64,000 nucleotides of DNA from positions 1,550,001 through 1,614,000 of the forward strand of contig NZ_CP151273.1 of the NCBI RefSeq assembly GCF_038237375.1, given 5' to 3'. Source of the DNA: Alcaligenes sp. SDU_A2 (GTDB taxonomy: Bacteria > Pseudomonadota > Gammaproteobacteria > Burkholderiales > Burkholderiaceae_B). The translations under genes were made by a program, and so were the position numbers. The notes beneath the pieces were generated by a model. That model did not search any database. It was given only the letters and a program-made list of their open reading frames with translations, and was not told where the DNA came from. Positions 1-64,000 of this stretch are shown one piece after another. The first letter of the stretch is position 1. Each line of letters begins with the position of its first letter.

Positions 1-1
1 T

Positions 2-655
2 GGCCTGCCCATGACGATTTTCGGCGTAGGCATGGCGCTGGAGCGCCATCCCGAGCTGGCCAAAGAGTTCGTGCGCCTGGGTCATGAGATTGCCTGCCAC
101 GGCTATCGCTGGATTCATTACCAGAATGTGCCCGAGGAGGTTGAGCGCGAGCACATGCGTCAGTGCGTGCAGGTGTTGAGCAAAATCCTGGGGCATCATC
201 CCGAAGGTTGGTATACGGGTCGGGACAGTCCCAATACGCTGCGTCTGGTGGCCGAAGAGGGCGGATTTCTGTACGACTCCGATTATTACGGCGACGACCT
301 GCCGTTCTGGAGCGAAGTGCCCCTGAAGGACGGCACGATCAAGCCCCAGCTGATGGTGCCTTACACCCTGGATACGAACGATATGCGCTTTGCCGCGCCC
401 CAGGGATTTAACACCGGAGAGCATTTCTTCAATTATCTGAAGGACGCCTTTGATGTGCTGTACGAAGAAGGCGAGACGGCCCCCAAAATGTTGTCCATTG
501 GCTTGCATTGTCGCCTGATCGGCCGTCCTGGCCGCTTCAAGGCCTTGCAGCGTTTTCTCGATCATATCCAGCAGCACGAGCGAGTGTGGATTTGCCGCCG
601 GGCCGACATCGCCCGTCATTGGGTTCAGCAACATCCCTATCAGCCAGCCGGGTAA
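2..655 (+). CDS. puuE: Allantoinase PuuE, polysaccharide-deacetylase type (5'-truncated by window edge)
   Basis: This is the C-terminal part of a NodB/polysaccharide-deacetylase-fold protein of the PuuE group, the cofactor-independent allantoinases that hydrolyse allantoin to allantoate in ureide (purine) degradation. The reading frame is open to the left edge, so the ATG at 11 is probably internal; residues GLP precede it in frame. The visible part has the motif [10 protein letters not shown], followed by [10 protein letters not shown], which is typical of PuuE, and a late [14 protein letters not shown] segment. About 215 residues are present of a family usually near 300-320, so about one third is missing. 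It has no adjacent purine gene in this window; the xanthine dehydrogenase operon lies 34 kb away. Family assignment is confident; substrate is by family. Confidence 0.85.
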
Positions 656-721
656 CAGCCGGGCTGCTGCCGGGTGGGGGCCGTAAGGCCAGCGGCCGCT
701 TTTGTAGGGCGACGATGTGCG

Positions 722-747
722 CAATTGCGACCCTAGGGTCGCAATTG
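722..747. repeat. 26-bp perfect palindrome upstream of alaS
   Basis: Bases 722-747 form a perfect palindrome centred on CCCTAGGG, with outer arms CAATTGCGA and TCGCAATTG. The sequence just after it is TTGTTTCC, so it could act as a weak intrinsic terminator for the upstream puuE-like gene. A protein-binding dyad is the alternative. It lies about 180 bp before the alaS start. Confidence 0.6.
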
Positions 748-891
748 TTGTTTCCGTTTGCTGAAAACAGTACTATTTGTCGCTTGTGCCGCCCTCGGGT
801 ATGGATATGCACGCCCAGGTTTTTTGTGCGTGCCCGGTCCTCGGGCGTTGGACTGGCGCACGGCATGCAGGGGCTTGCGGGCTCATCGTCT

Positions 892-897
892 TATAAT
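892..897 (+). promoter_or_regulatory. Possible -10 element of alaS
   Basis: A perfect TATAAT lies 30 bp before the alaS ATG. No good -35 hexamer sits at 16-18 bp upstream, so only the -10 is convincing. Confidence 0.35.
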
Positions 898-927
898 AAG
901 TTTTACTTTTTCATCGCGTTTCATGTA

Positions 928-3552
928 ATGAAAACATCCGAAATCCGTCAGAAGTTCTTATCGTTCTTTGAGTCCAAAGGGCACAACATCGTACCTTCGG
1001 CCCCTCTGGTTCCAGGTAACGACCCCACCTTGCTGTTCACGAACGCCGGCATGGTGCAGTTCAAGGATGTTTTCACCGGCAAAGAAACCCGTCCCTATCA
1101 TCGCGCGACCAGTTCGCAGCGTTGCGTGCGCGCCGGGGGCAAGCACAACGATCTGGAAAATGTGGGCTATACCGCCCGCCACCATACGTTTTTCGAGATG
1201 CTGGGCAACTTCAGCTTTGGCGATTATTTCAAACATGATGCCATTCGCTACGCCTGGGAGCTGCTGACCACGGTGTATAAGCTGCCCGCCGAAAAATTGT
1301 GGGTCACTGTGTATCAGGAAGACGACGAAGCCTACGATATCTGGGCCAAGGAAGTGGGTGTGCCGCACGAGCGCATTATCCGCATCGGCGATAAAGGCGG
1401 CGTTCGTTACAACTCGGACAACTTCTGGCAAATGGCCGATACCGGCCCTTGCGGCCCGTGCTCGGAAATCTTTTACGACCACGGCCCTGATGTCTGGGGT
1501 GGCCCTCCAGGCTCTCCCGAAGAGGATGGCGACCGCTACATTGAAATCTGGAATCTGGTGTTCATGCAGTTCGAGCGCGCCGCCGACGGCAGCATGACGC
1601 CGCTGCCTAAACCCTGTGTGGATACCGGCATGGGCCTGGAGCGCATCTCTGCCGTGTTGCAGCATGTGCATTCCAATTACGAAATCGACCTGTTCCAGGC
1701 CTTGATCAAGGCGGCTGCCCGCGAAACCGGCACGCAGGATATGGACAATAACTCTCTGAAAGTTATTGCCGATCATATCCGTGCCTGCAGTTTCCTGATT
1801 CTGGACGGGGTCATTCCCAGCAATGAAGGACGCGGCTATGTGTTGCGTCGCATTATTCGCCGTGCCTTGCGTCATGGCCACAAACTGGGCCAGAAAGGTC
1901 TGTTTTTCTTCCATCTGGTCAAGGATCTGGGCGAACAGATGGGGCAGGCTTATCCTGAATTGCTGAACCAGCGTGAACGGATCGAACAGGTACTGCGTCA
2001 GGAAGAAGAGCGCTTTAGCGAAACGCTGGAAAACGGCATGCGCATCCTGGAAGGCGCGCTGTCCGCGTTGCCCGCCAAAGGTACGCTGGATGGCCAGACC
2101 CTGTTCACCTTGTACGATACCTACGGTTTTCCTGTCGATCTGACAGCTGACATTTGCCGTGAACGCGAGGTGGATGTGGATTTGGACGGTTTTGAGACCG
2201 CCATGGATAATCAGCGCAAGATGGCGCGGGCGGCCGGCAAGTTCAAAGCGGCTGAAGGTCTGAGCTATTCGGGCGTTGACACGCGTTTTGATGGTTACGA
2301 GACGCTGGTGGGCCAGGGCACGGTAGTGGCGCTGTATGTGGATGGTACGTCTGTTGAGACGGTCGCCCAGGGGCAGCAGGCCGTGGTCGTGCTCGACGCT
2401 ACGCCGTTTTACGCAGAATCCGGCGGCCAGGTGGGCGATGCCGGCGTGCTGTCGGCGCAAGGCGTCATCTTCGATGTGCAAGACACCCAGAAAATCGCTG
2501 GCCAGGTGTTTGGGCACCAAGGTGTGTTGTCCAGTGGCTCCCTGACGGTGGGCGACGTTCTTCAGGCGCAGGTTGATACAGCGCGCCGTGCGCGCATTGT
2601 GCGCAACCACTCCGCGACCCACTTGATGCACAAAGCCTTGCGCGAGGTGCTGGGCGGCCATGTGCAGCAGCGTGGCTCCTTGGTGGATGCGGACAAGACC
2701 CGTTTTGACTTTGCCCACGATGCCGCCATGACGGCCGGGCAGATCGCCCAGGTAGAGGCGATCGTCAACGCCCAGGTGCTGGCCAACCAGGATGTGCAGG
2801 CCCGCCTGATGTCGTTTGATGATGCCGTCAGCGGCGGCGCAATGGCCTTGTTCGGCGAAAAATACGGCGACGAAGTCCGTGTTCTGGATATTGGCTTTTC
2901 GCGAGAGCTGTGCGGCGGCACACATGTGGCCCGGACCGGCGATATTGGTTTGTTCAAGATTCTTTCCGAAAGCGGCGTGGCCGCGGGTGTGCGCCGGGTG
3001 GAAGCCATCACAGGCGACAATTCCCTGCATTGGGTCCAAGAGCAGCAGCGTTTGCTGAACGAAGCGTCCTCCAGTCTGCGCACTCAGCCTGAAGGGCTGG
3101 CAGGGCGGATCGCCGCGCTGCAGGGGCAGATCAAAGACCTGGAGCGTGAGCGTGAGCAATTGCAGTCCAAACTGGCCTCTGCGGCGGGACAGGATCTGGT
3201 TTCGCAGGCGGTGGCACTGGGCGGGGACAGTCGTCTGCTGGTCGCCACCTTAACCGGTGTCGATCCTAAGGCCTTGCGCGGCATGGCTGATCAGTTGAAA
3301 GACAAGTTTAAATCCGCCGTATTGCTGTTGTCCGTAGTGGCCGACGGCAAGGTCAGCCTGGTCGGTGGGGTGACCGCCGATTTGTCCGGCAAGGTCAAGG
3401 CGGGCGATCTGGTGGGCTTTGTGGCTGCTCAGATTGGCGGCAAGGGTGGTGGTCGTCCTGATATGGCGATGGGGGGCGGCACGGATGCGGCGGCTCTGCC
3501 GGCTGCCAATGCCTCGGTCCAGGCCTGGGTGCAGAATCAGTTGGGCGCGTAA
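928..3552 (+). CDS. alaS: Alanine--tRNA ligase
   Basis: Class II aminoacyl-tRNA synthetase that charges tRNA-Ala and edits mischarged Ser and Gly in the cytoplasm. At 874 residues it has the usual full length. The N-terminal catalytic core starts [14 protein letters not shown] and contains [10 protein letters not shown]. The editing domain carries the zinc motifs NHSATHLMH (HxxxH) and CGGTHV. The C-terminal dimerisation/C-Ala part ends in a glycine-rich stretch ([15 protein letters not shown]). The start is the ATG at 928, because homology begins there although the frame is open far upstream. The stop overlaps the next ATG by one base, implying translational coupling with the TusA-like gene. 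Confidence 0.98.
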
Positions 3553-3806
3553 TGGCTGATTTCGATTCGGCAGGCTTACCTTCTTTCGATCTGCAGGTCG
3601 ATGCCTCGGGACTGAAGTGTCCGCTGCCCATCTTGCGTGCCAAGAAAGCCTTGGCGCAGATAGAATCCGGACAGGTGTTGCTGGTCATCACGACCGATCA
3701 GCACGCTGTTCAAGACTTTCAGGCCTTCAGCCGGCAAACGGGCAATGAATTGCTGGCCCAGCAGGCTGAAGCCGAAAAAACTCTGCACTTTTTGCGCCGT
3801 CGTTGA
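3552..3806 (+). CDS. tusA: TusA-family sulfurtransferase
   Basis: An 84-residue protein of the TusA/SirA/YedF family, small cytoplasmic persulfide carriers that relay sulfur to tRNA 2-thiouridine synthesis and other acceptors. The signature CPxP is present as GLKCPLPILRAK around residue 24, so the acceptor cysteine is intact. It begins with the ATG that shares its first A with the alaS stop codon. The pairing links two tRNA-directed functions. The family contains paralogues with other roles (YedF, sulfur oxidation carriers), so the TusA role itself is inferred. Confidence 0.85.
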   Translation: MADFDSAGLPSFDLQVDASGLKCPLPILRAKKALAQIESGQVLLVITTDQHAVQDFQAFSRQTGNELLAQQAEAEKTLHFLRRR

Positions 3807-3878
3807 GCCGGCGGCGTTAAAATACTGCTTTGTATGTTGCGTTTTTAGGACTTGGGCCGGTGTTTGGGCGCGCCAGTT

Positions 3879-3908
3879 TTGGCATGCGGCCGGAAAAAGT
3901 GCTAGAAT
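3879..3908 (+). promoter_or_regulatory. Sigma70-type promoter of rpsP-rimM-trmD
   Basis: TTGGCA at 3879-3884 and TAGAAT at 3903-3908 are separated by 18 bp. They lie 42 bp before the rpsP ATG and after the end of the tusA-like gene. Both hexamers match the consensus in four or more positions. Confidence 0.6.
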
Positions 3909-3949
3909 TTTTTGTTTACCGTTTACCTTACACAATAAAGGGATTATCA

Positions 3950-4210
3950 ATGGTGGTAATTCGCTTGGCCCGTGGTGGCTCCAAAAAGCGTCCTTTTTAC
4001 AACGTTGTAGCCGCCGAGGCGCGTGATCGCCGTGATGGTCGCTTCATCGAGCGTCTGGGTTTCTACAACCCCGTCGCTGGCGAAGGCCAGGAAAACCTGC
4101 GTCTGCAATTGGATCGCGTTAAGCACTTCACCGACAACGGTGCTCAGGTTTCGCCAGCAGTGGCTCGCCTGGTCAAAGAATACTCGGCCAAGGTCGCCTC
4201 GGCAGCCTAA
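3950..4210 (+). CDS. rpsP: 30S ribosomal protein S16
   Basis: An 86-residue small-subunit protein that binds 16S rRNA during early 30S assembly. It starts [20 protein letters not shown] and contains [14 protein letters not shown], both hallmarks of bS16. The frame stays open 40 codons upstream, but homology and a purine-rich AAAGGGA site upstream place the start at 3950. It is the first gene of the conserved rpsP-rimM-trmD operon, with rimM 36 bp downstream. A good promoter lies just upstream. Confidence 0.98.
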
Positions 4211-4246
4211 GTCGACGTTGCAGCTTTTTCGGTAGCGTACTGATTC

Positions 4247-4846
4247 GTGAAACACGCAGCGCCTCCTGACGACTTGGTCGAGCTTGGGCGCATTGTTTCC
4301 GCCTATGGAGTACGTGGTTGGGTCAAGGTCCAACCGCACTCTATGCAAACCAAGGCGCTCCTGAATGCTAAAACGTGGTGGATAAAAGCGCCCCGTCCTG
4401 GAAGCCAGGCGGGCGTTTTTGCGTCCATACCATCCCGAAATGTCGTGTCCGCGCGTCAACATGGTGCCACCATTGTGGCTCAGTTCGAGGGCATGGACGA
4501 CAGAGATCTGGCTCAAGCCATGAAAGGGCAGACTGTCTGGGTCTCCCGTGCCGAGTTTCCGCAGGCGGACGACAACGAGTTCTACTGGGTCGATTTAATC
4601 GGTTGCCAGTTTTGGGGTGAGCAGGACGGACAGCCCCAGCCTATCGGCGAAGTGGTCGAGGTGCTGGATAATGGTGCTCATGCCATTTTGGCGGTGCATC
4701 GTGGTCTTTGGAATCCAGAGGGCGTATTTATGCCGCAGCTCGATGACAAGGGCCGTCCCTTGGAAGAGTTGGTGCCTTTTGTGCAAGCCATTGTCCACAC
4801 CGTGGATCTGCCGGCACGCCTATTGCATAGCCACTGGCCGGCCTGA
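4247..4846 (+). CDS. rimM: Ribosome maturation factor RimM
   Basis: RimM binds S19 and helps mature the 30S head. The N-terminal domain begins with VELGRIVSAYGVRGWVKVQPHS, and the C-terminal PRC-barrel contains EFYWVDLIGCQ and ends with PFVQAIVHTVDL. It uses a GTG start at 4247. The 199 residues exceed the common 165-175, because of extra sequence between the first strands (around residues 40-65, WIKAPRPGSQ). Both domains are intact. It sits between rpsP and trmD as in most bacteria. Confidence 0.97.
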   Translation: MKHAAPPDDLVELGRIVSAYGVRGWVKVQPHSMQTKALLNAKTWWIKAPRPGSQAGVFASIPSRNVVSARQHGATIVAQFEGMDDRDLAQAMKGQTVWVSRAEFPQADDNEFYWVDLIGCQFWGEQDGQPQPIGEVVEVLDNGAHAILAVHRGLWNPEGVFMPQLDDKGRPLEELVPFVQAIVHTVDLPARLLHSHWPA

Positions 4847-4941
4847 CTGACTGCATCGTTGCGCATTGCGTAGCGCATGCGTGATGGCATACCGGCAAGG
4901 GCCGGGACTTTTCTTACTGTGTTTTCTCTTGGCCGGTCCCC

Positions 4942-5712
4942 ATGCGTTTTGATGCCCTGACCCTGTTTCCGGATATGTTCAACCTGGTCAGCGAGGCCGG
5001 GGTGACAGGGCGTGCGCATAAGCTGGGCATCTGGCAGATGCGCACCTGGAATCCGCGCGACTACACAAGCGATGTGCATCGTACGGTGGACGACCGCCCC
5101 TACGGCGGCGGCCCGGGCATGGTCATGCTGGCCGATCCTTTGAATGATGCGCTGGACCATGCATTGGCGGATCGCGGCGATGCGCCTGCTGTCATTTTGC
5201 TCAGCCCCACCGGGCGGCGCTTTGATCAGGCGGTCGCGCAAGAGTTGGCCCAGGGGCCGGGCGCGGTGTTGGTCTGCGGCCGCTACGAAGGCATCGATCA
5301 GCGTTTTATCGACGCCCGCGTCACGCAGGAGTTGTCTCTGGGCGACTTTGTGCTGTCCGGCGGCGAGATTGCGTCGCTGGCTATCATCGATAGTGTGGTG
5401 CGTTTGTTGCCGGGGGTATTGAATGACGCGGATTCGGCCCGTCAGGACTCTTTTCATGCCGCCAACAGTGGTCTGCTGGACAGTCCGCACTACACTCGCC
5501 CCGAGGTGTACCGCGGGGAAGCGGTTCCCGAGGTCTTGATGTCCGGCCATCACGGCCGCATTCAGGCCTGGCGGCGCGAACAATCGCTGCGGCTGACGGC
5601 AACGCGCCGCCCCGAATTAATTCTTCTGGCGCGCGAACGCGGCGAGTTGAGCAAGGCCGACGAGCGCTTCCTGGCCGCCTTGGCCGAACCGGGAGAGCAG
5701 GGCGGGTCTTGA
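4942..5712 (+). CDS. trmD: tRNA (guanine-N1-)-methyltransferase
   Basis: A SPOUT-class enzyme that makes m1G37 in tRNAs reading codons that start with C or with G, preventing +1 frameshifts. The 256 residues contain the trefoil-knot SAM-binding motifs [21 protein letters not shown] and [10 protein letters not shown]. It starts at the ATG at 4942, 95 bp after rimM. In most genomes rplS follows in the same operon. Here the gene is followed only by about 125 bp and a strong hairpin terminator, then convergent valS. Confidence 0.98.
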
Positions 5713-5840
5713 TGGCTTGCCTGGGCGGGCCTTTGCGCATTGGGCCTGGCGCTGCTTTTTCTGGCGTCATCAAAAAGATCGTGGGCCGTTTATGCGCAGA
5801 CCCTGCCTTGTGTGGACGGTTCAATCTGAGTCGATAAAAA

Positions 5841-5870
5841 AGGCCCTGCATCATGCAGGGCCTTTTTGTT
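5841..5870. terminator. Bidirectional intrinsic terminator between trmD and valS
   Basis: AGGCCCTGCA (5841-5850) and TGCAGGGCCT (5854-5863) form a 10-bp perfect stem with a 3-nt loop. It is followed by TTTTGTT on the plus strand and preceded by AAAAA, giving a U-tract for the minus strand. It serves the two convergent genes. Confidence 0.9.
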
Positions 5871-5884
5871 GGGCGAGGTGTGGA

Positions 5885-8737
5885 TCAGCTCAGGCGTTCG
5901 AATTGCTGCTGTACCTTGGCCAGTGTTTCGCCGAACTGGGCGACGCGCTGGCGCTCCTGCTCCACCACGGCAGCCGGAGCGCGTTCCACGAAGCTGGCAT
6001 TGCCTAGTTTGCCTTCCGCCTTGCGGATTTCGCCTTGCAGGCGCTCGATTTCCTTGGAGAGGCGGGCCCGCTCGGCATCCACGTCGATTTCCACATGCAG
6101 CATCAGTTGCGAGGCACCGACAATCTGTACCGGCGCACCGGCGTCAGTGGGCAGTTGCTCCACAATCTGCACGCTGTCCAGCTTGCCCAAAGCAGCCAGA
6201 TAAGGGCTGTTGGCATGCAGGGTGGCGGCATCGCCTTGGGCGATCAGCGGCACGCGCTGGGCGGGCGAGATATTCATTTCGCCGCGTAGGGCGCGGATGG
6301 CATCCACCTGGGCTTTGAGCTCGGCCACCAGAGTCTCGGCCTGCTCGTCGATGGCGGCTGGGTTGGCAATGGGGTAGGGCTGTACCGATATGCTGGTGAC
6401 GGTGTCTTCGGCGCGTTTCCCGGCCACCACGGATACCTTCTGCCATAGTTCTTCGGTGATGAATGGGATGATGGGGTGAGCCAGGCGCAGCACCACTTCC
6501 AGCACGCGGATCAGGGTGCGGCGTGTACCCAGTTGCTGGGCGGGCGTGCCATGCTGGATCTGGGTCTTGGCCAGTTCCAGGTACCAGTCGCAGTACTCGT
6601 CCCAGACAAAGTGATAGATGGCATTGGCCACGTTGTCAAAGCGGTAGTCGGCAAAGCCGCGCTCGGCATCCTGTTCCAGGCGTTGCAGCAGGCTGATGAT
6701 CCAGCGGTCCGCGAAGGAAAGCTCGGTCGGTGCTTCTTGTTGCAGGTCGTGGCCTTCGGTGTTCATCAGCACGAAGCGCGTGGCATTCCACAGTTTGTTG
6801 CAGAAATTGCGGTAGCCTTCGCAGCGCTTCATGTCGAAGTTGATGTTGCGTCCCAGCGTGGCATAGGCGGCCATGGTGAAGCGCAAGGCGTCGGTGCCGA
6901 AGGCCGGGATGCCGTCCGGGTAGTCCTTCTTGGTGCGTTTGGTAATGCTTTGGGCTTGCTTGGGATTCATCAGGCCGAAGGTGCGCTTGTGCAGCAAGTC
7001 CTCCAGTGCGATGCCGTCGATCAGGTCCACGGGGTCGATGGTGTTGCCCTTGGACTTGCTCATCTTCTTGCCTTCCATGTCGCACACCAGGCCGTGTACA
7101 TAGACGGTGCGAAAGGGTACCTGGCCGGTCAGGTGCATGCTCATCATGACCATGCGCGCAACCCAGAAAAAGATGATGTCAAAGCCGGTGACCAGCACGC
7201 TGGAGGGCAGGTAGCGGTCCATGTCGGGCGTCTGCTCGGGCCAGCCCAGGTCGGTAAAGGGCACCAGCGCGGACGAGAACCAGGTGTCCAGCACGTCTTC
7301 GTCGCGGCGCAGTGGGCCGTCTACGCCAGCGGCGCGGGCCTGGGCCAGGGCGTCTTCTTCGCTGCGGGCCACGAAGATGCGGCCATCGTCGGCATACCAG
7401 GCGGGAATCTGGTGACCCCACCACAGTTGGCGGGAAATGCACCAGTCCTGGATGTTGTTGAGCCACTGGTTGTAGGTGTTGGCCCAGTTGTCGGGGTAGA
7501 ACTGCACGCGACCATCGGCCACCACGTCCAGCGCCACCTGGGTAATGCTCTTGCCGGGATGCAGGGAGTCGGCCGGAGCGGGCTGGCTCATGGCCACGAA
7601 CCACTGGTCGGTTAGCATGGGTTCGATCACGGTGTTGGTGCGATCGCCACGCGGCACCATCAGCTTGTGTGGTTTGACGGCTTGCAGCAGGCCCTGGGCA
7701 TCCAGGTCGGCCACGATTTGCTTGCGCGCAGCAAAACGCTCCAGGCCTTGGTAAGCGGCAGGAGCAGTGTCGGCAATATGGGCATCCAGCGTCAGGATGC
7801 TGATCATCTCCAGCTGATGACGCTGGCCGACAGCGTAGTCGTTGAAGTCGTGGGCGGGCGTGACCTTGACCACGCCGGTGCCGAATTCGCGGTCTACATA
7901 GTCATCGGCAATGATGGGAATCTGGCGTCCGACCAGAGGCAGGGTGACGGTCTGGCCGATCAAGGCGGCATAGCGCTCGTCCTCGGGGTGTACCATGACG
8001 GCGACGTCGCCCAGCATGGTTTCGGGGCGCGTGGTTGCGACGACCAAATGGGTCAATCCAGCTTGTGGCTCGGTCAGGGGGTAGCGGATTTCCCACATGT
8101 GGCCGTCCTCTTCCTCGCTGACCACTTCCAGGTCGGAGACGGCAGTGCCCAGCACAGGGTCCCAGTTGACCAGACGTTTGCCGCGGTAGATCAGGCCTTG
8201 TTCGTACAGTCGCACGAAGGTTTCCAGCACGCCACGCGACAGATTGTCGTCCATGGTGAAGTACTCGCGGCCCCAGTCGCACGATGCGCCCAGGCGGCGG
8301 AATTGCCCCGTAATGGTGCTGCCGGACTTCTCTTTCCATTCCCAGACCTTTTCCAGGAATTTTTCGCGGCCCAGGTCGTGGCGGCTGATGTTCTGCGCAT
8401 CCAGTTGGCGTTCGACGATGATCTGCGTGGCGATGCCGGCGTGGTCGGTGCCGGGAATGTAGACGGTGTCGTCGCCCTTCATGCGATGGTAGCGCGTCAG
8501 CCCATCCATGATGGTCTGGTTAAACGCGTGGCCCATGTGCAGCGTGCCCGTCACGTTGGGCGGCGGCGACTGGATGGCGAAGGGTTCGGCCGTGTGGCCG
8601 GGTTGTGGCTGGACGTGTTGGCCGCCCTGGAAGTAGCCGCCTTGTTCCCAGCGCGCATACCAGCGCGATTCGATTTCCTGGGGTTCAAAGCTCTTGGATA
8701 GCTGTTCGTCGGAGGTCGGTGCGGATGAGTTGGTCAT
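5885..8737 (-). CDS. valS: Valine--tRNA ligase
   Basis: Class I synthetase that charges tRNA-Val and hydrolyses Thr-tRNA-Val through its CP1 editing domain. The 950 residues carry the HIGH-like signature HMGH ([10 protein letters not shown]) near residue 67, the editing domain with [10 protein letters not shown], the KMSKS loop as [11 protein letters not shown], and a C-terminal tRNA-binding coiled coil rich in [15 protein letters not shown]. The start is the ATG whose complement ends at 8737. It is convergent with trmD and divergent from ndk. Confidence 0.98.
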
Positions 8738-8987
8738 GGTGATGCAGTCTGTCTTACCGTGATCGGTACGTGCGCGGCGCCGGCCGCTTGTTTCTGGACA
8801 AAATTCGAATTCAAGATGCGCTATTTTAAGATGTAGCCGTGCGTCTTTGGCGTGGTAAAATGCCGGGTTGCCGTAAATACGACGAAAGTGTTTGTTTTCA
8901 TTCGGGAAATTAACACGGCTCGTTGGATGCGCATTTTTGCTTTACGCAGCAAAGACTACACTATATTGTTCTTATTTGGATTTTCAC

Positions 8988-9413
8988 ATGGCTATTGAAC
9001 GCACTCTGTCCATCATCAAGCCCGACGCCGTTGCCAAAAACGTAGTCGGCCAGATCATCTCCCGCTTCGAAGGCGCCAACCTGAAGGTCGTCGCCGGCCG
9101 CATGGTTCACCTGTCCCGCGGCGAAGCCGAGCGTTTCTACGCTGTGCACGCTGCCCGTCCATTCTTCAAGGATCTGGTTGACTTCATGGTCTCCGGCCCT
9201 GTGTTCGTGCAAGTCCTGGAAGGCGAAGGTGCCATTGCCAAGAACCGCGAACTGATGGGCGCTACCGATCCCAAGAAAGCAGAACCCGGCACCATCCGCG
9301 CCGACTTTGCCGACAGCATTGACGCCAACGCCGTGCACGGTTCCGACGCTCCCGAAACAGCCGCTGTCGAAATCGCTTTCTTCTTCCCCGAGTGCAACGT
9401 CTACAGCCGTTAA
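8988..9413 (+). CDS. ndk: Nucleoside diphosphate kinase
   Basis: Transfers the gamma-phosphate from ATP to NDPs through a phosphohistidine intermediate, balancing NTP/dNTP pools. The 141 residues start [15 protein letters not shown]. The active-site histidine lies in [12 protein letters not shown], and the usual C-terminus [14 protein letters not shown] is present. The longer frame upstream is not homologous, so the ATG at 8988 is chosen. It is transcribed away from valS and precedes rlmN by about 200 bp. Confidence 0.98.
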
Positions 9414-9504
9414 TTTGTTTACCCGCGCAGCGCAGGTTGGGCTTTGCCGCCTAAACGTCGCCGCTCCAAGGTAAAACGCCTCTCCCGCGAGGGAGGTGAA
9501 CCCG

Positions 9505-9537
9505 GACACAGGATGCTTATTAGGATTGTCCTGTGTC
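9505..9537 (+). terminator. Hairpin downstream of ndk (possible terminator)
   Basis: GACACAGGA (9505-9513) pairs perfectly with TCCTGTGTC (9529-9537) around a 15-nt loop. A second small hairpin, CTCCC-GCGA-GGGAG, lies at 9482-9495. There is no strong T-run after either, so termination is only plausible. Confidence 0.4.
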
Positions 9538-9619
9538 TGGTCCATGCAAGCGGCATGCAAGCCGCGTGGCGGACAGCAAGCGGGCGTTAGCCTGCGCAGC
9601 GTGGGGGTATTATTTTTCT

Positions 9620-10768
9620 ATGTCATCGCTCGAACCTATCAATCTTCTGGGCATGGGCCCGGAGCAACTCGTTGATCTTGTCGCCCAGTGGGGGGGCAAG
9701 CCCTTTCGCGCGCGGCAACTGCAGCGCTGGATACACCAGCGTCAGCAAGACGAGTTCGGGCAAATGACAGACCTGGCGCGCGAGTTCCGGGAACAGTTGA
9801 CGGCGCATTGCGTGGTCAGCGCGCCCAGCATGTCCCACGAACATCTGTCTGCCGACGGCACACGCAAGTGGCTGTTCGATGTCGGCAGCGACAACGCCGT
9901 CGAAGCGGTCTTTATTCCCGAGGACGATCGCGGCACCTTGTGTATTTCCAGTCAGGCCGGCTGTACGGTGGCCTGTCCTTTTTGTTCTACCGGCTATCAG
10001 GGCTTTAACCGCAACCTGACCACGGCCGAGATCATTGGCCAGTTGTGGTTTGCGCGCCGCGCCTTGATGGACGCGCCCGAAACCGCCCGAATTGGCGAGG
10101 CCGCCGGCGAAACGTCCCGCGTCATCAGCAATGTAGTCATGATGGGCATGGGTGAGCCGCTGCTCAATTACGATCAGGTTCTGGGGGCCTTGCGCCTGAT
10201 GCTGGATGACAACGCCTACGGGCTGTCGCGCCGTCGCGTTACCGTGTCCACGTCCGGGGTTGTTCCCATGATGGACAGGTTGGCGCAGGATTGCCCGGTC
10301 GCATTGGCCGTCTCGCTGCACGCGCCCAACGATGCACTGCGCGACCGTTTGGTCCCGCTCAATAAAAAGTACCCGCTGGTCGAATTGCTGGCTGCGTGTA
10401 ACCGTTATTTGGAGCGTGCGCCGCGCGACTTCATTACATTTGAATACATTATGCTGGACGGGATCAACGACACCGATCAGCATGCCCGGGAACTGCTGGA
10501 CATTGCCCGCCAGGTGCGCTGTAAGTTCAATCTGATCCCGTTCAATCCTTTCCCGCAATCTGGCCTGAAACGCTCCACGCATGCTCGGGTCAAGCAGTTT
10601 GCCCAGATGTTGATGGACGGCGGAGTCGTGACGACAGTGCGCAAGACCCGCGGCGACGATATCGCCGCTGCCTGTGGGCAGCTTGCGGGCGATATCCGCG
10701 ACCGTACCCGCATCGAGCAGCGCTTGCCGGATCGCGCAGTCATTCAAATCAAACAGGAACGTGCATGA
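9620..10768 (+). CDS. rlmN: Dual-specificity RNA methyltransferase RlmN
   Basis: A radical SAM enzyme that makes m2A2503 in 23S rRNA and m2A37 in some tRNAs. The 382 residues contain the [4Fe-4S]/SAM motif CxxxCxxC as CTVACPFCS, preceded by [11 protein letters not shown], and [12 protein letters not shown]. Homology starts at [11 protein letters not shown], so the ATG at 9620 is used rather than the start 29 codons upstream. Its stop overlaps the rodZ-like start by 4 bp (ATGA). It heads the long rlmN to hflC gene block. Confidence 0.97.
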
Positions 10769-11253
10769 GCGAGACCCTGTCCTCTTCCAGCCAGTCTGCC
10801 CCGGTGTCCGGGGTGGGCCCGACCTTGCGCGAACTGCGCCAGGCCCAGGCATATTCCCTGGCCGATGTGTCCGGGCGTCTGAAATTTTCGGTTCGCCAGC
10901 TGGAGGCCCTGGAAGCAGAACAATGGGACCAGTTGCCGGGCGGGCAGTCTTTGCGCGGCATGGTACGCAATTACGCCCGCTTTCTGGAGGCCGACGGCAC
11001 TGCCGTGCTGACCATGCTGGAGAGCCAGGTCAGCGATGCAGGCGCTCCCAAGCCCGTCCCGCGCAGTGCGCCGGGTGCCGGTCTGGCCGGTACTGAATTG
11101 TCCTTGTATTCCGAATCCCGCTCTGGTTTTTCCTGGGGCTGGCTGCTGATTATTGTCGTGTTTTTGCTGGTCGCCGGTTTTTATGCCATTGATCGGGGCT
11201 GGGTTCCCGACTCCTGGTTGGTGTTCGACTGGCTCAAAGGTCTGAAGTCATGA
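10765..11253 (+). CDS. RodZ-like helix-turn-helix membrane protein (short form)
   Basis: A 162-residue protein with an N-terminal HTH of the RodZ type (residues 19-80, [20 protein letters not shown] and [14 protein letters not shown]) and one transmembrane segment at about 123-141. RodZ links MreB to the membrane and supports rod shape. Canonical RodZ is around 300 residues with a periplasmic DUF4115 domain, but only about 20 residues follow the membrane segment here. It overlaps rlmN and ispG by 4 bp at each end, so it is translated within that operon. The position is the standard one for rodZ in this gene order. Whether the short form still serves cell shape is unknown. Confidence 0.8.
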
Positions 11254-12536
11254 CAAACGAAACCCTTGTCTCTTCGTCTTGCCAGCCTTTGCCGGTCGGT
11301 GCCCAGCCTAAACGGGTAACGCGCGGCGTACAGGTGCGCTGGGCGGATCATGTGGTGCAATTGGGCGGCTCGGCCCCGGTGGTGGTGCAGTCGATGACCA
11401 ATACCGATACGGTCGATGCCATTGCCACTGCCATTCAGGTCAAGGAACTGGCGCGTGCCGGCTCCGAGTTGGTGCGCATCACCGTCAATACGCCTGAAGC
11501 TGCCCGCGAGGTGCCGGCCATCCGCGAACAGTTGGATCGCATGGGCGTCAATGTGCCTCTGGTCGGCGACTTTCATTACAACGGCCATAAGCTGCTGGCA
11601 GACTATCCCGAGTGTGCTCAGGCCCTGTCCAAGTACCGCATCAATCCCGGCAATATGGGCGGTGGCAAGCGGCGCGACGACAACTTCGCCAAAATGATCG
11701 AGGTGGCGTGCCGCTACGATAAGCCCGTGCGCATCGGCGTGAATTGGGGCAGCCTGGACCACGAGCTGATGGCGCGCATGATGGACGAAAACAATGCCCG
11801 CGCCCATCCCTGGACGGCGCAGGCCGTCATGCGCGATGCGCTGGTCGTATCGGCCATCAGTAATGCGCAGCGCGCCGAAGAATTGGGCTTGTCCGGTAAC
11901 CGCATCGTGCTGTCTTGCAAAGTCAGCCATGTGCAGGATCTTATTACTGTCTACCAGGACCTGTCGGCCCGTTGCGATTATGCGCTGCATCTGGGCCTGA
12001 CCGAGGCAGGTATGGGCAGCAAGGGGATTGTGGCCTCGACGGCTGCGCTGTCTGTGCTGTTGCAGCAGGGCATAGGCGATACCATACGCATTTCGCTGAC
12101 TCCAGAGCCTGGCGGGGATCGGGCTCGCGAAGTCATCGTCGCCCAGGAAATCCTGCAAACCATGGGGCTGCGCGCTTTCACGCCTATGGTTGTGGCCTGT
12201 CCCGGTTGCGGGCGCACCAGCAGCACGGTGTTCCAGGAACTGGCCAACGATATCCAGAGTTATCTGCGCGATCAGATGCCGGTCTGGAAAGACCAGTATC
12301 CGGGCGTGGAAACCATGAACGTCGCTGTCATGGGCTGTGTGGTCAACGGACCCGGCGAAAGCCGCCATGCCGACATAGGCATCAGCCTGCCGGGTACGGG
12401 CGAAGTGCCGTCCGCGCCGGTCTATGTAGACGGCGAACGTGTGGTTACCCTGAAGGGTGATACTATCGCTCAGGAATTCCAGGCCATCGTGCAGAATTAC
12501 GTCGAACGCCGCTACGGCAAGGCATCGACGGCTTGA
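11250..12536 (+). CDS. ispG: 4-hydroxy-3-methylbut-2-enyl-diphosphate synthase IspG
   Basis: A [4Fe-4S] enzyme that converts MEcPP to HMBPP in the MEP isoprenoid pathway. The 428 residues include [12 protein letters not shown] near the N-terminus, the [13 protein letters not shown] cluster-ligand segment, and [16 protein letters not shown]. It starts with an ATG overlapping the rodZ-like stop (ATGA). It is followed after 43 bp by hisS, as in many proteobacteria. Confidence 0.97.
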
Positions 12537-12579
12537 TCAACAGTCCTGTCATCCAGACGGCGGGCAAACTACCAGAATT

Positions 12580-13863
12580 ATGACGCAGCAGTTTCAAAAG
12601 CTCCGCGCCCTGACGGGCATGAAAGACACTTTGCCGGGCGAAAGCGCCCAATGGGAGGCCCTGGAAGGGCTGGTGCGCGAATGGCTGGCCAGTTATGGCT
12701 ACCGCAATATGCGCACCCCCGTTCTCGAGCATACGCAATTGTTCGCGCGCGGCATTGGCGAGGTTACCGATATCGTCGAAAAGGAAATGTATTCCTTTAC
12801 CGACTCTCTCAATGGCGACAAGCTGACCATGCGGCCCGAGTTCACCGCCGGCATGGTGCGTGCCGCCATCGAACATAATCTGCTCTACGACCGTCCGCAT
12901 CGCGTGTATGCGCTCGGACCCGTGTTCCGGCACGAACGCCCTCAGCGTGGCCGTTACCGTCAGTTCCACCAGATCGATGTCGAGGCGCTGGGCCTGCCAG
13001 GTCCGGACATCGACGCCGAGCTGATCGTCATGCTGGCACGTCTGTGGAAAAAGCTGGGCTTGAATGATATTCGCCTGGAGCTGAACTCCTTGGGGCAGGC
13101 GCAGGAGCGGGCTGCGCATCGCGCCGCTCTGATCCAGCACCTGGAAGCGCACATCGATGTGCTGGACGAAGAGGCCCGTCGTCGCATGCACACCAATCCG
13201 CTGCGGGTGTTGGACACCAAGAATCCGGCCATGCAGGACATGGCCAATGGCGCGCCGCGGCTGTTCGACTTCCTGGGCGACGAATCCCGCGCCCACTTTA
13301 AGGGCGTATGTGATCGTCTGGACGATGCGGGCATTGCCTATACCTTGAACCCGCGGCTGGTGCGCGGCCTGGATTATTACAACCTGACAGTGTTCGAGTG
13401 GGTCACGGATCGTCTGGGTGCCCAAGGAACCGTCTGCGGCGGCGGTCGCTACGATGGGCTGATCGAGCTGATGGGCGGCAAACCGGCTCCGGCCGTGGGC
13501 TTTGCTATCGGCATGGAGCGTTTGCTGGACCTGTGCTCGCAGGATGCCCAGCCGCTCGAGGCGTCCGAATGCCAAGTGTATATGGTGCATCAGGGCGAAG
13601 CGGCCCAGCGCAAGGCGGCCTTGCTGGCCGAGCAGTTGCGTGATGCGGGCCTGGATGTGATCGTGCATGCCGGTTCGTCCGGCTTTAAGTCGCAGTTCAA
13701 GCGCGCGGATGCCAGCGGTGCCCGTGTGGCTGTCATTTTGGGCGAAGAAGAGCTCCAGAACGGGCAAGCCAGCGTCAAGTGGCTGAGGGCCCAAGAGGGC
13801 ACCGAGCAGCAGCAGTCTGTGGGTTTCAATGAACTCGCCAACGTTTTGTCAGCAAGGATTTAA
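12580..13863 (+). CDS. hisS: Histidine--tRNA ligase
   Basis: Class II synthetase for histidine. The 427 residues show class II motif 1 ([16 protein letters not shown]), motif 2 ([19 protein letters not shown]) and the histidine-specific [15 protein letters not shown], then motif 3 in [10 protein letters not shown] and the C-terminal anticodon-binding domain. The start is the ATG at 12580 ([19 protein letters not shown]); the frame upstream overlaps ispG and lacks homology. Only two bases separate it from the yfgM-like gene. Confidence 0.98.
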
Positions 13864-13865
13864 GC

Positions 13866-14501
13866 ATGGCCTACGATCTTGAAGAACAGGAAAAACTCGA
13901 TGCCATGCGGGCATGGTGGGAACGCTGGGGCACCTTGTGCATCGTAGCGGCCTTTGTGTTGGTTGCCGCCGTCGCCGGCTGGCGTGGCTGGCAGTGGTAT
14001 CAGGGGCATCAGGCGGCTCAGGCGATGGGGTATTTCGAGGCACTGCAAGGTGCCGCCGCTCAGCCCGGCGAAGAATCGGATGCTCGCATCAAGGCTGCCA
14101 GCAGCACCTTGCGCGCCGACTTCGCCAAGTCTGCCTATACGTCGCGTGGTGTATTGGTCGCCGCGCAGGCTCTGCAGCAGCGCGGCGATCTGGACGGCGC
14201 GCGTGAGCAACTGGAGTGGCTGGTCAAGGCCGACCATGACAAGGCCTTGACGCCGCTGGCGCGTCTGCGCCTGGCAGGGGTCTTGCTGGAACAGAAAAAA
14301 TACGACGACGCCCTGGCTCAGTTGAATAATCCGCCGGCCAGCTTTGCCGGTCTGTTTGCCGACCGCAAGGGCGATATTCTGGCTGCGCAAGGCCAGAACG
14401 ATGCGGCGCGCCAGGCCTGGAGCCAGGCCGTGGAATTGCTCAAGAATGATCCCATCTCGCAGGTCGTGCAGATCAAGCTCGACGCATTGGCAGGAGCCTA
14501 A
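13866..14501 (+). CDS. YfgM-like tetratricopeptide membrane protein
   Basis: A 211-residue protein of the YfgM family (DUF2133/TPR_21), ancillary to the SecYEG translocon and periplasmic chaperones in E. coli. It begins with a short cytosolic YDLEEQEKLDAMRAWWERWG, then one transmembrane helix (about residues 23-41), then TPR-like helices rich in Ala and Gln in the periplasm. It lies between hisS and bamB, exactly where yfgM lies in E. coli. The translocon role is by family and synteny. Confidence 0.85.
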   Translation: MAYDLEEQEKLDAMRAWWERWGTLCIVAAFVLVAAVAGWRGWQWYQGHQAAQAMGYFEALQGAAAQPGEESDARIKAASSTLRADFAKSAYTSRGVLVAAQALQQRGDLDGAREQLEWLVKADHDKALTPLARLRLAGVLLEQKKYDDALAQLNNPPASFAGLFADRKGDILAAQGQNDAARQAWSQAVELLKNDPISQVVQIKLDALAGA

Positions 14502-14504
14502 TCG

Positions 14505-15692
14505 ATGTTTGCCCACTCTTTTCGCAGCACCAAGCCTTCCCTTTCCCGTCTTGGCCGTGTTCTGCGCCTGAGCGCCCTGTCGCTAAGCCTGGCTGCGGTG
14601 GCGGGCTGCTCCATGTTTTCCAGTACCGATCCGCGTTTCGAGCCGGCTCCTTTGACCGAGTATGCGCCCGGCATTTCGGCTTCCATTGTGTGGAATACGT
14701 CCATAGGCAGTGGGGCGGATTCGGGTTTTGCCCCGCAGGTCCTGGGAACGGATGTGTATGCGGCAACGGTCTCGGGCCAGGTCACCAAGCTGGATTTGAA
14801 CAGTGGCCGCACCATGTGGACAGGCAACGCAGGCACTAAGTTGACTGCAGGCGCGGGGTCGGACGGTACGGTCACGGCGGTCGCCTCTCTGGACGGCCAT
14901 GTGATTGCATTTGATGATACCGGCAAGGAACTATGGCGCAGCCGCTCCAGCAGCGCTGTCAATGTGCCGCCAGCTGTGGGCGCGGGCGTGGTGGTGGTGC
15001 GCACCAGCGACTATCGCTTGCAGGCTTTCGACGCCAGTACGGGCGATGTCCGCTGGAGTCTGCAGCGCCCCGGTCCGGCCCTGTCGCTCAAGACCAGCAT
15101 GCAGATGCGCATTGTCGACGGTCTGTTGTTGGCCGGCATGCCCAATGGACGTCTGATGGCCATCAACGCGGCCAATGGCGCAGTGGTGTGGGAAGGCAGT
15201 ATTTCGGTGTCGCGCGGTGCGACCGACCTGGAGCGCATCAACGATGTGGTCGGCGCTCCCCAGGTGGTGGACCCGCTGTTGTGCGGCGCTACCTATCAAG
15301 GTCGTGTCGCTTGCTTTGATGTCTCCCAGGGCGGACGTCTGGTCTGGGATCGCGGCTTTGCCGTCGGCACCGGCGTGGCCTCGGACAATCACATGATTTA
15401 CGCGGCCGACAGCCGCGACAAGTTGGAGGCCTTTGCCTTGGCTGACGGGCAGACCATCTGGACGCAGGATGCGCTGCGCAATCGCCGTCTGGCACCCTTG
15501 GCCGTCGTTCCCCAGGCATTGGCCGCGGGCGATCACGAAGGCTATGTTCATTTCCTTTCCCGCGTGGACGGTACATTGCTTGGGCGCGTCAGCGTCGGCG
15601 GCGGTGCCATTGTCTCTCCTTTGGTGGGCACGGCGCGCGGCGTTCTTGTCCAGACGGGCAACGGTAATCTGGTTTTGGTTGGAATCAATTGA
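14505..15692 (+). CDS. bamB: Outer membrane assembly lipoprotein BamB
   Basis: The lipoprotein subunit of the BAM complex that inserts beta-barrel proteins into the outer membrane. The 395 residues start with a lipoprotein signal peptide ending in the lipobox AVAGC (Cys at about residue 36). They continue as an eight-bladed PQQ-type propeller with repeats such as [30 protein letters not shown] and [10 protein letters not shown]. The stop overlaps the der start (TTGA). The context yfgM-bamB-der matches other proteobacteria. Confidence 0.96.
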
Positions 15693-17047
15693 AAAGCGTT
15701 TCCTTTAAGCCCGTCGTGGCCCTGGTAGGCCGGGCCAATGTGGGCAAGTCCACTTTGTTCAATCGCCTGACGCGTTCTCGCTCGGCCTTGGTGGCAAACT
15801 TCCCTGGCCTGACCCGCGATCGCCATTATGGCGAAGGGCGCGTCGGCAGTCGTCCGTATATCGTCGTGGATACGGGCGGTTTCGAGCCGGTCGCCAAGAC
15901 AGGCATGCTGTTGGAGATGGCTCGCCAGACCCAGCAGGCTATCGCCGAGGCGGATGTCGTTGTTTTTCTGGTGGATGCCCGCGAAGGCGTCAATGCCCTG
16001 GATCTGGAAATTGCGCAGTTGCTGCGCAAGCTGGGACAGAAGGTGTTGCTGGCGGTCAACAAGGCCGAAGGCATGCGGCATGGAGCAGGGGGTGTCGAAT
16101 TCCACGAACTGGGATTGGGCGAACCTTACCTGATTTCCGCATCGCACGGCGACGGCGTCGAAGAGCTGATCAATCTGGCCCTGGAGAAAGTACCCGCGCC
16201 TATCGTCGAGGACGATGAGCAGGACGAGGACGATTTCCAGCATCGCATCAAATTGGCGATTGTGGGGCGGCCCAACGTGGGCAAATCCACGCTGATCAAT
16301 ACGCTGATGGGCGAGGAGCGAGTCATTGCCTTCGATCAGCCCGGCACCACGCGCGATGCCATCGAGATCGAATTCGAGCGTAACGGCGTGCAGTACACCC
16401 TGATCGATACGGCGGGTCTGCGCAAGCGCGGCAAAGTGTTCGAGGCGGTCGAAAAGTTCTCGGTCATCAAGACCTTGCAAGCAATCGAGGCCTGCAACGT
16501 CGTGCTGCTGATGATCGATGCGCACACCGAAATTTCCGACCAGGATGCCAGCATTGCCGGCTTTGTGGTGGAAACCGGCCGCGCCCTGGTGGTCGGCATC
16601 AATAAATGGGACGGCCTGGACGAATACCAGCGTGAATGGATCAAGCGCGAGTTCGATCGCAAATTGCGATTCTTGAACTTTGCCAAGATGCACACGCTGT
16701 CGGCCTTGAAAGGGCAGGGAATCAATCCTTTGCTGAAGTCGGTCAATGCCGCTCACGCCGCTGCATTTTCCAAATTGTCTACTCCCAAGCTGACGCGGGT
16801 CTTGCAGGAAGCGGTGGAACAACAACAGCCACCGCGCAAGGGCATTTTCCGTCCCAAGATGCGGTATGCTCATCAGGGCGGCATGAATCCTCCTATTGTG
16901 GTCATTCACGGCAATGCCTTGGATGCCATTTCGGATTCGTATCGTCGTTATCTCGAAACGCGTTTCCGCGAAGCTTTCAAGCTGGAAGGCACGCCGTTGC
17001 GCATCGAGTTCAAATCTTCTAAGAACCCTTACCTGAAGGAAGCGTGA
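15689..17047 (+). CDS. der: Ribosome biogenesis GTPase Der (EngA)
   Basis: A tandem-GTPase needed for 50S maturation. The 452 residues contain two G domains with P-loops [12 protein letters not shown] (near residue 14) and [12 protein letters not shown] (near residue 192). An acidic linker ([10 protein letters not shown]) separates them, and a C-terminal KH-like domain with [12 protein letters not shown] follows. It uses a TTG start whose last two bases are part of the bamB TGA stop. The stop overlaps the hisC start, so translation is coupled on both sides. Confidence 0.97.
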
Positions 17048-18132
17048 TGAGCCGTTTGTGGAGCGACCATGTTGCAGAGCTGTCGCCATATGTGCCGGGA
17101 GAGCAGGTCAAGCTGGATAAGCTCTTGAAACTAAACACAAACGAACATCCTTTCGGTCCGTCGCCTCATGTGTTGGAGGCCATCCGCCAAGCGGCGACGG
17201 ACGATCTGCGCCTTTACCCTTCCTACAGCGCGCAGGAACTGCGCGAGGCGGTCGCGCACGCGCATGGTGTGCAGCCGGAAAATGTGTTTCTGGGCAATGG
17301 CTCGGACGAAGTGCTGGCCCATGTGTTCAGCGCCTTGTTCCTGCGCGGCGTGCGCCCGGTGCTGTTGCCCGACATTACCTATAGTTTCTACACCACGTAT
17401 TGCTCGTACTTTGGCGCACCAGCCGATATCGTGCCGGTGCGCGAGGACTTCACGCTGGACGTGCAAGACTATCTGCGTGAACGCAAACTCAAGCCGGCCG
17501 GCATTATTTTTGCCAACCCGAACGCGCCTACGGGCATTCCTTTGCCCCTGGATCAGATCGAGGCCATATTAAGCGCCAACCCCGACACTACGGTTGTTGT
17601 GGACGAGGCCTATGTGGACTTCGGCGGGGAGTCGGCGGTGGGTCTGCTGGAGCGCTACGACAACCTGGTCGTTATCCAGACCATGTCCAAGTCGCGCGCC
17701 CTGGCCGGCTTGCGCGTGGGCTACGCCTTGGCGGGGCGCGAAATAATCCAAGCCCTGGAACGGGTCAAGGATAGTTTCAACTCCTACCCTCTGGACACCT
17801 TGGCTCAGGTTGGCGCTTTGGCGTCGTTGCGTGATCCCGAGTATTTCAAGCGCCAGTGCCAGGCGGTGATCGACGCGCGAGAACAATTGCGCGCCGATCT
17901 GGAGAAACTGGGGTTTCAGGTTCTGCCTTCCAAGGCCAATTTCCTGATGGCCACCCATCCGGCATATCCGGCATCCGGCATACAGAAAGCATTGCGAGAG
18001 CAAGGCATACTGGTCAGGCATTTTCGTCAACCGCGCATCGAGCAATATCTGCGTATTACCGTAGGTTCGCCCGAGCAGTGCGAACGCCTTTGCGCCAGTT
18101 TGCGTCAAATCCTGGAGCAGGGCGTAAAATAG
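17047..18132 (+). CDS. hisC: Histidinol-phosphate aminotransferase
   Basis: A PLP-dependent fold-type I aminotransferase converting imidazole-acetol phosphate to histidinol phosphate in histidine synthesis. Recognisable motifs are [44 protein letters not shown] and the PLP-lysine segment [16 protein letters not shown]. The ATG at 17047 overlaps the der stop (TGATGA); a GTG three bases earlier is a less likely start. It is a stand-alone his gene inside the der-hfq block, apart from hisZ further on. Confidence 0.93.
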
Positions 18133-18244
18133 TCCCCCGCTACACAAAAATGTCCAGTCTGGCGGATGCGGATTGAGGGAAAACCCGGTAAAGTATCAGC
18201 ATTCGCTTCCACTCTGGAATAACAACATAACTGGAGCCTCACCA

Positions 18245-18481
18245 ATGAGCAACAAAGGGCAAATACTACAAGACCCGTTTTTGAATGCGCTGCGCAAGGA
18301 GCATATTCCTGTTTCGATTTACCTGGTCAATGGCATCAAGCTGCAGGGCCAGATCGAATCCTTCGACCAGTACGTGGTGCTGCTTCGCAATACCGTCACC
18401 CAAATGGTGTACAAGCACGCGATCTCCACTGTCGTTCCTGCTCGTCCTGTCACCTTGGCAGCGGATGATCAGGCTGAGTAA
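18245..18481 (+). CDS. hfq: RNA chaperone Hfq
   Basis: A hexameric Sm-like protein that pairs small RNAs with mRNAs. The 78 residues begin [20 protein letters not shown] and contain the Sm1 region ([25 protein letters not shown]) and the Sm2 motif YKHAIST. The C-terminal tail is short, as in other betaproteobacteria. The start is the ATG at 18245, preceded by CTGGAG; the longer upstream frame is not conserved. A hairpin terminator follows, so much of its mRNA may end before hflX. Confidence 0.98.
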
Positions 18482-18511
18482 TTCCATTCTGCCTTCTTCG
18501 CGCCTCGAATT

Positions 18512-18547
18512 ACCCGTCTTGCGGTATCCGCAGACGGGTCTTTCTTT
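18512..18547 (+). terminator. Intrinsic terminator/attenuator between hfq and hflX
   Basis: ACCCGTCT (18512-18519) pairs with AGACGGGT (18532-18539), and the inner GCGG/CCGC pairs around a TAT loop. CTTTCTTT follows directly. The hflX ribosome-binding site (CTGGAG) lies just beyond, so readthrough would be needed to express hflX from the hfq promoter. Confidence 0.75.
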
Positions 18548-18559
18548 CTGGAGCCTCCC

Positions 18560-19648
18560 ATGAAAGCTCTTGTCATCAGTGTCGACATGGGGGAACTGGA
18601 CTTCCAGGCGCACTCTGACGAGTTCGTGATGCTGGCCGAAGGGGCCGGTGCCCAGATCGTCGAGATGTTGATCGTGCGCCGCGCCAGACCCGATCCCGCC
18701 TATTTCATCGGCACTGGAAAGCTGGAAGAGGCCGTGGCCTTGGCCAAGGCCGCCGATGCCCAGATTGTTCTGTTCGACCGGGCGCTCAGTCCCGCCCAGC
18801 AGCGCAACCTGGAACGCCAGTTCGAGCTGCGCGTGGTCGATAGGGTCGCGCTGATTCTGGATATTTTCGCGCTGCGCGCACAAAGTCACGAAGGCAAGCT
18901 GCAGGTCGAGCTGGCTCAGTTGCAGCATCTGTCCTCGCGTCTGACGCGCATGTGGTCTCACCTGGAACGTCAGCGCGGGGGCATAGGGATGCGTGGCCCG
19001 GGCGAATCGCAGTTAGAGATGGACCGGCGCATGATCGGTGCCAAGGTACGGACCTTGCGCGAACGGCTGGACAAGGTACAGCGCCAGCGCAGCACACAGC
19101 GGCGCGCGCGTTCGCGTGGCGATACGCTGTCGGTGTCCCTTGTGGGTTATACCAACGCCGGCAAGTCGACCTTGTTCAATGCGCTGACCCGTGCCCAGGC
19201 TTACGCGGCCGATCAACTGTTCGCCACCCTGGACACCACCACGCGTCGCGTCTGGATCGAAGGGGCCGGGCAGGTGGTCATCTCCGATACGGTGGGTTTT
19301 ATTCGCGAACTTCCGCCCACCTTGATCGCCGCCTTTCGGGCAACCCTGGAAGAAACGATTCATGCCGATCTGCTGTTGCATGTCGTGGATGCGGCCAGTC
19401 CGCAGCGCGACGAGCAGATCGCTGAAGTCCACAAGGTTTTGGAGGACATCGGCGCACATGGCATCCCCCGTATCCTGGTCTACAACAAAATCGATCAGGC
19501 CGGCTATGAGCCACGGGTGGAGCGGGATGAACATGGTACTATTGCCCGAGTCTTTGTTAGCGCTCTAGAGCGCATCGGATTGGATGGATTGCGTACGGCA
19601 ATCGTCGAATCAGGTCACTTCGCGGAAAACAATGCGTCTGAACAATAA
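18560..19648 (+). CDS. hflX: GTPase HflX
   Basis: A ribosome-associated GTPase that splits stalled 70S ribosomes under stress. The 362 residues have the N-terminal HflX domain (ALVISVDMGELDFQAHSDEF and DPAYFIGTGKLEE), a helical linker with GIGMRGPGESQLEMDRR, and the G domain with P-loop GYTNAGKSTLFNAL and DTVGFIRELPP. A clear SD (CTGGAG) precedes the ATG. Its 3' end overlaps the start of hflK by 17 bp. Confidence 0.96.
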   Translation: MKALVISVDMGELDFQAHSDEFVMLAEGAGAQIVEMLIVRRARPDPAYFIGTGKLEEAVALAKAADAQIVLFDRALSPAQQRNLERQFELRVVDRVALILDIFALRAQSHEGKLQVELAQLQHLSSRLTRMWSHLERQRGGIGMRGPGESQLEMDRRMIGAKVRTLRERLDKVQRQRSTQRRARSRGDTLSVSLVGYTNAGKSTLFNALTRAQAYAADQLFATLDTTTRRVWIEGAGQVVISDTVGFIRELPPTLIAAFRATLEETIHADLLLHVVDAASPQRDEQIAEVHKVLEDIGAHGIPRILVYNKIDQAGYEPRVERDEHGTIARVFVSALERIGLDGLRTAIVESGHFAENNASEQ

Positions 19649-20948
19649 AATATTCAATCTCAATGATCCCGGTTGGGGGCGAGACAACGGCAAGAACGAT
19701 TCCGAGCCGCCTCGCCGCCCCGAGAAACAAGATGGCCCGCCTGACCTTGACGAGGTGTGGCGCGATTTCAATAACCGCCTGGGTTCCGTGTTCGGCCGCA
19801 AAGGCCGCCGTTCCCCTCCCGGTGGCGGCATGCCTCCCGGCGCGGGCGGCCCGTCCATGCCCAAAGGTTCGCCCAAGCTGTTCGTGCTGGGCGGCGTGGT
19901 GGTGTTCGGTCTGTGGCTGGCCAGCGGCTTTACCATTGTCCAGGAAGGGCAGGTGGCGGTGGTCACGCGTTTTGGCGAATACACCAAGACCTTGAACCCC
20001 GGTCTGCAATGGCGCTGGCCCAATCCCATCGAGGATCACCAGACCGTCAATATTTCGCAGCTGCGCACCTTCGAGGTCGGTTATCGTGGCAATGCCCGCA
20101 ACAAGGTGCTCCCCGAGTCCCTTATGCTGACCACCGACGAGAACATCGTCGACATGCAGTATGTGGTGCAATACCGTTTGTTGCCTACTGGCGCGCCGGA
20201 CTATCTGTTCAATACCGTCGACCCCGACGAATCCGTACGCCAAGCCGCCGAGACGGCTATGCGCGAAGTGGTCGGCAAGCAGCCGATGGACACGGTGCTG
20301 TACTCCGGCCGTACGCAGATTGCAGCCGACGTGCAGCAATTGGCCCAGTCCATTCTGGACCGCTACCGTACGGGTATACAGATCAGCACGGTCGCCATCC
20401 AGAACGTGCAGCCGCCCGAACAAGTGCAGGCGGCGTTCGACGATGCCGTCAAGGCCGGTCAGGACCGTGAACGGCAGATCAACGAAGGCCAGGCCTACGC
20501 CAACAAGGTGTTGCCCGAAGCGGCGGGTCAAGTGGCCCGCATGTTGCAGGAATCCGAGGGTTACAAGGCCAAGGTGGTGGGCGACGCCAAGGGTGATACG
20601 GCTCGTTTCTCCAGCGTGGAAGCCGAGTACGTGAAAGCCCCCGGCGTCACGCGTGACCGTCTGTATCTGTCCACCGTGCAGCAGATCCTGGAGAACGCCA
20701 GCAAGGTGCTGGTCGACACACGCAGCGACAACAACATGATCTATCTGCCATTGGACAAGATCGTGCGTCAAGCCGGCAGCTTGCCGGGCGTGGAGCCGTC
20801 CACTCCGGCCGCTGCCGCGGCGGCTCAAGGTTCGCCGTCGCGCGCGGTTCCGGCTGCGCCTGCCAAGGCACCTGCGGTTGCCAATCCGGCCGGTATGGAC
20901 ACGTCGCTGGGCTCGTTGGTTAGCCCTTATTCCCCATATGCACGCTAG
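19632..20948 (+). CDS. hflK: FtsH protease modulator HflK
   Basis: An SPFH/band 7 membrane protein that forms the HflKC cage around FtsH. The 438 residues have a Gly/Pro-rich cytosolic N-terminus (residues 55-80), one transmembrane helix at about 82-102, the SPFH domain with EGQVAVVTRFGEY, and a Pro/Ala-rich tail. The start is the ATG at 19632 (MRLNNKIFNLNDPGWG), within the hflX end, because homology begins there. hflC follows after 6 bp. Confidence 0.95.
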   Translation: MRLNNKIFNLNDPGWGRDNGKNDSEPPRRPEKQDGPPDLDEVWRDFNNRLGSVFGRKGRRSPPGGGMPPGAGGPSMPKGSPKLFVLGGVVVFGLWLASGFTIVQEGQVAVVTRFGEYTKTLNPGLQWRWPNPIEDHQTVNISQLRTFEVGYRGNARNKVLPESLMLTTDENIVDMQYVVQYRLLPTGAPDYLFNTVDPDESVRQAAETAMREVVGKQPMDTVLYSGRTQIAADVQQLAQSILDRYRTGIQISTVAIQNVQPPEQVQAAFDDAVKAGQDRERQINEGQAYANKVLPEAAGQVARMLQESEGYKAKVVGDAKGDTARFSSVEAEYVKAPGVTRDRLYLSTVQQILENASKVLVDTRSDNNMIYLPLDKIVRQAGSLPGVEPSTPAAAAAAQGSPSRAVPAAPAKAPAVANPAGMDTSLGSLVSPYSPYAR

Positions 20949-20954
20949 GAGAGC

Positions 20955-21851
20955 ATGATGCAACGTTTATTTCCTGCTCTGGTGGCCCTGGCGGTAATCA
21001 TCGGGCTGCTGCTGTCCTCTGTGTTTGTCGTGCGCGAGCGTGATGCCGCGCTGGTCTTTGCCCTGGGCGAGGTGCGTGGCACCATTACCAGTCCCGGTCT
21101 GTATTTCAAGTTGCCGCCTCCGTTCGAGAACGTGGTTCTTTTGGACAAGCGCTTGCAGACTATCGAAACCAAAGATCCGGAGCGTATCCAGACGGCCGAA
21201 AAGAAAAACCTGCTGATCGACTCGTACGTCAAATGGCGTATTTCCGATCCGCGCCTGTTCTACGTCACCTTCGGTTCCAGCGACCGCGGCGCGGTAGAGC
21301 GTCTGCAGGCTCAGATCCGCGATGCATTGAACGCGGCCGTGAACGTGCGCACCGTCAAGGAAGTGGTGTCCACGCAGCGCGATGCCATCATGCGCGAAGT
21401 GCTGACGGCAGTTGAGGCCCGGGCGCGTCCGCTGGGTGTCGAGGTCGTGGACGTGCGTTTGCGCCGCATCGAATTCTCGCCCGAGATTTCCGAATCCGTG
21501 TATCGCCGCATGGAGGCCGAACGTACGCAAGAAGCGAATCGTTTGCGTGCAACCGGTGCGGCCGAGAGCGAGCGCATCCGCGCCGAAGCCGATCGTCAGC
21601 GCCAGGAATTGCTGGCTGACGCTTATGCGCAGGCCCAAGCCGTGCGCGGGCAGGGCGATGGTCAGGCAGCCTCGATCTATGCCGACTCTTACAGCAAGAA
21701 TCCGGAGTTCTATCGTTTCTACCGCAGCCTGGAAGCCTATCGTGGCGCTTTTGGCAAGGAAGGCGATACGCTGGTCATCAGCCCCGATTCGGAATTCTTC
21801 AATTACTGGAGAAATCCAAGCGGACAGGCTGAAACGGCAAGCGGCCGCTAA
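20955..21851 (+). CDS. hflC: FtsH protease modulator HflC
   Basis: Partner of HflK in the membrane complex that regulates FtsH. The 298 residues start with a transmembrane helix (about 4-24), followed by the SPFH domain (VVRERDAALVFALGEV and SPGLYFKLPPPFENV) and a helical region rich in EAERTQEANRLRATG. Two adjacent ATG codons (20955 and 20958) are possible starts. It ends the rlmN to hflC block, with two strong hairpins immediately after. Confidence 0.96.
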   Translation: MMQRLFPALVALAVIIGLLLSSVFVVRERDAALVFALGEVRGTITSPGLYFKLPPPFENVVLLDKRLQTIETKDPERIQTAEKKNLLIDSYVKWRISDPRLFYVTFGSSDRGAVERLQAQIRDALNAAVNVRTVKEVVSTQRDAIMREVLTAVEARARPLGVEVVDVRLRRIEFSPEISESVYRRMEAERTQEANRLRATGAAESERIRAEADRQRQELLADAYAQAQAVRGQGDGQAASIYADSYSKNPEFYRFYRSLEAYRGAFGKEGDTLVISPDSEFFNYWRNPSGQAETASGR

Positions 21852-21863
21852 CTGTCAGCAGGC

Positions 21864-21899
21864 ATCAGGGCCGCCGGGTGTTCCCCCGGCGGCCCTGAT
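21864..21899 (+). terminator. Very stable 15-bp hairpin after hflC
   Basis: Bases 21864-21878 pair perfectly with 21885-21899 around a 6-nt loop. The stem is GC-rich (core GGCCGCCGGG). Only CGTTTATAC follows, so it may stabilise the mRNA end or act as a weak terminator. Confidence 0.65.
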
Positions 21900-21939
21900 C
21901 GTTTATACTATCGTGTAAGTTACTAACACCACTTCGCAG

Positions 21940-21975
21940 GCGACTTGGGCGGCTTACAGCCCCAAGTCGCTTTTT
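21940..21975 (+). terminator. Intrinsic terminator upstream of hisZ
   Basis: GCGACTTGGG (21940-21949) and CCCAAGTCGC (21961-21970) form a perfect 10-bp stem followed by TTTTTGTTTGG. It separates the hfl transcript from hisZ. Confidence 0.85.
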
Positions 21976-22019
21976 GTTTGGCTGGAACTTTCGTCTATCA
22001 AGTAGTTCGAGGCACGTGT

Positions 22020-24547
<2,528 letters not shown>

Positions 24548-24561
24548 GCGCATTCTCGCGG

Positions 24562-24616
24562 TATAATGCCTTGCACCGTTGTACGGTGCGTACAAAGCGG
24601 CCTTTGGGCCGCTTTG
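24562..24616 (+). promoter_or_regulatory. -10-like TATAAT and two hairpins between purA and the phosphoribosyltransferase
   Basis: TATAAT at 24562-24567 is followed by GCACCGT-TGT-ACGGTGC (24573-24589) and by CAAAGCGGCC/GGCCGCTTTG (24593-24602 with 24607-24616). No good -35 is seen and no long T-run follows. The arrangement could be a leader with attenuator-like structure, or purA 3'-end stems. Confidence 0.4.
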
Positions 24617-24698
24617 TCGTTCTGGACGCTGCGCGGCCTGCCCAGACTCTCCCGCAGGCGTTCAATGCGCAGCTATTGCATCTATATCTGGAATACAT

Positions 24699-25244
24699 AT
24701 GAGTCTGCCCCCAAATACCGATACCGATGAGTGGGTTTCCTGGGACCAGTACAATCGCCTGATCGAGCGACTGGCCCTGAGCATTCACGAGTCCGGTTGG
24801 AAATTCGAGAAAATCGTCTGCCTGGCACGGGGTGGAATGCGAGTGGGCGATGTCATTTCGCGCATTTACGATGTGCCTCTGGGCATTCTGGCCACCAGCA
24901 GCTACCGCGAAGCGGCCGGCACGGAGCAGGGCGATCTGGATATTGCCCAGTACATTACCATTACGCGTGGAACGCTGGACGGCAACGTCCTGTTGGTCGA
25001 CGACATGGTTGATACGGGCAAGACCTTCATGCGCGTGCGCGATCATCTGCGTGCTCAGTTTCCTGCTATTACGGAGCTGAAAACGGCTGTTTTGTGGTGG
25101 AAAGGCCACGCGCAGGTGGAGCCGGACTACTACGTGTCCAAATTGCCGACAAACCCCTGGATTCATCAGCCCTTTGAGGACTACGATAGCATTCGTCCTC
25201 ATCAGCTTGATGCCTGGATGCGCAAGGGTCCTGCGCAGGCTTGA
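24699..25244 (+). CDS. Phosphoribosyltransferase (Gpt-like type I PRTase)
   Basis: A 181-residue type I phosphoribosyltransferase. The PRPP-binding motif is clear as VLLVDDMVDTGKT around residue 97, and KIVCLARGGMRVGD forms the earlier PRPP-loop region. The family salvages purine bases (xanthine, guanine or hypoxanthine) to nucleotides, and placement next to purA fits purine salvage. The substrate cannot be read from sequence. The start at 24699 (MSLPPNTDTDEWVSW) fits the family; the frame extends 40 non-homologous codons upstream through the hairpins. Confidence 0.85.
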   Translation: MSLPPNTDTDEWVSWDQYNRLIERLALSIHESGWKFEKIVCLARGGMRVGDVISRIYDVPLGILATSSYREAAGTEQGDLDIAQYITITRGTLDGNVLLVDDMVDTGKTFMRVRDHLRAQFPAITELKTAVLWWKGHAQVEPDYYVSKLPTNPWIHQPFEDYDSIRPHQLDAWMRKGPAQA

Positions 25245-25290
25245 GCTTTTTGATCCAGACATACGGTGGACAGCCCAGATTGCGCCTTGC

Positions 25291-25319
25291 TTGGCCGTGG
25301 CCGGCAATCGTGCTATGAT
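25291..25319 (+). promoter_or_regulatory. Sigma70-type promoter of rpsU-dnaG(-rpoD)
   Basis: TTGGCC (25291-25296) and TATGAT (25314-25319) have an ideal 17-bp spacer. They lie about 50 bp before the rpsU ATG. Confidence 0.65.
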
Positions 25320-25369
25320 TTTGGGCTGTCTGTTACGCTAACCCTTTAATTTACAAGGCCAGGGATTAC

Positions 25370-25582
25370 ATGCCTATTGTTCGCCTGAAAGAAAACGAGC
25401 CTTTCGAGGTTGCACTGCGTCGCTTTAAGCGCACGATCGAAAAAACCGGTCTGTTGACCGAGTTGCGTTCGCGCGAGTTCTACGAAAAGCCAACGGCCGA
25501 GCGCAAGCGCAAGCACGCCGCCGCTGTCAAGCGTCACTACAAACGCATTCGTAGCCAGCAGCTGCCTCCACGCTTGTATTGA
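25370..25582 (+). CDS. rpsU: 30S ribosomal protein S21
   Basis: A 70-residue basic protein needed for initiation on many mRNAs. It starts [21 protein letters not shown] and ends in the Lys/Arg-rich [15 protein letters not shown] helix typical of bS21. It is the first gene of the macromolecular synthesis operon rpsU-dnaG-rpoD. Its TGA stop overlaps the dnaG TTG start (TTGA), implying coupled translation of primase. Confidence 0.98.
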
Positions 25583-27594
25583 TTCCTGAATCATTTGTTC
25601 AGGAACTGCTCGCCCGTGTCGATGTCGTTGATGTCGTCGGGCGATATGTGCAGTTGCGCAAAGGCGGGGCCAACTTGCTTGGCCTATGCCCTTTTCACAA
25701 CGAAAAATCTCCTTCCTTCACGGTCAGCCCTACCAAGCAGTTTTATCATTGCTTTGGGTGTGGGGCCCACGGATCAGCCATATCGTTCCTGATGGAGCAT
25801 ACGGGGGCGTCGTTCCCCGAGGCCGTACGCAGTCTGGCTGCGTCTGCCGGCATGACTGTACCCGAAGCGCAGCGTTCGCCGCGGCAAAGGGCTGCTGATG
25901 CCCGCCGCAAGGACGAACTGACTCGTCAACACCATATTCTTGAAACCGCCCAGGCGCATTATCTGCGTCAACTGAAGCAATCGCCTATCGCCATCGACTA
26001 TCTGAAGCGTCGTGGCCTGGACGGCGAGACGGCCGCGCGGTTCGGCTTGGGGTGGACAGGGGCGGAGCGCCGTGGCCTGGCCACGGTATTTACGCAGTAC
26101 GAAGATAATCAGCTGGTCGAGTCCGGCCTGGTCATCGAGTCCGAAGACGGCCGTCGCTACGACCGCTTTCGTTCCCGGATCATGTTCCCGATCCGTAATG
26201 CCAAGGGCCACATCATCGGTTTTGGCGGTCGCCTGATCGAGAAAGGCGAACCCAAGTACCTGAATTCGCCGGAAACCACCTTGTTCTCCAAAGGGCATGA
26301 GCTGTATGGCCTGTGGGAGGGGCGGCAGGGTATACGCCAGGAAGGCTTTGTCCTGATCGTGGAAGGCTATATGGACGTGGTGGCATTGTCCCAGCACGGC
26401 TTGCATAACGCCGTGGCCACATTGGGAACTGCCACGACCGAGCACCACATTACCAAGCTGATGCGGGCCAGCGACAGGCTGGTGTTCAGCTTTGATGGTG
26501 ATGCGGCCGGCCGCAAGGCGGCCTGGCGGGCGCTCAATACGTGCCTGCCCTTGGTGCGCGATGATGTCTCCATCCGTTTTATGTTTTTGCCTGACAAGCA
26601 CGATCCGGATTCCTATGTGCGCGAGTTCGGTGCCCAGGCTTTCAGGGATCAGGCTCAGCAAGCTTACGCTTTGTCGCGTTTTCTTCTGGATGAGCTGGCC
26701 TCGCGCCATCGCATGGACGAAGCCGAGGGGCGTGCGGCCTGCGTGCATGAAGCCTTGCCCATGCTGACGGAGTTGGCGGACAGTACCTTGAAAGTGCAGA
26801 TTCAGCACGAATTTGCCCGAATGGTGCTGTTGACGCCTGACGAGCTGGCGCAGCGCCTGAGCACGGTGGAGCCGCCGCGTCGTCCCCAGGCCGACAAACC
26901 GCCTGCGCAAGATGGTCTGGTGCCTCGTGCGCCGGTGCCGTCCGAGCCGCTCACCGCAGGCGATGTGCCTGAGTTCGACGGCGGTTTCGATGGCTTCGAT
27001 GGTTTTGACGGTTCCTTTGCCGACAGCGTTCCTGTAGATGACTGGCAGGAGCCGCAGGATTGGCAAGCGCCGCCATCGGCACCGTCGCGGGAAAAAAGGG
27101 AATGGCGCACGGGAAAAGGCAAGCAGCGCCAGGGGCCGCCGCCAGTCATGGGCAGCCGGGCCGTTACGCCGATGGCCAAGCGTTTGCTACGCCTGCTAAT
27201 TGCGCATCCGGCGCTGGTGGCTAGCCTGGGCGACCAGCAACTTGAAATTCTGGCCCAGAGTCCCCATTTGCGTCTTGTGCAGGAGCTGATTGCCTTGATC
27301 AATATCAGCGCGGCCCGACATGCGGGGGCATTGCAACAAGCGGTTGATGCTGACTCCGACCTGGCTCCTGTGCTGCAGGCTTTGGCTACAGAGCTGTTGG
27401 GCGAGGACGAGCTGCCTGATCCGCAAGGCGAATGGCGCGACGCCTTGCGCCGCATTGAACTCGATGCCATCAAGGCTGAACAGTCCTTGCTGGTGGAGAC
27501 AGGATTGCGCGAGCCTGAGCAGCGTCAGCGTTATCAGGAATTGACACGCCGCATCGCTTTGTTGAATGCTGCTTATACTCGGCAAGTGAAGTAA
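25579..27594 (+). CDS. dnaG: DNA primase DnaG
   Basis: Makes RNA primers at the replication fork with DnaB helicase. The 671 residues have the CHC2 zinc domain (Cys37, His40, Cys58, Cys61 in LCPFHNEKS...CFGCGAHG), the TOPRIM core ([14 protein letters not shown] and [13 protein letters not shown]), and a C-terminal DnaB-interaction domain. Between core and C-domain lies a low-complexity acidic linker with FDGFDGFDG repeats (about residues 455-500), which probably acts as a flexible spacer. The TTG start overlaps rpsU and suits low-level translation. Confidence 0.97.
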
Positions 27595-27849
27595 AATATT
27601 AGGTTTATGTGTTGTGTTTGCATCCGGCCAGATGTATTTCTGGCACGCGGGCAAATGCGGCGGGTAGCGGGTTGCGAACCACATCATGCCTTGAGCCGTC
27701 GAGCCAGGGATTAAATCACGCCGGGTTCGCTGGCGCAGCACGCCCAAGAGCCGGCCGGATGACAGCGCGCGCATATCAGGTTCTGGCCTGTACGACTCGG
27801 TGGCTACATATTGGTACCACAGGGGTAATTGGCGTCTATGGAAGAAATT

Positions 27850-30072
<2,223 letters not shown>

Positions 30073-30092
30073 TTCTTTGTTTGATGCCATGT

Positions 30093-30127
30093 AAAGAAAC
30101 CGGCCCTTGTGGCCGGTTTCTTTTTGT
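30093..30127 (+). terminator. Intrinsic terminator of rpoD
   Basis: AAAGAAACCGGCC and GGCCGGTTTCTTT form a 13-bp stem around the loop CTTGT (30106-30110), and the 3' arm runs into a T-run. This marks the end of the rpsU-dnaG-rpoD block. Confidence 0.95.
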
Positions 30128-30420
30128 TCTCTTGAAGAGTTCCAAGCGCCAATTTACTCAGTCGGTGACATGCTGGCTTTTCGAAGACGCCATTGAACGC
30201 GCAGCAGGCTCGGACAGCGCACCGACAAGCCATCCGACCCCCCCTTTCGAGCGTGCTGCGCCTTGAACGGTTCAAAACACCAATGACATAGCCATACCCA
30301 ACAGAACATTGAGCGTATGGCTGAAATCTTGCATGGCGTACGCCGATGTCCCGCCGTTTGGGCCAAGCACAGCGGTGCTGTTTTCCTACGAAGGAACCCC
30401 CGAAGTTTCTCGTAGAACTG
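30126..30420. repeat. Intergenic repeat element, copy A (short, diverged)
   Basis: This non-coding stretch is homologous to copy B at 49834-50413. Four blocks align in order: 30146-30215 with 49862-49931 (about three quarters identical by eye), from 30226 with from 50092 (about 90 percent, one-base gap), from 30293 with from 50176, and 30389-30419 with 50375-50405. Copy A lacks two stretches of roughly 110-160 bp present in B. An inverted repeat remains at 30200-30212 (CGCAGCAGGCTCG) and 30248-30260 (CGAGCGTGCTGCG), 12 of 13 paired. The left end abuts the rpoD terminator. No conserved ORF spans both copies. Confidence 0.8.
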
Positions 30421-30446
30421 TTTTTTTTGTGCTGGCCCCGCCACGC

Positions 30447-30504
30447 CCAGAGATTTTTTTTGCAGGCGCAGTAATCCAGAGGTTTTTTTCGCAGGCTCAA
30501 CATG
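30447..30504 (+). repeat. Two tandem imperfect 29-bp repeats with poly-T cores
   Basis: Two adjacent units (30447-30475 and 30476-30504) share the pattern CCAGAG, one base, seven or eight T, then GCAGGC(G/T)CA. A further eight-T run occurs just before them (30421-30428). They lie between repeat copy A and a terminator-like stem, in a gene-free region. Confidence 0.6.
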
Positions 30505-30508
30505 CGTG

Positions 30509-30574
30509 AACGCTGGCTTAACGGCCAGGCCGGGCCGGTTTTCTAGCGCTGAGCAGGCCAGCGTTTATTTTTTT
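30509..30574 (+). terminator. Terminator-like stem with long loop
   Basis: AACGCTGGC (30509-30517) pairs perfectly with GCCAGCGTT (30557-30565) and is followed by TATTTTTTTG. The 39-nt loop contains GGCCAGGCCGGGCCGG, which can also fold. No gene precedes it within 400 bp on this strand, so any transcript it ends would be non-coding or rpoD readthrough. Confidence 0.5.
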
Positions 30575-30866
30575 GATGATTCGATCCCGTTTTTTTATTG
30601 ACGGCCGCTTGCGTTTGGAAAATTTCACGCACCTTGTGCTATTTTTCGACATGTTTTCAGCTGAGTGAAGTAGGCGGGCGTCTGCGATACGTCGTTCTGT
30701 CGGCTTTGCTCATTGTTCAACGGCTGGTACGTGGGTTTTGCATTCAAACGGCTTGCCTGCTGCCCGAATCGATAAAGATCCTGGATGGGTTTGTCCGGGG
30801 CCGGGTCGCCGCCTTTCGCACTTTTTACATGAAGCCAACCATTTCTGAGCATAGGGAGCCAGGGGC
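30575..30866. other. Gene-free leader of the two-component cluster
   Basis: About 290 bp before the first histidine kinase. I see no convincing ORF, hairpin or repeat here. A GGAG ribosome-binding site (AGGGAGCCAGGGGC) directly precedes the kinase ATG. The promoter of the cluster probably lies here but no clear hexamer pair was found. Confidence 0.4.
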
Positions 30867-32141
30867 ATGATTGCGACCAGCTCTGTGACGTATCGCATTC
30901 AACTGGCCATGAGTCTTGCCCTGACTTTTGTGGTCTTGGTATTGGGGGCAGGCTCCTATCTGGCTTTTGGCTACCTGAAAGACAATGTCCTTAACGAGCA
31001 CTTGAACGAAGTCGTCCAGCAGTTGGAGACGGTCAAGCCGGACGCCAGCGGTGCCTTGTCATTGGACCAGCGACATCGCCATCTCGCCTGGTTTTTGGCG
31101 ACCGGGGAGCAAGGGGCGAACGACGTGCCGGCCGAATTTAGCGCGCTGACCGCGGGAACCCACGAGTTGAACTGGCAGCAGGAACAGTGGCGTGTGCGGG
31201 TGTTAGATCGCGAGGACGGGCGCATTATTACGGCGGCGACCTCCGAGTCTTTCCGGCAGCGTCAGACCGAGTTCGGCCTGCTGATTCTGGCCTGCATGAC
31301 CTTTTGTTTGCTGATGGTCTGGTTGACGGCCGGTCATCTGGCTGCTTTGGCATCGGGGCCTATGATACGGTTGGTGCATATGCTGAGTCAGCGCAGCGGT
31401 GAGCAGCACCAGTATCAAGTGGCCAACGATAATGAAATGGGGCGTCTGCTGGGGGCGTTTAACGTCATGCAGAGCCGCCTGGAGGAAGAGCTTTACGAAG
31501 AGCGTGAAATGGCCCTGAATCTGGGCCATGAACTGAATACGGCCTTGTGTGCCATCCGCAGCGAGGCCGAAATGTTGCTGCTGACCGGGCAGGGAGGCGG
31601 ACGCTCCCGCCTGGAGAACATCATACGGCAGGCCGACATTGCCGCCGCTGGCTTGCAGAGCGCACAGAACCTGGCGTCCATAGGGCGCTCTCATAAGCAG
31701 GAATGCTGTCTGTCTCGTTACGTGGATGATGCCTGGGGGTCCTTGCCGACAGGCGCGGGCAAGACTTTGCCGCATTTCCGTAACGAAGTGCCCGAATCAC
31801 TGCGCTTGAATCTGGACCCGTCGGCCCTGTTGGTGGTGATTCGTAATCTATTGCAGAATGTGGTCGATCATGCCCGGGCCAGCGATGTCGTCGTCAGTGC
31901 GCCTACGCCGACCACATTGATGTTCAAGGATAATGGGCAGGGCATTGCTGCCGACCGGCTTGAGCGCCTGTTCGAGCGTCATTTCCATCAAGGAGCTCGC
32001 TCTTCGCCGCAGACCGGCCGACGTGGTCTGGGCATGGATATTGTGCGTCAGATCTGCCTCTATCATGGCTGGACCTTGCGTGTGCAATCCGATGTGCAGG
32101 GGGCGCAGCGTGGCACCCGGTTCTATCTGGAGCTGGAATAG
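30867..32141 (+). CDS. Sensor histidine kinase (first of two around one regulator)
   Basis: A 424-residue membrane kinase. Transmembrane helices at about 12-34 and 137-156 enclose a periplasmic sensor of roughly 100 residues without a family I recognise. A HAMP-like linker follows, then the H-box LGHELNTALCAIRSE (His221), the N-box NLLQNVVDHA (Asn331), G1 DNGQGIAA, F-box LFERHF and G2 RRGLGMDIVR. All kinase motifs are present. It lies 169 bp before an OmpR-type regulator, and a second kinase follows that regulator. The signal is unknown. Confidence 0.9.
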   Translation: MIATSSVTYRIQLAMSLALTFVVLVLGAGSYLAFGYLKDNVLNEHLNEVVQQLETVKPDASGALSLDQRHRHLAWFLATGEQGANDVPAEFSALTAGTHELNWQQEQWRVRVLDREDGRIITAATSESFRQRQTEFGLLILACMTFCLLMVWLTAGHLAALASGPMIRLVHMLSQRSGEQHQYQVANDNEMGRLLGAFNVMQSRLEEELYEEREMALNLGHELNTALCAIRSEAEMLLLTGQGGGRSRLENIIRQADIAAAGLQSAQNLASIGRSHKQECCLSRYVDDAWGSLPTGAGKTLPHFRNEVPESLRLNLDPSALLVVIRNLLQNVVDHARASDVVVSAPTPTTLMFKDNGQGIAADRLERLFERHFHQGARSSPQTGRRGLGMDIVRQICLYHGWTLRVQSDVQGAQRGTRFYLELE

Positions 32142-32310
32142 CGCGGGCAAGGCTTGCGGAACCGATATTCACGCGGATTTTACGCCCCTGGCGTTACAGT
32201 GCCGTCGTCTGGGACCATGCGCATTGACCGATGCGCCTTTCAGAGCGACCCCATCTTGCCCGGCGTATCCGGCCGGGCCGACTCCCCCCTTGCGAAAAAT
32301 AGATCAAGCC

Positions 32311-33012
32311 ATGCGCGTACTGATAGTCGAAAATGACACGACCATTGCCGAGAACCTGTATACCTACCTGGAGCTGAAAGGCTTTGTGGTGGACGCCGCT
32401 TACGATGGCAATGGGGCTCTGGGCTTATTGCAGGACCTGGACTTTGACGCCATGATTCTGGATCTGGGCCTGCCGGGCCTGGATGGTTTCGGTGTTTTGC
32501 AGGCGCTGCGCAAGTCCAGCCGCACGCCCATACCGGTGTTGGTGCTGACCGCGCGCAGCCAGCTCGAGAGCAAGCTGACGGCGTTCGATCTGGGGGCCGA
32601 CGATTATTTGATCAAACCGTTTGCGCTGGCCGAGGTCGAGGCGCGTTTGCGTGCTTTGTTGCGGCGTGGGCCTTCGCAAGTGTTGCATGGAGTGTTGCGC
32701 TGGGGCGAACTGGAATACAACCTGGATACGGCGCTGGTCAGTGTCGCCGGACAGAACTTGCATCTGAGCTTTAAGACGCGTCAGGTGCTGGAGGCTTTGC
32801 TGCGCGAGCCAGGGGCCATCATTACCCGTCGTTCGCTGGAAAAGACGCTCTGGCCGGAAGGGGCACCGTCTGCCGAGGCCTTGCGCAGTCAGATTCATTT
32901 GCTGCGCCGTGCGCTGGCCGAGGCCGGAGCAGGCAATATCGAAACACTTCCCGGGCTGGGCTGGCGCCTGGAACAGGAAGCCGAGGATGTGCCGGGGGCC
33001 GGGCGGGCTTGA
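32311..33012 (+). CDS. OmpR/PhoB-family response regulator
   Basis: A 233-residue DNA-binding regulator. The receiver domain (MRVLIVENDTTIAENL) has the phospho-acceptor Asp51 in MILDLGLPGLDGF, Thr80 in VLVLTAR and Lys102 in YLIKPF. The C-terminal winged helix contains LSFKTRQVLEALLREPGAI and ends QIHLLRRAL...TLPGLGWRLE. The start is the ATG at 32311, because the receiver homology begins there. It lies between two histidine kinases; the second starts 4 bp after its stop, so at least these two share a transcript. Target genes are not evident. Confidence 0.92.
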   Translation: MRVLIVENDTTIAENLYTYLELKGFVVDAAYDGNGALGLLQDLDFDAMILDLGLPGLDGFGVLQALRKSSRTPIPVLVLTARSQLESKLTAFDLGADDYLIKPFALAEVEARLRALLRRGPSQVLHGVLRWGELEYNLDTALVSVAGQNLHLSFKTRQVLEALLREPGAIITRRSLEKTLWPEGAPSAEALRSQIHLLRRALAEAGAGNIETLPGLGWRLEQEAEDVPGAGRA

Positions 33013-33015
33013 GTC

Positions 33016-34269
33016 ATGAGCGCGCTGAATCTGCGGGTATCCTGGGCCGCCACCTTGATTGCGGCTGTATTGGCTGTGATTCTGAGTGCCGTAGCGTATG
33101 TCACTTTCGCCAAAATGGAGCGCGATCTGGTCCATGCCACATTGCTGTCCGAAGCCGAGCAGTCTGCCGTGGGGCAGACTGCCGGCATGCAGCTTGAGCG
33201 TTACTGGTTTGCAAACGGGCAGCCCTTGACCGACTTACCTGCATTTGCGCAGGTGGATACGCCGGGCCTGCATACAAAAGCCGGTCCGGATGGTAATTGG
33301 TTTGTGTTTCGACTGGACCGGGCCGATGGTCGGATGTATGTGCTGCATCCGGCGCAGGTGCATGAACGTCGTGTCCACGACTTTGGCGTGGCGTTGGGGC
33401 TGGTGGGAACGCTGGCAGTGGTGCTGGTGTTTTTCTTGTCGCATCGGGTGGCGCGGGTTGCGGTGGCACCTGTGCGTGCCTTGGCGGCGCAGTTGGAGCG
33501 TTGGGCACCTGCGGGCAGCAGTCAGGGTGGCCAGCGCGGCCTGGGCGATGAAGCCCGCCTTAGGCAAGCGTTCAGTCGCTTGCAGGGACAGGTCGAAGAA
33601 TTGCTGATTCACGAACGCGAGTATGCCGCCCGACTGGGGCATGAGTTGCGCACCGGCCTGGCGGCCATACGCAGCGATTGCGAGTTATTGCAGTTGCAGC
33701 TGCCGCAAGGACCTGTGCAGCAGCGTCTGCAGCGCATGAAGATGCAGGCCGATCAAGTCTGCGCCAGTCTGGACCGGGCTGAAAGCCAGGGATATTCCAC
33801 GCGGCAGCCTAAGCAGGAGTTATTGCTGCGGGAATGGGTAGAGCAGAACTGGCAATCGGTATCCTTGCTGGAGCCGCGCAGTCAGCAGCTTGCCTGGATC
33901 AATGCCGTACCGCCGGATGTCGTCAGAACGCTGGATGTGTATGCCTTGTCCATGCTGCTGCGCATTTTGATGCGCAATGCCGTCGATCATGCCGCGCCTT
34001 GTCAGTTGCGTGCAGATTGGGTGGGGACATCGGTGCTGGAGCTGGCCGATACCGGTCCGGGTGTGGCTCCCGAGGAACAGGTCTTGATTTTCGAGCGCCA
34101 CTTTAGTTGCGGGCGGCAATTGCCTGACGATGCCGACGGGCAGACACAGCGCGGCAAAGGCTTGGCCCTGGCCCGCCAGATCGCGCTGGCACAGGGCTGG
34201 AGCCTGACCGTGCAGCCGGGTCCGGATGGCACAGGCTGCGTGTTCAGGCTGGATCTGAGTCCTGCTTAG
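33016..34269 (+). CDS. Sensor histidine kinase (second of two around one regulator)
   Basis: A 417-residue kinase with the same layout as the kinase upstream of the regulator: helices at about 10-32 and 123-142, and a 90-residue periplasmic domain with FVFRLDRADGRMYVLHP. The H-box is LGHELRTGLAAIRSD (His209), the N-box NAVDHA, G1 DTGPGV, F-box FERHF and G2 GKGLALARQI. The motif wording resembles the first kinase, suggesting duplication followed by divergence of the sensor. It is separated from the regulator by 3 bp, and its end overlaps guaD on the other strand by 3 bp. Confidence 0.9.
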   Translation: MSALNLRVSWAATLIAAVLAVILSAVAYVTFAKMERDLVHATLLSEAEQSAVGQTAGMQLERYWFANGQPLTDLPAFAQVDTPGLHTKAGPDGNWFVFRLDRADGRMYVLHPAQVHERRVHDFGVALGLVGTLAVVLVFFLSHRVARVAVAPVRALAAQLERWAPAGSSQGGQRGLGDEARLRQAFSRLQGQVEELLIHEREYAARLGHELRTGLAAIRSDCELLQLQLPQGPVQQRLQRMKMQADQVCASLDRAESQGYSTRQPKQELLLREWVEQNWQSVSLLEPRSQQLAWINAVPPDVVRTLDVYALSMLLRILMRNAVDHAAPCQLRADWVGTSVLELADTGPGVAPEEQVLIFERHFSCGRQLPDDADGQTQRGKGLALARQIALAQGWSLTVQPGPDGTGCVFRLDLSPA

Positions 34270-35591
34270 GCCGCCCGGCGATGCACACAGCGCCCGGCAC
34301 TGTAGCTGGCGCTGATATTGCGGTCGTCTCCCAGCATGGCCAGGACAAACAACTGTTCTTCCAATGAATCTAGCTGGCTGCTGCGGCGTGCCATCAGTGG
34401 TGTGGCGGCCGGATCAACGATGATGAAATCGGCCTCTGCGCCGGGGGCCAGCGTGCCGATTTGGCCTTGCATGTCCAGGGCGCGCGCCGCTCCTTCGGTC
34501 GCCAGGTAGAACATGCTGGTTGCAGTCAGGTGACAGCCGCCCAGTCGGGCCACTTTATGGGCTTCGTTCATGGTGCGCAGCATGGAGAAAGACGTGCCCC
34601 CACCCACATCGGTGGCCAAGGTGTGGTGTACGCCGCTTTGTCGCATGGCCTGGAAATCGAACAGGCCGCTGGCCAGAAACAGATTGGAGGTGGGGCAATG
34701 CGCAGCCACGCTGCCGGTGTCGCGCATGCGTGCCCGGTCTGTCTCGTCCAGCCAGATGCTGTGTCCAAAGATGGCGCGTGGACGCAGCAGGCCGACGCTG
34801 TCGTATACATCCAGGTAACTGCGGTTGTGGGGAAACAGTTCGCTGACCCACTGAATTTCGTCTTTGTTCTCGGCCACGTGGGTCTGCACGAAAACATCGG
34901 GGTAGGCGCGTGCCAGTTCGCCGCAGGCCGCTAATTGCGCAGGTGTGGAAGTAGGTGCAAAGCGCGGAGTCAGGGCATAGAGCTGGCGGCCTTTGCCATG
35001 CCAGCGCCGGATCAGATCTTCGGACTCGCGCGCGCCCGACTCGGCCGTGTCTTGCAGATAGTCCGGGCAGTGGCGGTCCATCATGACTTTGCCGGCGATC
35101 ATGCGCACATTACGCGAGTGGCTTTCCTGGAAGAAGGCATCAACAGACTGGGGGTGCACACTGCCGTAGACCAAGGCCGTGGTCGTGCCGTTGCGCAGCA
35201 GCTCGTCCAGAAAGACACCGGCTACTTCGCGTGCATGGTCACTATCGCCAAATCGGCCTTCGGCTGGGAATGTATAGGTTTCCAGCCAGGGCAGCAGGCC
35301 AGAGGCGGGAGAGGCGATGATGTCGGTCTGCGGGAAATGCAGGTGCGTGTCGATCAGGCCGGGCATGATCAGTTTGCCCGGCAGATGAGTCACAGGTACC
35401 GATGCGGGCAGCTTTCCGGCCAATTCGGCGTAGTCTGCGCAGGCATCGATCCGTCCCTGGGCATTGACCAGCAGCAGGCCGTCGCTGTGATAGCGCACCG
35501 CCTGGGACGGGTCTTCCAGCGTCGCCGGATCGGCCACAAAATAGAGCAATTGAGCGCGATAGGCGCAGGCGGTCGAATCGGGGGAAATCAT
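34266..35591 (-). CDS. guaD: Guanine deaminase
   Basis: A zinc amidohydrolase that converts guanine to xanthine. The 441 residues contain the metal motif DTHLHFPQTD, LPWLETYTFPAE, the HVAENKDEIQW segment, IFGHSIWLDETD, and TDVGGGTSFSML with the late metal-binding Asp. This is a complete GuaD. It is last in the operon xdhA-xdhB-xdhC-guaD, 27 bp after xdhC, so guanine is deaminated to xanthine, which XdhAB oxidises to urate. The stop overlaps the kinase stop on the opposite strand. Confidence 0.95.
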   Translation of the reverse strand: MISPDSTACAYRAQLLYFVADPATLEDPSQAVRYHSDGLLLVNAQGRIDACADYAELAGKLPASVPVTHLPGKLIMPGLIDTHLHFPQTDIIASPASGLLPWLETYTFPAEGRFGDSDHAREVAGVFLDELLRNGTTTALVYGSVHPQSVDAFFQESHSRNVRMIAGKVMMDRHCPDYLQDTAESGARESEDLIRRWHGKGRQLYALTPRFAPTSTPAQLAACGELARAYPDVFVQTHVAENKDEIQWVSELFPHNRSYLDVYDSVGLLRPRAIFGHSIWLDETDRARMRDTGSVAAHCPTSNLFLASGLFDFQAMRQSGVHHTLATDVGGGTSFSMLRTMNEAHKVARLGGCHLTATSMFYLATEGAARALDMQGQIGTLAPGAEADFIIVDPAATPLMARRSSQLDSLEEQLFVLAMLGDDRNISASYSAGRCVHRRAA

Positions 35592-35618
35592 GGTTGTCCT
35601 TAAAATAAAACAGGCGGC

Positions 35619-36584
35619 TCAGCGGCGCAGCTGGCCGAGCCGGTAGGCCTGGGCAAGCAGTTCGGCGGCCACGGCGACGGCGATGATTGCGGGCTCTTTG
35701 CCGGTAATGCCGGATGCGCCGATCGGGCAAACCAGCTCTTGAATACGGGCACTGGGCAGACCGCGTTGTTGTAAGCGCCGCTCAAACTGGCGGCGCTTGG
35801 TCTGCGAACCGATCAGGCCGACGTAGGCGGTATCGGTGCGTCGCAGAATTTGCTGGCACAGCTTCAGATCCAGGGCGTGGCTGTGAGTCATGACCAGAAA
35901 GTAGCTGCCGGGCGCGGCTTGTTCGATCAGGGCATCGGGAATGTCCGTGGCCTCGATGCTGACATTATCGGGCCAGCGATTCGGAAATGCCGCTTCCCGT
36001 TCGTCTATCCATTGCACTGTGCAAGGCAGGGTGCCCAGCACATTGATCAGGGCCTCGCCAACATGGCCTGCGCCAAACAGCAAGATGTTCAGGGGGGCGG
36101 GTGGCCAGTCCTCCAGCCATTGCGTCTGATCCGCGCGGCGTTCCAAGTGTGAGCCAGCACAGGAGTGTAACCGGATCTGCACCTGTCGTTCACCCGCCGG
36201 CAGCAAAAGGGAGCGGCGGCTGGCGGCCTGGCCAGTTTGCAGTGCTTTGTTCAGGGGTTCCAGCCAGACCAGATCAGCCGGTTCCAGCACCTCGTGCAGC
36301 AGCGTGACCGCGCCGCCGCAGCATTGACCCAGACTGGGGCCCAGCGGCAGACGCGCCAGAGACCAGGCTGGCGCATTGTCTTGCTTCAGCAGGGCGCGCG
36401 CTTGTTCGGCAGCTACCCATTCCAGATGGCCGCCTCCTATGGTCAGCCATTGCCCGGTCAAGCTGAACAGCATGGCGGTGCCGGTAGCGCGCGGGGTCGA
36501 GCCTTGCGCCTGGGCGACCGAACACAGCACCAGCCGCTCGCCGGCTTGCAGGCGGGGCAGCGCAATCCCCGGCCAGTTGTTCAT
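35619..36584 (-). CDS. xdhC: Xanthine dehydrogenase accessory protein XdhC
   Basis: Binds molybdenum cofactor, promotes its sulfuration and delivers it to XdhB. The 321 residues have the N-terminal XdhC/CoxI domain with GSTPRATGTAMLF and the C-terminal Rossmann-like domain with ILLFGAGHVGEALINVLG. The ending ICPIGASGI-like segment (VCPIGASGITGKEPAIIAVAVAAELL) is typical. The start overlaps the xdhB stop by 4 bp, so it is translated with the enzyme it serves. Confidence 0.95.
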   Translation of the reverse strand: MNNWPGIALPRLQAGERLVLCSVAQAQGSTPRATGTAMLFSLTGQWLTIGGGHLEWVAAEQARALLKQDNAPAWSLARLPLGPSLGQCCGGAVTLLHEVLEPADLVWLEPLNKALQTGQAASRRSLLLPAGERQVQIRLHSCAGSHLERRADQTQWLEDWPPAPLNILLFGAGHVGEALINVLGTLPCTVQWIDEREAAFPNRWPDNVSIEATDIPDALIEQAAPGSYFLVMTHSHALDLKLCQQILRRTDTAYVGLIGSQTKRRQFERRLQQRGLPSARIQELVCPIGASGITGKEPAIIAVAVAAELLAQAYRLGQLRR

Positions 36585-38908
36585 TGTCCCTGGCGCAACC
36601 CGGTCACGGCGCGCAGAATGGCTTCAGGGGTGGCGGGGGCATGGAGTTGCGGCTCCAGGCGGTAGTCGGCCACGCTGGCGATGGCATCGCGTATGGCGTT
36701 AAAGACGCTGAAGGGCAACAGCAGCGGCGGTTCGCCTACGGCTTTGGAGCGATGAATGGAATCGACGCTATTGCGGTTGTCGAACAGTCGCACGCGAAAA
36801 TCCGTGGGGCAATCGCTGATAGCTGGAATTTTGTAGGTGGACGGCGCATGCGTGCTGAGTTTGCCTTGGGCATTCCAGACCAGCTCTTCGCTGGTCAGCC
36901 AGCCCATACCCTGGATGAAAGCCCCCTCGACCTGGCCTATGTCCAGAGCCGGGTTGATGGAGCGGCCTACATCGTGCAGCACATCGGCGCGCAACAGGCG
37001 CGATTCGCCTGTCAGGGTGTCGATAATGACTTCGGCCACGGCAGCGCCGTACGAAAAATAGTAGAAAGGGTGGCCTTTCATGGATTTGGAGTCCCAGTGC
37101 AGGCCGGGTGTGGCGTAGAAACCGTCGGACCATAGCTGCACGCGTGCCTGGTAGGCGCGTTCGACCAACTCAAAAAAGGGCAGTGTCTGGTCGGCCACAT
37201 ATACCTGTCCCTGGCCCAGGCGCACCTCGTGTTCGGCAACTTGGAATACCTGGGCGGCCACGCCCACCAGGCGCTGGCGGATCTGGGAGGCGGCGTCCTG
37301 GGCAGCCTTGCCGTTCAGATCGGTGCCAGTGGAGGCGGCAGTAGCCGAGGTGTTGGCGATTTTGCTGGTATCGGTGGCCGTAACGCGCACCTGATCCAGA
37401 TTCAGGCCCAGTTCGTGCGCCACGACCTGGGCCACTTTGGTGTTCAGGCCCTGGCCCATCTCGGTGCCGCCATGATTCACCAGTACTGTGCCGTCGCGGT
37501 ATACATGCACCAGCGCCCCTGCCTGATTGAAGGCCGGCACATTAAAGGAAATGCCGAATTTGACCGGCGTCAGCGCCAGTCCTTTTTTGAGCACGGGGCT
37601 GGCGGCATTAAAGGCCCGAATCTGGCGGCGGCGTTCGCGGTAGTCGCTGCTGGCCTCCAGCTCGTCGACCAGCTCGTGGATGATATTGTCCTGGACCACT
37701 TGATCGTACGGAGTGACATTGCGCTCGTGCTTGCCATAGAAGTTCAAGCGGCGCACATCCAGCGGATCTTTGCCCAGGCGGCGGGCGATGGCATCCAAGG
37801 CCACCTCCATCATCAATGCGCCTTGCGGGCCGCCGAAACCGCGAAATGCCGTGTTGGACTGGGTGTTGGTGCGGCCGCACAGCGCGCTCATCTGCACGTC
37901 GGACAGGTAGTAGGCGTTGTCGAAGTGGCAGATGGCGCGGGTGGCGACAGGGCCGGACAGATCGGCCGAATATCCGGCGTTGGCCGTCATGTCCAGGCGC
38001 GCGCCCAGCAGTCGGCCCTGATCGTCATATCCAATGTCGTATTCGTAGTAAAAGCCGTGGCGCTTGCCGGTAATCATGAAGTCATCGTCCCGGTCCAGGC
38101 GCAGCTTGACGGGGCGTTGCAGTTGTACCGCGCAGATGCTGGACAGGCAGGCATAGAGGGCTGACTGGGACTCTTTGCCGCCAAAACCGCCGCCCATGCG
38201 CCGACATTCCACCAGCACCTTGTGCGCGCCCACGCCCAGCGCATGGGCAATCAGCTGCTGCATTTCGGACGGGTGTTGGGTGGAGCACCAGACATGCACC
38301 GCGCCATGCTCTTTGGGCACGGCGTAGGATATCTGGCCTTCCAGGTAGAACTGCTCCTGGCCATTGCACTCGAAGGTGCCTTGCAGGCGGTGCGGAGCCG
38401 ATAGCAGGGCTTGCCGGGCATTGCCCTGAGTCAATTGCATCGGCGGCAGTACGCCGGCCTGTGCCTGTTTGGCCTGTTGCGGTGTCAGGATGGCGGGCAG
38501 TTCTTCGTAGTCGATCTGGCCCAGGCGGGCGGCGCGACGTGCCAGATCGTGCGAGGCGGCGACCACGGCGAAAACAGGCTGACCCACGTAGTACACGGTG
38601 CCATCGGCCAGAATGGGGTCATCGTGAATGATAGGGCCGCAATTGTTTTCGGCCGGTATATCGTTGGCTGTCAGCACGGCGATGACGCCCGGTGCGCGGC
38701 GCACCGCGTCCAGGTCTACCTTCAGCAGTCGTGCATGGGCTTTCTGGGACAGGCCCAGCGCGGCGTGCAGCGTGCCGTGCAATTCGGGAATGTCGTCGGT
38801 GTAGGTCGCGGTGCCGGTCACATGCAGTTCGGCCGATTCGTGCAGAAAGGATACGCCCACACGGTCGGGCGAAGGCTGGCCGGTCAGTTCTTTGGCGTCG
38901 ACTTTCAT
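36581..38908 (-). CDS. xdhB: Xanthine dehydrogenase, molybdopterin-binding subunit
   Basis: The large catalytic subunit that hydroxylates hypoxanthine and xanthine at the Mo centre. The 775 residues contain GTATYTDDIPEL near the start, RMGGGFGGKESQ, FRGFGGPQGALMMEVALD, GTEMGQGLNTKVAQV, and near the end KAVGEPPLLLPFS with the catalytic glutamate. It overlaps xdhA by 4 bp upstream and xdhC by 4 bp downstream. Length and motifs match two-subunit bacterial XDH. Confidence 0.97.
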   Translation of the reverse strand: MKVDAKELTGQPSPDRVGVSFLHESAELHVTGTATYTDDIPELHGTLHAALGLSQKAHARLLKVDLDAVRRAPGVIAVLTANDIPAENNCGPIIHDDPILADGTVYYVGQPVFAVVAASHDLARRAARLGQIDYEELPAILTPQQAKQAQAGVLPPMQLTQGNARQALLSAPHRLQGTFECNGQEQFYLEGQISYAVPKEHGAVHVWCSTQHPSEMQQLIAHALGVGAHKVLVECRRMGGGFGGKESQSALYACLSSICAVQLQRPVKLRLDRDDDFMITGKRHGFYYEYDIGYDDQGRLLGARLDMTANAGYSADLSGPVATRAICHFDNAYYLSDVQMSALCGRTNTQSNTAFRGFGGPQGALMMEVALDAIARRLGKDPLDVRRLNFYGKHERNVTPYDQVVQDNIIHELVDELEASSDYRERRRQIRAFNAASPVLKKGLALTPVKFGISFNVPAFNQAGALVHVYRDGTVLVNHGGTEMGQGLNTKVAQVVAHELGLNLDQVRVTATDTSKIANTSATAASTGTDLNGKAAQDAASQIRQRLVGVAAQVFQVAEHEVRLGQGQVYVADQTLPFFELVERAYQARVQLWSDGFYATPGLHWDSKSMKGHPFYYFSYGAAVAEVIIDTLTGESRLLRADVLHDVGRSINPALDIGQVEGAFIQGMGWLTSEELVWNAQGKLSTHAPSTYKIPAISDCPTDFRVRLFDNRNSVDSIHRSKAVGEPPLLLPFSVFNAIRDAIASVADYRLEPQLHAPATPEAILRAVTGLRQGQ

Positions 38909-40404
38909 GGCTGGGCCTCCTGGCGGACCTGTGGGCGGGCAAAGACGCTTAGCTGGTCCGGGCGCAAGGGGGTGTCCGGGCGCGTCTCCAGGTAGAAACG
39001 GTACAGCAGATTGGCCGCCGTCTGGCTGCGGTACTGGCTGCTGGCGCGCATGTCGCTAAGTGGCTGGTAGTCTTGTTGCAAGGCTTGCATGGCCGCTTGC
39101 ACACTGTTTTCGTCCCAGGGCTGGCCGTGCAGCGCCAGTTCCGCGTGGGCCGCCCGCTTGGGTGTGGCGGCCATGCCGCCGAACGCGATGCGTGCCTGAC
39201 GCACTCGCGTGCCATCCAGCTCGATGGCAAACGCGGCGCACACGGCCGAAATGTCCTGATCAAAACGCTTGGACAGCTTGTAGGTGCGCAACTGCCAGCC
39301 GCTCTTGTTGCGCGGCACCAGCAGGCCTTGTACGAACTCGCCCGGCTCCATGGCGGTTTTCTGGTAGGCCAGATACAGATCCTCCAGCGGCAGAATGCGT
39401 ACGCGTTCGCCTTTGCGCAGCATGACGCGGGTGCGCAGGGCGATCAAGGCCGGCATGGAGTCGCCGATGGGCGAACCGTTGGCCACGTTGCCGCCCAGTG
39501 TTCCGGCATTGCGGATGGGGAAGGAGGCAAAACGCTGGCGCAGCTCGGTCAGTTCGGGGTGATCGTTGAGCAGGGCGTCGAAGGCATCGTTCAGCAGCAC
39601 GCCGGCACCGATGTACAGATCATCCTGGCCGGTGGGGGCCAGTTCGCGCAGTTCGGCCACGCGACCGATATAAATCAGGTGCGGCAGATTACGGAATTGC
39701 TTGGTCACCCACAGGCCGATATCGGTGCTGCCGGCCAGGATGCGGGCCTGGGGAAACTGTTCACGCAGGTGCGCCAGTTCGTCCAGTGTGCGCGGCGCAT
39801 GGAAGGTCTGGTCCTGGTGCCGGTAGGCCAGCATTGGGCCGGACTGGATGGCGCGCAGTTGTTTTTCCACGGCGTCGCGGTCAAAGTGCGCCCTCGGGTA
39901 CCGGTGCATGGCCTGGGCGGCGTCGATAATGGGGCGGTAGCCGGTGCAGCGGCACAGATTGCCGGACAGCACATCGTCGATTTGAGCGCGTGTCGGGGGC
40001 GGCGCATCCTGCGGATGCGACAGGTAAAGTCCCCATAGCGACATGATAAAACCGGGCGTGCAAAAACCGCACTGGGCACCGTGCAGGTCGACCATGGCTT
40101 GCTGCACTGGGTGCAGGCTGCCGTCGGCCTGGCGCAGATCTTCGACGGTGTACAGCACTTTGCCGTCCAAAGTGGGCAGTAATTGAATGCAGGCATTGAC
40201 GGCGCGCAGTTGCAGGCGTTGGTCGCCATCCAGTTCGCCCACCATGACGGTACAGGCACCGCAATCGCCTTCGGCGCAGCCTTCTTTGGTGCCGGTGCAG
40301 TGCAGATCCTCGCGTATATACTGTAGAACGGTTTGCGTGGCGGGGCTCTGGGTCACCTCTTGCACCTGACCGCGATAAATAAAACGAATGGGTCTTGTCT
40401 CCAT
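38905..40404 (-). CDS. xdhA: Xanthine dehydrogenase, Fe-S/FAD subunit
   Basis: The small subunit that passes electrons from Mo to NAD. The 499 residues begin with a plant-type [2Fe-2S] domain (EGCAEGDCGACTV, Cys43/48/51), then the second [2Fe-2S] domain (CGFCTPGF and CRCTGYRPI), then the FAD-binding domain (ILAGSTDIGLWVTKQ and GTLGGNVANGSPIGD). It is the first gene of the purine operon and diverges from a LysR gene with a 114-bp intergenic region, which probably holds the promoter and operator. Confidence 0.97.
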   Translation of the reverse strand: METRPIRFIYRGQVQEVTQSPATQTVLQYIREDLHCTGTKEGCAEGDCGACTVMVGELDGDQRLQLRAVNACIQLLPTLDGKVLYTVEDLRQADGSLHPVQQAMVDLHGAQCGFCTPGFIMSLWGLYLSHPQDAPPPTRAQIDDVLSGNLCRCTGYRPIIDAAQAMHRYPRAHFDRDAVEKQLRAIQSGPMLAYRHQDQTFHAPRTLDELAHLREQFPQARILAGSTDIGLWVTKQFRNLPHLIYIGRVAELRELAPTGQDDLYIGAGVLLNDAFDALLNDHPELTELRQRFASFPIRNAGTLGGNVANGSPIGDSMPALIALRTRVMLRKGERVRILPLEDLYLAYQKTAMEPGEFVQGLLVPRNKSGWQLRTYKLSKRFDQDISAVCAAFAIELDGTRVRQARIAFGGMAATPKRAAHAELALHGQPWDENSVQAAMQALQQDYQPLSDMRASSQYRSQTAANLLYRFYLETRPDTPLRPDQLSVFARPQVRQEAQP

Positions 40405-40444
40405 GGTCTCGCTCGACTGTTTTTTTACCTGTTCAAGATAGCAC

Positions 40445-40472
40445 TTGTCTTGGGCGCGGACATTTGTCTGGG
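40445..40472. promoter_or_regulatory. Direct TTGTCT repeats in the xdhA/LysR divergent region
   Basis: TTGTCTTGGG (from 40445) and TTGTCTGGG (from 40464) are 19 bp apart, about two helical turns, between the divergent xdhA and LysR starts. They could be operator half-sites. This is inference from position and repetition only. Confidence 0.3.
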
Positions 40473-40518
40473 ATGATGTTTACTATTTTTCTCCCTGGTT
40501 CGCTCCGTCGCAACTGCC

Positions 40519-41505
40519 ATGATGGCGGAGGACACGATTTACGCCATGCCAAAACTACGAGAACAATTGGATATTCATTTATTGAAGGTTCTGCAGTCGC
40601 TGCTTAAAGAACATAGCGTGTCGCGGACCGCCATTCGGCTGGGCATGTCCCAGCCGGCCGTCAGTAATGCCTTGCGACGGTTAAGGGAGATCACGGGCGA
40701 CGCTATTTTGCTGCGCGGCAAAAAGGGCATGGTGCCGACCGAACGCGGCCAGGAGTTGCTGCGCAACGCCTCTGAAGCCTTGCAGGCCATCGAGCGCATT
40801 TCGGCTCTTGCCCAGGCACACGATCCGGCGCAGTCTACCCGTGTGTTCAATCTGGGCGCGCCCGACTATCTGGACGGTTCATTCATTCCCGATATTGCCG
40901 AGCGGGTGCGTCGGCAGGCGCCGCAGGCCCGGTTGGTAGTGCATGCCATCAGCCCCGATCTGGATTATGTCCAGGCACTGGAGGAAGGCGAGCTGGACGT
41001 GGTCATCGGCAACTGGCTGGAGCCGCCCGAAAAGTTGCATCTGGCGCGTTTGTTCGACGATGAGGTCGTCTGTATGCTGGGGCACCAGCATCCTTTGGCC
41101 CAGCGGGGGTTGTCATTGCAACATTATCTGGACATGCCGCATCTGGCACCGTCTGTCCATGTGTCCGAGAAGCAGGGGTTTATTGATGGCTGTCTGGCCG
41201 AGCAGGGCATCAGCCGCCTCGTGCAGATGGTGGTGCCGTATTTCGGCATCGTGCCTGGAATACTGTGTCGCACCGATATGGTGTTCACCACCAACCGTCA
41301 GTTTGCGGAGTATTATGCGCGTTTGCTGCCGATTGCCGTACTGCCCTGTCCGGTCAACTTGCCGCCTATGCGTTTTTATCAACTTTGGCACCCGCGCACG
41401 CAGCATGCGGCCGAGCTGCTGTGGTTTCGGCGTTGCATTGCGGATGCGGCGGCCCGCCTGGGCGGCGCGGCTTTATCCGGCAGCGCAGGAGAAGAATCAA
41501 AATGA
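40519..41505 (+). CDS. LysR-family transcriptional regulator
   Basis: A 328-residue LTTR. The N-terminal winged HTH contains LKEHSVSRTAIRLGMSQPAVSNALRRLRE, and a PBP2-type effector domain follows. The start may be ATG 40519 or ATG 40546 (MPKLREQLDIHLL); the second gives a more typical N-terminus, but neither has a well-spaced SD. It diverges from xdhABC-guaD and overlaps pxpA by 4 bp, so it could control either. NodD/NahR-like wording (ALRRLRE, QPAVSNAL) is visible. The effector is unknown. Confidence 0.88.
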   Translation: MMAEDTIYAMPKLREQLDIHLLKVLQSLLKEHSVSRTAIRLGMSQPAVSNALRRLREITGDAILLRGKKGMVPTERGQELLRNASEALQAIERISALAQAHDPAQSTRVFNLGAPDYLDGSFIPDIAERVRRQAPQARLVVHAISPDLDYVQALEEGELDVVIGNWLEPPEKLHLARLFDDEVVCMLGHQHPLAQRGLSLQHYLDMPHLAPSVHVSEKQGFIDGCLAEQGISRLVQMVVPYFGIVPGILCRTDMVFTTNRQFAEYYARLLPIAVLPCPVNLPPMRFYQLWHPRTQHAAELLWFRRCIADAAARLGGAALSGSAGEESK

Positions 41506-42260
41506 GTCTGCAGATCGATCTAAACTGCGATATGGGCGAGAGCTTCGGGGCGTGGACGATGGGCCACGATCAGCAGGTGATGCCTTGGGTGTCGTCGGTC
41601 AATATTGCCTGTGGTTTTCATGCCGGCGATCCGGCCACCATGCGGCGCACCGTGGCCCTGGCCCTTGAACACGGCGTGCGTATCGGCGCGCATCCCGGCT
41701 TGCCCGACCTGGTGGGGTTTGGCCGTCGGGTCATGGCAATCAGTCCCCAGGAAGCCTATGACCTTGTCGTGGTGCAGGTGGGGGCGCTGGCGGCCGTGGC
41801 GCGCTCGCAAGGCGCTGCGCTGCATCATGTCAAGGCGCATGGTGCCTTGTATAACATGGCTGCCCGCGATGCAGGGTTGGCGCAGGCCATTGCGCAGGCT
41901 GTGGCCGATGTGGATGGCAGCCTGGTTTTGTATGCCCTGGCGGGCAGTGTGCAGGCACAAATCGGCCGGCAGGCGGGCCTGGCGGTTGCCCAGGAAGTGT
42001 TTGCGGATCGCAGCTACCAGTCAGACGGCAGTCTGACGCCGCGCCAGCAGCCCGGTGCCATGATTACCGATATACAGCAATCCGTGGATCAGGTCTTGCA
42101 GATGGTGGAACAGGGGCGGGTGACGTGTCTGACGGGCGAGTCGATCGCCTTGCAGGCCGATACACTGTGTCTACATGGCGATCAGCCTGGCGCAACTGAC
42201 TTTGCCCGCCACTTGCATGCCGCTTTTCAGGAACGCGGCATACGTGTGCAGGCAGTCTGA
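41502..42260 (+). CDS. pxpA: 5-oxoprolinase subunit A (PxpA, LamB/YcsF family)
   Basis: A 252-residue protein starting MSLQIDLNCDMGESFGAW, the hallmark of the YcsF family, with NIACGFHAGDP, GAHPGLPDLVGFGRR and HHVKAHGALYN. In the known PxpABC enzyme it acts with PxpB and PxpC to hydrolyse 5-oxoproline to glutamate using ATP. Neither partner gene is next to it. The ATG overlaps the LysR stop (ATGA), making a two-gene unit. A BenE-type transporter gene converges on it with no intervening base. Confidence 0.9.
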   Translation: MSLQIDLNCDMGESFGAWTMGHDQQVMPWVSSVNIACGFHAGDPATMRRTVALALEHGVRIGAHPGLPDLVGFGRRVMAISPQEAYDLVVVQVGALAAVARSQGAALHHVKAHGALYNMAARDAGLAQAIAQAVADVDGSLVLYALAGSVQAQIGRQAGLAVAQEVFADRSYQSDGSLTPRQQPGAMITDIQQSVDQVLQMVEQGRVTCLTGESIALQADTLCLHGDQPGATDFARHLHAAFQERGIRVQAV

Positions 42261-43463
42261 TCAGGACGTTTTGCGCTTTTGTATCAGATAGATGGCCAGG
42301 CCAAAGACCAGGCCCCAGAAGGCGCTGCCTATGTTCAGCAAGCTCATGCCCGATGCAGTGGTCAGGAAGGTGACCAAGGCGGCATCGCGCGTATCCGGAG
42401 ATTCCAGGGCCATGTGTATGCTGTTGCCGATGGTGCCCAGCAGCGCCAGGCCGGCAATGGCGGCAATCAGTTCGGTGGGGAAGGCGGCGAACAGACTGAC
42501 CACCGTAGCGCCAAAAATACCTGCCGCCAGGTAAAACAGTCCTGCCCAGACGCTGGCTCTGTAGCGCTGGCGTGGGTCCGGGTCCGCCTCCGGAGTCATG
42601 CACAGGGCGGCGCTGATGGCGGCCAGATTGTAGGCATAGCCGCCGAAGGGCCCCAGAATCAGTCCGACGATGCCGGTCCAGCTGATGATGACCGAGTTGG
42701 GGGCTTCGTAGTTGTGTGCTTTCAGCACCGCCACGCCGGGTACGTTCTGTGAGCTCATGGTGACGATGAAAAAAGGAATGCCCACGCCCAGTAGCGCTGT
42801 CCAGGAAAATTGCGGCCAGGTCAATACAGGCGTGGCTGGCGTCCAGCTGAGGGCCTGCACATTGAGCAAGCCTTGCAGGGCGGCAATGCCGATGCCGCAC
42901 AACAGGGCCAAGGGTACCGCGTAGCGGGCGAACCATTGGCGCGCCAGCAGAAATACCGCGAACATGGCAACGCACATCAGCCATTGGGTCTGCATGGCAC
43001 CGAACAGATCCAGGCCAAAGCGCAGCAAAATACCGCCCAGCATGGCGGCGGCAATGCTGCGCGGCATGTAGTGCATCAGTTTTTGAAAGCTGCCCGTCAG
43101 GCCGCATAACGTGGTCAGCAATGACGAAAACAAGAAGATGCCGATGGCCTGCGACATGGGCAGGCCGGCCAGGCCGGTGGCCAGCAAAGCCGCGCCGGGC
43201 GTTGACCAGGCGGTCAGAATGGGGATTTTGTAGCGCAGCGACAAGCCGCAGGACAGACAACCCAGGCCTATGCCCAGGGCCCACATCCAGGAACCCAGCT
43301 CAGCCGTGCTGGCACCGGCCGCTTGGGCGGCCTGAAACACGATGGCCGCTGAACTGGTGTAGCCCACCAGCACCGCGATCAGTCCGGCAGACATGTGGGA
43401 AATCTGGAACCAGCCCAGCAGGCGGAGCAAGGGAGCAAGACTGGAAGACGACGAGAAGGACAT
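42261..43463 (-). CDS. BenE-family inner membrane transporter
   Basis: A 400-residue polytopic protein with about 11-12 hydrophobic helices, of the benzoate:H+ symporter BenE family (Pfam BenE). Family-like segments include the N-terminal HMSAGLIAVLVGYTSSAAIVFQA, CGLSLRYKIPILTAWSTPGAALL and QNVPGVAVLKAHNY. It lies 13 bp downstream of the AraC-type regulator on the same strand and ends exactly where pxpA ends. No benzoate catabolic genes are in the window, so the true substrate is open. Confidence 0.85.
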   Translation of the reverse strand: MSFSSSSSLAPLLRLLGWFQISHMSAGLIAVLVGYTSSAAIVFQAAQAAGASTAELGSWMWALGIGLGCLSCGLSLRYKIPILTAWSTPGAALLATGLAGLPMSQAIGIFLFSSLLTTLCGLTGSFQKLMHYMPRSIAAAMLGGILLRFGLDLFGAMQTQWLMCVAMFAVFLLARQWFARYAVPLALLCGIGIAALQGLLNVQALSWTPATPVLTWPQFSWTALLGVGIPFFIVTMSSQNVPGVAVLKAHNYEAPNSVIISWTGIVGLILGPFGGYAYNLAAISAALCMTPEADPDPRQRYRASVWAGLFYLAAGIFGATVVSLFAAFPTELIAAIAGLALLGTIGNSIHMALESPDTRDAALVTFLTTASGMSLLNIGSAFWGLVFGLAIYLIQKRKTS

Positions 43464-43476
43464 GGCGGCGTAAGTT

Positions 43477-44259
43477 CTAGGGTTGGCCGTGCAGGTGCGC
43501 AGGCGTCTGGTGGAGGTAGCGACTGGGTGTGCTGCCTAGAATGGACTTGAATACAGCAATAAAGGCGCTGGTCGATCCGTAGCCCAGCTCTTGTGCCGTG
43601 CTTTTGACCGGCATGCCCGAGGTCAGCTTTTGCAGGGCCAGCATCATCATCAGCTGATGACGCCAGCGCCCGAAGGTCATGCCTGTGTGTTTTAGCATAT
43701 GTCGGGCCAGGGTGCGTTCGCTCATGGCAACATGGCTGGCCCATTGCGCCATGCTGATGCGCTTGTGGGGTGCCGCCAGCATCTGGCGGGCGATGTGTTG
43801 CAAGGTAGGGTCTTCAGGCAGTGGCACGTGCAATTGTCGGGCGGGCATGTCGGCCAGCGTATCCAGCAGCACCTGCACCAGACGATGCGTGGAACTGTCG
43901 GCCGGGTAGTCCCGTTCCAGGCTGCTCAGGTGCATGATCATCTCGCGCAGCATGGGGCTGATCTCCAGCGTGCAGCAGTGATCGGGCAGTGCGCCGGCCC
44001 CCGGCTCGATGAACAGAAAATGAATCAAGGCATTGGCGGCGGCATGGTTGCAGTGCCGTATGCCGCCGGGAACCCAGACGGCGCAGCCGGGCGGCACCAT
44101 CCAGTAGCCGTCGTCGGCCTGAAAGGTGACCGCGCCATGCTGGGTCATGATGAGCTGGCCCTTGCGGTGCGTGTGCAGCGGCACTTCTTCAGGGCAACCG
44201 CCTATATCTACCTTGATACTGAAGGCCGGGCAGCCGTAGGAGTCGGGGTCGAAGTTCAT
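43477..44259 (-). CDS. AraC-family regulator, NimR-like
   Basis: A 260-residue regulator with an N-terminal cupin-like domain (HTHRKGQLIMTQHGAVTFQ and VPPGCAVWVPGGIRH) and a C-terminal double HTH (ISMAQWASHVAMSERTLARH and KSTAQELGYGSTSAFIAVFK). E. coli NimR (YeaM) has the same build and lies divergent from the CynX-family exporter nimT, as here: the partner transporter starts 85 bp away on the plus strand. The benE-like gene follows in the same direction. I infer control of the divergent transporter. Confidence 0.85.
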   Translation of the reverse strand: MNFDPDSYGCPAFSIKVDIGGCPEEVPLHTHRKGQLIMTQHGAVTFQADDGYWMVPPGCAVWVPGGIRHCNHAAANALIHFLFIEPGAGALPDHCCTLEISPMLREMIMHLSSLERDYPADSSTHRLVQVLLDTLADMPARQLHVPLPEDPTLQHIARQMLAAPHKRISMAQWASHVAMSERTLARHMLKHTGMTFGRWRHQLMMMLALQKLTSGMPVKSTAQELGYGSTSAFIAVFKSILGSTPSRYLHQTPAHLHGQP

Positions 44260-44344
44260 GCTGTCTGTTTTCGGATATAAATTGGCATAATATCGTGATT
44301 ACGTCGACTGAAAAACCGGCTAGAGTGTAGGCATCCTGAAAAAC

Positions 44345-45547
44345 ATGCCCCTCTTTATGTCCCGTCTTGCTTTTTTTCTGCCGTCCCGACCGATGCTGGT
44401 TCTGCTGGGCGTTTTATTGATTGCCGCCAATCTGCGTGCGCCTGTCACGGGTATCGCCCCGCTGTTGGAATTGATTCAGGCGGATCTGTCCCTAAACGCC
44501 ACGGCGGCTGGCCTGTTGACGGCCATGCCTTTGTTTATTTTTGCCGTGGTGTCTTTGCTGTCGGCGGCGTTGGCCCGCGCCGTGGGCCTGTTCCGTTCCT
44601 TGTTTCTGGCGGCGGTGTTGATTCTGGCCGGTGTGTTGCTGCGTGTGTTGGGCGGCACTATCGCGCTGTTTCTAGGCATGGGGCTGCTGGCGATGGGAAT
44701 TGCTATTGCCAATGTTTTGCTGCCGTCCTTGGTCAAGCAGCAGTTTCCGCAGCGCATCGCCTTTGTCACCTCTTTGTATGTTCTGGTGATGGGGCTGGTG
44801 GCAGCGCTTAATTCCGCTGTTGCCGTGCCTTTGGCCGAGCTGGCGGGGCAGAGCTGGCGTTGGTCATCCCTTGCCATCGGCGTGATTGCCCTGGCCAGCG
44901 TGCTGATCTGGCTGACTCAGCTGGGGGCGGATTCTCGCCAGACACCGCCGGATTCGGCCAAGCCCGCGACTGTGTCCGGGTCGGTTTGGCGGCTGCCTCT
45001 TGCCTGGCACATTACCTTGTACATGGGCTTGAACTCGGTGGTGTATTACATGATTGCCAGCTGGTTACCGGCGATGCTGGTCAGTTACGGCTTCGATCCC
45101 GAGCAGGCCGGTCAGATACACGGCTTAATGCAGTTGTGCTCAGCGGTACCCGGTCTGGTGTTGCTGCCATTGCTCAACCGTCTGCAGGATCAGCGACCCG
45201 TGGCGTTTGCGGGTGCCGCTTTGCAGACACTGACGATGCTGGGCTTGTTGCTGTTGCCTTCGTGGTCGTTGCTTTGGTCCTTGTTGTTCGGCTTTGGCAG
45301 CGGCAGCGTATTTATTGTTGCTTTGTCTTTGATCGGCTTGCGCTCGGCCTCGGCCCAGCAGGCAGCGTCTTTGTCAGGCATGGCGCAGTGTGTCGGCTAT
45401 TTGCTGGCTGCCTGCGGGCCGCCGCTGATTGGTGCTTTGCACGATGTGTTCGGCGATTGGGCATGGGCCTTGGGCCTGTGCCTGTTGGTAACATTGGGCA
45501 TGATATGGGCTGGCGTGCTGGCCGCGCGGCCAGCACACCGTGTCTGA
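44345..45547 (+). CDS. CynX/NimT-family MFS transporter
   Basis: A 400-residue major facilitator with 12 predicted helices. The opening segment LLGVLLIAANLRAPVTGIAPLL is typical of the CynX/NimT/YycB group, which includes the E. coli 2-nitroimidazole exporter NimT and the cyanate-operon protein CynX. It is paired divergently with a NimR-like AraC regulator, reproducing the nimR-nimT layout. The natural substrate is unknown. The gene converges on the next MFS gene with an 11-bp gap and no obvious terminator. Confidence 0.87.
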   Translation: MPLFMSRLAFFLPSRPMLVLLGVLLIAANLRAPVTGIAPLLELIQADLSLNATAAGLLTAMPLFIFAVVSLLSAALARAVGLFRSLFLAAVLILAGVLLRVLGGTIALFLGMGLLAMGIAIANVLLPSLVKQQFPQRIAFVTSLYVLVMGLVAALNSAVAVPLAELAGQSWRWSSLAIGVIALASVLIWLTQLGADSRQTPPDSAKPATVSGSVWRLPLAWHITLYMGLNSVVYYMIASWLPAMLVSYGFDPEQAGQIHGLMQLCSAVPGLVLLPLLNRLQDQRPVAFAGAALQTLTMLGLLLLPSWSLLWSLLFGFGSGSVFIVALSLIGLRSASAQQAASLSGMAQCVGYLLAACGPPLIGALHDVFGDWAWALGLCLLVTLGMIWAGVLAARPAHRV

Positions 45548-45558
45548 TCGCATCGGTT

Positions 45559-46755
45559 TCAGTGTTGATGTGGCGTGGTCATGGCCAAGCGCATCGACCA
45601 GGCATGAATGCCTAATCCGCCCAGCGCCAGCAGTGCGCCCACCCAGGCGGTCGAGGTCCAGCCCAGGCCTGCCGATACGGTCAGGCCGCCCAGCCATGCG
45701 CCCAAGGCATTAGCCAGATTGAAGGCCGAATGATTCAAGGCGGCGGCCAGCGTCTGGGCGTCGCCGGCCACATCCATCAGGCGTATCTGCAAAGCCGGCC
45801 CCAAGGCGACCAATGTGCCGATCAATACGATGTTCAGCGGGCCTAGAACAGGGCTATGCGCGGTCAGCATGAACAGCAGCAGCACACCGGCGGCCCAGAT
45901 CAACACCATGCGTATGCTGCGGTCCAGATAGCGGTCGGCGTAACGCGCGCCCACCAGGTTGCCGATGATCATGCCTGCTCCGAACAAAGCCATGACGACG
46001 GGGATGGCGCTGGCCGACAGGCCCGCCAGTTCCATCAGGGTGGGTTTTACATAGCTGAATACCGAAAACATGCCGCCAAAGCCGATGGCTCCTATGCCCA
46101 GGGTCAGCCAGACTTGCTTGCGTTTCAGCGCCCCTAGCTCTCGCCAGGGGCTGGCCAGTGTGTTGGCAGGCATGAAAGGCACGAAACGTAGCACCAGAGC
46201 CATAGCCAGCACGGCGATCAGACTGACAAAGACGAATGCGGCGCGCCAGCCCAGCCATTGACCCAGGCCGGTGGCCAGCGGTACCCCGGCCAGCGTGGCG
46301 ACGGTCAAGCCCAGCATGACATAGGCGACGGCCTGGGCCCGTTTGTGTGGGGGCACCAGGCTGGCAGCCACCAACGAGGCCACGCCAAAGTAAGTGCCGT
46401 GCGGAAAACCGGCCAGAAAACGGGCCAGCAGCACGGGCAGGTACCCTGGGACCAGGACAGTGAGCAGATTGCCGGCGGCATAGGCCCCCATTAGCGCAAT
46501 CAGCAATCTGCGCCAGGGCCAGCGCGCACCGGCAACGGCCAACAGCGGAGCGCCGATGACCACGCCCAGCGCATAGGCGCTGATCAGGTGTCCGGCAGCC
46601 GGAATGTCGATGTCCAGATCGCGGGCCACATCGGGCAGCAGCCCCATGATGACGAACTCTCCGGTGCCGATGGAGAAACCGCCGACACCTAGTGCCAGCA
46701 GAGCCAGCAGAATCTGTCGGGAGGAGCGTTGTAGGCGGTTGTTGGAAGGGGGCAT
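45559..46755 (-). CDS. MFS transporter, DHA1/YdhP-AraJ type
   Basis: A 398-residue 12-helix MFS permease. The N-terminal helix with GGFSIGTGEFVIMGLLPDVARDL is characteristic of the AraJ/YdhP/YnfM-type sugar- and drug-efflux group. RFLAGFPHGTYFGVASLVAASLVPPHKRAQAVAYVMLG (split here from one segment) matches the family's helix 4-5 loop. The function is probably export of small molecules; the substrate cannot be inferred. It stands alone, transcribed toward the CynX-like gene. Confidence 0.85.
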   Translation of the reverse strand: MPPSNNRLQRSSRQILLALLALGVGGFSIGTGEFVIMGLLPDVARDLDIDIPAAGHLISAYALGVVIGAPLLAVAGARWPWRRLLIALMGAYAAGNLLTVLVPGYLPVLLARFLAGFPHGTYFGVASLVAASLVPPHKRAQAVAYVMLGLTVATLAGVPLATGLGQWLGWRAAFVFVSLIAVLAMALVLRFVPFMPANTLASPWRELGALKRKQVWLTLGIGAIGFGGMFSVFSYVKPTLMELAGLSASAIPVVMALFGAGMIIGNLVGARYADRYLDRSIRMVLIWAAGVLLLFMLTAHSPVLGPLNIVLIGTLVALGPALQIRLMDVAGDAQTLAAALNHSAFNLANALGAWLGGLTVSAGLGWTSTAWVGALLALGGLGIHAWSMRLAMTTPHQH

Positions 46756-46999
46756 GGTGCAAGCCAGAAAGGGCGACCGTACCGGGCCGCGCCGAATGAT
46801 GAAAAGCCGGTATTGTCGCGCACTCGCATCATTTGTCTCAAGGGAAAACCCTAGGTTAAATCTGATTTTATTTTCATATATGAATATTTTTTGGCAATTA
46901 AGCGTGTTTTGTACTAGGCAATACCACGGTTTTTGTTCAATGCCTAGATCATTTTATTGAATCAACTTATGCAGACACTTTTTTCTGTTTTATATAAAA

Positions 47000-47088
47000 T
47001 GCAGATGTTGGATATGCGTATATGTCCAATCATTTTCCTGTGGTAGCTTTCCCCTGGTTTCCCTTAAAGAAATCAGGGGTTTTTTTTA
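47000..47088 (+). ncRNA. Candidate small RNA ending in an intrinsic terminator
   Basis: A TATAAA -10-like box (46993-46998) would start transcription near 47005. The stretch then shows a hairpin TTGGATAT/ATGTCCAA (47008-47015 with 47022-47029) and a textbook terminator: CCCCTGGTTTC (47051-47061), GAAATCAGGGG (47069-47079), then eight T. No gene lies upstream on this strand for more than 1 kb, so the terminator appears to serve a short independent transcript of about 80 nt. The -35 is weak. No known sRNA family recognised. Confidence 0.45.
47051..47087 (+). terminator. Orphan intrinsic terminator
   Basis: An 11-bp stem with one G-U pair and a 7-nt loop, followed by TTTTTTTTATTC. It points away from no annotated plus-strand gene, which is the main evidence for a small RNA here. 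Confidence 0.85.
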
Positions 47089-47218
47089 TTCTTTTTTCTA
47101 TAATCATCAATTATCAGTGAATTGATGATCGAGCTAAAAAGCAGCTTTGATCAGGTCCGGGCGTATACTGGTGCAGGCCGGGTTTATTTGATTCAAGCAT
47201 TTTTTCAAGGCGAAAGCC

Positions 47219-47977
47219 ATGCTGACCGACCCTCTCTTCTATCTGGCCGGTGTGCCGGCCGTGCTGTTGCTGGGCATATCCAAAGGCGGATTTGGCGGTG
47301 GCCTGGGGGGCTTTAGCCTGCCTTTGCTCTTGCTGGTCATGCCGCCGATGCAGGCGGCTGCAATTATGCTGCCCTTGCTGTGTCTGGCTGACTTTACTGG
47401 CTTGAAGGCGTATTTTGGAAAGTGGGACTGGTCTAATTTGCGCATCATCCTGCCAGGAGCGGTCATTGGCACGGCATTAGGTTGGTGGACCTTCGATGTG
47501 TTTGAGTCTGCGCATATTCTGCTTTTGATCGGCGTGATTTCTGTCGGCTATGCCTGTTTGAATATCCGCCGTCGCGCAGCAGGAGCCAATCGGGCGCTAT
47601 CGAAAAACTGGCTTAAAGGCGGATTCTGGTCCACCTTGTCAGGCTTTACCAGTTTTGTTTCGCACGCCGGCGGGCCGCCCTTGCAGATCTATCTTTTGCC
47701 GCAGCGCCTGAATAAAGAAACGTATATTGCCACCACCAATATTTTTTTCTTGTTGATCAACTTAATGAAACTGCCGCCGTATTACTGGCTCGGACAGTTC
47801 AGTCCGGCCAATCTATGGCTTTGTCTGGCATTGGCTCCCTGGGTGCCGATAGGCGTTTATCTGGGGGTGTATCTGCAACGCCGGGTACAGACCGATGTTT
47901 TTTATGGTTTGTTGCAGTTCTTTCTGTTGTTGACCGGATTGTGGCTGATCTACAAGGGCTGGCAGGGCTTGTCATAA
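47219..47977 (+). CDS. TSUP-family (TauE/SafE) membrane permease
   Basis: A 252-residue protein with about 8 hydrophobic helices. LLGISKGGFGGGLGGFSLPLLLLVMPP near the N-terminus and the second-half repeat FTSFVSHAGGPPLQIYLLPQ are the paired signatures of the sulfite exporter TauE/SafE (TSUP) family, which moves sulfite, sulfoacetate or other organosulfur anions. The start is the ATG at 47219. No sulfur-metabolism genes are adjacent, so the substrate is undetermined. It is followed by a nitrilase-like gene 48 bp downstream. Confidence 0.9.
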   Translation: MLTDPLFYLAGVPAVLLLGISKGGFGGGLGGFSLPLLLLVMPPMQAAAIMLPLLCLADFTGLKAYFGKWDWSNLRIILPGAVIGTALGWWTFDVFESAHILLLIGVISVGYACLNIRRRAAGANRALSKNWLKGGFWSTLSGFTSFVSHAGGPPLQIYLLPQRLNKETYIATTNIFFLLINLMKLPPYYWLGQFSPANLWLCLALAPWVPIGVYLGVYLQRRVQTDVFYGLLQFFLLLTGLWLIYKGWQGLS

Positions 47978-48025
47978 TGGTCGCTGCGCTAGAATGCATA
48001 GGCGTCGGATCACAGGAGAAATGCC

Positions 48026-48820
48026 ATGAAAGTCGCACTGGGCCAAATGGCCGTTTCCAAGGATGTGCAGGAAAACCTGGATTGTTGCCTGAGCCTGATC
48101 GAGCAGGCCACGCGCGCCGGTGCGCAGTTGCTGGTTTTGCCCGAAGGCGTGCTGGCCCGCAACGTGGCTGATCCGGAGCTGGTGCTCAAGTCTGCCCAAG
48201 CGCTGGATGGCGATTTCGTCACGCGCCTGAGCGCTGCCACCCGGGATACCGACCTGACGGTGGTATTTTGCATCCATACGCCAGCCGGGCCGGGCAAGGT
48301 TTGGAATACGTTGGTTGTGCTGCACGACGGACAAGTGTTAGCGCACTATCACAAGCTGCATCTGTACGATGCGTTCTCGGTCAAAGAGTCGACCTATGTG
48401 CAGCCTGGCCAGGATGTGCCAGCCTTGATCGAGGTGGCCGGCCTGAAAGTCGGGCTGATGACCTGTTACGATCTGCGCTTTCCCGAACTGGCGCGGCGTT
48501 TGAGCATCGATGGTGCACAGGTGCTGCTGGCTCCGTCGGCCTGGTTGAAAGGTCCGCTCAAGGAACACCACTGGCGGGTTTTGACGACGGCGCGCGCCTT
48601 GGAAAACACGGCCTATGTGGTGGCGGTGGGCGAATGTGGAGAGCGCAATATCGGTCAGAGCCTGGTTGTGGACCCATTGGGGGTGATCGTGGCCCAGGCG
48701 GCCGAGACGCCGACTCTGTTGCTGGTGGATCTGGATAGGGAGCGGCTGGCTTATGCTCGGCGCATCCTGCCTGTGCTGGATAACCGGCGCTTTCAGACCC
48801 CGCAGTTGGCGGTATCGTAA
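48026..48820 (+). CDS. Carbon-nitrogen hydrolase (nitrilase superfamily, Nit/omega-amidase-like)
   Basis: A 264-residue hydrolase with the Glu-Lys-Cys triad visible: Glu40 in LLVLPEG, Lys110 in HYHKLHLYD, Cys147 in LMTCYDLRFPE. The superfamily cleaves amides and nitriles; this branch resembles Nit/YafV-type amidases that repair deaminated glutathione or act on omega-amides. A clean SD (AGGAG) precedes the ATG. It lies between a TSUP permease and a pirin, all on the plus strand. The exact substrate is not determined. Confidence 0.88.
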   Translation: MKVALGQMAVSKDVQENLDCCLSLIEQATRAGAQLLVLPEGVLARNVADPELVLKSAQALDGDFVTRLSAATRDTDLTVVFCIHTPAGPGKVWNTLVVLHDGQVLAHYHKLHLYDAFSVKESTYVQPGQDVPALIEVAGLKVGLMTCYDLRFPELARRLSIDGAQVLLAPSAWLKGPLKEHHWRVLTTARALENTAYVVAVGECGERNIGQSLVVDPLGVIVAQAAETPTLLLVDLDRERLAYARRILPVLDNRRFQTPQLAVS

Positions 48821-48865
48821 ATAACCTGCCTGATCGGTTCAGGACAGGTACAAGGAGATCATCGT

Positions 48866-49732
48866 ATGGTGGAACTTGTCATCAATCAGCGGCAGCACAG
48901 CATCGGTGCTTTCGAGGTCGGGCGCGTGCTCCCTTTTCGCCAGCGCCGCATGGTCGGCCCCTTCATTTTCTTTGACCGCATGGGGCCGCAGGAATTGGCC
49001 GGTCCTGTCGGTCGACATGCCGATGTGCGTCCGCATCCGCATATCGGCATTTCCACCGTGACGTATTTGTTCGAGGGCAGCATCACCCATAGGGACAGCC
49101 TGGGCGTGGAGCAGGATATTACGCCGGGAGCCCTGAACTGGATGACGGCCGGTTCGGGCATCAGTCATTCGGAGCGCTTTGATCCCATCCGCCAGCAGGG
49201 CGGGCGCATGGACGGCATACAGGCCTGGGTGGCGCTGCCGGACAACAAGGAAGAGCAGGCTCCGGCTTTTGTGCATTATTCATCCCAAAGTCTGCCTTTG
49301 ATCCACGAAGCCGGTCTGCAAGGTCGCCTGATTGCCGGTTCGGCCTTGGGCTTGACCAGTCCCGTGCATGTTGATTCGCCACTGTTTTACATCGAACTGC
49401 GTGCCCAGGCCGGACATTCCGTGCCGCTGCCTGGTGGCCACGAGGAGCGCGCCATCTATATCTGTAGCGGCGGGCTGGAGGTGGCGGGCCAGCGCTACGA
49501 GGCCGGTCAGATGCTGGTGTTTGCCCGGGGCGATGCGCCGCGTATCGTGGCGTTGCTGGATAGTCACTTGATGCTGTTGGGTGGCGAACCAGTCGGACCG
49601 CGCCACATCTGGTGGAATTTTGTGTCCTCGCGCAAGGAACGGATCGAGCAGGCCAAGGACGATTGGCAGAATGGCCGTATCGCACTGCCGCCGCAGGACG
49701 ACCAGGAATTCATTCCTTTGCCCCAGAACTAA
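48866..49732 (+). CDS. Pirin family protein
   Basis: A 288-residue bicupin. The N-terminal pirin domain shows MVGPFIFFDRMGP, the metal-ligand pattern RPHPHIGISTVTYLFEG and the following HRDSLG, then GALNWMTAGSGISHSER. A C-terminal cupin with VDSPLFYIELRAQ and a final GPRHIWWNFVSSRKERIEQAKDDW complete it. Some bacterial pirins oxidise quercetin and others modulate metabolic enzymes; the role here is open. It is followed by the large intergenic repeat (copy B). Confidence 0.92.
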   Translation: MVELVINQRQHSIGAFEVGRVLPFRQRRMVGPFIFFDRMGPQELAGPVGRHADVRPHPHIGISTVTYLFEGSITHRDSLGVEQDITPGALNWMTAGSGISHSERFDPIRQQGGRMDGIQAWVALPDNKEEQAPAFVHYSSQSLPLIHEAGLQGRLIAGSALGLTSPVHVDSPLFYIELRAQAGHSVPLPGGHEERAIYICSGGLEVAGQRYEAGQMLVFARGDAPRIVALLDSHLMLLGGEPVGPRHIWWNFVSSRKERIEQAKDDWQNGRIALPPQDDQEFIPLPQN

Positions 49733-49833
49733 GGGCGGGTGCTGCGGAAATAGCCGATCGCTTTTTCCTGTTCAGGGGGCGCACGCATTAGCGGGTTCGC
49801 GGTTGCTCAAGCACACGGGATTCTTTGACGTAC

Positions 49834-50413
49834 CTTTGTTTGGTTCTTCAAAAAATCCCGTGCGCCAATTCCTCCAGTCGATGAGGAATTGGCTTTTTGA
49901 AGACGTCGTTCAAGACGCAGCACGCTCGGACGGAGCTGATGGCTTGCCGGCGCTGCGCGCCGGTGCCCTGGTCGGGCCACATGGCCGGGCGCGTCGTTAA
50001 CTCCGGCGGGTTGCTTGTCCACCGGACAAGCAACAAGCGCCGCCGTCAAACAGAACGACGCTTGCACTCCGTCCCCGTGCCCCGCCTGCGGCAAGCCATC
50101 CGACCCGCCCCGTCCGAGCGTGCTGCGCCTTGAACGGCTCAAAACATCGATGACATCGCCCCGGCTATACATAGTCATACCCAACAGACCATTAAGCGGA
50201 TGGCTGATATCGTGTACGACGTATACGGACGTCCTGCCACTTGGGCCAAGCACAGCGGTGCCGTTCTCGCCAGGTCGGCCACAGAGGGCGAAGGACCCCG
50301 CCAAGCCGACCCGCTGTGGCCGACCTGGCGAGAACCCGAGTTTCTGTCCGTTTGGCCCAAAGGCCTGCCCATTGCGAAGGAATCCCCGAAATCTCTCGAA
50401 GAACCAAAAAAAG
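49834..50413. repeat. Intergenic repeat element, copy B (long, with terminal and nested inverted repeats)
   Basis: The ends are inverted repeats: 49834-49849 (ending TGGTTCTTC) against 50398-50413 (starting GAAGAACCA), 15 of 16 paired. Inside are a two-tier hairpin at 49845-49903 (CCAATTCCTC/GAGGAATTGG), a split inverted repeat (49916-49933 with 50110-50127, 18 bp perfect, and 49938-49949 with 50089-50100, 12 bp perfect), GTTGCTTGTCC/GGACAAGCAAC at 50010-50034, and a 22-bp perfect inverted repeat at 50263-50284/50314-50335. Copy A at 30126-30420 is a shorter relative. No transposase is encoded. It resembles a MITE-like or cruciform-forming non-autonomous element. Confidence 0.8.
50263..50335. 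repeat. 22-bp perfect inverted repeat with 29-nt loop inside copy B
   Basis: Arm 50263-50284 (starting GTTCTCGCCAGG) is the exact reverse complement of 50314-50335. It lies in a stretch missing from copy A, so it may be a separate insertion or a part lost from A. Confidence 0.85.
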
Positions 50414-50647
50414 CCCTGGAACCAAGTCCAGGGCCGGGAAGGCTTGCGCGTCAGGGCTGGTGGATTTGCCTGTAGTCTGCCTGAAGCGGCAGAACGGTTT
50501 TTTAATGCGACGGCAAGCCGGGCGGGCGACAAGGTCGCTCTCGCTGTACACAACAGAGGGCGATTGTACGGACAGGCCATCCCGGCGGCCGTGATGACCT
50601 GTCTGCCGGCAGGGCTATTGCCGCTGACGGTTTGAGCGCGGCGGCTA

Positions 50648-51355
50648 TTAATCGCGGGCGGGAATGTTCAGGCCGCGCTGCACAGCGGGACGATTGACAA
50701 AGGCCTGCAAGACGCGGGCGACGTTGTCGAAGTCCTTAAATTGCACCAGTTCGCCGGCATCGTAAAAGCCGATCAGGTTACGCACCCACGGAAACAGCGC
50801 AATGTCGGCAATGGAGTATTCCTGCCCCATCATCCAGTCTTTGCCTTCCAGATGCCGATCCATGACGCCCAGCAGGCGGCGTGATTCGGCGACATAACGG
50901 TCGCGTGGACGTTTGTCTTCGTAGTCTTTACCGGCAAATTTATGGAAAAAGCCTAATTGGCCGAACATGGGGCCGGCTCCGCCCATCTGGAACATCAGCC
51001 ATTGCAGCGCCTGGTAGCGGCCTGCGGGGTCCTGGGGCAACAACTGGCCGGTTTTCTCGGCCAGGTAGATCAGGATGGCGCCGGATTCAAACAGCGCCAG
51101 GGGACGGCCGTCGGGGCCGTTGGGGTCCAGGATCGCGGGAATCTTGTTGTTGGCGCTGAGCGAAATGAACTCGGGGCTGAGCTGTTCGTTGCGCTCGAAG
51201 CTGACCAGATGCGGCTCGTAGGGCAAGCCTACTTCTTCCAGCATGATTGAGACTTTGACGCCATTGGGGGTGGGCAGAGAGTACAACTGCAGGCGTTCGG
51301 GATGCTGCGCAGGCCATTTGCGCGTGATGGGGAAAGAGGACAGGTCGTGGTTCAT
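50648..51355 (-). CDS. Glutathione S-transferase, Nu-class-like (YfcG/YghU type)
   Basis: A 235-residue GST. The N-terminal thioredoxin fold begins with RLQLYSLPTPNGVKVSIMLEEVGLPYE; the TPNG(V/H/Q)KV motif marks the YfcG/YghU (Nu) class, known for disulfide reductase activity with glutathione. NNKIPAILDP and LFESGAILIYLAEKTGQLLP are the glutathione-site segments. The all-helical C-domain has MMGQEYSIADIALFPWV. It is monocistronic or upstream-independent on the minus strand and downstream of a DUF3820 gene. Confidence 0.92.
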   Translation of the reverse strand: MNHDLSSFPITRKWPAQHPERLQLYSLPTPNGVKVSIMLEEVGLPYEPHLVSFERNEQLSPEFISLSANNKIPAILDPNGPDGRPLALFESGAILIYLAEKTGQLLPQDPAGRYQALQWLMFQMGGAGPMFGQLGFFHKFAGKDYEDKRPRDRYVAESRRLLGVMDRHLEGKDWMMGQEYSIADIALFPWVRNLIGFYDAGELVQFKDFDNVARVLQAFVNRPAVQRGLNIPARD

Positions 51356-51388
51356 GGCTTCCTTGGGATGGCGTAGGTGTCAGGCCTT

Positions 51389-51625
51389 CTATAGTAGCAA
51401 GTCGGTTTTGCGGCGGCGCAGCGGCACAAGCAGTTCACGCAAGCCATTGTGGTCCAGTTCATGAGCCAGGGCCAGTAATTGCCCTAGTCGTCCGGGGGGA
51501 AAGCCTTCTCGCGCAAACCAGTTCAGGTAGTGGCCGGGCAGGTCCGCCAGCATGCGGCCTTTGTACTTGCCGTAAGGCATGGGTGTATCGAGTAGTGCTT
51601 GCAGATCCTTGCCGGGCTCGTTCAT
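51389..51625 (-). CDS. DUF3820 family protein
   Basis: A 78-residue protein of the DUF3820 family, with the characteristic MPYGKYKGRMLADLPGHYLNWFAREGFP and a basic C-terminus. Function is unknown; the family is widespread in gammaproteobacteria and betaproteobacteria and resembles the small domain seen in some exonuclease-like proteins. It is the first gene of a possible two-gene minus-strand unit with the GST gene 33 bp on. The start ATG is at the complement of 51625. Confidence 0.85.
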   Translation of the reverse strand: MNEPGKDLQALLDTPMPYGKYKGRMLADLPGHYLNWFAREGFPPGRLGQLLALAHELDHNGLRELLVPLRRRKTDLLL

Positions 51626-51937
51626 GGGGCGTGATCAAAAAAGGAAGAGAGACGGATTATGGCATGGTGCGGCACGCCTGCTTTTTGGCGTCTAAACCGC
51701 GCCTCTGTAAATGGTTTCAAATAAAACGCATAAAACACATAAAAGCAATAAACTGCAATAATTCAAATCAAACGCAAGATATTGAAATAAAAGAAAATTA
51801 TTGTTTGTTTGAATGGCGTTGCTCACTTTGTCCTGCTGGGCGCGGAACAGAGCGCTTTTCCTTGTTCAGTTTGTTGGAATATGGCCTGAAAGGCTTGGCT
51901 AGAGTCCCTTTACGTTTCTTGACATGTGGACATTGTG
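51626..51937. promoter_or_regulatory. AT-rich leader of the autotransporter gene with direct repeats
   Basis: Bases 51710-51810 are strikingly A-rich. Two near-identical 15-mers, TTCAAATAAAACGCA (51716-51730) and TTCAAATCAAACGCA (51772-51786), lie 56 bp apart in the same orientation. They may be regulator sites for the autotransporter. No clear sigma70 hexamer pair was found, and the remainder shows nothing else. Confidence 0.4.
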
Positions 51938-54787
51938 ATGCCGTCTTTCAAAGGTACCTCTCTTCGTTCGGCCGTTTTGCTGGCCCTGCTGACTCTGACC
52001 GCTTGCGGAGGTGGAGGTGGTGGCGGCGGGAGCGGTACGCACGATACTTGGCAGCCGCCATTGGTCCGCCCGCCTGGGGGGCAGGGAGAGGGGATTCAGG
52101 GACAGCTCGACCCCGATCCACCTGCGCCGGATGTGCCCCCTGCCGAATCGGCGGGCGCCAATCGCAGCTTTGTGTCCGGATGGAGTCAGGGCCACGATGG
52201 CAGCGGTGTGCGAGTGGGCTTGGTCGATGCGGGGATCAACCCCGATCATGCTGCGCTGTCCGGGCGCATCGACAGCTATGCGGTGTTTAATAACCAGGGC
52301 CAGGTGGCGGGTGCAACGGCCCAGGCCGATACTGCCCAGCACGGCGCGCGCGTGGCCCAGGTCATTGTGGGCAATGGTTTTGCCGGCAGTCAGAGCGGGT
52401 ATGCGCCTGGCGTCAGTCTGCAAGCGCGTCAGATCGGGCAGTTGGAGAGCGTGTCGGTATCGGCCGGTTTGTTGGCCATGCGCGATCTGCAGGCTCAGGG
52501 CGTGCAGATCGTCAACAATAGCTGGAATGTGGCCCCCTTGGCGGCACCGACTCCGGAGCTGGTACGCAGCCGGCAGGCATTCAATTTAAAAACCTATCAG
52601 GATCTGGTGCAGGGCGGCATGCTGATTGTGCAGGCTGTCGGCAATAACGCCCAGAGCCAGCCTGGAGCCTTGTCTTTACTGCCGCTGGCCGATCCAGCCT
52701 TGCAAAGCGGAGTGATAGCCGTGACCGGCGTGCATGAACAGGCCGATGGTCACGTCAGCTTGCCGGCTTCGGCCAATGCTTGTGGTGCGGCCAGTGCCTG
52801 GTGCCTGGCTGCGCCGTTTGCCTTTCGGGTGGCGATTACGACAGGGGAAAACTATGCCTTGCTGAATGATCGCGGAACCTCGTTTGCTGCGCCGGCTGTA
52901 ACGGCGGTGGCGGCGGCCATCAAGCAGAAATATCCCTGGATGAGCAATGACAATTTGCGCACGACCTTGTTGACGACGGCCAGCGATATTGGCGCGCCGG
53001 GTGTGGACGAGTTGTTCGGCTGGGGGCGTCTGGATGCAGCCAAGGCGATGAACGGGCCGGCCCAGTTGGCATTTGGCGATATGCGTGCCGATGTCACGCC
53101 AGGTCACTACGTGTTCAGCAATCCCATTTCGGGTGCGGGTGGGTTGATCAAGCAGGGAGCAGGAACGCTGGAGCTGACAGGCCGGAACAGTTATAGCGGC
53201 GCAACACAGATCGAGCAGGGCGAATTGCGGGTGAGCGGTACTTTGCGCTCTGCCGTCCGGGTCGGGCCGGCAGGCATACTTGGCGGGCAAGGAAGCACGG
53301 GTTCGGTCATCAACCAGGGCACGGTGCATAGCCACGGAGCCGGCCTGACGGTGCAGGGTGATTACAGTCAGGGTGCCGCAGCCGTGCTGGATGCCCAGTG
53401 GGGCAGTGTATTGGCCGTGCGCGGCAAAGCCGAGCTGGACGGCACCTTGCGTCTTTCGGGGCAGCGGGTAGGTTTTGTCGGTCAGGCGGGACAATGGATA
53501 CCTGTATTGACGGCGGCCCAGGTGCAGGGTCGATTCAGCCAGATCCAGGATCAGGGATCGGTCTTGCTCAGTCAGGATGTGCTGTACCGACCTGGTGGCG
53601 TGGACTTGCATTATCAGGCGCGCCCGGCCAGCGGTTTGATGGCGGCGCGCGCGGATGGGCCGGCCGCCGATATCGTGCTGCGCAGCGCCCAGTCGTTTGA
53701 CGCCGTGGTGGCCGGCCTGAGTGCGCCGTCCGATGACATAGGGAGCACGGCGTCGGTGCAGCAGGCGCGTCAAGCCACCGGGCGCATTCAGCACATGACG
53801 CGTAGCGGCCAGGATCTGGCCGATGTCCTGTACTCGCTCAGCGGGGCGACCTATGCCAATGCACTGGCACTGGCGGCGCGCCAGTATCGCGCACATGGCG
53901 AGCTGTTCATGAACCAACTGGCCGTGCCGGTGGGGATGGATGCCTTGTCCTTCCGTGTCTGGGCCGCGCAGTCCCGACACGATGCGCGCTGGCGTCCCCA
54001 GGAGTTGGATGGGCGCTTGAAGGCCGATGACACGCAAATTGGTATCAGCCACCGTCTGGACAATCGCTGGACCTTGGGGGCGGCTCTAGGGCGCCAATCG
54101 ATGCGCTGGTCCGAGGCCTTGACGGCGCAATCGCAAACACAGTCCAGTACGGTGCGCAGTGAATCGCTGATCGCCGGGGCGGCTTGGCAGAACGAACAGG
54201 GTTGGCGGGTGCAGGGCGCGTTGGGTTACCAGCATCTGCGCCAGCACGCGCGCCGCTGGGTGGGGACTGGTCAGGACGGGGAGGCGGCGCGCGGCGACGG
54301 ACGGGGACGTGCCTGGTCGATCAGCGCGTCCGCGGCGCGCCGCTGGAGTCTGGGGACATCCTGGAGTGTGACCCCTTCATTGGGTTTGGGCTGGCAGCAT
54401 GTACGTCAGAACGCTCTTCAGGAAGAAGGCGGCGTGTTCAGCCTGGCTCTGGGGCCGGTGGCGCGTTCGCTGTGGACCGCCAGGGCCGGCGTAAAAACGG
54501 TCTACGATTTTCAGAGCCTGGGCCGCCCGGCGCGTCTGTCGGCCGCAGTCACCTACGAGCGCGACCTGGGCGGCAATGCGTTCGCCTATCAGGCCAGTTA
54601 TCAGGGAGTGCCCGGCCAGCGTTTCGAGCAGCAAGGCGTGGCGCTGGGCCGTGATCGGATCAATACGCAACTGCGGGTGGATTGGCAGATCGGCGCGCGC
54701 ACGGACCTGGGCCTGGGCGTGCAGACCCATCATGGTAAGGATTGGAACAGTATGGATCTGGGCGTGCAATTGGGGGTGCGCTTCTAG
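51938..54787 (+). CDS. SphB1/NalP-like subtilisin autotransporter lipoprotein
   Basis: A 949-residue type Va autotransporter. The signal ends in the lipobox LTAC (Cys23), followed by eight glycines, so the passenger should be lipid-anchored. An S8 subtilisin domain has Asp97 (GLVDAGINPDH), His135 (AQHGARVA), Asn236 (AVGNN) and Ser315 (RGTSFAAPAV), all intact. A PATR-type repeat follows (GGLIKQGAGTLELTGRNSYSG, about residues 395-450). The last about 270 residues form the beta-barrel, ending LGVRF. Bordetella SphB1, which matures filamentous haemagglutinin, and Neisseria NalP share this design. A GTG at 51926 is an alternative start. No FHA-like substrate is nearby. Confidence 0.92.
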   Translation: MPSFKGTSLRSAVLLALLTLTACGGGGGGGGSGTHDTWQPPLVRPPGGQGEGIQGQLDPDPPAPDVPPAESAGANRSFVSGWSQGHDGSGVRVGLVDAGINPDHAALSGRIDSYAVFNNQGQVAGATAQADTAQHGARVAQVIVGNGFAGSQSGYAPGVSLQARQIGQLESVSVSAGLLAMRDLQAQGVQIVNNSWNVAPLAAPTPELVRSRQAFNLKTYQDLVQGGMLIVQAVGNNAQSQPGALSLLPLADPALQSGVIAVTGVHEQADGHVSLPASANACGAASAWCLAAPFAFRVAITTGENYALLNDRGTSFAAPAVTAVAAAIKQKYPWMSNDNLRTTLLTTASDIGAPGVDELFGWGRLDAAKAMNGPAQLAFGDMRADVTPGHYVFSNPISGAGGLIKQGAGTLELTGRNSYSGATQIEQGELRVSGTLRSAVRVGPAGILGGQGSTGSVINQGTVHSHGAGLTVQGDYSQGAAAVLDAQWGSVLAVRGKAELDGTLRLSGQRVGFVGQAGQWIPVLTAAQVQGRFSQIQDQGSVLLSQDVLYRPGGVDLHYQARPASGLMAARADGPAADIVLRSAQSFDAVVAGLSAPSDDIGSTASVQQARQATGRIQHMTRSGQDLADVLYSLSGATYANALALAARQYRAHGELFMNQLAVPVGMDALSFRVWAAQSRHDARWRPQELDGRLKADDTQIGISHRLDNRWTLGAALGRQSMRWSEALTAQSQTQSSTVRSESLIAGAAWQNEQGWRVQGALGYQHLRQHARRWVGTGQDGEAARGDGRGRAWSISASAARRWSLGTSWSVTPSLGLGWQHVRQNALQEEGGVFSLALGPVARSLWTARAGVKTVYDFQSLGRPARLSAAVTYERDLGGNAFAYQASYQGVPGQRFEQQGVALGRDRINTQLRVDWQIGARTDLGLGVQTHHGKDWNSMDLGVQLGVRF

Positions 54788-54793
54788 CGGATC

Positions 54794-54819
54794 GCAGCCG
54801 CGTTGAAAATCGCGGCTGC
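54794..54819 (+). terminator. Hairpin after the autotransporter gene
   Basis: GCAGCCGCG (54794-54802) pairs perfectly with CGCGGCTGC (54811-54819) around an 8-nt loop, 7 bp after the stop codon. There is no T-run, so it may be a Rho-associated or RNA-stabilising stem. Confidence 0.45.
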
Positions 54820-54895
54820 CAGCCGGGCAGACTTGATGGATAATCGCTGTCTTGTTGCTGGCTTGCGCCAGATTGATTCAAGCAAGGACGCTGAC

Positions 54896-55621
54896 ATGGT
54901 TGAACTCAAGAATGTATCGAAGTGGTATGGCCAGTTCCAGGCGCTGGCCCAGTGCAGCGTGCAGGTGCAAAAAGGCGAGGTGGTGGTGTTTTGCGGTCCC
55001 TCGGGCTCGGGCAAGTCCACCTTGATCAAAACCATCAATGGCCTGGAAGATATCCAGGAGGGCGAGATCCTGTTCAATGGCCAGTCGATTCATGCTCCTG
55101 GGCAGGATATGTCGGCTCTGCGCACGAAGATCGGCATGGTGTTTCAGCACTTCGAGCTGTTCCCGCACTTGAGCGTGCTGGAGAATCTATGCATTGCACA
55201 GGTCAAAGTGCTGGGCAGGACACCCGCCCAGGCCGAACAAAAGGCCCTGGCTCTGCTGGAGCGGGTAGGTCTGCGTGATCATGCCGATAAGCATCCGGCG
55301 CAGTTGTCGGGCGGTCAGCAGCAACGCGTGGCGATTGCGCGCGCTTTGTCGATGGACCCGCAGATCATGTTGTTTGACGAACCGACCTCGGCGCTGGACC
55401 CGGAGATGGTCAACGAGGTGCTGGCCGTGATGATCGAGCTGGCCCAAGAGGGTATGACCATGCTGGTGGTGACCCACGAGATGGGCTTTGCCCGAAAGGT
55501 CGCTGACAGGGTGGTGTTCATGGATCAGGGCCGTATCGTGGAAGTATCTGACAAAGACAGTTTTTTTAGTCAGCCGACATCAGAGCGCGCCCGGGATTTT
55601 CTGAGAAAAATCATTCACTGA
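54896..55621 (+). CDS. Polar amino acid-type ABC transporter ATP-binding protein (orphan)
   Basis: A 241-residue ABC ATPase of the GlnQ/GltL group. Walker [11 protein letters not shown]-loop [12 protein letters not shown], signature [15 protein letters not shown], Walker [14 protein letters not shown] and the H-loop VVTHEMGFA are intact. It would power import of glutamate/aspartate, glutamine or another polar amino acid. No permease or binding protein gene is next to it, which is unusual. The start at 54896 ([17 protein letters not shown]) is chosen from family alignment; the frame runs 31 codons further up. Confidence 0.92.
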
Positions 55622-55636
55622 CATTTCTGTATTCGT

Positions 55637-55668
55637 CGTCTCGCCTGCCGGCGCGGGCGGGCGAGACG
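55637..55668. terminator. Hairpin between convergent genes
   Basis: CGTCTCGCC (55637-55645) pairs with GGCGAGACG (55660-55668). It lies between the ABC ATPase and the dienelactone hydrolase, both transcribed toward it. There is no clear T-run on either side. Confidence 0.45.
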
Positions 55669-55678
55669 AACACCGCGA

Positions 55679-56338
55679 TCAGCGCAGGTGCCGGTCAAAA
55701 AACGCCAACGTGCGCTGTTGTGCCAGTTCGTAGGACGGCGCGTGGAAATCGGCGCGTTGCTGGCAGCCGAAACCGTGACCGGCTTCTGGGTATTCGTAGA
55801 TTTCGGCCTGCGGCTGGGCGCTGCGTATGGTTTGCACGGCGCTGGCGGGGATAGAGTGGTCCTGCTGGCCGAAGTGCATTTGCACAGGGATGCGTGGCGT
55901 CAGGTGCGCCGCCTGGGCGATCTGGCTGCCATACCAGCAACTGGCGGCCTGCAGGCCGTCCAGCTTGCAGGCCGCCTGCCAGCTCAAGGAGCCGCCCCAG
56001 CAGTAGCCCACAATGCCGATGTGTTCCAGATCCAGTGTCTGGATGCAGCTTTGCAGATCCAGCAGGGTCTGCTCCACAGGAATGGCATTGCGCAGTTCCA
56101 GCCCGCGCTGGACACCCTGGGCGGTGTAGTCCAATTCCACCCCTCGTTCGCGACGGTCAAACAGGGCGGGCGCGATGACTCGGTAGCCTTGCTGCGCAAA
56201 GCGATCGCAGGTGTCACGTATCTGCGCATTGACGCCGAAAATCTCTTGCAGAACGATCAGGCCGCGCCTGGCCTGATCGTCGCCGGTGACATAGGTCTGG
56301 AAGGCGTGTCCGTCTGCGCTGTTCAGCGATGCATTCAT
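55679..56338 (-). CDS. Dienelactone hydrolase family protein
   Basis: A 219-residue alpha/beta hydrolase. The nucleophile elbow is IVGYCWGGSLS with Cys113, typical of the dienelactone hydrolase family, and QEIFGVNAQIRDTCDRFA near the N-terminus matches it. The acid is probably the Asp in FGQQDHSIP and the base His in EYPEAGHGFGC. No other aromatic-degradation genes are adjacent, so a general carboxyl-ester or lactone hydrolase is safest. The start overlaps the DUF3060 stop by 4 bp. Confidence 0.9.
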   Translation of the reverse strand: MNASLNSADGHAFQTYVTGDDQARRGLIVLQEIFGVNAQIRDTCDRFAQQGYRVIAPALFDRRERGVELDYTAQGVQRGLELRNAIPVEQTLLDLQSCIQTLDLEHIGIVGYCWGGSLSWQAACKLDGLQAASCWYGSQIAQAAHLTPRIPVQMHFGQQDHSIPASAVQTIRSAQPQAEIYEYPEAGHGFGCQQRADFHAPSYELAQQRTLAFFDRHLR

Positions 56339-56844
56339 GGTTTGTTTTTTCCTGTGTGCTGCTCGATCCGGTGATCGGCACCGCTCGTGGATATCGTCGG
56401 CTCCGTGCCGCTCCAGTCGACCCGCTGGCCTATGCCGGCGATGGTCAAGGTGCTGGGGCCGCGCAGATCGAGCTCAAGGGCATGACCTTCGCCGTCAATC
56501 TCGATGGCCGCCAGCGGCGCGCCTTGCACAGCGCTTTGTATGCGGTGCCCGCTACCGCTGACGATCAGCCCGCCGACCGAGGCGGCGCTGATCTTTTGCT
56601 CGATCCCGCCTATATCCAGCGCGTTTGCCCGTTCCAGCGTGATGACATGCTCTGAACCAGCCACATCCACGCGGCCGCATGGGCCGGTCAGCTGTAGCTT
56701 GTTGGCATTGCCGCTGATGTTGATGTCCCGGCCCTGACAGGGAATGGTGCGCTGGACGTTAATGCCGTCCAGTTCCAAGGCGTTTGCCTGGGCGGTGCCG
56801 ACCGCCATGCCCGAGAGCAGGGCGCACAGTAAAACAGTTCGCAT
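56335..56844 (-). CDS. Secreted DUF3060 domain protein
   Basis: A 169-residue exported protein. MRTVLLCALLSGMAVGTAQA is a Sec signal peptide with an AxA-type cleavage site. The mature part is a run of short beta-strand repeats (INISGNANKLQLTGPCGRVDVAGSEHVITLERAN), the DUF3060 pattern, with two cysteines (in TIPCQGR and TGPCGRV) that could pair. The ATG at the complement of 56844 is chosen because the signal begins there; the frame extends 42 codons upstream. It is coupled to the dienelactone hydrolase. Function unknown. Confidence 0.8.
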   Translation of the reverse strand: MRTVLLCALLSGMAVGTAQANALELDGINVQRTIPCQGRDINISGNANKLQLTGPCGRVDVAGSEHVITLERANALDIGGIEQKISAASVGGLIVSGSGHRIQSAVQGAPLAAIEIDGEGHALELDLRGPSTLTIAGIGQRVDWSGTEPTISTSGADHRIEQHTGKNKP

Positions 56845-57070
56845 AATGATCGCTATTCCTTTGGGTGGTTGAATGCGGGATGCACTGATTGTGAGGCTAC
56901 GGGATTGTCGCATAGCCGCTGGCAGGCTTTGTATCGATCGGTGTCTTTTCCGTCGGCGGGCGTTGTACACTTTGCAGCGGCCGCTTGCGCACCCGGGGTA
57001 GTAGCCGGTTCACACACGTCAGGCCGGCTTGGTTTTCCGATGGTGGGTGGCGTACGTTGACGGAGCTGTA

Positions 57071-57313
57071 ATGCGTGAAGTCTTGATGGATGGTCTGTTC
57101 TGGACCATGGTGATGCCCTGGACCTTGTTCATCGGGCTTTTTCTGGTGCCCAGGCGTCCGGTCTGGTTGCGGCGTTATGCCTTTCCGGGGTTTTTCTTTG
57201 CTCTGGGCCTGGCGCTGATTGCGCTGGTGGCGGTGGGGGTGGGCATATTCAGCCTGGTGCTGGGGCTGATCGCCTTGTGGGTCGTCTACGAGCGGCCACG
57301 TGTGGCGACTTAA
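57071..57313 (+). CDS. Small two-helix membrane protein of unknown function
   Basis: An 80-residue protein with hydrophobic stretches at about 10-26 (FWTMVMPWTLFIGLFLV) and 40-70 (PGFFFALGLALIALVAVGVG and on), separated by the basic loop PRRPVWLRRY. It has an SD, GGAG, 5 bp before the ATG, which favours this start over the frame opening at 57029. I do not recognise the family. It stands alone between divergent DUF3060 and the end of the phosphonate operon. Confidence 0.6.
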   Translation: MREVLMDGLFWTMVMPWTLFIGLFLVPRRPVWLRRYAFPGFFFALGLALIALVAVGVGIFSLVLGLIALWVVYERPRVAT

Positions 57314-57315
57314 AA

Positions 57316-57395
57316 AAAACCGCAGTCAGTTCTGCCTGAACGCTTATGCCGGATGCGTATCGCGGCCTAAGAGGGGCATGCCTGTCTGCGGTTTT
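57316..57395. terminator. Long-range inverted repeat between the small membrane gene and the phosphonate operon
   Basis: AAAACCGCAG (57316-57325) and CTGCGGTTTT (57386-57395) pair perfectly around about 60 nt. A U-tract follows the stem on the plus strand (TTTTATCC) and an A-tract precedes it (usable by the minus strand), so it may terminate both convergent transcripts. Confidence 0.5.
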
Positions 57396-57415
57396 ATCCG
57401 ACTCAAGTATGGCGC

Positions 57416-58555
57416 TTATTGCACCGCGTCTCCATAGCGGGCCGCCACATTGCGTTCACCGATGGCCAGGCCCGTGGTCATGCCCAGACCTGTGTGCATG
57501 ACCGTCACTTGTGTGGTGGGGTCTGCCTGCAGCACCGAGAACGGTGCCGGTCCTTTGGCACCGTACACGCCTTGCCAGCGCTGCAGAACCTGGACGCGGC
57601 AGCCCAGCACGGTCTGGGCCAGATCCAGCATCAACTGGTCGGTTTCTTCCTGATTGAACGGGCTGGCTTGCTGACCGTAGTCGTGCGAGTCGCCGATGAT
57701 CAGGTCGCCCTCCGGGGTTGGGCTGATCAGCAGGTGTATGCCTTGGTCCAGTAATGTGCCGTGGCGCTGCTGCACCTGTTCGCGCAAGGTCTGGGCCAGC
57801 GGCAGATCGCTGAAGGCACCGTAGTGCAGGCAGGACAGCCCGGTCAGCAAAGGACGATCCAGTTGCCAGCCGGCATCGACGGCGCGCACCTTGAGCATTT
57901 GCAGGCGGGTGACTGAAGGCTTGACGGTTGCCAGCAGTTCGCGGTGCAGGCTGACGTAGTCGTGGCCGGGGCAGACATAGATGCTGTCTGCGCTGAAATT
58001 GCCCAGATTGCTCTGGACCCGACCTTCCTGCGCGATGTGGACATGGGCGTTGGTGTAGACCGTGACACCCATAGCCTGCAGGCTGGCGGTGATGGCCGGC
58101 AAGGCATCGCGCGAATAGATCTGCAGATCGTCCATGCCTTGCAGCGCGCCGTGGTGGTGCGCCAGCCTACCTTCAAACAGTCCGGCCAGTTCACGGCCAT
58201 TCAGCAGGCGACAGGCGACCCCCAGCTTCTGGGCGCGGTCCTGGGCGAAGTCGGCCAGCACGTCCATTTCCAGCTGATTGCGCGCCAGCACCAGCGAACC
58301 ATTGCTGCGCACATGAAAGCCGGCCTGGGCGGCCAGAGCCAGCCATAGCGGGTGGCTTTCGCGTGCCAGCTCCATCATGATGCCCGGTGCCTGGCCGGTA
58401 ACCAGCACCTGGCCGAAGTTGCGTATGGTGGCACCCTGGGCCTGGTGGCTGCGTTCAAATACAGCCACATTCAGTTTGCGGCGGGCAGCCGCCCAGGCAT
58501 GAGCCATGCCCAGGATGCCGCCCCCCACGATGATGACATCGTAGTGTTGAGTCAT
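57416..58555 (-). CDS. FAD-dependent oxidoreductase of phosphonate clusters (TIGR03364 type)
   Basis: A 379-residue DAO-like flavoprotein. The FAD-binding motif is YDVIIVGGGILGMAHAWAAARR at the start; VFERSHQAQGATIRNFGQV and the late GLGMTTGLAIGERNVA complete it. This branch recurs in aminoethylphosphonate operons, where FAD enzymes can oxidise AEP or N-alkyl AEP to phosphonoacetaldehyde, the PhnX substrate. It is the last gene, 2 bp after the binding-protein gene. The start at MTQHYDV is preferred over an upstream Met. Substrate specificity is inferred from context. Confidence 0.85.
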   Translation of the reverse strand: MTQHYDVIIVGGGILGMAHAWAAARRKLNVAVFERSHQAQGATIRNFGQVLVTGQAPGIMMELARESHPLWLALAAQAGFHVRSNGSLVLARNQLEMDVLADFAQDRAQKLGVACRLLNGRELAGLFEGRLAHHHGALQGMDDLQIYSRDALPAITASLQAMGVTVYTNAHVHIAQEGRVQSNLGNFSADSIYVCPGHDYVSLHRELLATVKPSVTRLQMLKVRAVDAGWQLDRPLLTGLSCLHYGAFSDLPLAQTLREQVQQRHGTLLDQGIHLLISPTPEGDLIIGDSHDYGQQASPFNQEETDQLMLDLAQTVLGCRVQVLQRWQGVYGAKGPAPFSVLQADPTTQVTVMHTGLGMTTGLAIGERNVAARYGDAVQ

Positions 58556-58557
58556 GA

Positions 58558-59580
58558 TTACTTCTTCTTGGCTTCCGATTTGCCGTCGTAACGCTTGGTC
58601 CATTCCTGGATGATGCGTTCACGGTTTTCGGCGGCCCACACGAAGTTATTGTCGATCAGGCGCTTGTTCAGATCGGCAGGCAGGTGCGGGTTGGCCGTGG
58701 CGATGGCCGGAATGGCCAGCACGGCGAAGTTGCTCTTGTACAGGTGGTTGGCTTCTTCGCTGGCGGAGAAGTCAGCCAGTTTCTGTGCGGCTTCCAGGTT
58801 CTTGGTGCCTTTCATGATGCCGGTGGCTTCGATTTCCCAGCCCAGACCTTCTTTGGGGAACACCAGTTCCAGAGGGGCACCTTCTTCTTTCAGGCGGGCA
58901 CCGCGGTAGTCAAAGGATACGCCGATGGCGTATTCACCGGCGGCGGCCATATTGCAAGGCTTGGAACCCGAGTGGGTGTAAGCACCGATGTTTTTGTGCA
59001 GACCGTCCATGAAGGCCCAGCCTTTTTCTTCGCCAAACAGTTGCAGCCAGGCGCTGACGTCCAGAAAGCCGGTGCCCGAGGAAGCGGGGTTAGGCATGAC
59101 GATCTTGCCGGCGTAGACAGGTTTGGTCAGGTCTTCCCAGGAGGTAGGCATGGGCAGCTTTTGCTTTTCCATTTCCACCGTGTTCACGCACAGGGCGGCG
59201 GCAAAGCCGTTCATGCCGACCCAACTGGGCGGATTGTTGCCATCGCGCATTTTGGCGTCGATTTTTTCCAGCCCTTTGGGGGCGTAGGGCTGCAGCATGC
59301 CCTGGCTGGCCATCAGGCCCAGCGAGGAACCGGCCAGACCCCAGATGGCGTCAGCCTTGGGGTTGTTCTTTTCGGCCAGCAGCTTGGCGGTGATGATGCC
59401 GGTGGAATCGCGCACCCACTGGATCTTGATGTCGGGATTGGCTTTCTCGAAGGCGGCCTGGTAGGCCTTCAACTGGTCGGCTTCCAGAGCGGTGTAGACC
59501 GTCAGCGTTGTGGCGGCCTGGGCCAGGGAGGCAGCGCCCATCAGAGCGGCGGTCAGGGAAGTCAAAACAATGGTTTTCAT
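58558..59580 (-). CDS. Putative 2-aminoethylphosphonate ABC transporter, periplasmic binding protein (PhnS2-like)
   Basis: A 340-residue binding protein. The signal peptide ends AASLAQA before ATTLTVYTALEADQ. The body has the ferric-transporter/AEP-binding fold, with TGIITAKLLAEKNNPKADAIWGLAGSS and PNPASSGTGFLDVSAWLQ, wording typical of the AEP-binding proteins. The start is the ATG at the complement of 59580, 11 codons after the frame opens. It lies between phnX and the FAD oxidoreductase genes of the operon. Confidence 0.9.
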   Translation of the reverse strand: MKTIVLTSLTAALMGAASLAQAATTLTVYTALEADQLKAYQAAFEKANPDIKIQWVRDSTGIITAKLLAEKNNPKADAIWGLAGSSLGLMASQGMLQPYAPKGLEKIDAKMRDGNNPPSWVGMNGFAAALCVNTVEMEKQKLPMPTSWEDLTKPVYAGKIVMPNPASSGTGFLDVSAWLQLFGEEKGWAFMDGLHKNIGAYTHSGSKPCNMAAAGEYAIGVSFDYRGARLKEEGAPLELVFPKEGLGWEIEATGIMKGTKNLEAAQKLADFSASEEANHLYKSNFAVLAIPAIATANPHLPADLNKRLIDNNFVWAAENRERIIQEWTKRYDGKSEAKKK

Positions 59581-59612
59581 GCGGATAGCTCCGTTGTGTC
59601 GGAAAAGGGTCA

Positions 59613-60485
59613 TCAGGATTGGATAGGGTCAGTCGGTAGTTGGCCGGCGGCCAGGCGCTGCTGGATGTCCTCCAGAACGGCCGGCAGATCGGCGACGGTA
59701 TCGATCAGGTAGTGGGGGCGCACAGGCGCAAAAGTGGCGGCCGAACGCTGGCGGGCGGCTTCTTTGTCGGTTTCGCCCAGGGCCAGAAACTCGGCTTCGG
59801 TCAGGCCGGCCGCGTTGCCCGAGAGCAGCAGGCCGACCGTCCACATGCCGGCACCGTGGCCTTCTTCGATCCCGACAGGGGTGTCGTCGATCTTCACGCA
59901 GCCGGCGACCTGGCTGATCTCCAGGCGGATCACGTTTTCCAGGGCCATGGCGGGCCAGGGGCGGGCCATCGGCACTTCGTCAAATGCGACGTGGTAATCC
60001 ACAAAGACTTGTTGCTGATTGGCGTGTTGCAGCAGATTGTCCAGAACGATGCGCGGGTAGCCCGAGCAGGAACCGATCTTCAAGCCTTGGCGGCGCGCCC
60101 ACGACAGGGTTTCGCGCACGCCGGGAATGGGGGCGGAAAATTCGCCCACGCGCTCGGTCTGCAAGGGCAAAAACGTGTTGTAGATCTGGTCTACATCGCT
60201 GTCGTCGGATTCGCGTTGGTGCAGGGCCTGGAATTGGGCCTGGACTTCGGGCAGGGCCAGCATGGCCTTGATGTGGTCCCATTTGCCTATGCCCATGGCG
60301 CTGCGGGCCTGCTCCAGGTTCAGCGTCAGGTCGTAGCGACCAAAGGCCTCGACCAGGATCTGCGTGGGGGCGAAGGAGCCAAAATCGACCAGCGTGCCGG
60401 CCCAGTCAAAGATCAGGGCTTCCAGGCGTGGAGCTGGGTCTGGGCGTCCGTCCAGGCGGGTGATGGAGGGGGTCTGGGATTGCAT
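59613..60485 (-). CDS. phnX: Phosphonoacetaldehyde hydrolase (phosphonatase)
   Basis: A HAD-superfamily enzyme that cleaves the C-P bond of phosphonoacetaldehyde to give acetaldehyde and phosphate. The 290 residues have the nucleophile motif LIFDWAGTLVDFGSF (Asp27) and the Schiff-base lysine in MGIGKWDHIKAML (Lys68), the diagnostic features of phosphonatase. SCSGYPR and VKIDDTPVGIEEG are later HAD motifs. An additional 20-residue N-terminal extension is present. It lies between the permease and the binding-protein gene. Confidence 0.95.
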   Translation of the reverse strand: MQSQTPSITRLDGRPDPAPRLEALIFDWAGTLVDFGSFAPTQILVEAFGRYDLTLNLEQARSAMGIGKWDHIKAMLALPEVQAQFQALHQRESDDSDVDQIYNTFLPLQTERVGEFSAPIPGVRETLSWARRQGLKIGSCSGYPRIVLDNLLQHANQQQVFVDYHVAFDEVPMARPWPAMALENVIRLEISQVAGCVKIDDTPVGIEEGHGAGMWTVGLLLSGNAAGLTEAEFLALGETDKEAARQRSAATFAPVRPHYLIDTVADLPAVLEDIQQRLAAGQLPTDPIQS

Positions 60486-60492
60486 GGCTATC

Positions 60493-62304
60493 CTATCGTG
60501 TCGTAGAAAGAGGGGAAGAAGTGCGCCAGGCCTGTGTGCGGCGCAGCGAGGCGCGGCTGAGCAGATGCACCAGCAAGCAGAACGTAGCCGAGCTGAGCAT
60601 GATCAGCGTGCACATGGCGGCGGCCGGGCCGATGAAACCGGCGTCGTCCATGTTCATGACGGCCACCGAGGCCAGGACGGTCTGAGGGCTGTACAGAAAC
60701 ACCACCGCCGATACGGTCGTCATGGCCGAGACGAACAAGTAGCGGGCCACCGAGAGCAGGGCAGGCAGGCACAGGGGAACGGTCACTCCGGTCAGGGTAG
60801 ACAGGCGAGGGGCCTTCAGGGAGGCAGCGGCGGCTTCCAGCTCGGCAGGGATGGACTTCAGGGCGGTGACAAAGGTCAGGTGCGCGCTGGTGTACATATG
60901 CACGACCGTACACAGCACCAGCAAGGCCATGGAGCCGTACAGGCCGGACATCGGATTGGACGGATGATTGAAAAAGAAGATGTAGCCCAGGCCCAGTACC
61001 AGGCCGGGAATGGCCATCGGCGTCAGGGCCAGCATGCGCAGCACGCCGTACAGGCCTTGCTCAAAGCGCCCGGTGGCCGGCAGCTTTTCCAGCATCCAGG
61101 CCCCCAGAAAGATCAGGGCAGAGCCGATCAGTGCTGTGCACAGGCTCATGAACAGGCTGTTGCGCCAGGCCAGCCAGCCGCCGCCGTCCATATTGTCGAA
61201 GTCGTAGGATTTCAGCGACAGGCTCAGGTTGTAGGGCCAGAACTTGATCAAGGATGCCCAGACCGCCATGCCCACGATGGTCAGGATGGCCAGGGACACC
61301 ACGACCAGGATCAGCGTAAAAAAGCGATCGCGGCGGGCGTGTGCGGTCGGAACGTAGGCGCTTAACTGTCCTTGCGCCTGGGTGCTGGCCCTGGACCGCA
61401 GGTGGCGGTCCAGCAAAAAAGTCAGCACGGCGGGTATCAGCAGCAGCATGCCGATGGCTGCCCCTTTGGAAAACTGCAACTGGCCGACCACGGCCTTGTA
61501 GGCCTCCATCGCCAGCACGTTGTAAGAACCACCCACGACCTTGGGAACGCCGAAGTCGGTCACGGTCAGGGTAAAGACCAGGCAGGCGGCTGAAAAGACG
61601 GCGTAGCGGCTGGCCGGCAGGGTAACGGTCAGGAAACGGCGCCAGGCACCGGCACCCATGGCGCGGGCGGCGTCATACAGGCGCGCATCGGCCAGGGCCA
61701 GACCGGTGCCCAGAATCATCAGGGCATGGGGAAACGTATAGAAGGCTTCGCCCAGCACAATGCCCCAGAAGCCATAAATGGTCTGGCCACCGATCCAGTC
61801 GCGCAAAATCCCCTGGTTGCCGAACAGGTAGATCAGTGACAGGCCGGGCATCAGCGACGGTGCCAACAATGGCAGCAGGCCCAGTGCCCGGAACAGACCT
61901 GCGCCCCGGACGCAGCAGCGTTGCAAGGCAAAGGCAAAGGCGTAGGCTGTCGGGATCACAATGCTCAGCGTGGTCACGCCGACCAGAATGCTGCGGCCCA
62001 CCATGCTCATGAAGCCAGGAGCGCTGACGATGTTCCAGAACTGGCTCAGGCCGACCAGATTGCCGTCGCCGTCCTGAACGGCGCGCAGCAGAATGAACAA
62101 CATGGGCAGAGCCAGAAACAGCAAGAGCAGCGCCAGCAGCGAGAGCGTCAAGAAGCGGCGGGCCACGAACCCAAGCCAGACAGGCAGAGGCTGCCGGGTC
62201 AGGGGTGGCGCGGATCGCTTGCCGACGACTGAAGGCGGGAGCGATAGGGCCGTTGCGCGGCTTGCGCCGCTATGGCTGGCGGTAGACAGTTCAGGCGTGG
62301 GCAT
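60493..62304 (-). CDS. Putative AEP ABC transporter permease, fused two-domain (PhnU2-like)
   Basis: A 603-residue permease with two tandem BPD-transporter domains, about 12 helices in all, as in FbpB-type systems. The two EAA-like cytoplasmic loops are visible as DAARAMGAGAWRRFLTVTLPA and ELEAAAASLKAPRLSTLTGVTVP. One gene therefore supplies both halves of the channel. The start MPTPELSTASHSG overlaps the ATPase stop by 14 bp; 18 codons upstream another ATG exists, but inside the ATPase gene. phnX follows after 7 bp. Confidence 0.92.
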   Translation of the reverse strand: MPTPELSTASHSGASRATALSLPPSVVGKRSAPPLTRQPLPVWLGFVARRFLTLSLLALLLLFLALPMLFILLRAVQDGDGNLVGLSQFWNIVSAPGFMSMVGRSILVGVTTLSIVIPTAYAFAFALQRCCVRGAGLFRALGLLPLLAPSLMPGLSLIYLFGNQGILRDWIGGQTIYGFWGIVLGEAFYTFPHALMILGTGLALADARLYDAARAMGAGAWRRFLTVTLPASRYAVFSAACLVFTLTVTDFGVPKVVGGSYNVLAMEAYKAVVGQLQFSKGAAIGMLLLIPAVLTFLLDRHLRSRASTQAQGQLSAYVPTAHARRDRFFTLILVVVSLAILTIVGMAVWASLIKFWPYNLSLSLKSYDFDNMDGGGWLAWRNSLFMSLCTALIGSALIFLGAWMLEKLPATGRFEQGLYGVLRMLALTPMAIPGLVLGLGYIFFFNHPSNPMSGLYGSMALLVLCTVVHMYTSAHLTFVTALKSIPAELEAAAASLKAPRLSTLTGVTVPLCLPALLSVARYLFVSAMTTVSAVVFLYSPQTVLASVAVMNMDDAGFIGPAAAMCTLIMLSSATFCLLVHLLSRASLRRTQAWRTSSPLSTTR

Positions 62305-63367
62305 ACAGGGCCTCGCTGGGGAGCTGGACGCGACAACGGCGCGCGGCCAAGGGGGCAAGCAGGCGGTCGCCCTGTTCCGGATTGACGATGGCCTGTACGG
62401 TCAGCCCATCCATGCCTTCGGGGCGCAGCGTCAGCTTGTAGTGGCGGCCCAGGAAGATGCCGTCCACGATGTCGGCCAGAAACGTGTTGGCGATGCCATT
62501 GGGGTTGGACGAGTCCAGCACCCGGATATTTTCGGGGCGGATAAATAGGCGGCCTGGCTTGACCGGCGCATCCTGGCCCAGATCCAGGCGGGCGCGCTCG
62601 ACCATGACCGAACAACTGTTCAGCGGCGTATAGGGCAGCCAGTTGGCCTCTCCGATAAAGCCGGCCACAAAGGGGTTGGCGGGTGCCCGGTATAGGGCCT
62701 GCGGGCGGTCAAACTGGACCAGCCGGCCTTTGTCCATGACGGCGATCCGGTCGGCCATCACCATCGCTTCTTCCTGGTCGTGCGTGACCATCAGCGTAGT
62801 AATCGACAATTGCTTTTGCAGGGCGCGCAGCTCTACGCGCAGCCGTTCACGCACCTGGGCATCCAGCGCCGACATCGGCTCGTCCAGCAGCAGCAGCGAG
62901 GGCGAGGGGGCCAGAGCGCGGGCCAGGGCGACACGTTGTTGCTGACCACCGGACAGTTGCGCCGGGTACTTGTTTTCCGAGCCCGACAAGCCGACCAGAT
63001 CCAGCATTTCCGAGACGCGCAGTTGCACCTGTTCGGCCAGCTTGCGGCGTGGCGACAGGCCATAGGCGATGTTCTGCGCCACGGTCAGGTTCGGGAACAG
63101 GGCATAGGACTGAAACAAAATGCCGTAATCGCGCTGCTGCGGCGGCAACTGGCTGATATCCCGACCCGCCATGATGATGGCACCGCGGTCGGCGCGTTGC
63201 AGACCGGCAATGCTGCGCAGCAAGGTGGTCTTGCCGCAGCCCGAAGGCCCCAGCAGGCAGACCAGCTCGCCGGCCTGTATGTCCAGGCTGACCTGGTCCA
63301 GGGCGGTAAAGGAACCGAACTGCTTGTGCAGTCCTTGTATCGATAAAAAGGCGGCAGTGGCGCTCAT
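62291..63367 (-). CDS. Putative AEP ABC transporter ATP-binding protein (PhnT2-like)
   Basis: A 358-residue ATPase with Walker A GPSGCGKTT, signature [15 protein letters not shown], Walker B LLLDEPMSALD, H-loop VTHDQEEA and a C-terminal TOBE-like region (GRLFIRPENIRVLD). It belongs to the PotA/FbpC-like importers and leads the operon ATPase-permease-PhnX-binding protein-FAD enzyme. The ATG at the complement of 63367 (MSATAAFLSIQGLHKQFG) is chosen; the frame continues 47 codons upstream through the promoter region. Confidence 0.92.
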   Translation of the reverse strand: MSATAAFLSIQGLHKQFGSFTALDQVSLDIQAGELVCLLGPSGCGKTTLLRSIAGLQRADRGAIIMAGRDISQLPPQQRDYGILFQSYALFPNLTVAQNIAYGLSPRRKLAEQVQLRVSEMLDLVGLSGSENKYPAQLSGGQQQRVALARALAPSPSLLLLDEPMSALDAQVRERLRVELRALQKQLSITTLMVTHDQEEAMVMADRIAVMDKGRLVQFDRPQALYRAPANPFVAGFIGEANWLPYTPLNSCSVMVERARLDLGQDAPVKPGRLFIRPENIRVLDSSNPNGIANTFLADIVDGIFLGRHYKLTLRPEGMDGLTVQAIVNPEQGDRLLAPLAARRCRVQLPSEALYAHA

Positions 63368-63506
63368 TCCGAAATCCGGCTTGTCATGTAGGTCATGGCC
63401 GCCAGTATGTGAGCCGTACATGATGGCTCTATGACAGAACATAAAATTTCTGTAATACGAGAATCGGATAATTTGGACTTCGAGTGTTTTGCGGGAGAGT
63501 CGCAGC
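63368..63506. promoter_or_regulatory. Divergent promoter region of the AEP operon and its LysR gene
   Basis: This 139-bp region separates the operon start from the divergent LysR gene, the usual site for a LysR operator. Bases 63440-63475 are AT-rich (ATAAAATTTCTGTAAT). GCGGGAGAG just before 63507 serves as the LysR ribosome-binding site. No precise operator could be assigned. Confidence 0.4.
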
Positions 63507-64000
63507 ATGCTGGCTCTGGAACTGAAGTCTTTTCACGCCATCGCCCATAGTGGCTCTATTACTAAGGCTGCGCAGATGCTGGGCATCAGTCAGCCTACCG
63601 TCACGTCGCATCTGCGCCAGTTGGAAGCGCGCTATGGCATAGAATTGTTTTATCGACAGGGCAAAGGAGTTTACCTAAGTGAGCAAGGCGAACGTCTGCT
63701 GCCCCAGGTCGAAGAGCTGATGCAGCAGGCGGCCCAGATCGACTTCAGCCTGCGCGATCTGCGTGATCTGAAAAGCGGCAAAGTGCGAGTCGGTGCTACG
63801 GGGCCTTACTACATCATGGATGTGTTACGACGGTTTTACCAAGCCTATCCAGGTGTGGAAATGAAGTTGAGCATAGATAACTCGCAACGGGTGCTCAGCA
63901 GCTTGCTCGATTACCAGTTGGATGTCATTGCCTCGTCATTTTTAGTGGACGACGAACGTATCATCCGGGTGTTGCTGGCTTCGGACCCCTTGGTCGTGGT
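63507..64000 (+). CDS. LysR-family regulator of the AEP operon (3'-truncated by window edge)
   Basis: The frame opens at ATG 63507 and runs off the right edge without a stop, giving about 165 residues. It begins MLALELKSFHAIAHSGSITK; the HTH continues AAQMLGISQPTVTSHLRQLEARYG, a standard LTTR domain, followed by the linker helix and the start of the effector domain (SGKVRVGATGPYYIMDVLRRFY). It diverges from the AEP uptake/degradation operon, so it is probably its activator; AEP-operon LTTRs are common in Burkholderiales. The effector is inferred, not seen. Confidence 0.85.
   Translation, partial: MLALELKSFHAIAHSGSITKAAQMLGISQPTVTSHLRQLEARYGIELFYRQGKGVYLSEQGERLLPQVEELMQQAAQIDFSLRDLRDLKSGKVRVGATGPYYIMDVLRRFYQAYPGVEMKLSIDNSQRVLSSLLDYQLDVIASSFLVDDERIIRVLLASDPLVV

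What the first reader, a model, noticed from the sequence alone, without database searches (positions are those of the whole stretch)
30126..50413. A two-copy, intergenic, cruciform-rich repeat family (copies at 30126-30420 and 49834-50413)
Two non-coding regions 20 kb apart share four collinear homologous blocks (about 75 to 90 percent identical by eye). Both lie directly downstream of a plus-strand gene (rpoD, pirin) in the same orientation. Copy B has 16-bp terminal inverted repeats (one mismatch) and nested perfect inverted repeats. Copy A lacks two internal stretches. A one-base indel in the best conserved block breaks any shared reading frame. This suggests a non-autonomous mobile element or a structured RNA family that I do not recognise.
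Basis: seen in the sequence. Interest (0 to 1): 0.75.

Follow-up and report, generated by a model that had tools for sequence, protein, structure and literature searches.

The report
Jumping element carrying twin folded RNAs
The two repeats belong to a roughly 50-copy family of small non-coding jumping elements that insert mostly at gene-end signals (transcription terminators); the full-length form carries a pair of elaborately folded, back-to-back RNA-like structures that are conserved in many related bacteria and were not found in the RNA family library searched.

Summary
Copies A and B are 2 of roughly 50 related elements in this genome: 87 end matches against 3 for the reversed control pattern. 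Full length is about 733 bp, non-coding, with ends GGTTCTTCG and an 8-bp target duplication. Insertion is mostly beside terminator hairpins (20 of 30 on the T-tract side, 2 of 30 on the other side); one copy splits a CRISPR spacer. It behaves as a non-autonomous transposable element; its transposase was not found.

The larger finding is inside: a ~180-nt fold with massive covariation (61 pairs, 43 with two-sided changes), 81 copies here. It occurs in 66 of 268 family, 77 of 399 order and 20 of 369 class genomes (lower bounds) and matches no Rfam family at threshold. Where a second fold lies nearby, the two are divergent in 29 of 30 distinct loci; flanking genes are convergent rather than divergent 25 to 5. 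At three ortholog sets the folds are 93-98% identical, spacers and near flanks 71-87%, so the fold looks selected, not debris. I favour an RNA acting at transcript ends; that function is inferred.

The parts
30093..30123 (+). rpoD intrinsic terminator (13-bp stem, T-tract follows), the insertion site of copy A
30126..30419 (+). Copy A: internally deleted type A element, both folds missing; right end 30399-30419 matches the end pattern with 3 mismatches; flanking 8-mers TTCTTTTT / GTTTTTTT match 6 of 8 (read)
49811..49834 (-). Inverted fragment of an element end next to the left end of copy B: sign of a second copy or rearrangement
   Evidence: pair I3
49842..50405 (+). Copy B: type A element, left end 49842-49862, right end 50385-50405; second (slot 2) fold missing
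49864..49893 (+). Terminator-like hairpin just inside the left end, reading inward; strong here (-18.4 kcal/mol over the tested segment), weaker in the other 29 copies measured (-2.4 to -13.8)
49922..50120 (-). Structured RNA-like core (fold) in slot 1, RNA-sense on the minus strand; 183.4 bits to model R1
50263..50335 (.). Empty slot 2: 26-bp inverted repeat arms (50263-50288 / 50310-50335) that flank the second fold in full-length copies
50412..50435 (-). Intrinsic terminator of the converging minus-strand ORF 50648-51355, the insertion site of copy B

Best explanation
Copies A and B are internally deleted members of a non-autonomous transposable element (here 'type A', full length about 733 bp) that duplicates 8 bp of T- or A-rich target and lands mostly in the T-tract of intrinsic transcription terminators. 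SHOWN: ends, target duplication, target preference, absence of a shared ORF. INFERRED: a DDE-type transposase acting in trans, not found. The payload is a pair of the same ~180-nt fold in divergent orientation (copy B keeps one, copy A none). SHOWN: the fold is a conserved secondary structure; neighbouring folds are divergent; wobble pairs concentrate on the outward-reading strand; the fold is kept at orthologous loci; it lies more often between converging than diverging genes; no Rfam family matches at threshold. INFERRED: the fold works as RNA in transcripts that run through the intergenic region, one sense-oriented copy for each direction of transcription. It would act as a bidirectional transcript-end structure (3'-end stabiliser, terminator or insulator), comparable in logic to inverted REP pairs. 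Terminator-seeking elements bring it to new gene ends, and selection keeps some copies.
For: Element: 30 elements with both ends placed, 8-mer flanks match 6.4 of 8 against 5.57 (sd 0.146) in 10,000 within-class shuffles, none as high; mean identity 0.80 at length 8, 0.62 at 9. Hairpin at the T-tract: 25 of 30 against 15 of 30 on the other side at -8 kcal/mol, 20 against 2 at -14; mean -15.9 against -8.3. L015 splits a CRISPR spacer with an exact 8-bp duplication. Fold: MAFFT alignment A3, 44 sequences, 61 hand-named pairs, 92.8% of cells paired, covariation score 0.570 against 0.181 shuffled and at most 0.115 slid; RNAalifold on A2 finds two-sided changes in 31 of its 47 pairs. Wider set A6, 70 sequences: all 61 pairs with two-sided changes (fitted to the model). 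Strand: G-T exceeds A-C in RNA sense in all five sets counted: A3 116:37, A4 58:12, A5 50:26, A6 141:49, A7 168:40. Pairing: of 69 distinct locus clusters, 30 have an adjacent second fold, 29 divergent, 1 tandem. Place: 25 convergent, 31 tandem, 5 divergent of 61 clusters, p = 3e-4 for 25 against 5. Selection: three ortholog sets, mean fold identity 0.93-0.98, spacers 0.75-0.77, flanks within 200 bp 0.71-0.87, further out 0.83-0.90.
Against: No transcript data. No sigma-70-like promoter was found around either copy, although read-through would not need one. Copies A and B have lost one or both folds and persist, so the fold is not needed to stay in place. 39 of 69 locus clusters show no second fold within the fetched stretch. 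Terminator targeting alone could explain the 3'-end location in this genome. By the loose hairpin rule half of the elements also have a hairpin on the other side, and 5 of 30 fail on the T-tract side. No transposase with these ends was found. Wobble asymmetry would also appear if single-stranded DNA of that strand were the functional form.
Confidence: 0.55

Rival explanations
1. The folds are DNA sites: each is an end recognised by an unknown mobilising enzyme as extruded single-stranded DNA, so that a divergent pair is a minimal mobile unit (as REPIN ends are) and the MITE ends in this genome are secondary.
For: Inverted pairing in 29 of 30 distinct loci that have a second fold nearby, many copies per genome (14-81 in the 9 positive genus genomes), and packaging in two different element types in this genome.
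Against: Strong conservation in place at three ortholog sets is more than a mobile end needs. No Y1 transposase match in any of 10 genus genomes; 11 of 66 fold-positive against 53 of 202 fold-negative family genomes carry one (tallied by eye). The 8-bp target duplication belongs to the outer ends, not to the folds.
Confidence: 0.25
2. Two divergent small-RNA genes expressed from a promoter region in the spacer and acting in trans.
For: Divergent layout with 5' ends facing each other; MITE-derived sRNAs are described for Coxiella (PMC10969869, passages seen).
Against: Spacers vary from 22 to 957 nt and are among the least conserved parts at the three ortholog sets (0.75-0.77). No promoter-like site found near copies A or B.
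Confidence: 0.12
3. Passive debris: a MITE whose palindromes persist by mutation pressure and gene conversion, with no function of the fold.
For: Internal deletions are common: 10 of 30 elements are near full length, lengths run from 172 to 736 bp.
Against: Two-sided changes in 43 of 61 pairs, conserved unpaired loops across genera and stronger conservation than neighbouring DNA in the three ortholog sets.
Confidence: 0.06
4. It is the known Bordetella repeat BRE (~90 bp, PMC3110155).
For: Same class of bacteria, GC-rich, intergenic, many copies; the BRE locus gives Northern-detected RNAs (abstract, passages and section 14 seen).
Against: A tandem 82-bp repeat lies near lexA, where BRE locus 3 is reported, in one unnamed family genome (L356); model R2 finds nothing in 27 lexA loci including this one. 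BRE is tandem, our folds are divergent. That L356's repeat is BRE is my inference; the published sequences are in a figure I could not see.
Confidence: 0.02

Closest known systems
[quoted passage not shown]
   Same: Terminal inverted repeats, target duplication, no shared ORF, many intergenic copies.
   Different: Lands mostly in intrinsic-terminator T-tracts and carries a conserved complex fold in divergent pairs; no partner transposase identified.
REP / BIME and REPIN-RAYT (recalled)
   Same: Inverted pairs of structured units, often at gene 3' ends, many copies, RNA-level effects on 3' ends proposed for REPs.
   Different: The unit is a ~180-nt multi-helix fold, not a short hairpin; no Y1 transposase match in 10 of 10 genus genomes.
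BOX, RUP and SPRITE elements of Streptococcus pneumoniae (PMC10969869 passages; PMC3049150 seen in search listing only)
   Same: Modular intergenic repeats; SPRITE is terminator-like, and elements insert in one another.
   Different: No sequence or fold relation tested; a different phylum.
BRE of Bordetella (PMC3110155)
   Same: GC-rich betaproteobacterial intergenic repeat with RNA detected.
   Different: ~90 bp, tandem; the core model does not match the lexA loci, one of which holds an 82-bp tandem repeat.
ISL3-family IS (ends recalled as GGCTCTTC..., 8-bp duplication)
   Same: Ends GGTTCTTCG and 8-bp duplication are similar in style; an ISL3 element of genus genome G006 begins GGCTCT where its copies start to agree.
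   Different: End sequences differ beyond the first bases; this genome has one 23-bit PF01610 match, of a kind seen in all ten genus genomes.

Membership tests
bacterial MITE | terminal inverted repeats shared by copies | tested here: met
   87 ends for pattern GGTTCTTCGNNNAATTYCGGG with up to 3 mismatches, 3 for the reversed control
bacterial MITE | target-site duplication | tested here: met
   8 bp, 0 of 10,000 shuffles as high; 7 of 30 perfect, 16 of 30 with at least 7 of 8
bacterial MITE | no transposase gene inside | tested here: met
   long frames of 10 near full-length copies fall in different places, many 1-2 nt indels
bacterial MITE | partner IS with the same ends | tested here: inconclusive
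   only ISL3 (PF01610) and Y1 (PF01797) families were sought; ISL3 ends in G006 differ
REPIN-RAYT | Y1 (HUH) transposase in the same genome | tested here: not met
   0 of 10 genus genomes, 9 of which carry the fold
REPIN-RAYT | two short REP hairpins in inverted order | tested here: not met
   inverted order yes, but the unit is a ~180-nt fold with 61 pairs
any Rfam 15 family | covariance-model match at the core | tested here: not met
   window at gathering threshold: 0. 27 core-bearing loci at E up to 1: 11 matches; one, a tRNA, reaches its gathering score. Two others overlap a core: mir-4776 in L221 (E 0.82) and isrG in L224 on the opposite strand (E 0.043). Strongest beside a core: mir-2756 on both strands of L216, about 53 nt away (E 6e-6, 40.6 bits against a gathering score of 61)
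BRE (PMC3110155) | same sequence as the ~90-bp repeat, locus beside lexA | tested here: not met
   0 R2 matches in 27 lexA loci; species unnamed, so indirect
BIME (inverted REP pairs) | binding of gyrase or IHF, protection of upstream mRNA | not testable with these tools
   needs wet experiments

The most novel reading that the evidence does not exclude
A new, widespread class of structured RNA that exists as divergent twin folds at bacterial gene ends, spread by terminator-seeking mobile elements and then retained by selection: a mobile, bidirectional 3'-end control device of Burkholderiales and some other Gammaproteobacteria (GTDB sense).
Probability: 0.45. Interest if true: 0.88.

Novelty: new variant of a known kind. 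Interest (0 to 1): 0.74.

Why it matters
Structured RNAs with this much covariation usually do something specific. One with 81 copies in this genome, found in 40 of 159 sampled genera of an order and without an Rfam match, would be a large blind spot in RNA annotation. The divergent-pair rule and conservation in place give a direct test of whether mobile elements supply working transcript-end structures. The elements of this genome (two end types, both carrying the pair) are natural insertions next to many genes, so effects on 3' ends could be read from RNA-seq.

Tried and rejected
Tried and led nowhere: Rfam for the window and 27 fold-bearing loci. Plasmid search with copy B (none) and with two distant folds (only one search gave hits: its Variovorax hit holds a fold pair, its Xanthomonas hit has no R2 match). 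ISL3 as driver: strong matches in G006 (5) and G003 (1) and a fragment in G001, but ends differ and this genome has only a weak match. REP/RAYT as driver: rejected. BRE: rejected indirectly. Ten literature searches listed no paper that I could recognise as describing this fold; five returned 0 papers with restrictive terms, and of the 106 papers only 15 were listed and none opened. This is weak evidence of absence.

Limits and rows dropped: genome counts are lower bounds, because only 9 or 6 candidates per genome were scored. Weak order- and class-level matches (about 33-75 bits) were checked together by structure counts and by pairing, not one by one. My first pair and gene-direction counts (44 of 45 pairs; 39 convergent to 6 divergent of 86) held the same or orthologous loci several times; one search merges 96 loci into 69 clusters and gives the numbers used here. 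Of those 69, 8 had no gene direction and 5 disagreed internally. Gene direction is the longest open frame on each side, not a gene call. The loci are best matches per genome, not a random sample. The 30 elements are those whose two ends I could pair among 87 end matches; three ends (in L005, L138, L139) were set by hand, two apparently one base off, which lowers the match; L015 (right end damaged) was left out although its duplication is exact. The -14 kcal/mol threshold was chosen after seeing the values. The three ortholog sets are those evident, not all. The nine stretches were fetched but used only in the BLAST.
Full report
Observation. Their inverted repeats are real, and copy B folds far better than shuffles (z -12.9; copy A z -1.5). 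Searching the whole genome (3.65 Mb, one contig) changed the scale: copy B gives 192 BLAST pieces, and the end pattern gives 87 matches against 3 for its reversed control, which I group by eye into roughly 50 elements.

The element. Ten near full-length copies are 725-736 bp, 74-92% identical to each other, with many 1-2 nt indels and no frame open in the same place throughout; of the 30 elements measured, lengths run from 172 to 736 bp, so internal deletion is common. The ends are GGTTCTTCGAAGAATTCC... on the left and an imperfect inverse on the right. For 30 elements with both ends placed, the flanking 8-mers match at 6.4 of 8 positions on average, against 5.57 (sd 0.146) when right flanks are dealt out anew among elements of the same T-rich or A-rich class; 0 of 10,000 shuffles reach the observed value, and mean identity is highest at length 8 (0.80) and drops at 9 (0.62). 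A hairpin of at least -8 kcal/mol lies against the T-tract in 25 of 30 and on the other side in 15 of 30; at -14 kcal/mol, a threshold chosen afterwards, it is 20 against 2. Mean energies are -15.9 and -8.3. The element thus lands mostly in intrinsic terminators, in both orientations (17 against 13). Copy A is at the rpoD terminator. Copy B is at the terminator of the converging ORF 50648-51355, and its left end is rearranged. One copy left out of the 30, L015, splits a spacer of a CRISPR array: its flanks carry an exact 8-bp duplication (CTTTTCTG), and without element and duplication the spacer would be 32 nt, like the next one (lengths counted by eye). Neither copy A nor copy B has a BLAST match in 80 rpoD loci of other species, which reach up to 1 kb past rpoD, and no fold is found there.

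The fold. In full-length copies two slots each hold a ~180-nt module, the second inverted relative to the first; copy B keeps slot 1 only, copy A neither. The module is shared with other species of the genus in different outer surroundings. MAFFT alignments (A2, 47 sequences; A3, 44 sequences) show a multi-branched structure: P1, P2, a long variable P4, P5 with two conserved internal loops, and a short hairpin P3. RNAalifold on A2 finds 47 pairs, 31 with two-sided changes. With 61 pairs named by hand on A3, 92.8% of cells pair, 43 pairs show changes on both sides, and the covariation score is 0.570 against 0.181 for shuffles and at most 0.115 for slid structures. A-C mismatches exceed G-T pairs on the strand first aligned (127 to 44); in the opposite sense G-T exceeds A-C in all five sets counted (116:37, 58:12, 50:26, 141:49, 168:40). 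The reverse strand of copy B is therefore the likelier structured strand, window 49922-50120 minus, 183.4 bits, MFE -126.2 kcal/mol, z -6.6.

Spread. A covariance model (R1) finds 81 matches in this genome and 14-37 in 8 of the 9 other genus genomes; one genus genome has none. In the family 66 of 268 genomes and 23 of 43 genera match. A second model (R2) matches 77 of 399 genomes (40 of 159 genera) of the order and 20 of 369 of the class. Only a few candidates per genome were scored, so these are lower bounds; the far matches are weak (about 33-75 bits) but keep the conserved loop letters, the helices (all 61 pairs with two-sided changes, though on a model-fitted alignment) and the pairing rule. 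A named example is an unannotated divergent pair on the Variovorax paradoxus VAI-C replicon CP063167.1. Rfam gives no match at gathering score for the core in the window or in 27 loci; 11 matches at E up to 1 include one tRNA, two weak overlaps with a core and a stronger hairpin match (mir-2756, E 6e-6, below its gathering score) beside the core of L216.

Pairing and place. 96 loci (best matches per genome, not a random sample) form 69 distinct clusters once shared flanks are merged. 30 clusters have a second fold in the fetched stretch: 29 divergent (RNA senses facing outward), 1 tandem, 0 convergent; 39 have none there. Before merging it was 44 of 45, with spacers from 22 to 957 nt. In this genome the list, read by eye, gives 25 divergent pairs and one tandem, but these belong to a few element families. 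The genes around 61 clusters are convergent in 25, tandem in 31 and divergent in 5 cases; 25 against 5 has p = 3e-4. Gene direction was taken from the longest open frame.

Selection. Three loci occupied in three or four species each allow comparison in place. Mean identities of left and right folds are 0.98/0.97, 0.95/0.94 and 0.93/0.96, spacers 0.77, 0.77, 0.75, flanks within 200 bp 0.71-0.87, and sequence further out, which should include genes, 0.83-0.90. The folds are better conserved than what surrounds them, which passive repeats would not be.

Two carriers. Seven other elements of this genome (L020-L026) have different ends (CAGRCTGCTGACAAACCC and its inverse) but carry the same divergent fold pair. 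By reading, the same terminator hairpin stands on both sides of five of them, half of it on one side of L022, and a degraded form at L020, as if the whole hairpin had been duplicated; a T-tract follows on the right flank in 4 of 7, and 7 of 7 contain a terminator-like hairpin near the left end. Two element types in one genome thus favour terminators and carry the pair.

Mechanism. Shown: a mobile non-autonomous element with an 8-bp target duplication, mostly in terminators; a conserved fold with strand bias; divergent pairing; a bias to shared 3' ends; conservation in place. Inferred: the fold acts as RNA in transcripts crossing the intergenic region. Whichever way transcription runs, one fold of the pair is in sense, which would explain the divergent rule and the preference for 3' ends. 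The main rival is a DNA role as recognition ends; RAYT-type mobilisation is unlikely because none of 10 genus genomes has a Y1 transposase match. The transposase is unknown; ISL3 was tested as a candidate and not supported.

Known or new. As a mobile element it is a new variant of MITE. The fold has no Rfam match at threshold, and ten paper searches listed nothing recognisable as it; they are weak evidence, detailed in Tried and rejected. The named betaproteobacterial repeat BRE (PMC3110155; abstract, passages and section 14 seen) is different by arrangement and by a failed model match at lexA loci, where it should be.

Noticed in passing
L015 (G000:C1:2960024-2963466), element about 2961532-2962245: A type A element sits inside a 32-nt spacer of a CRISPR array with repeats GGTTCATCCCCGCTGACGCGGGGAACAC-like (type I-E by recalled repeat), with an exact 8-bp duplication CTTTTCTG.
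   Followed up: partly
L020-L026 (G000, seven loci; nearest to the window G000:C1:1629831-1630392, about 16 kb past its end): A second element type with ends CAGRCTGCTGACAAACCC, a terminator hairpin on both sides of most copies and a terminator-like hairpin near its left end; it carries the same divergent fold pair. Long duplications of this kind recall the IS1202 group (recalled, not tested).
   Followed up: partly
window 49811-49865: Two inverted copies of an element end abut at the left of copy B (83% over 24 nt), as if two elements inserted at one terminator.
   Followed up: partly
L002 and L016 against L190/L031/L192 and L205/L196: At two intergenic regions this genome holds a type A element near sequence that also borders a fold pair in other species: vertical descent with new ends, or a shared hot spot.
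   Followed up: partly
L243, L311, L315, L241, L246, L306 outward flanks: In distant species the folds are followed outward by an A/T-rich hairpin of the form GGTTACTTTCTTTGGCGAAGCAAAGAAAGTAAC; possibly another carrier's ends or part of the functional unit.
   Followed up: no
L221:1694-2650: Two small ORFs that look like a ParE-type toxin-antitoxin pair lie between two divergent folds 957 nt apart (name from reading, not searched).
   Followed up: no
L356:872-1031: 82-bp tandem repeat near lexA, possibly the published BRE repeat.
   Followed up: partly
L216:1754-1845: A hairpin beside the fold matches Rfam mir-2756 on both strands at E 6e-6 but below the gathering score; probably a chance palindrome.
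   Followed up: no
window 30867-34269: Two sensor-kinase-like ORFs flank a response-regulator-like ORF downstream of copy A (names from reading, not searched).
   Followed up: no
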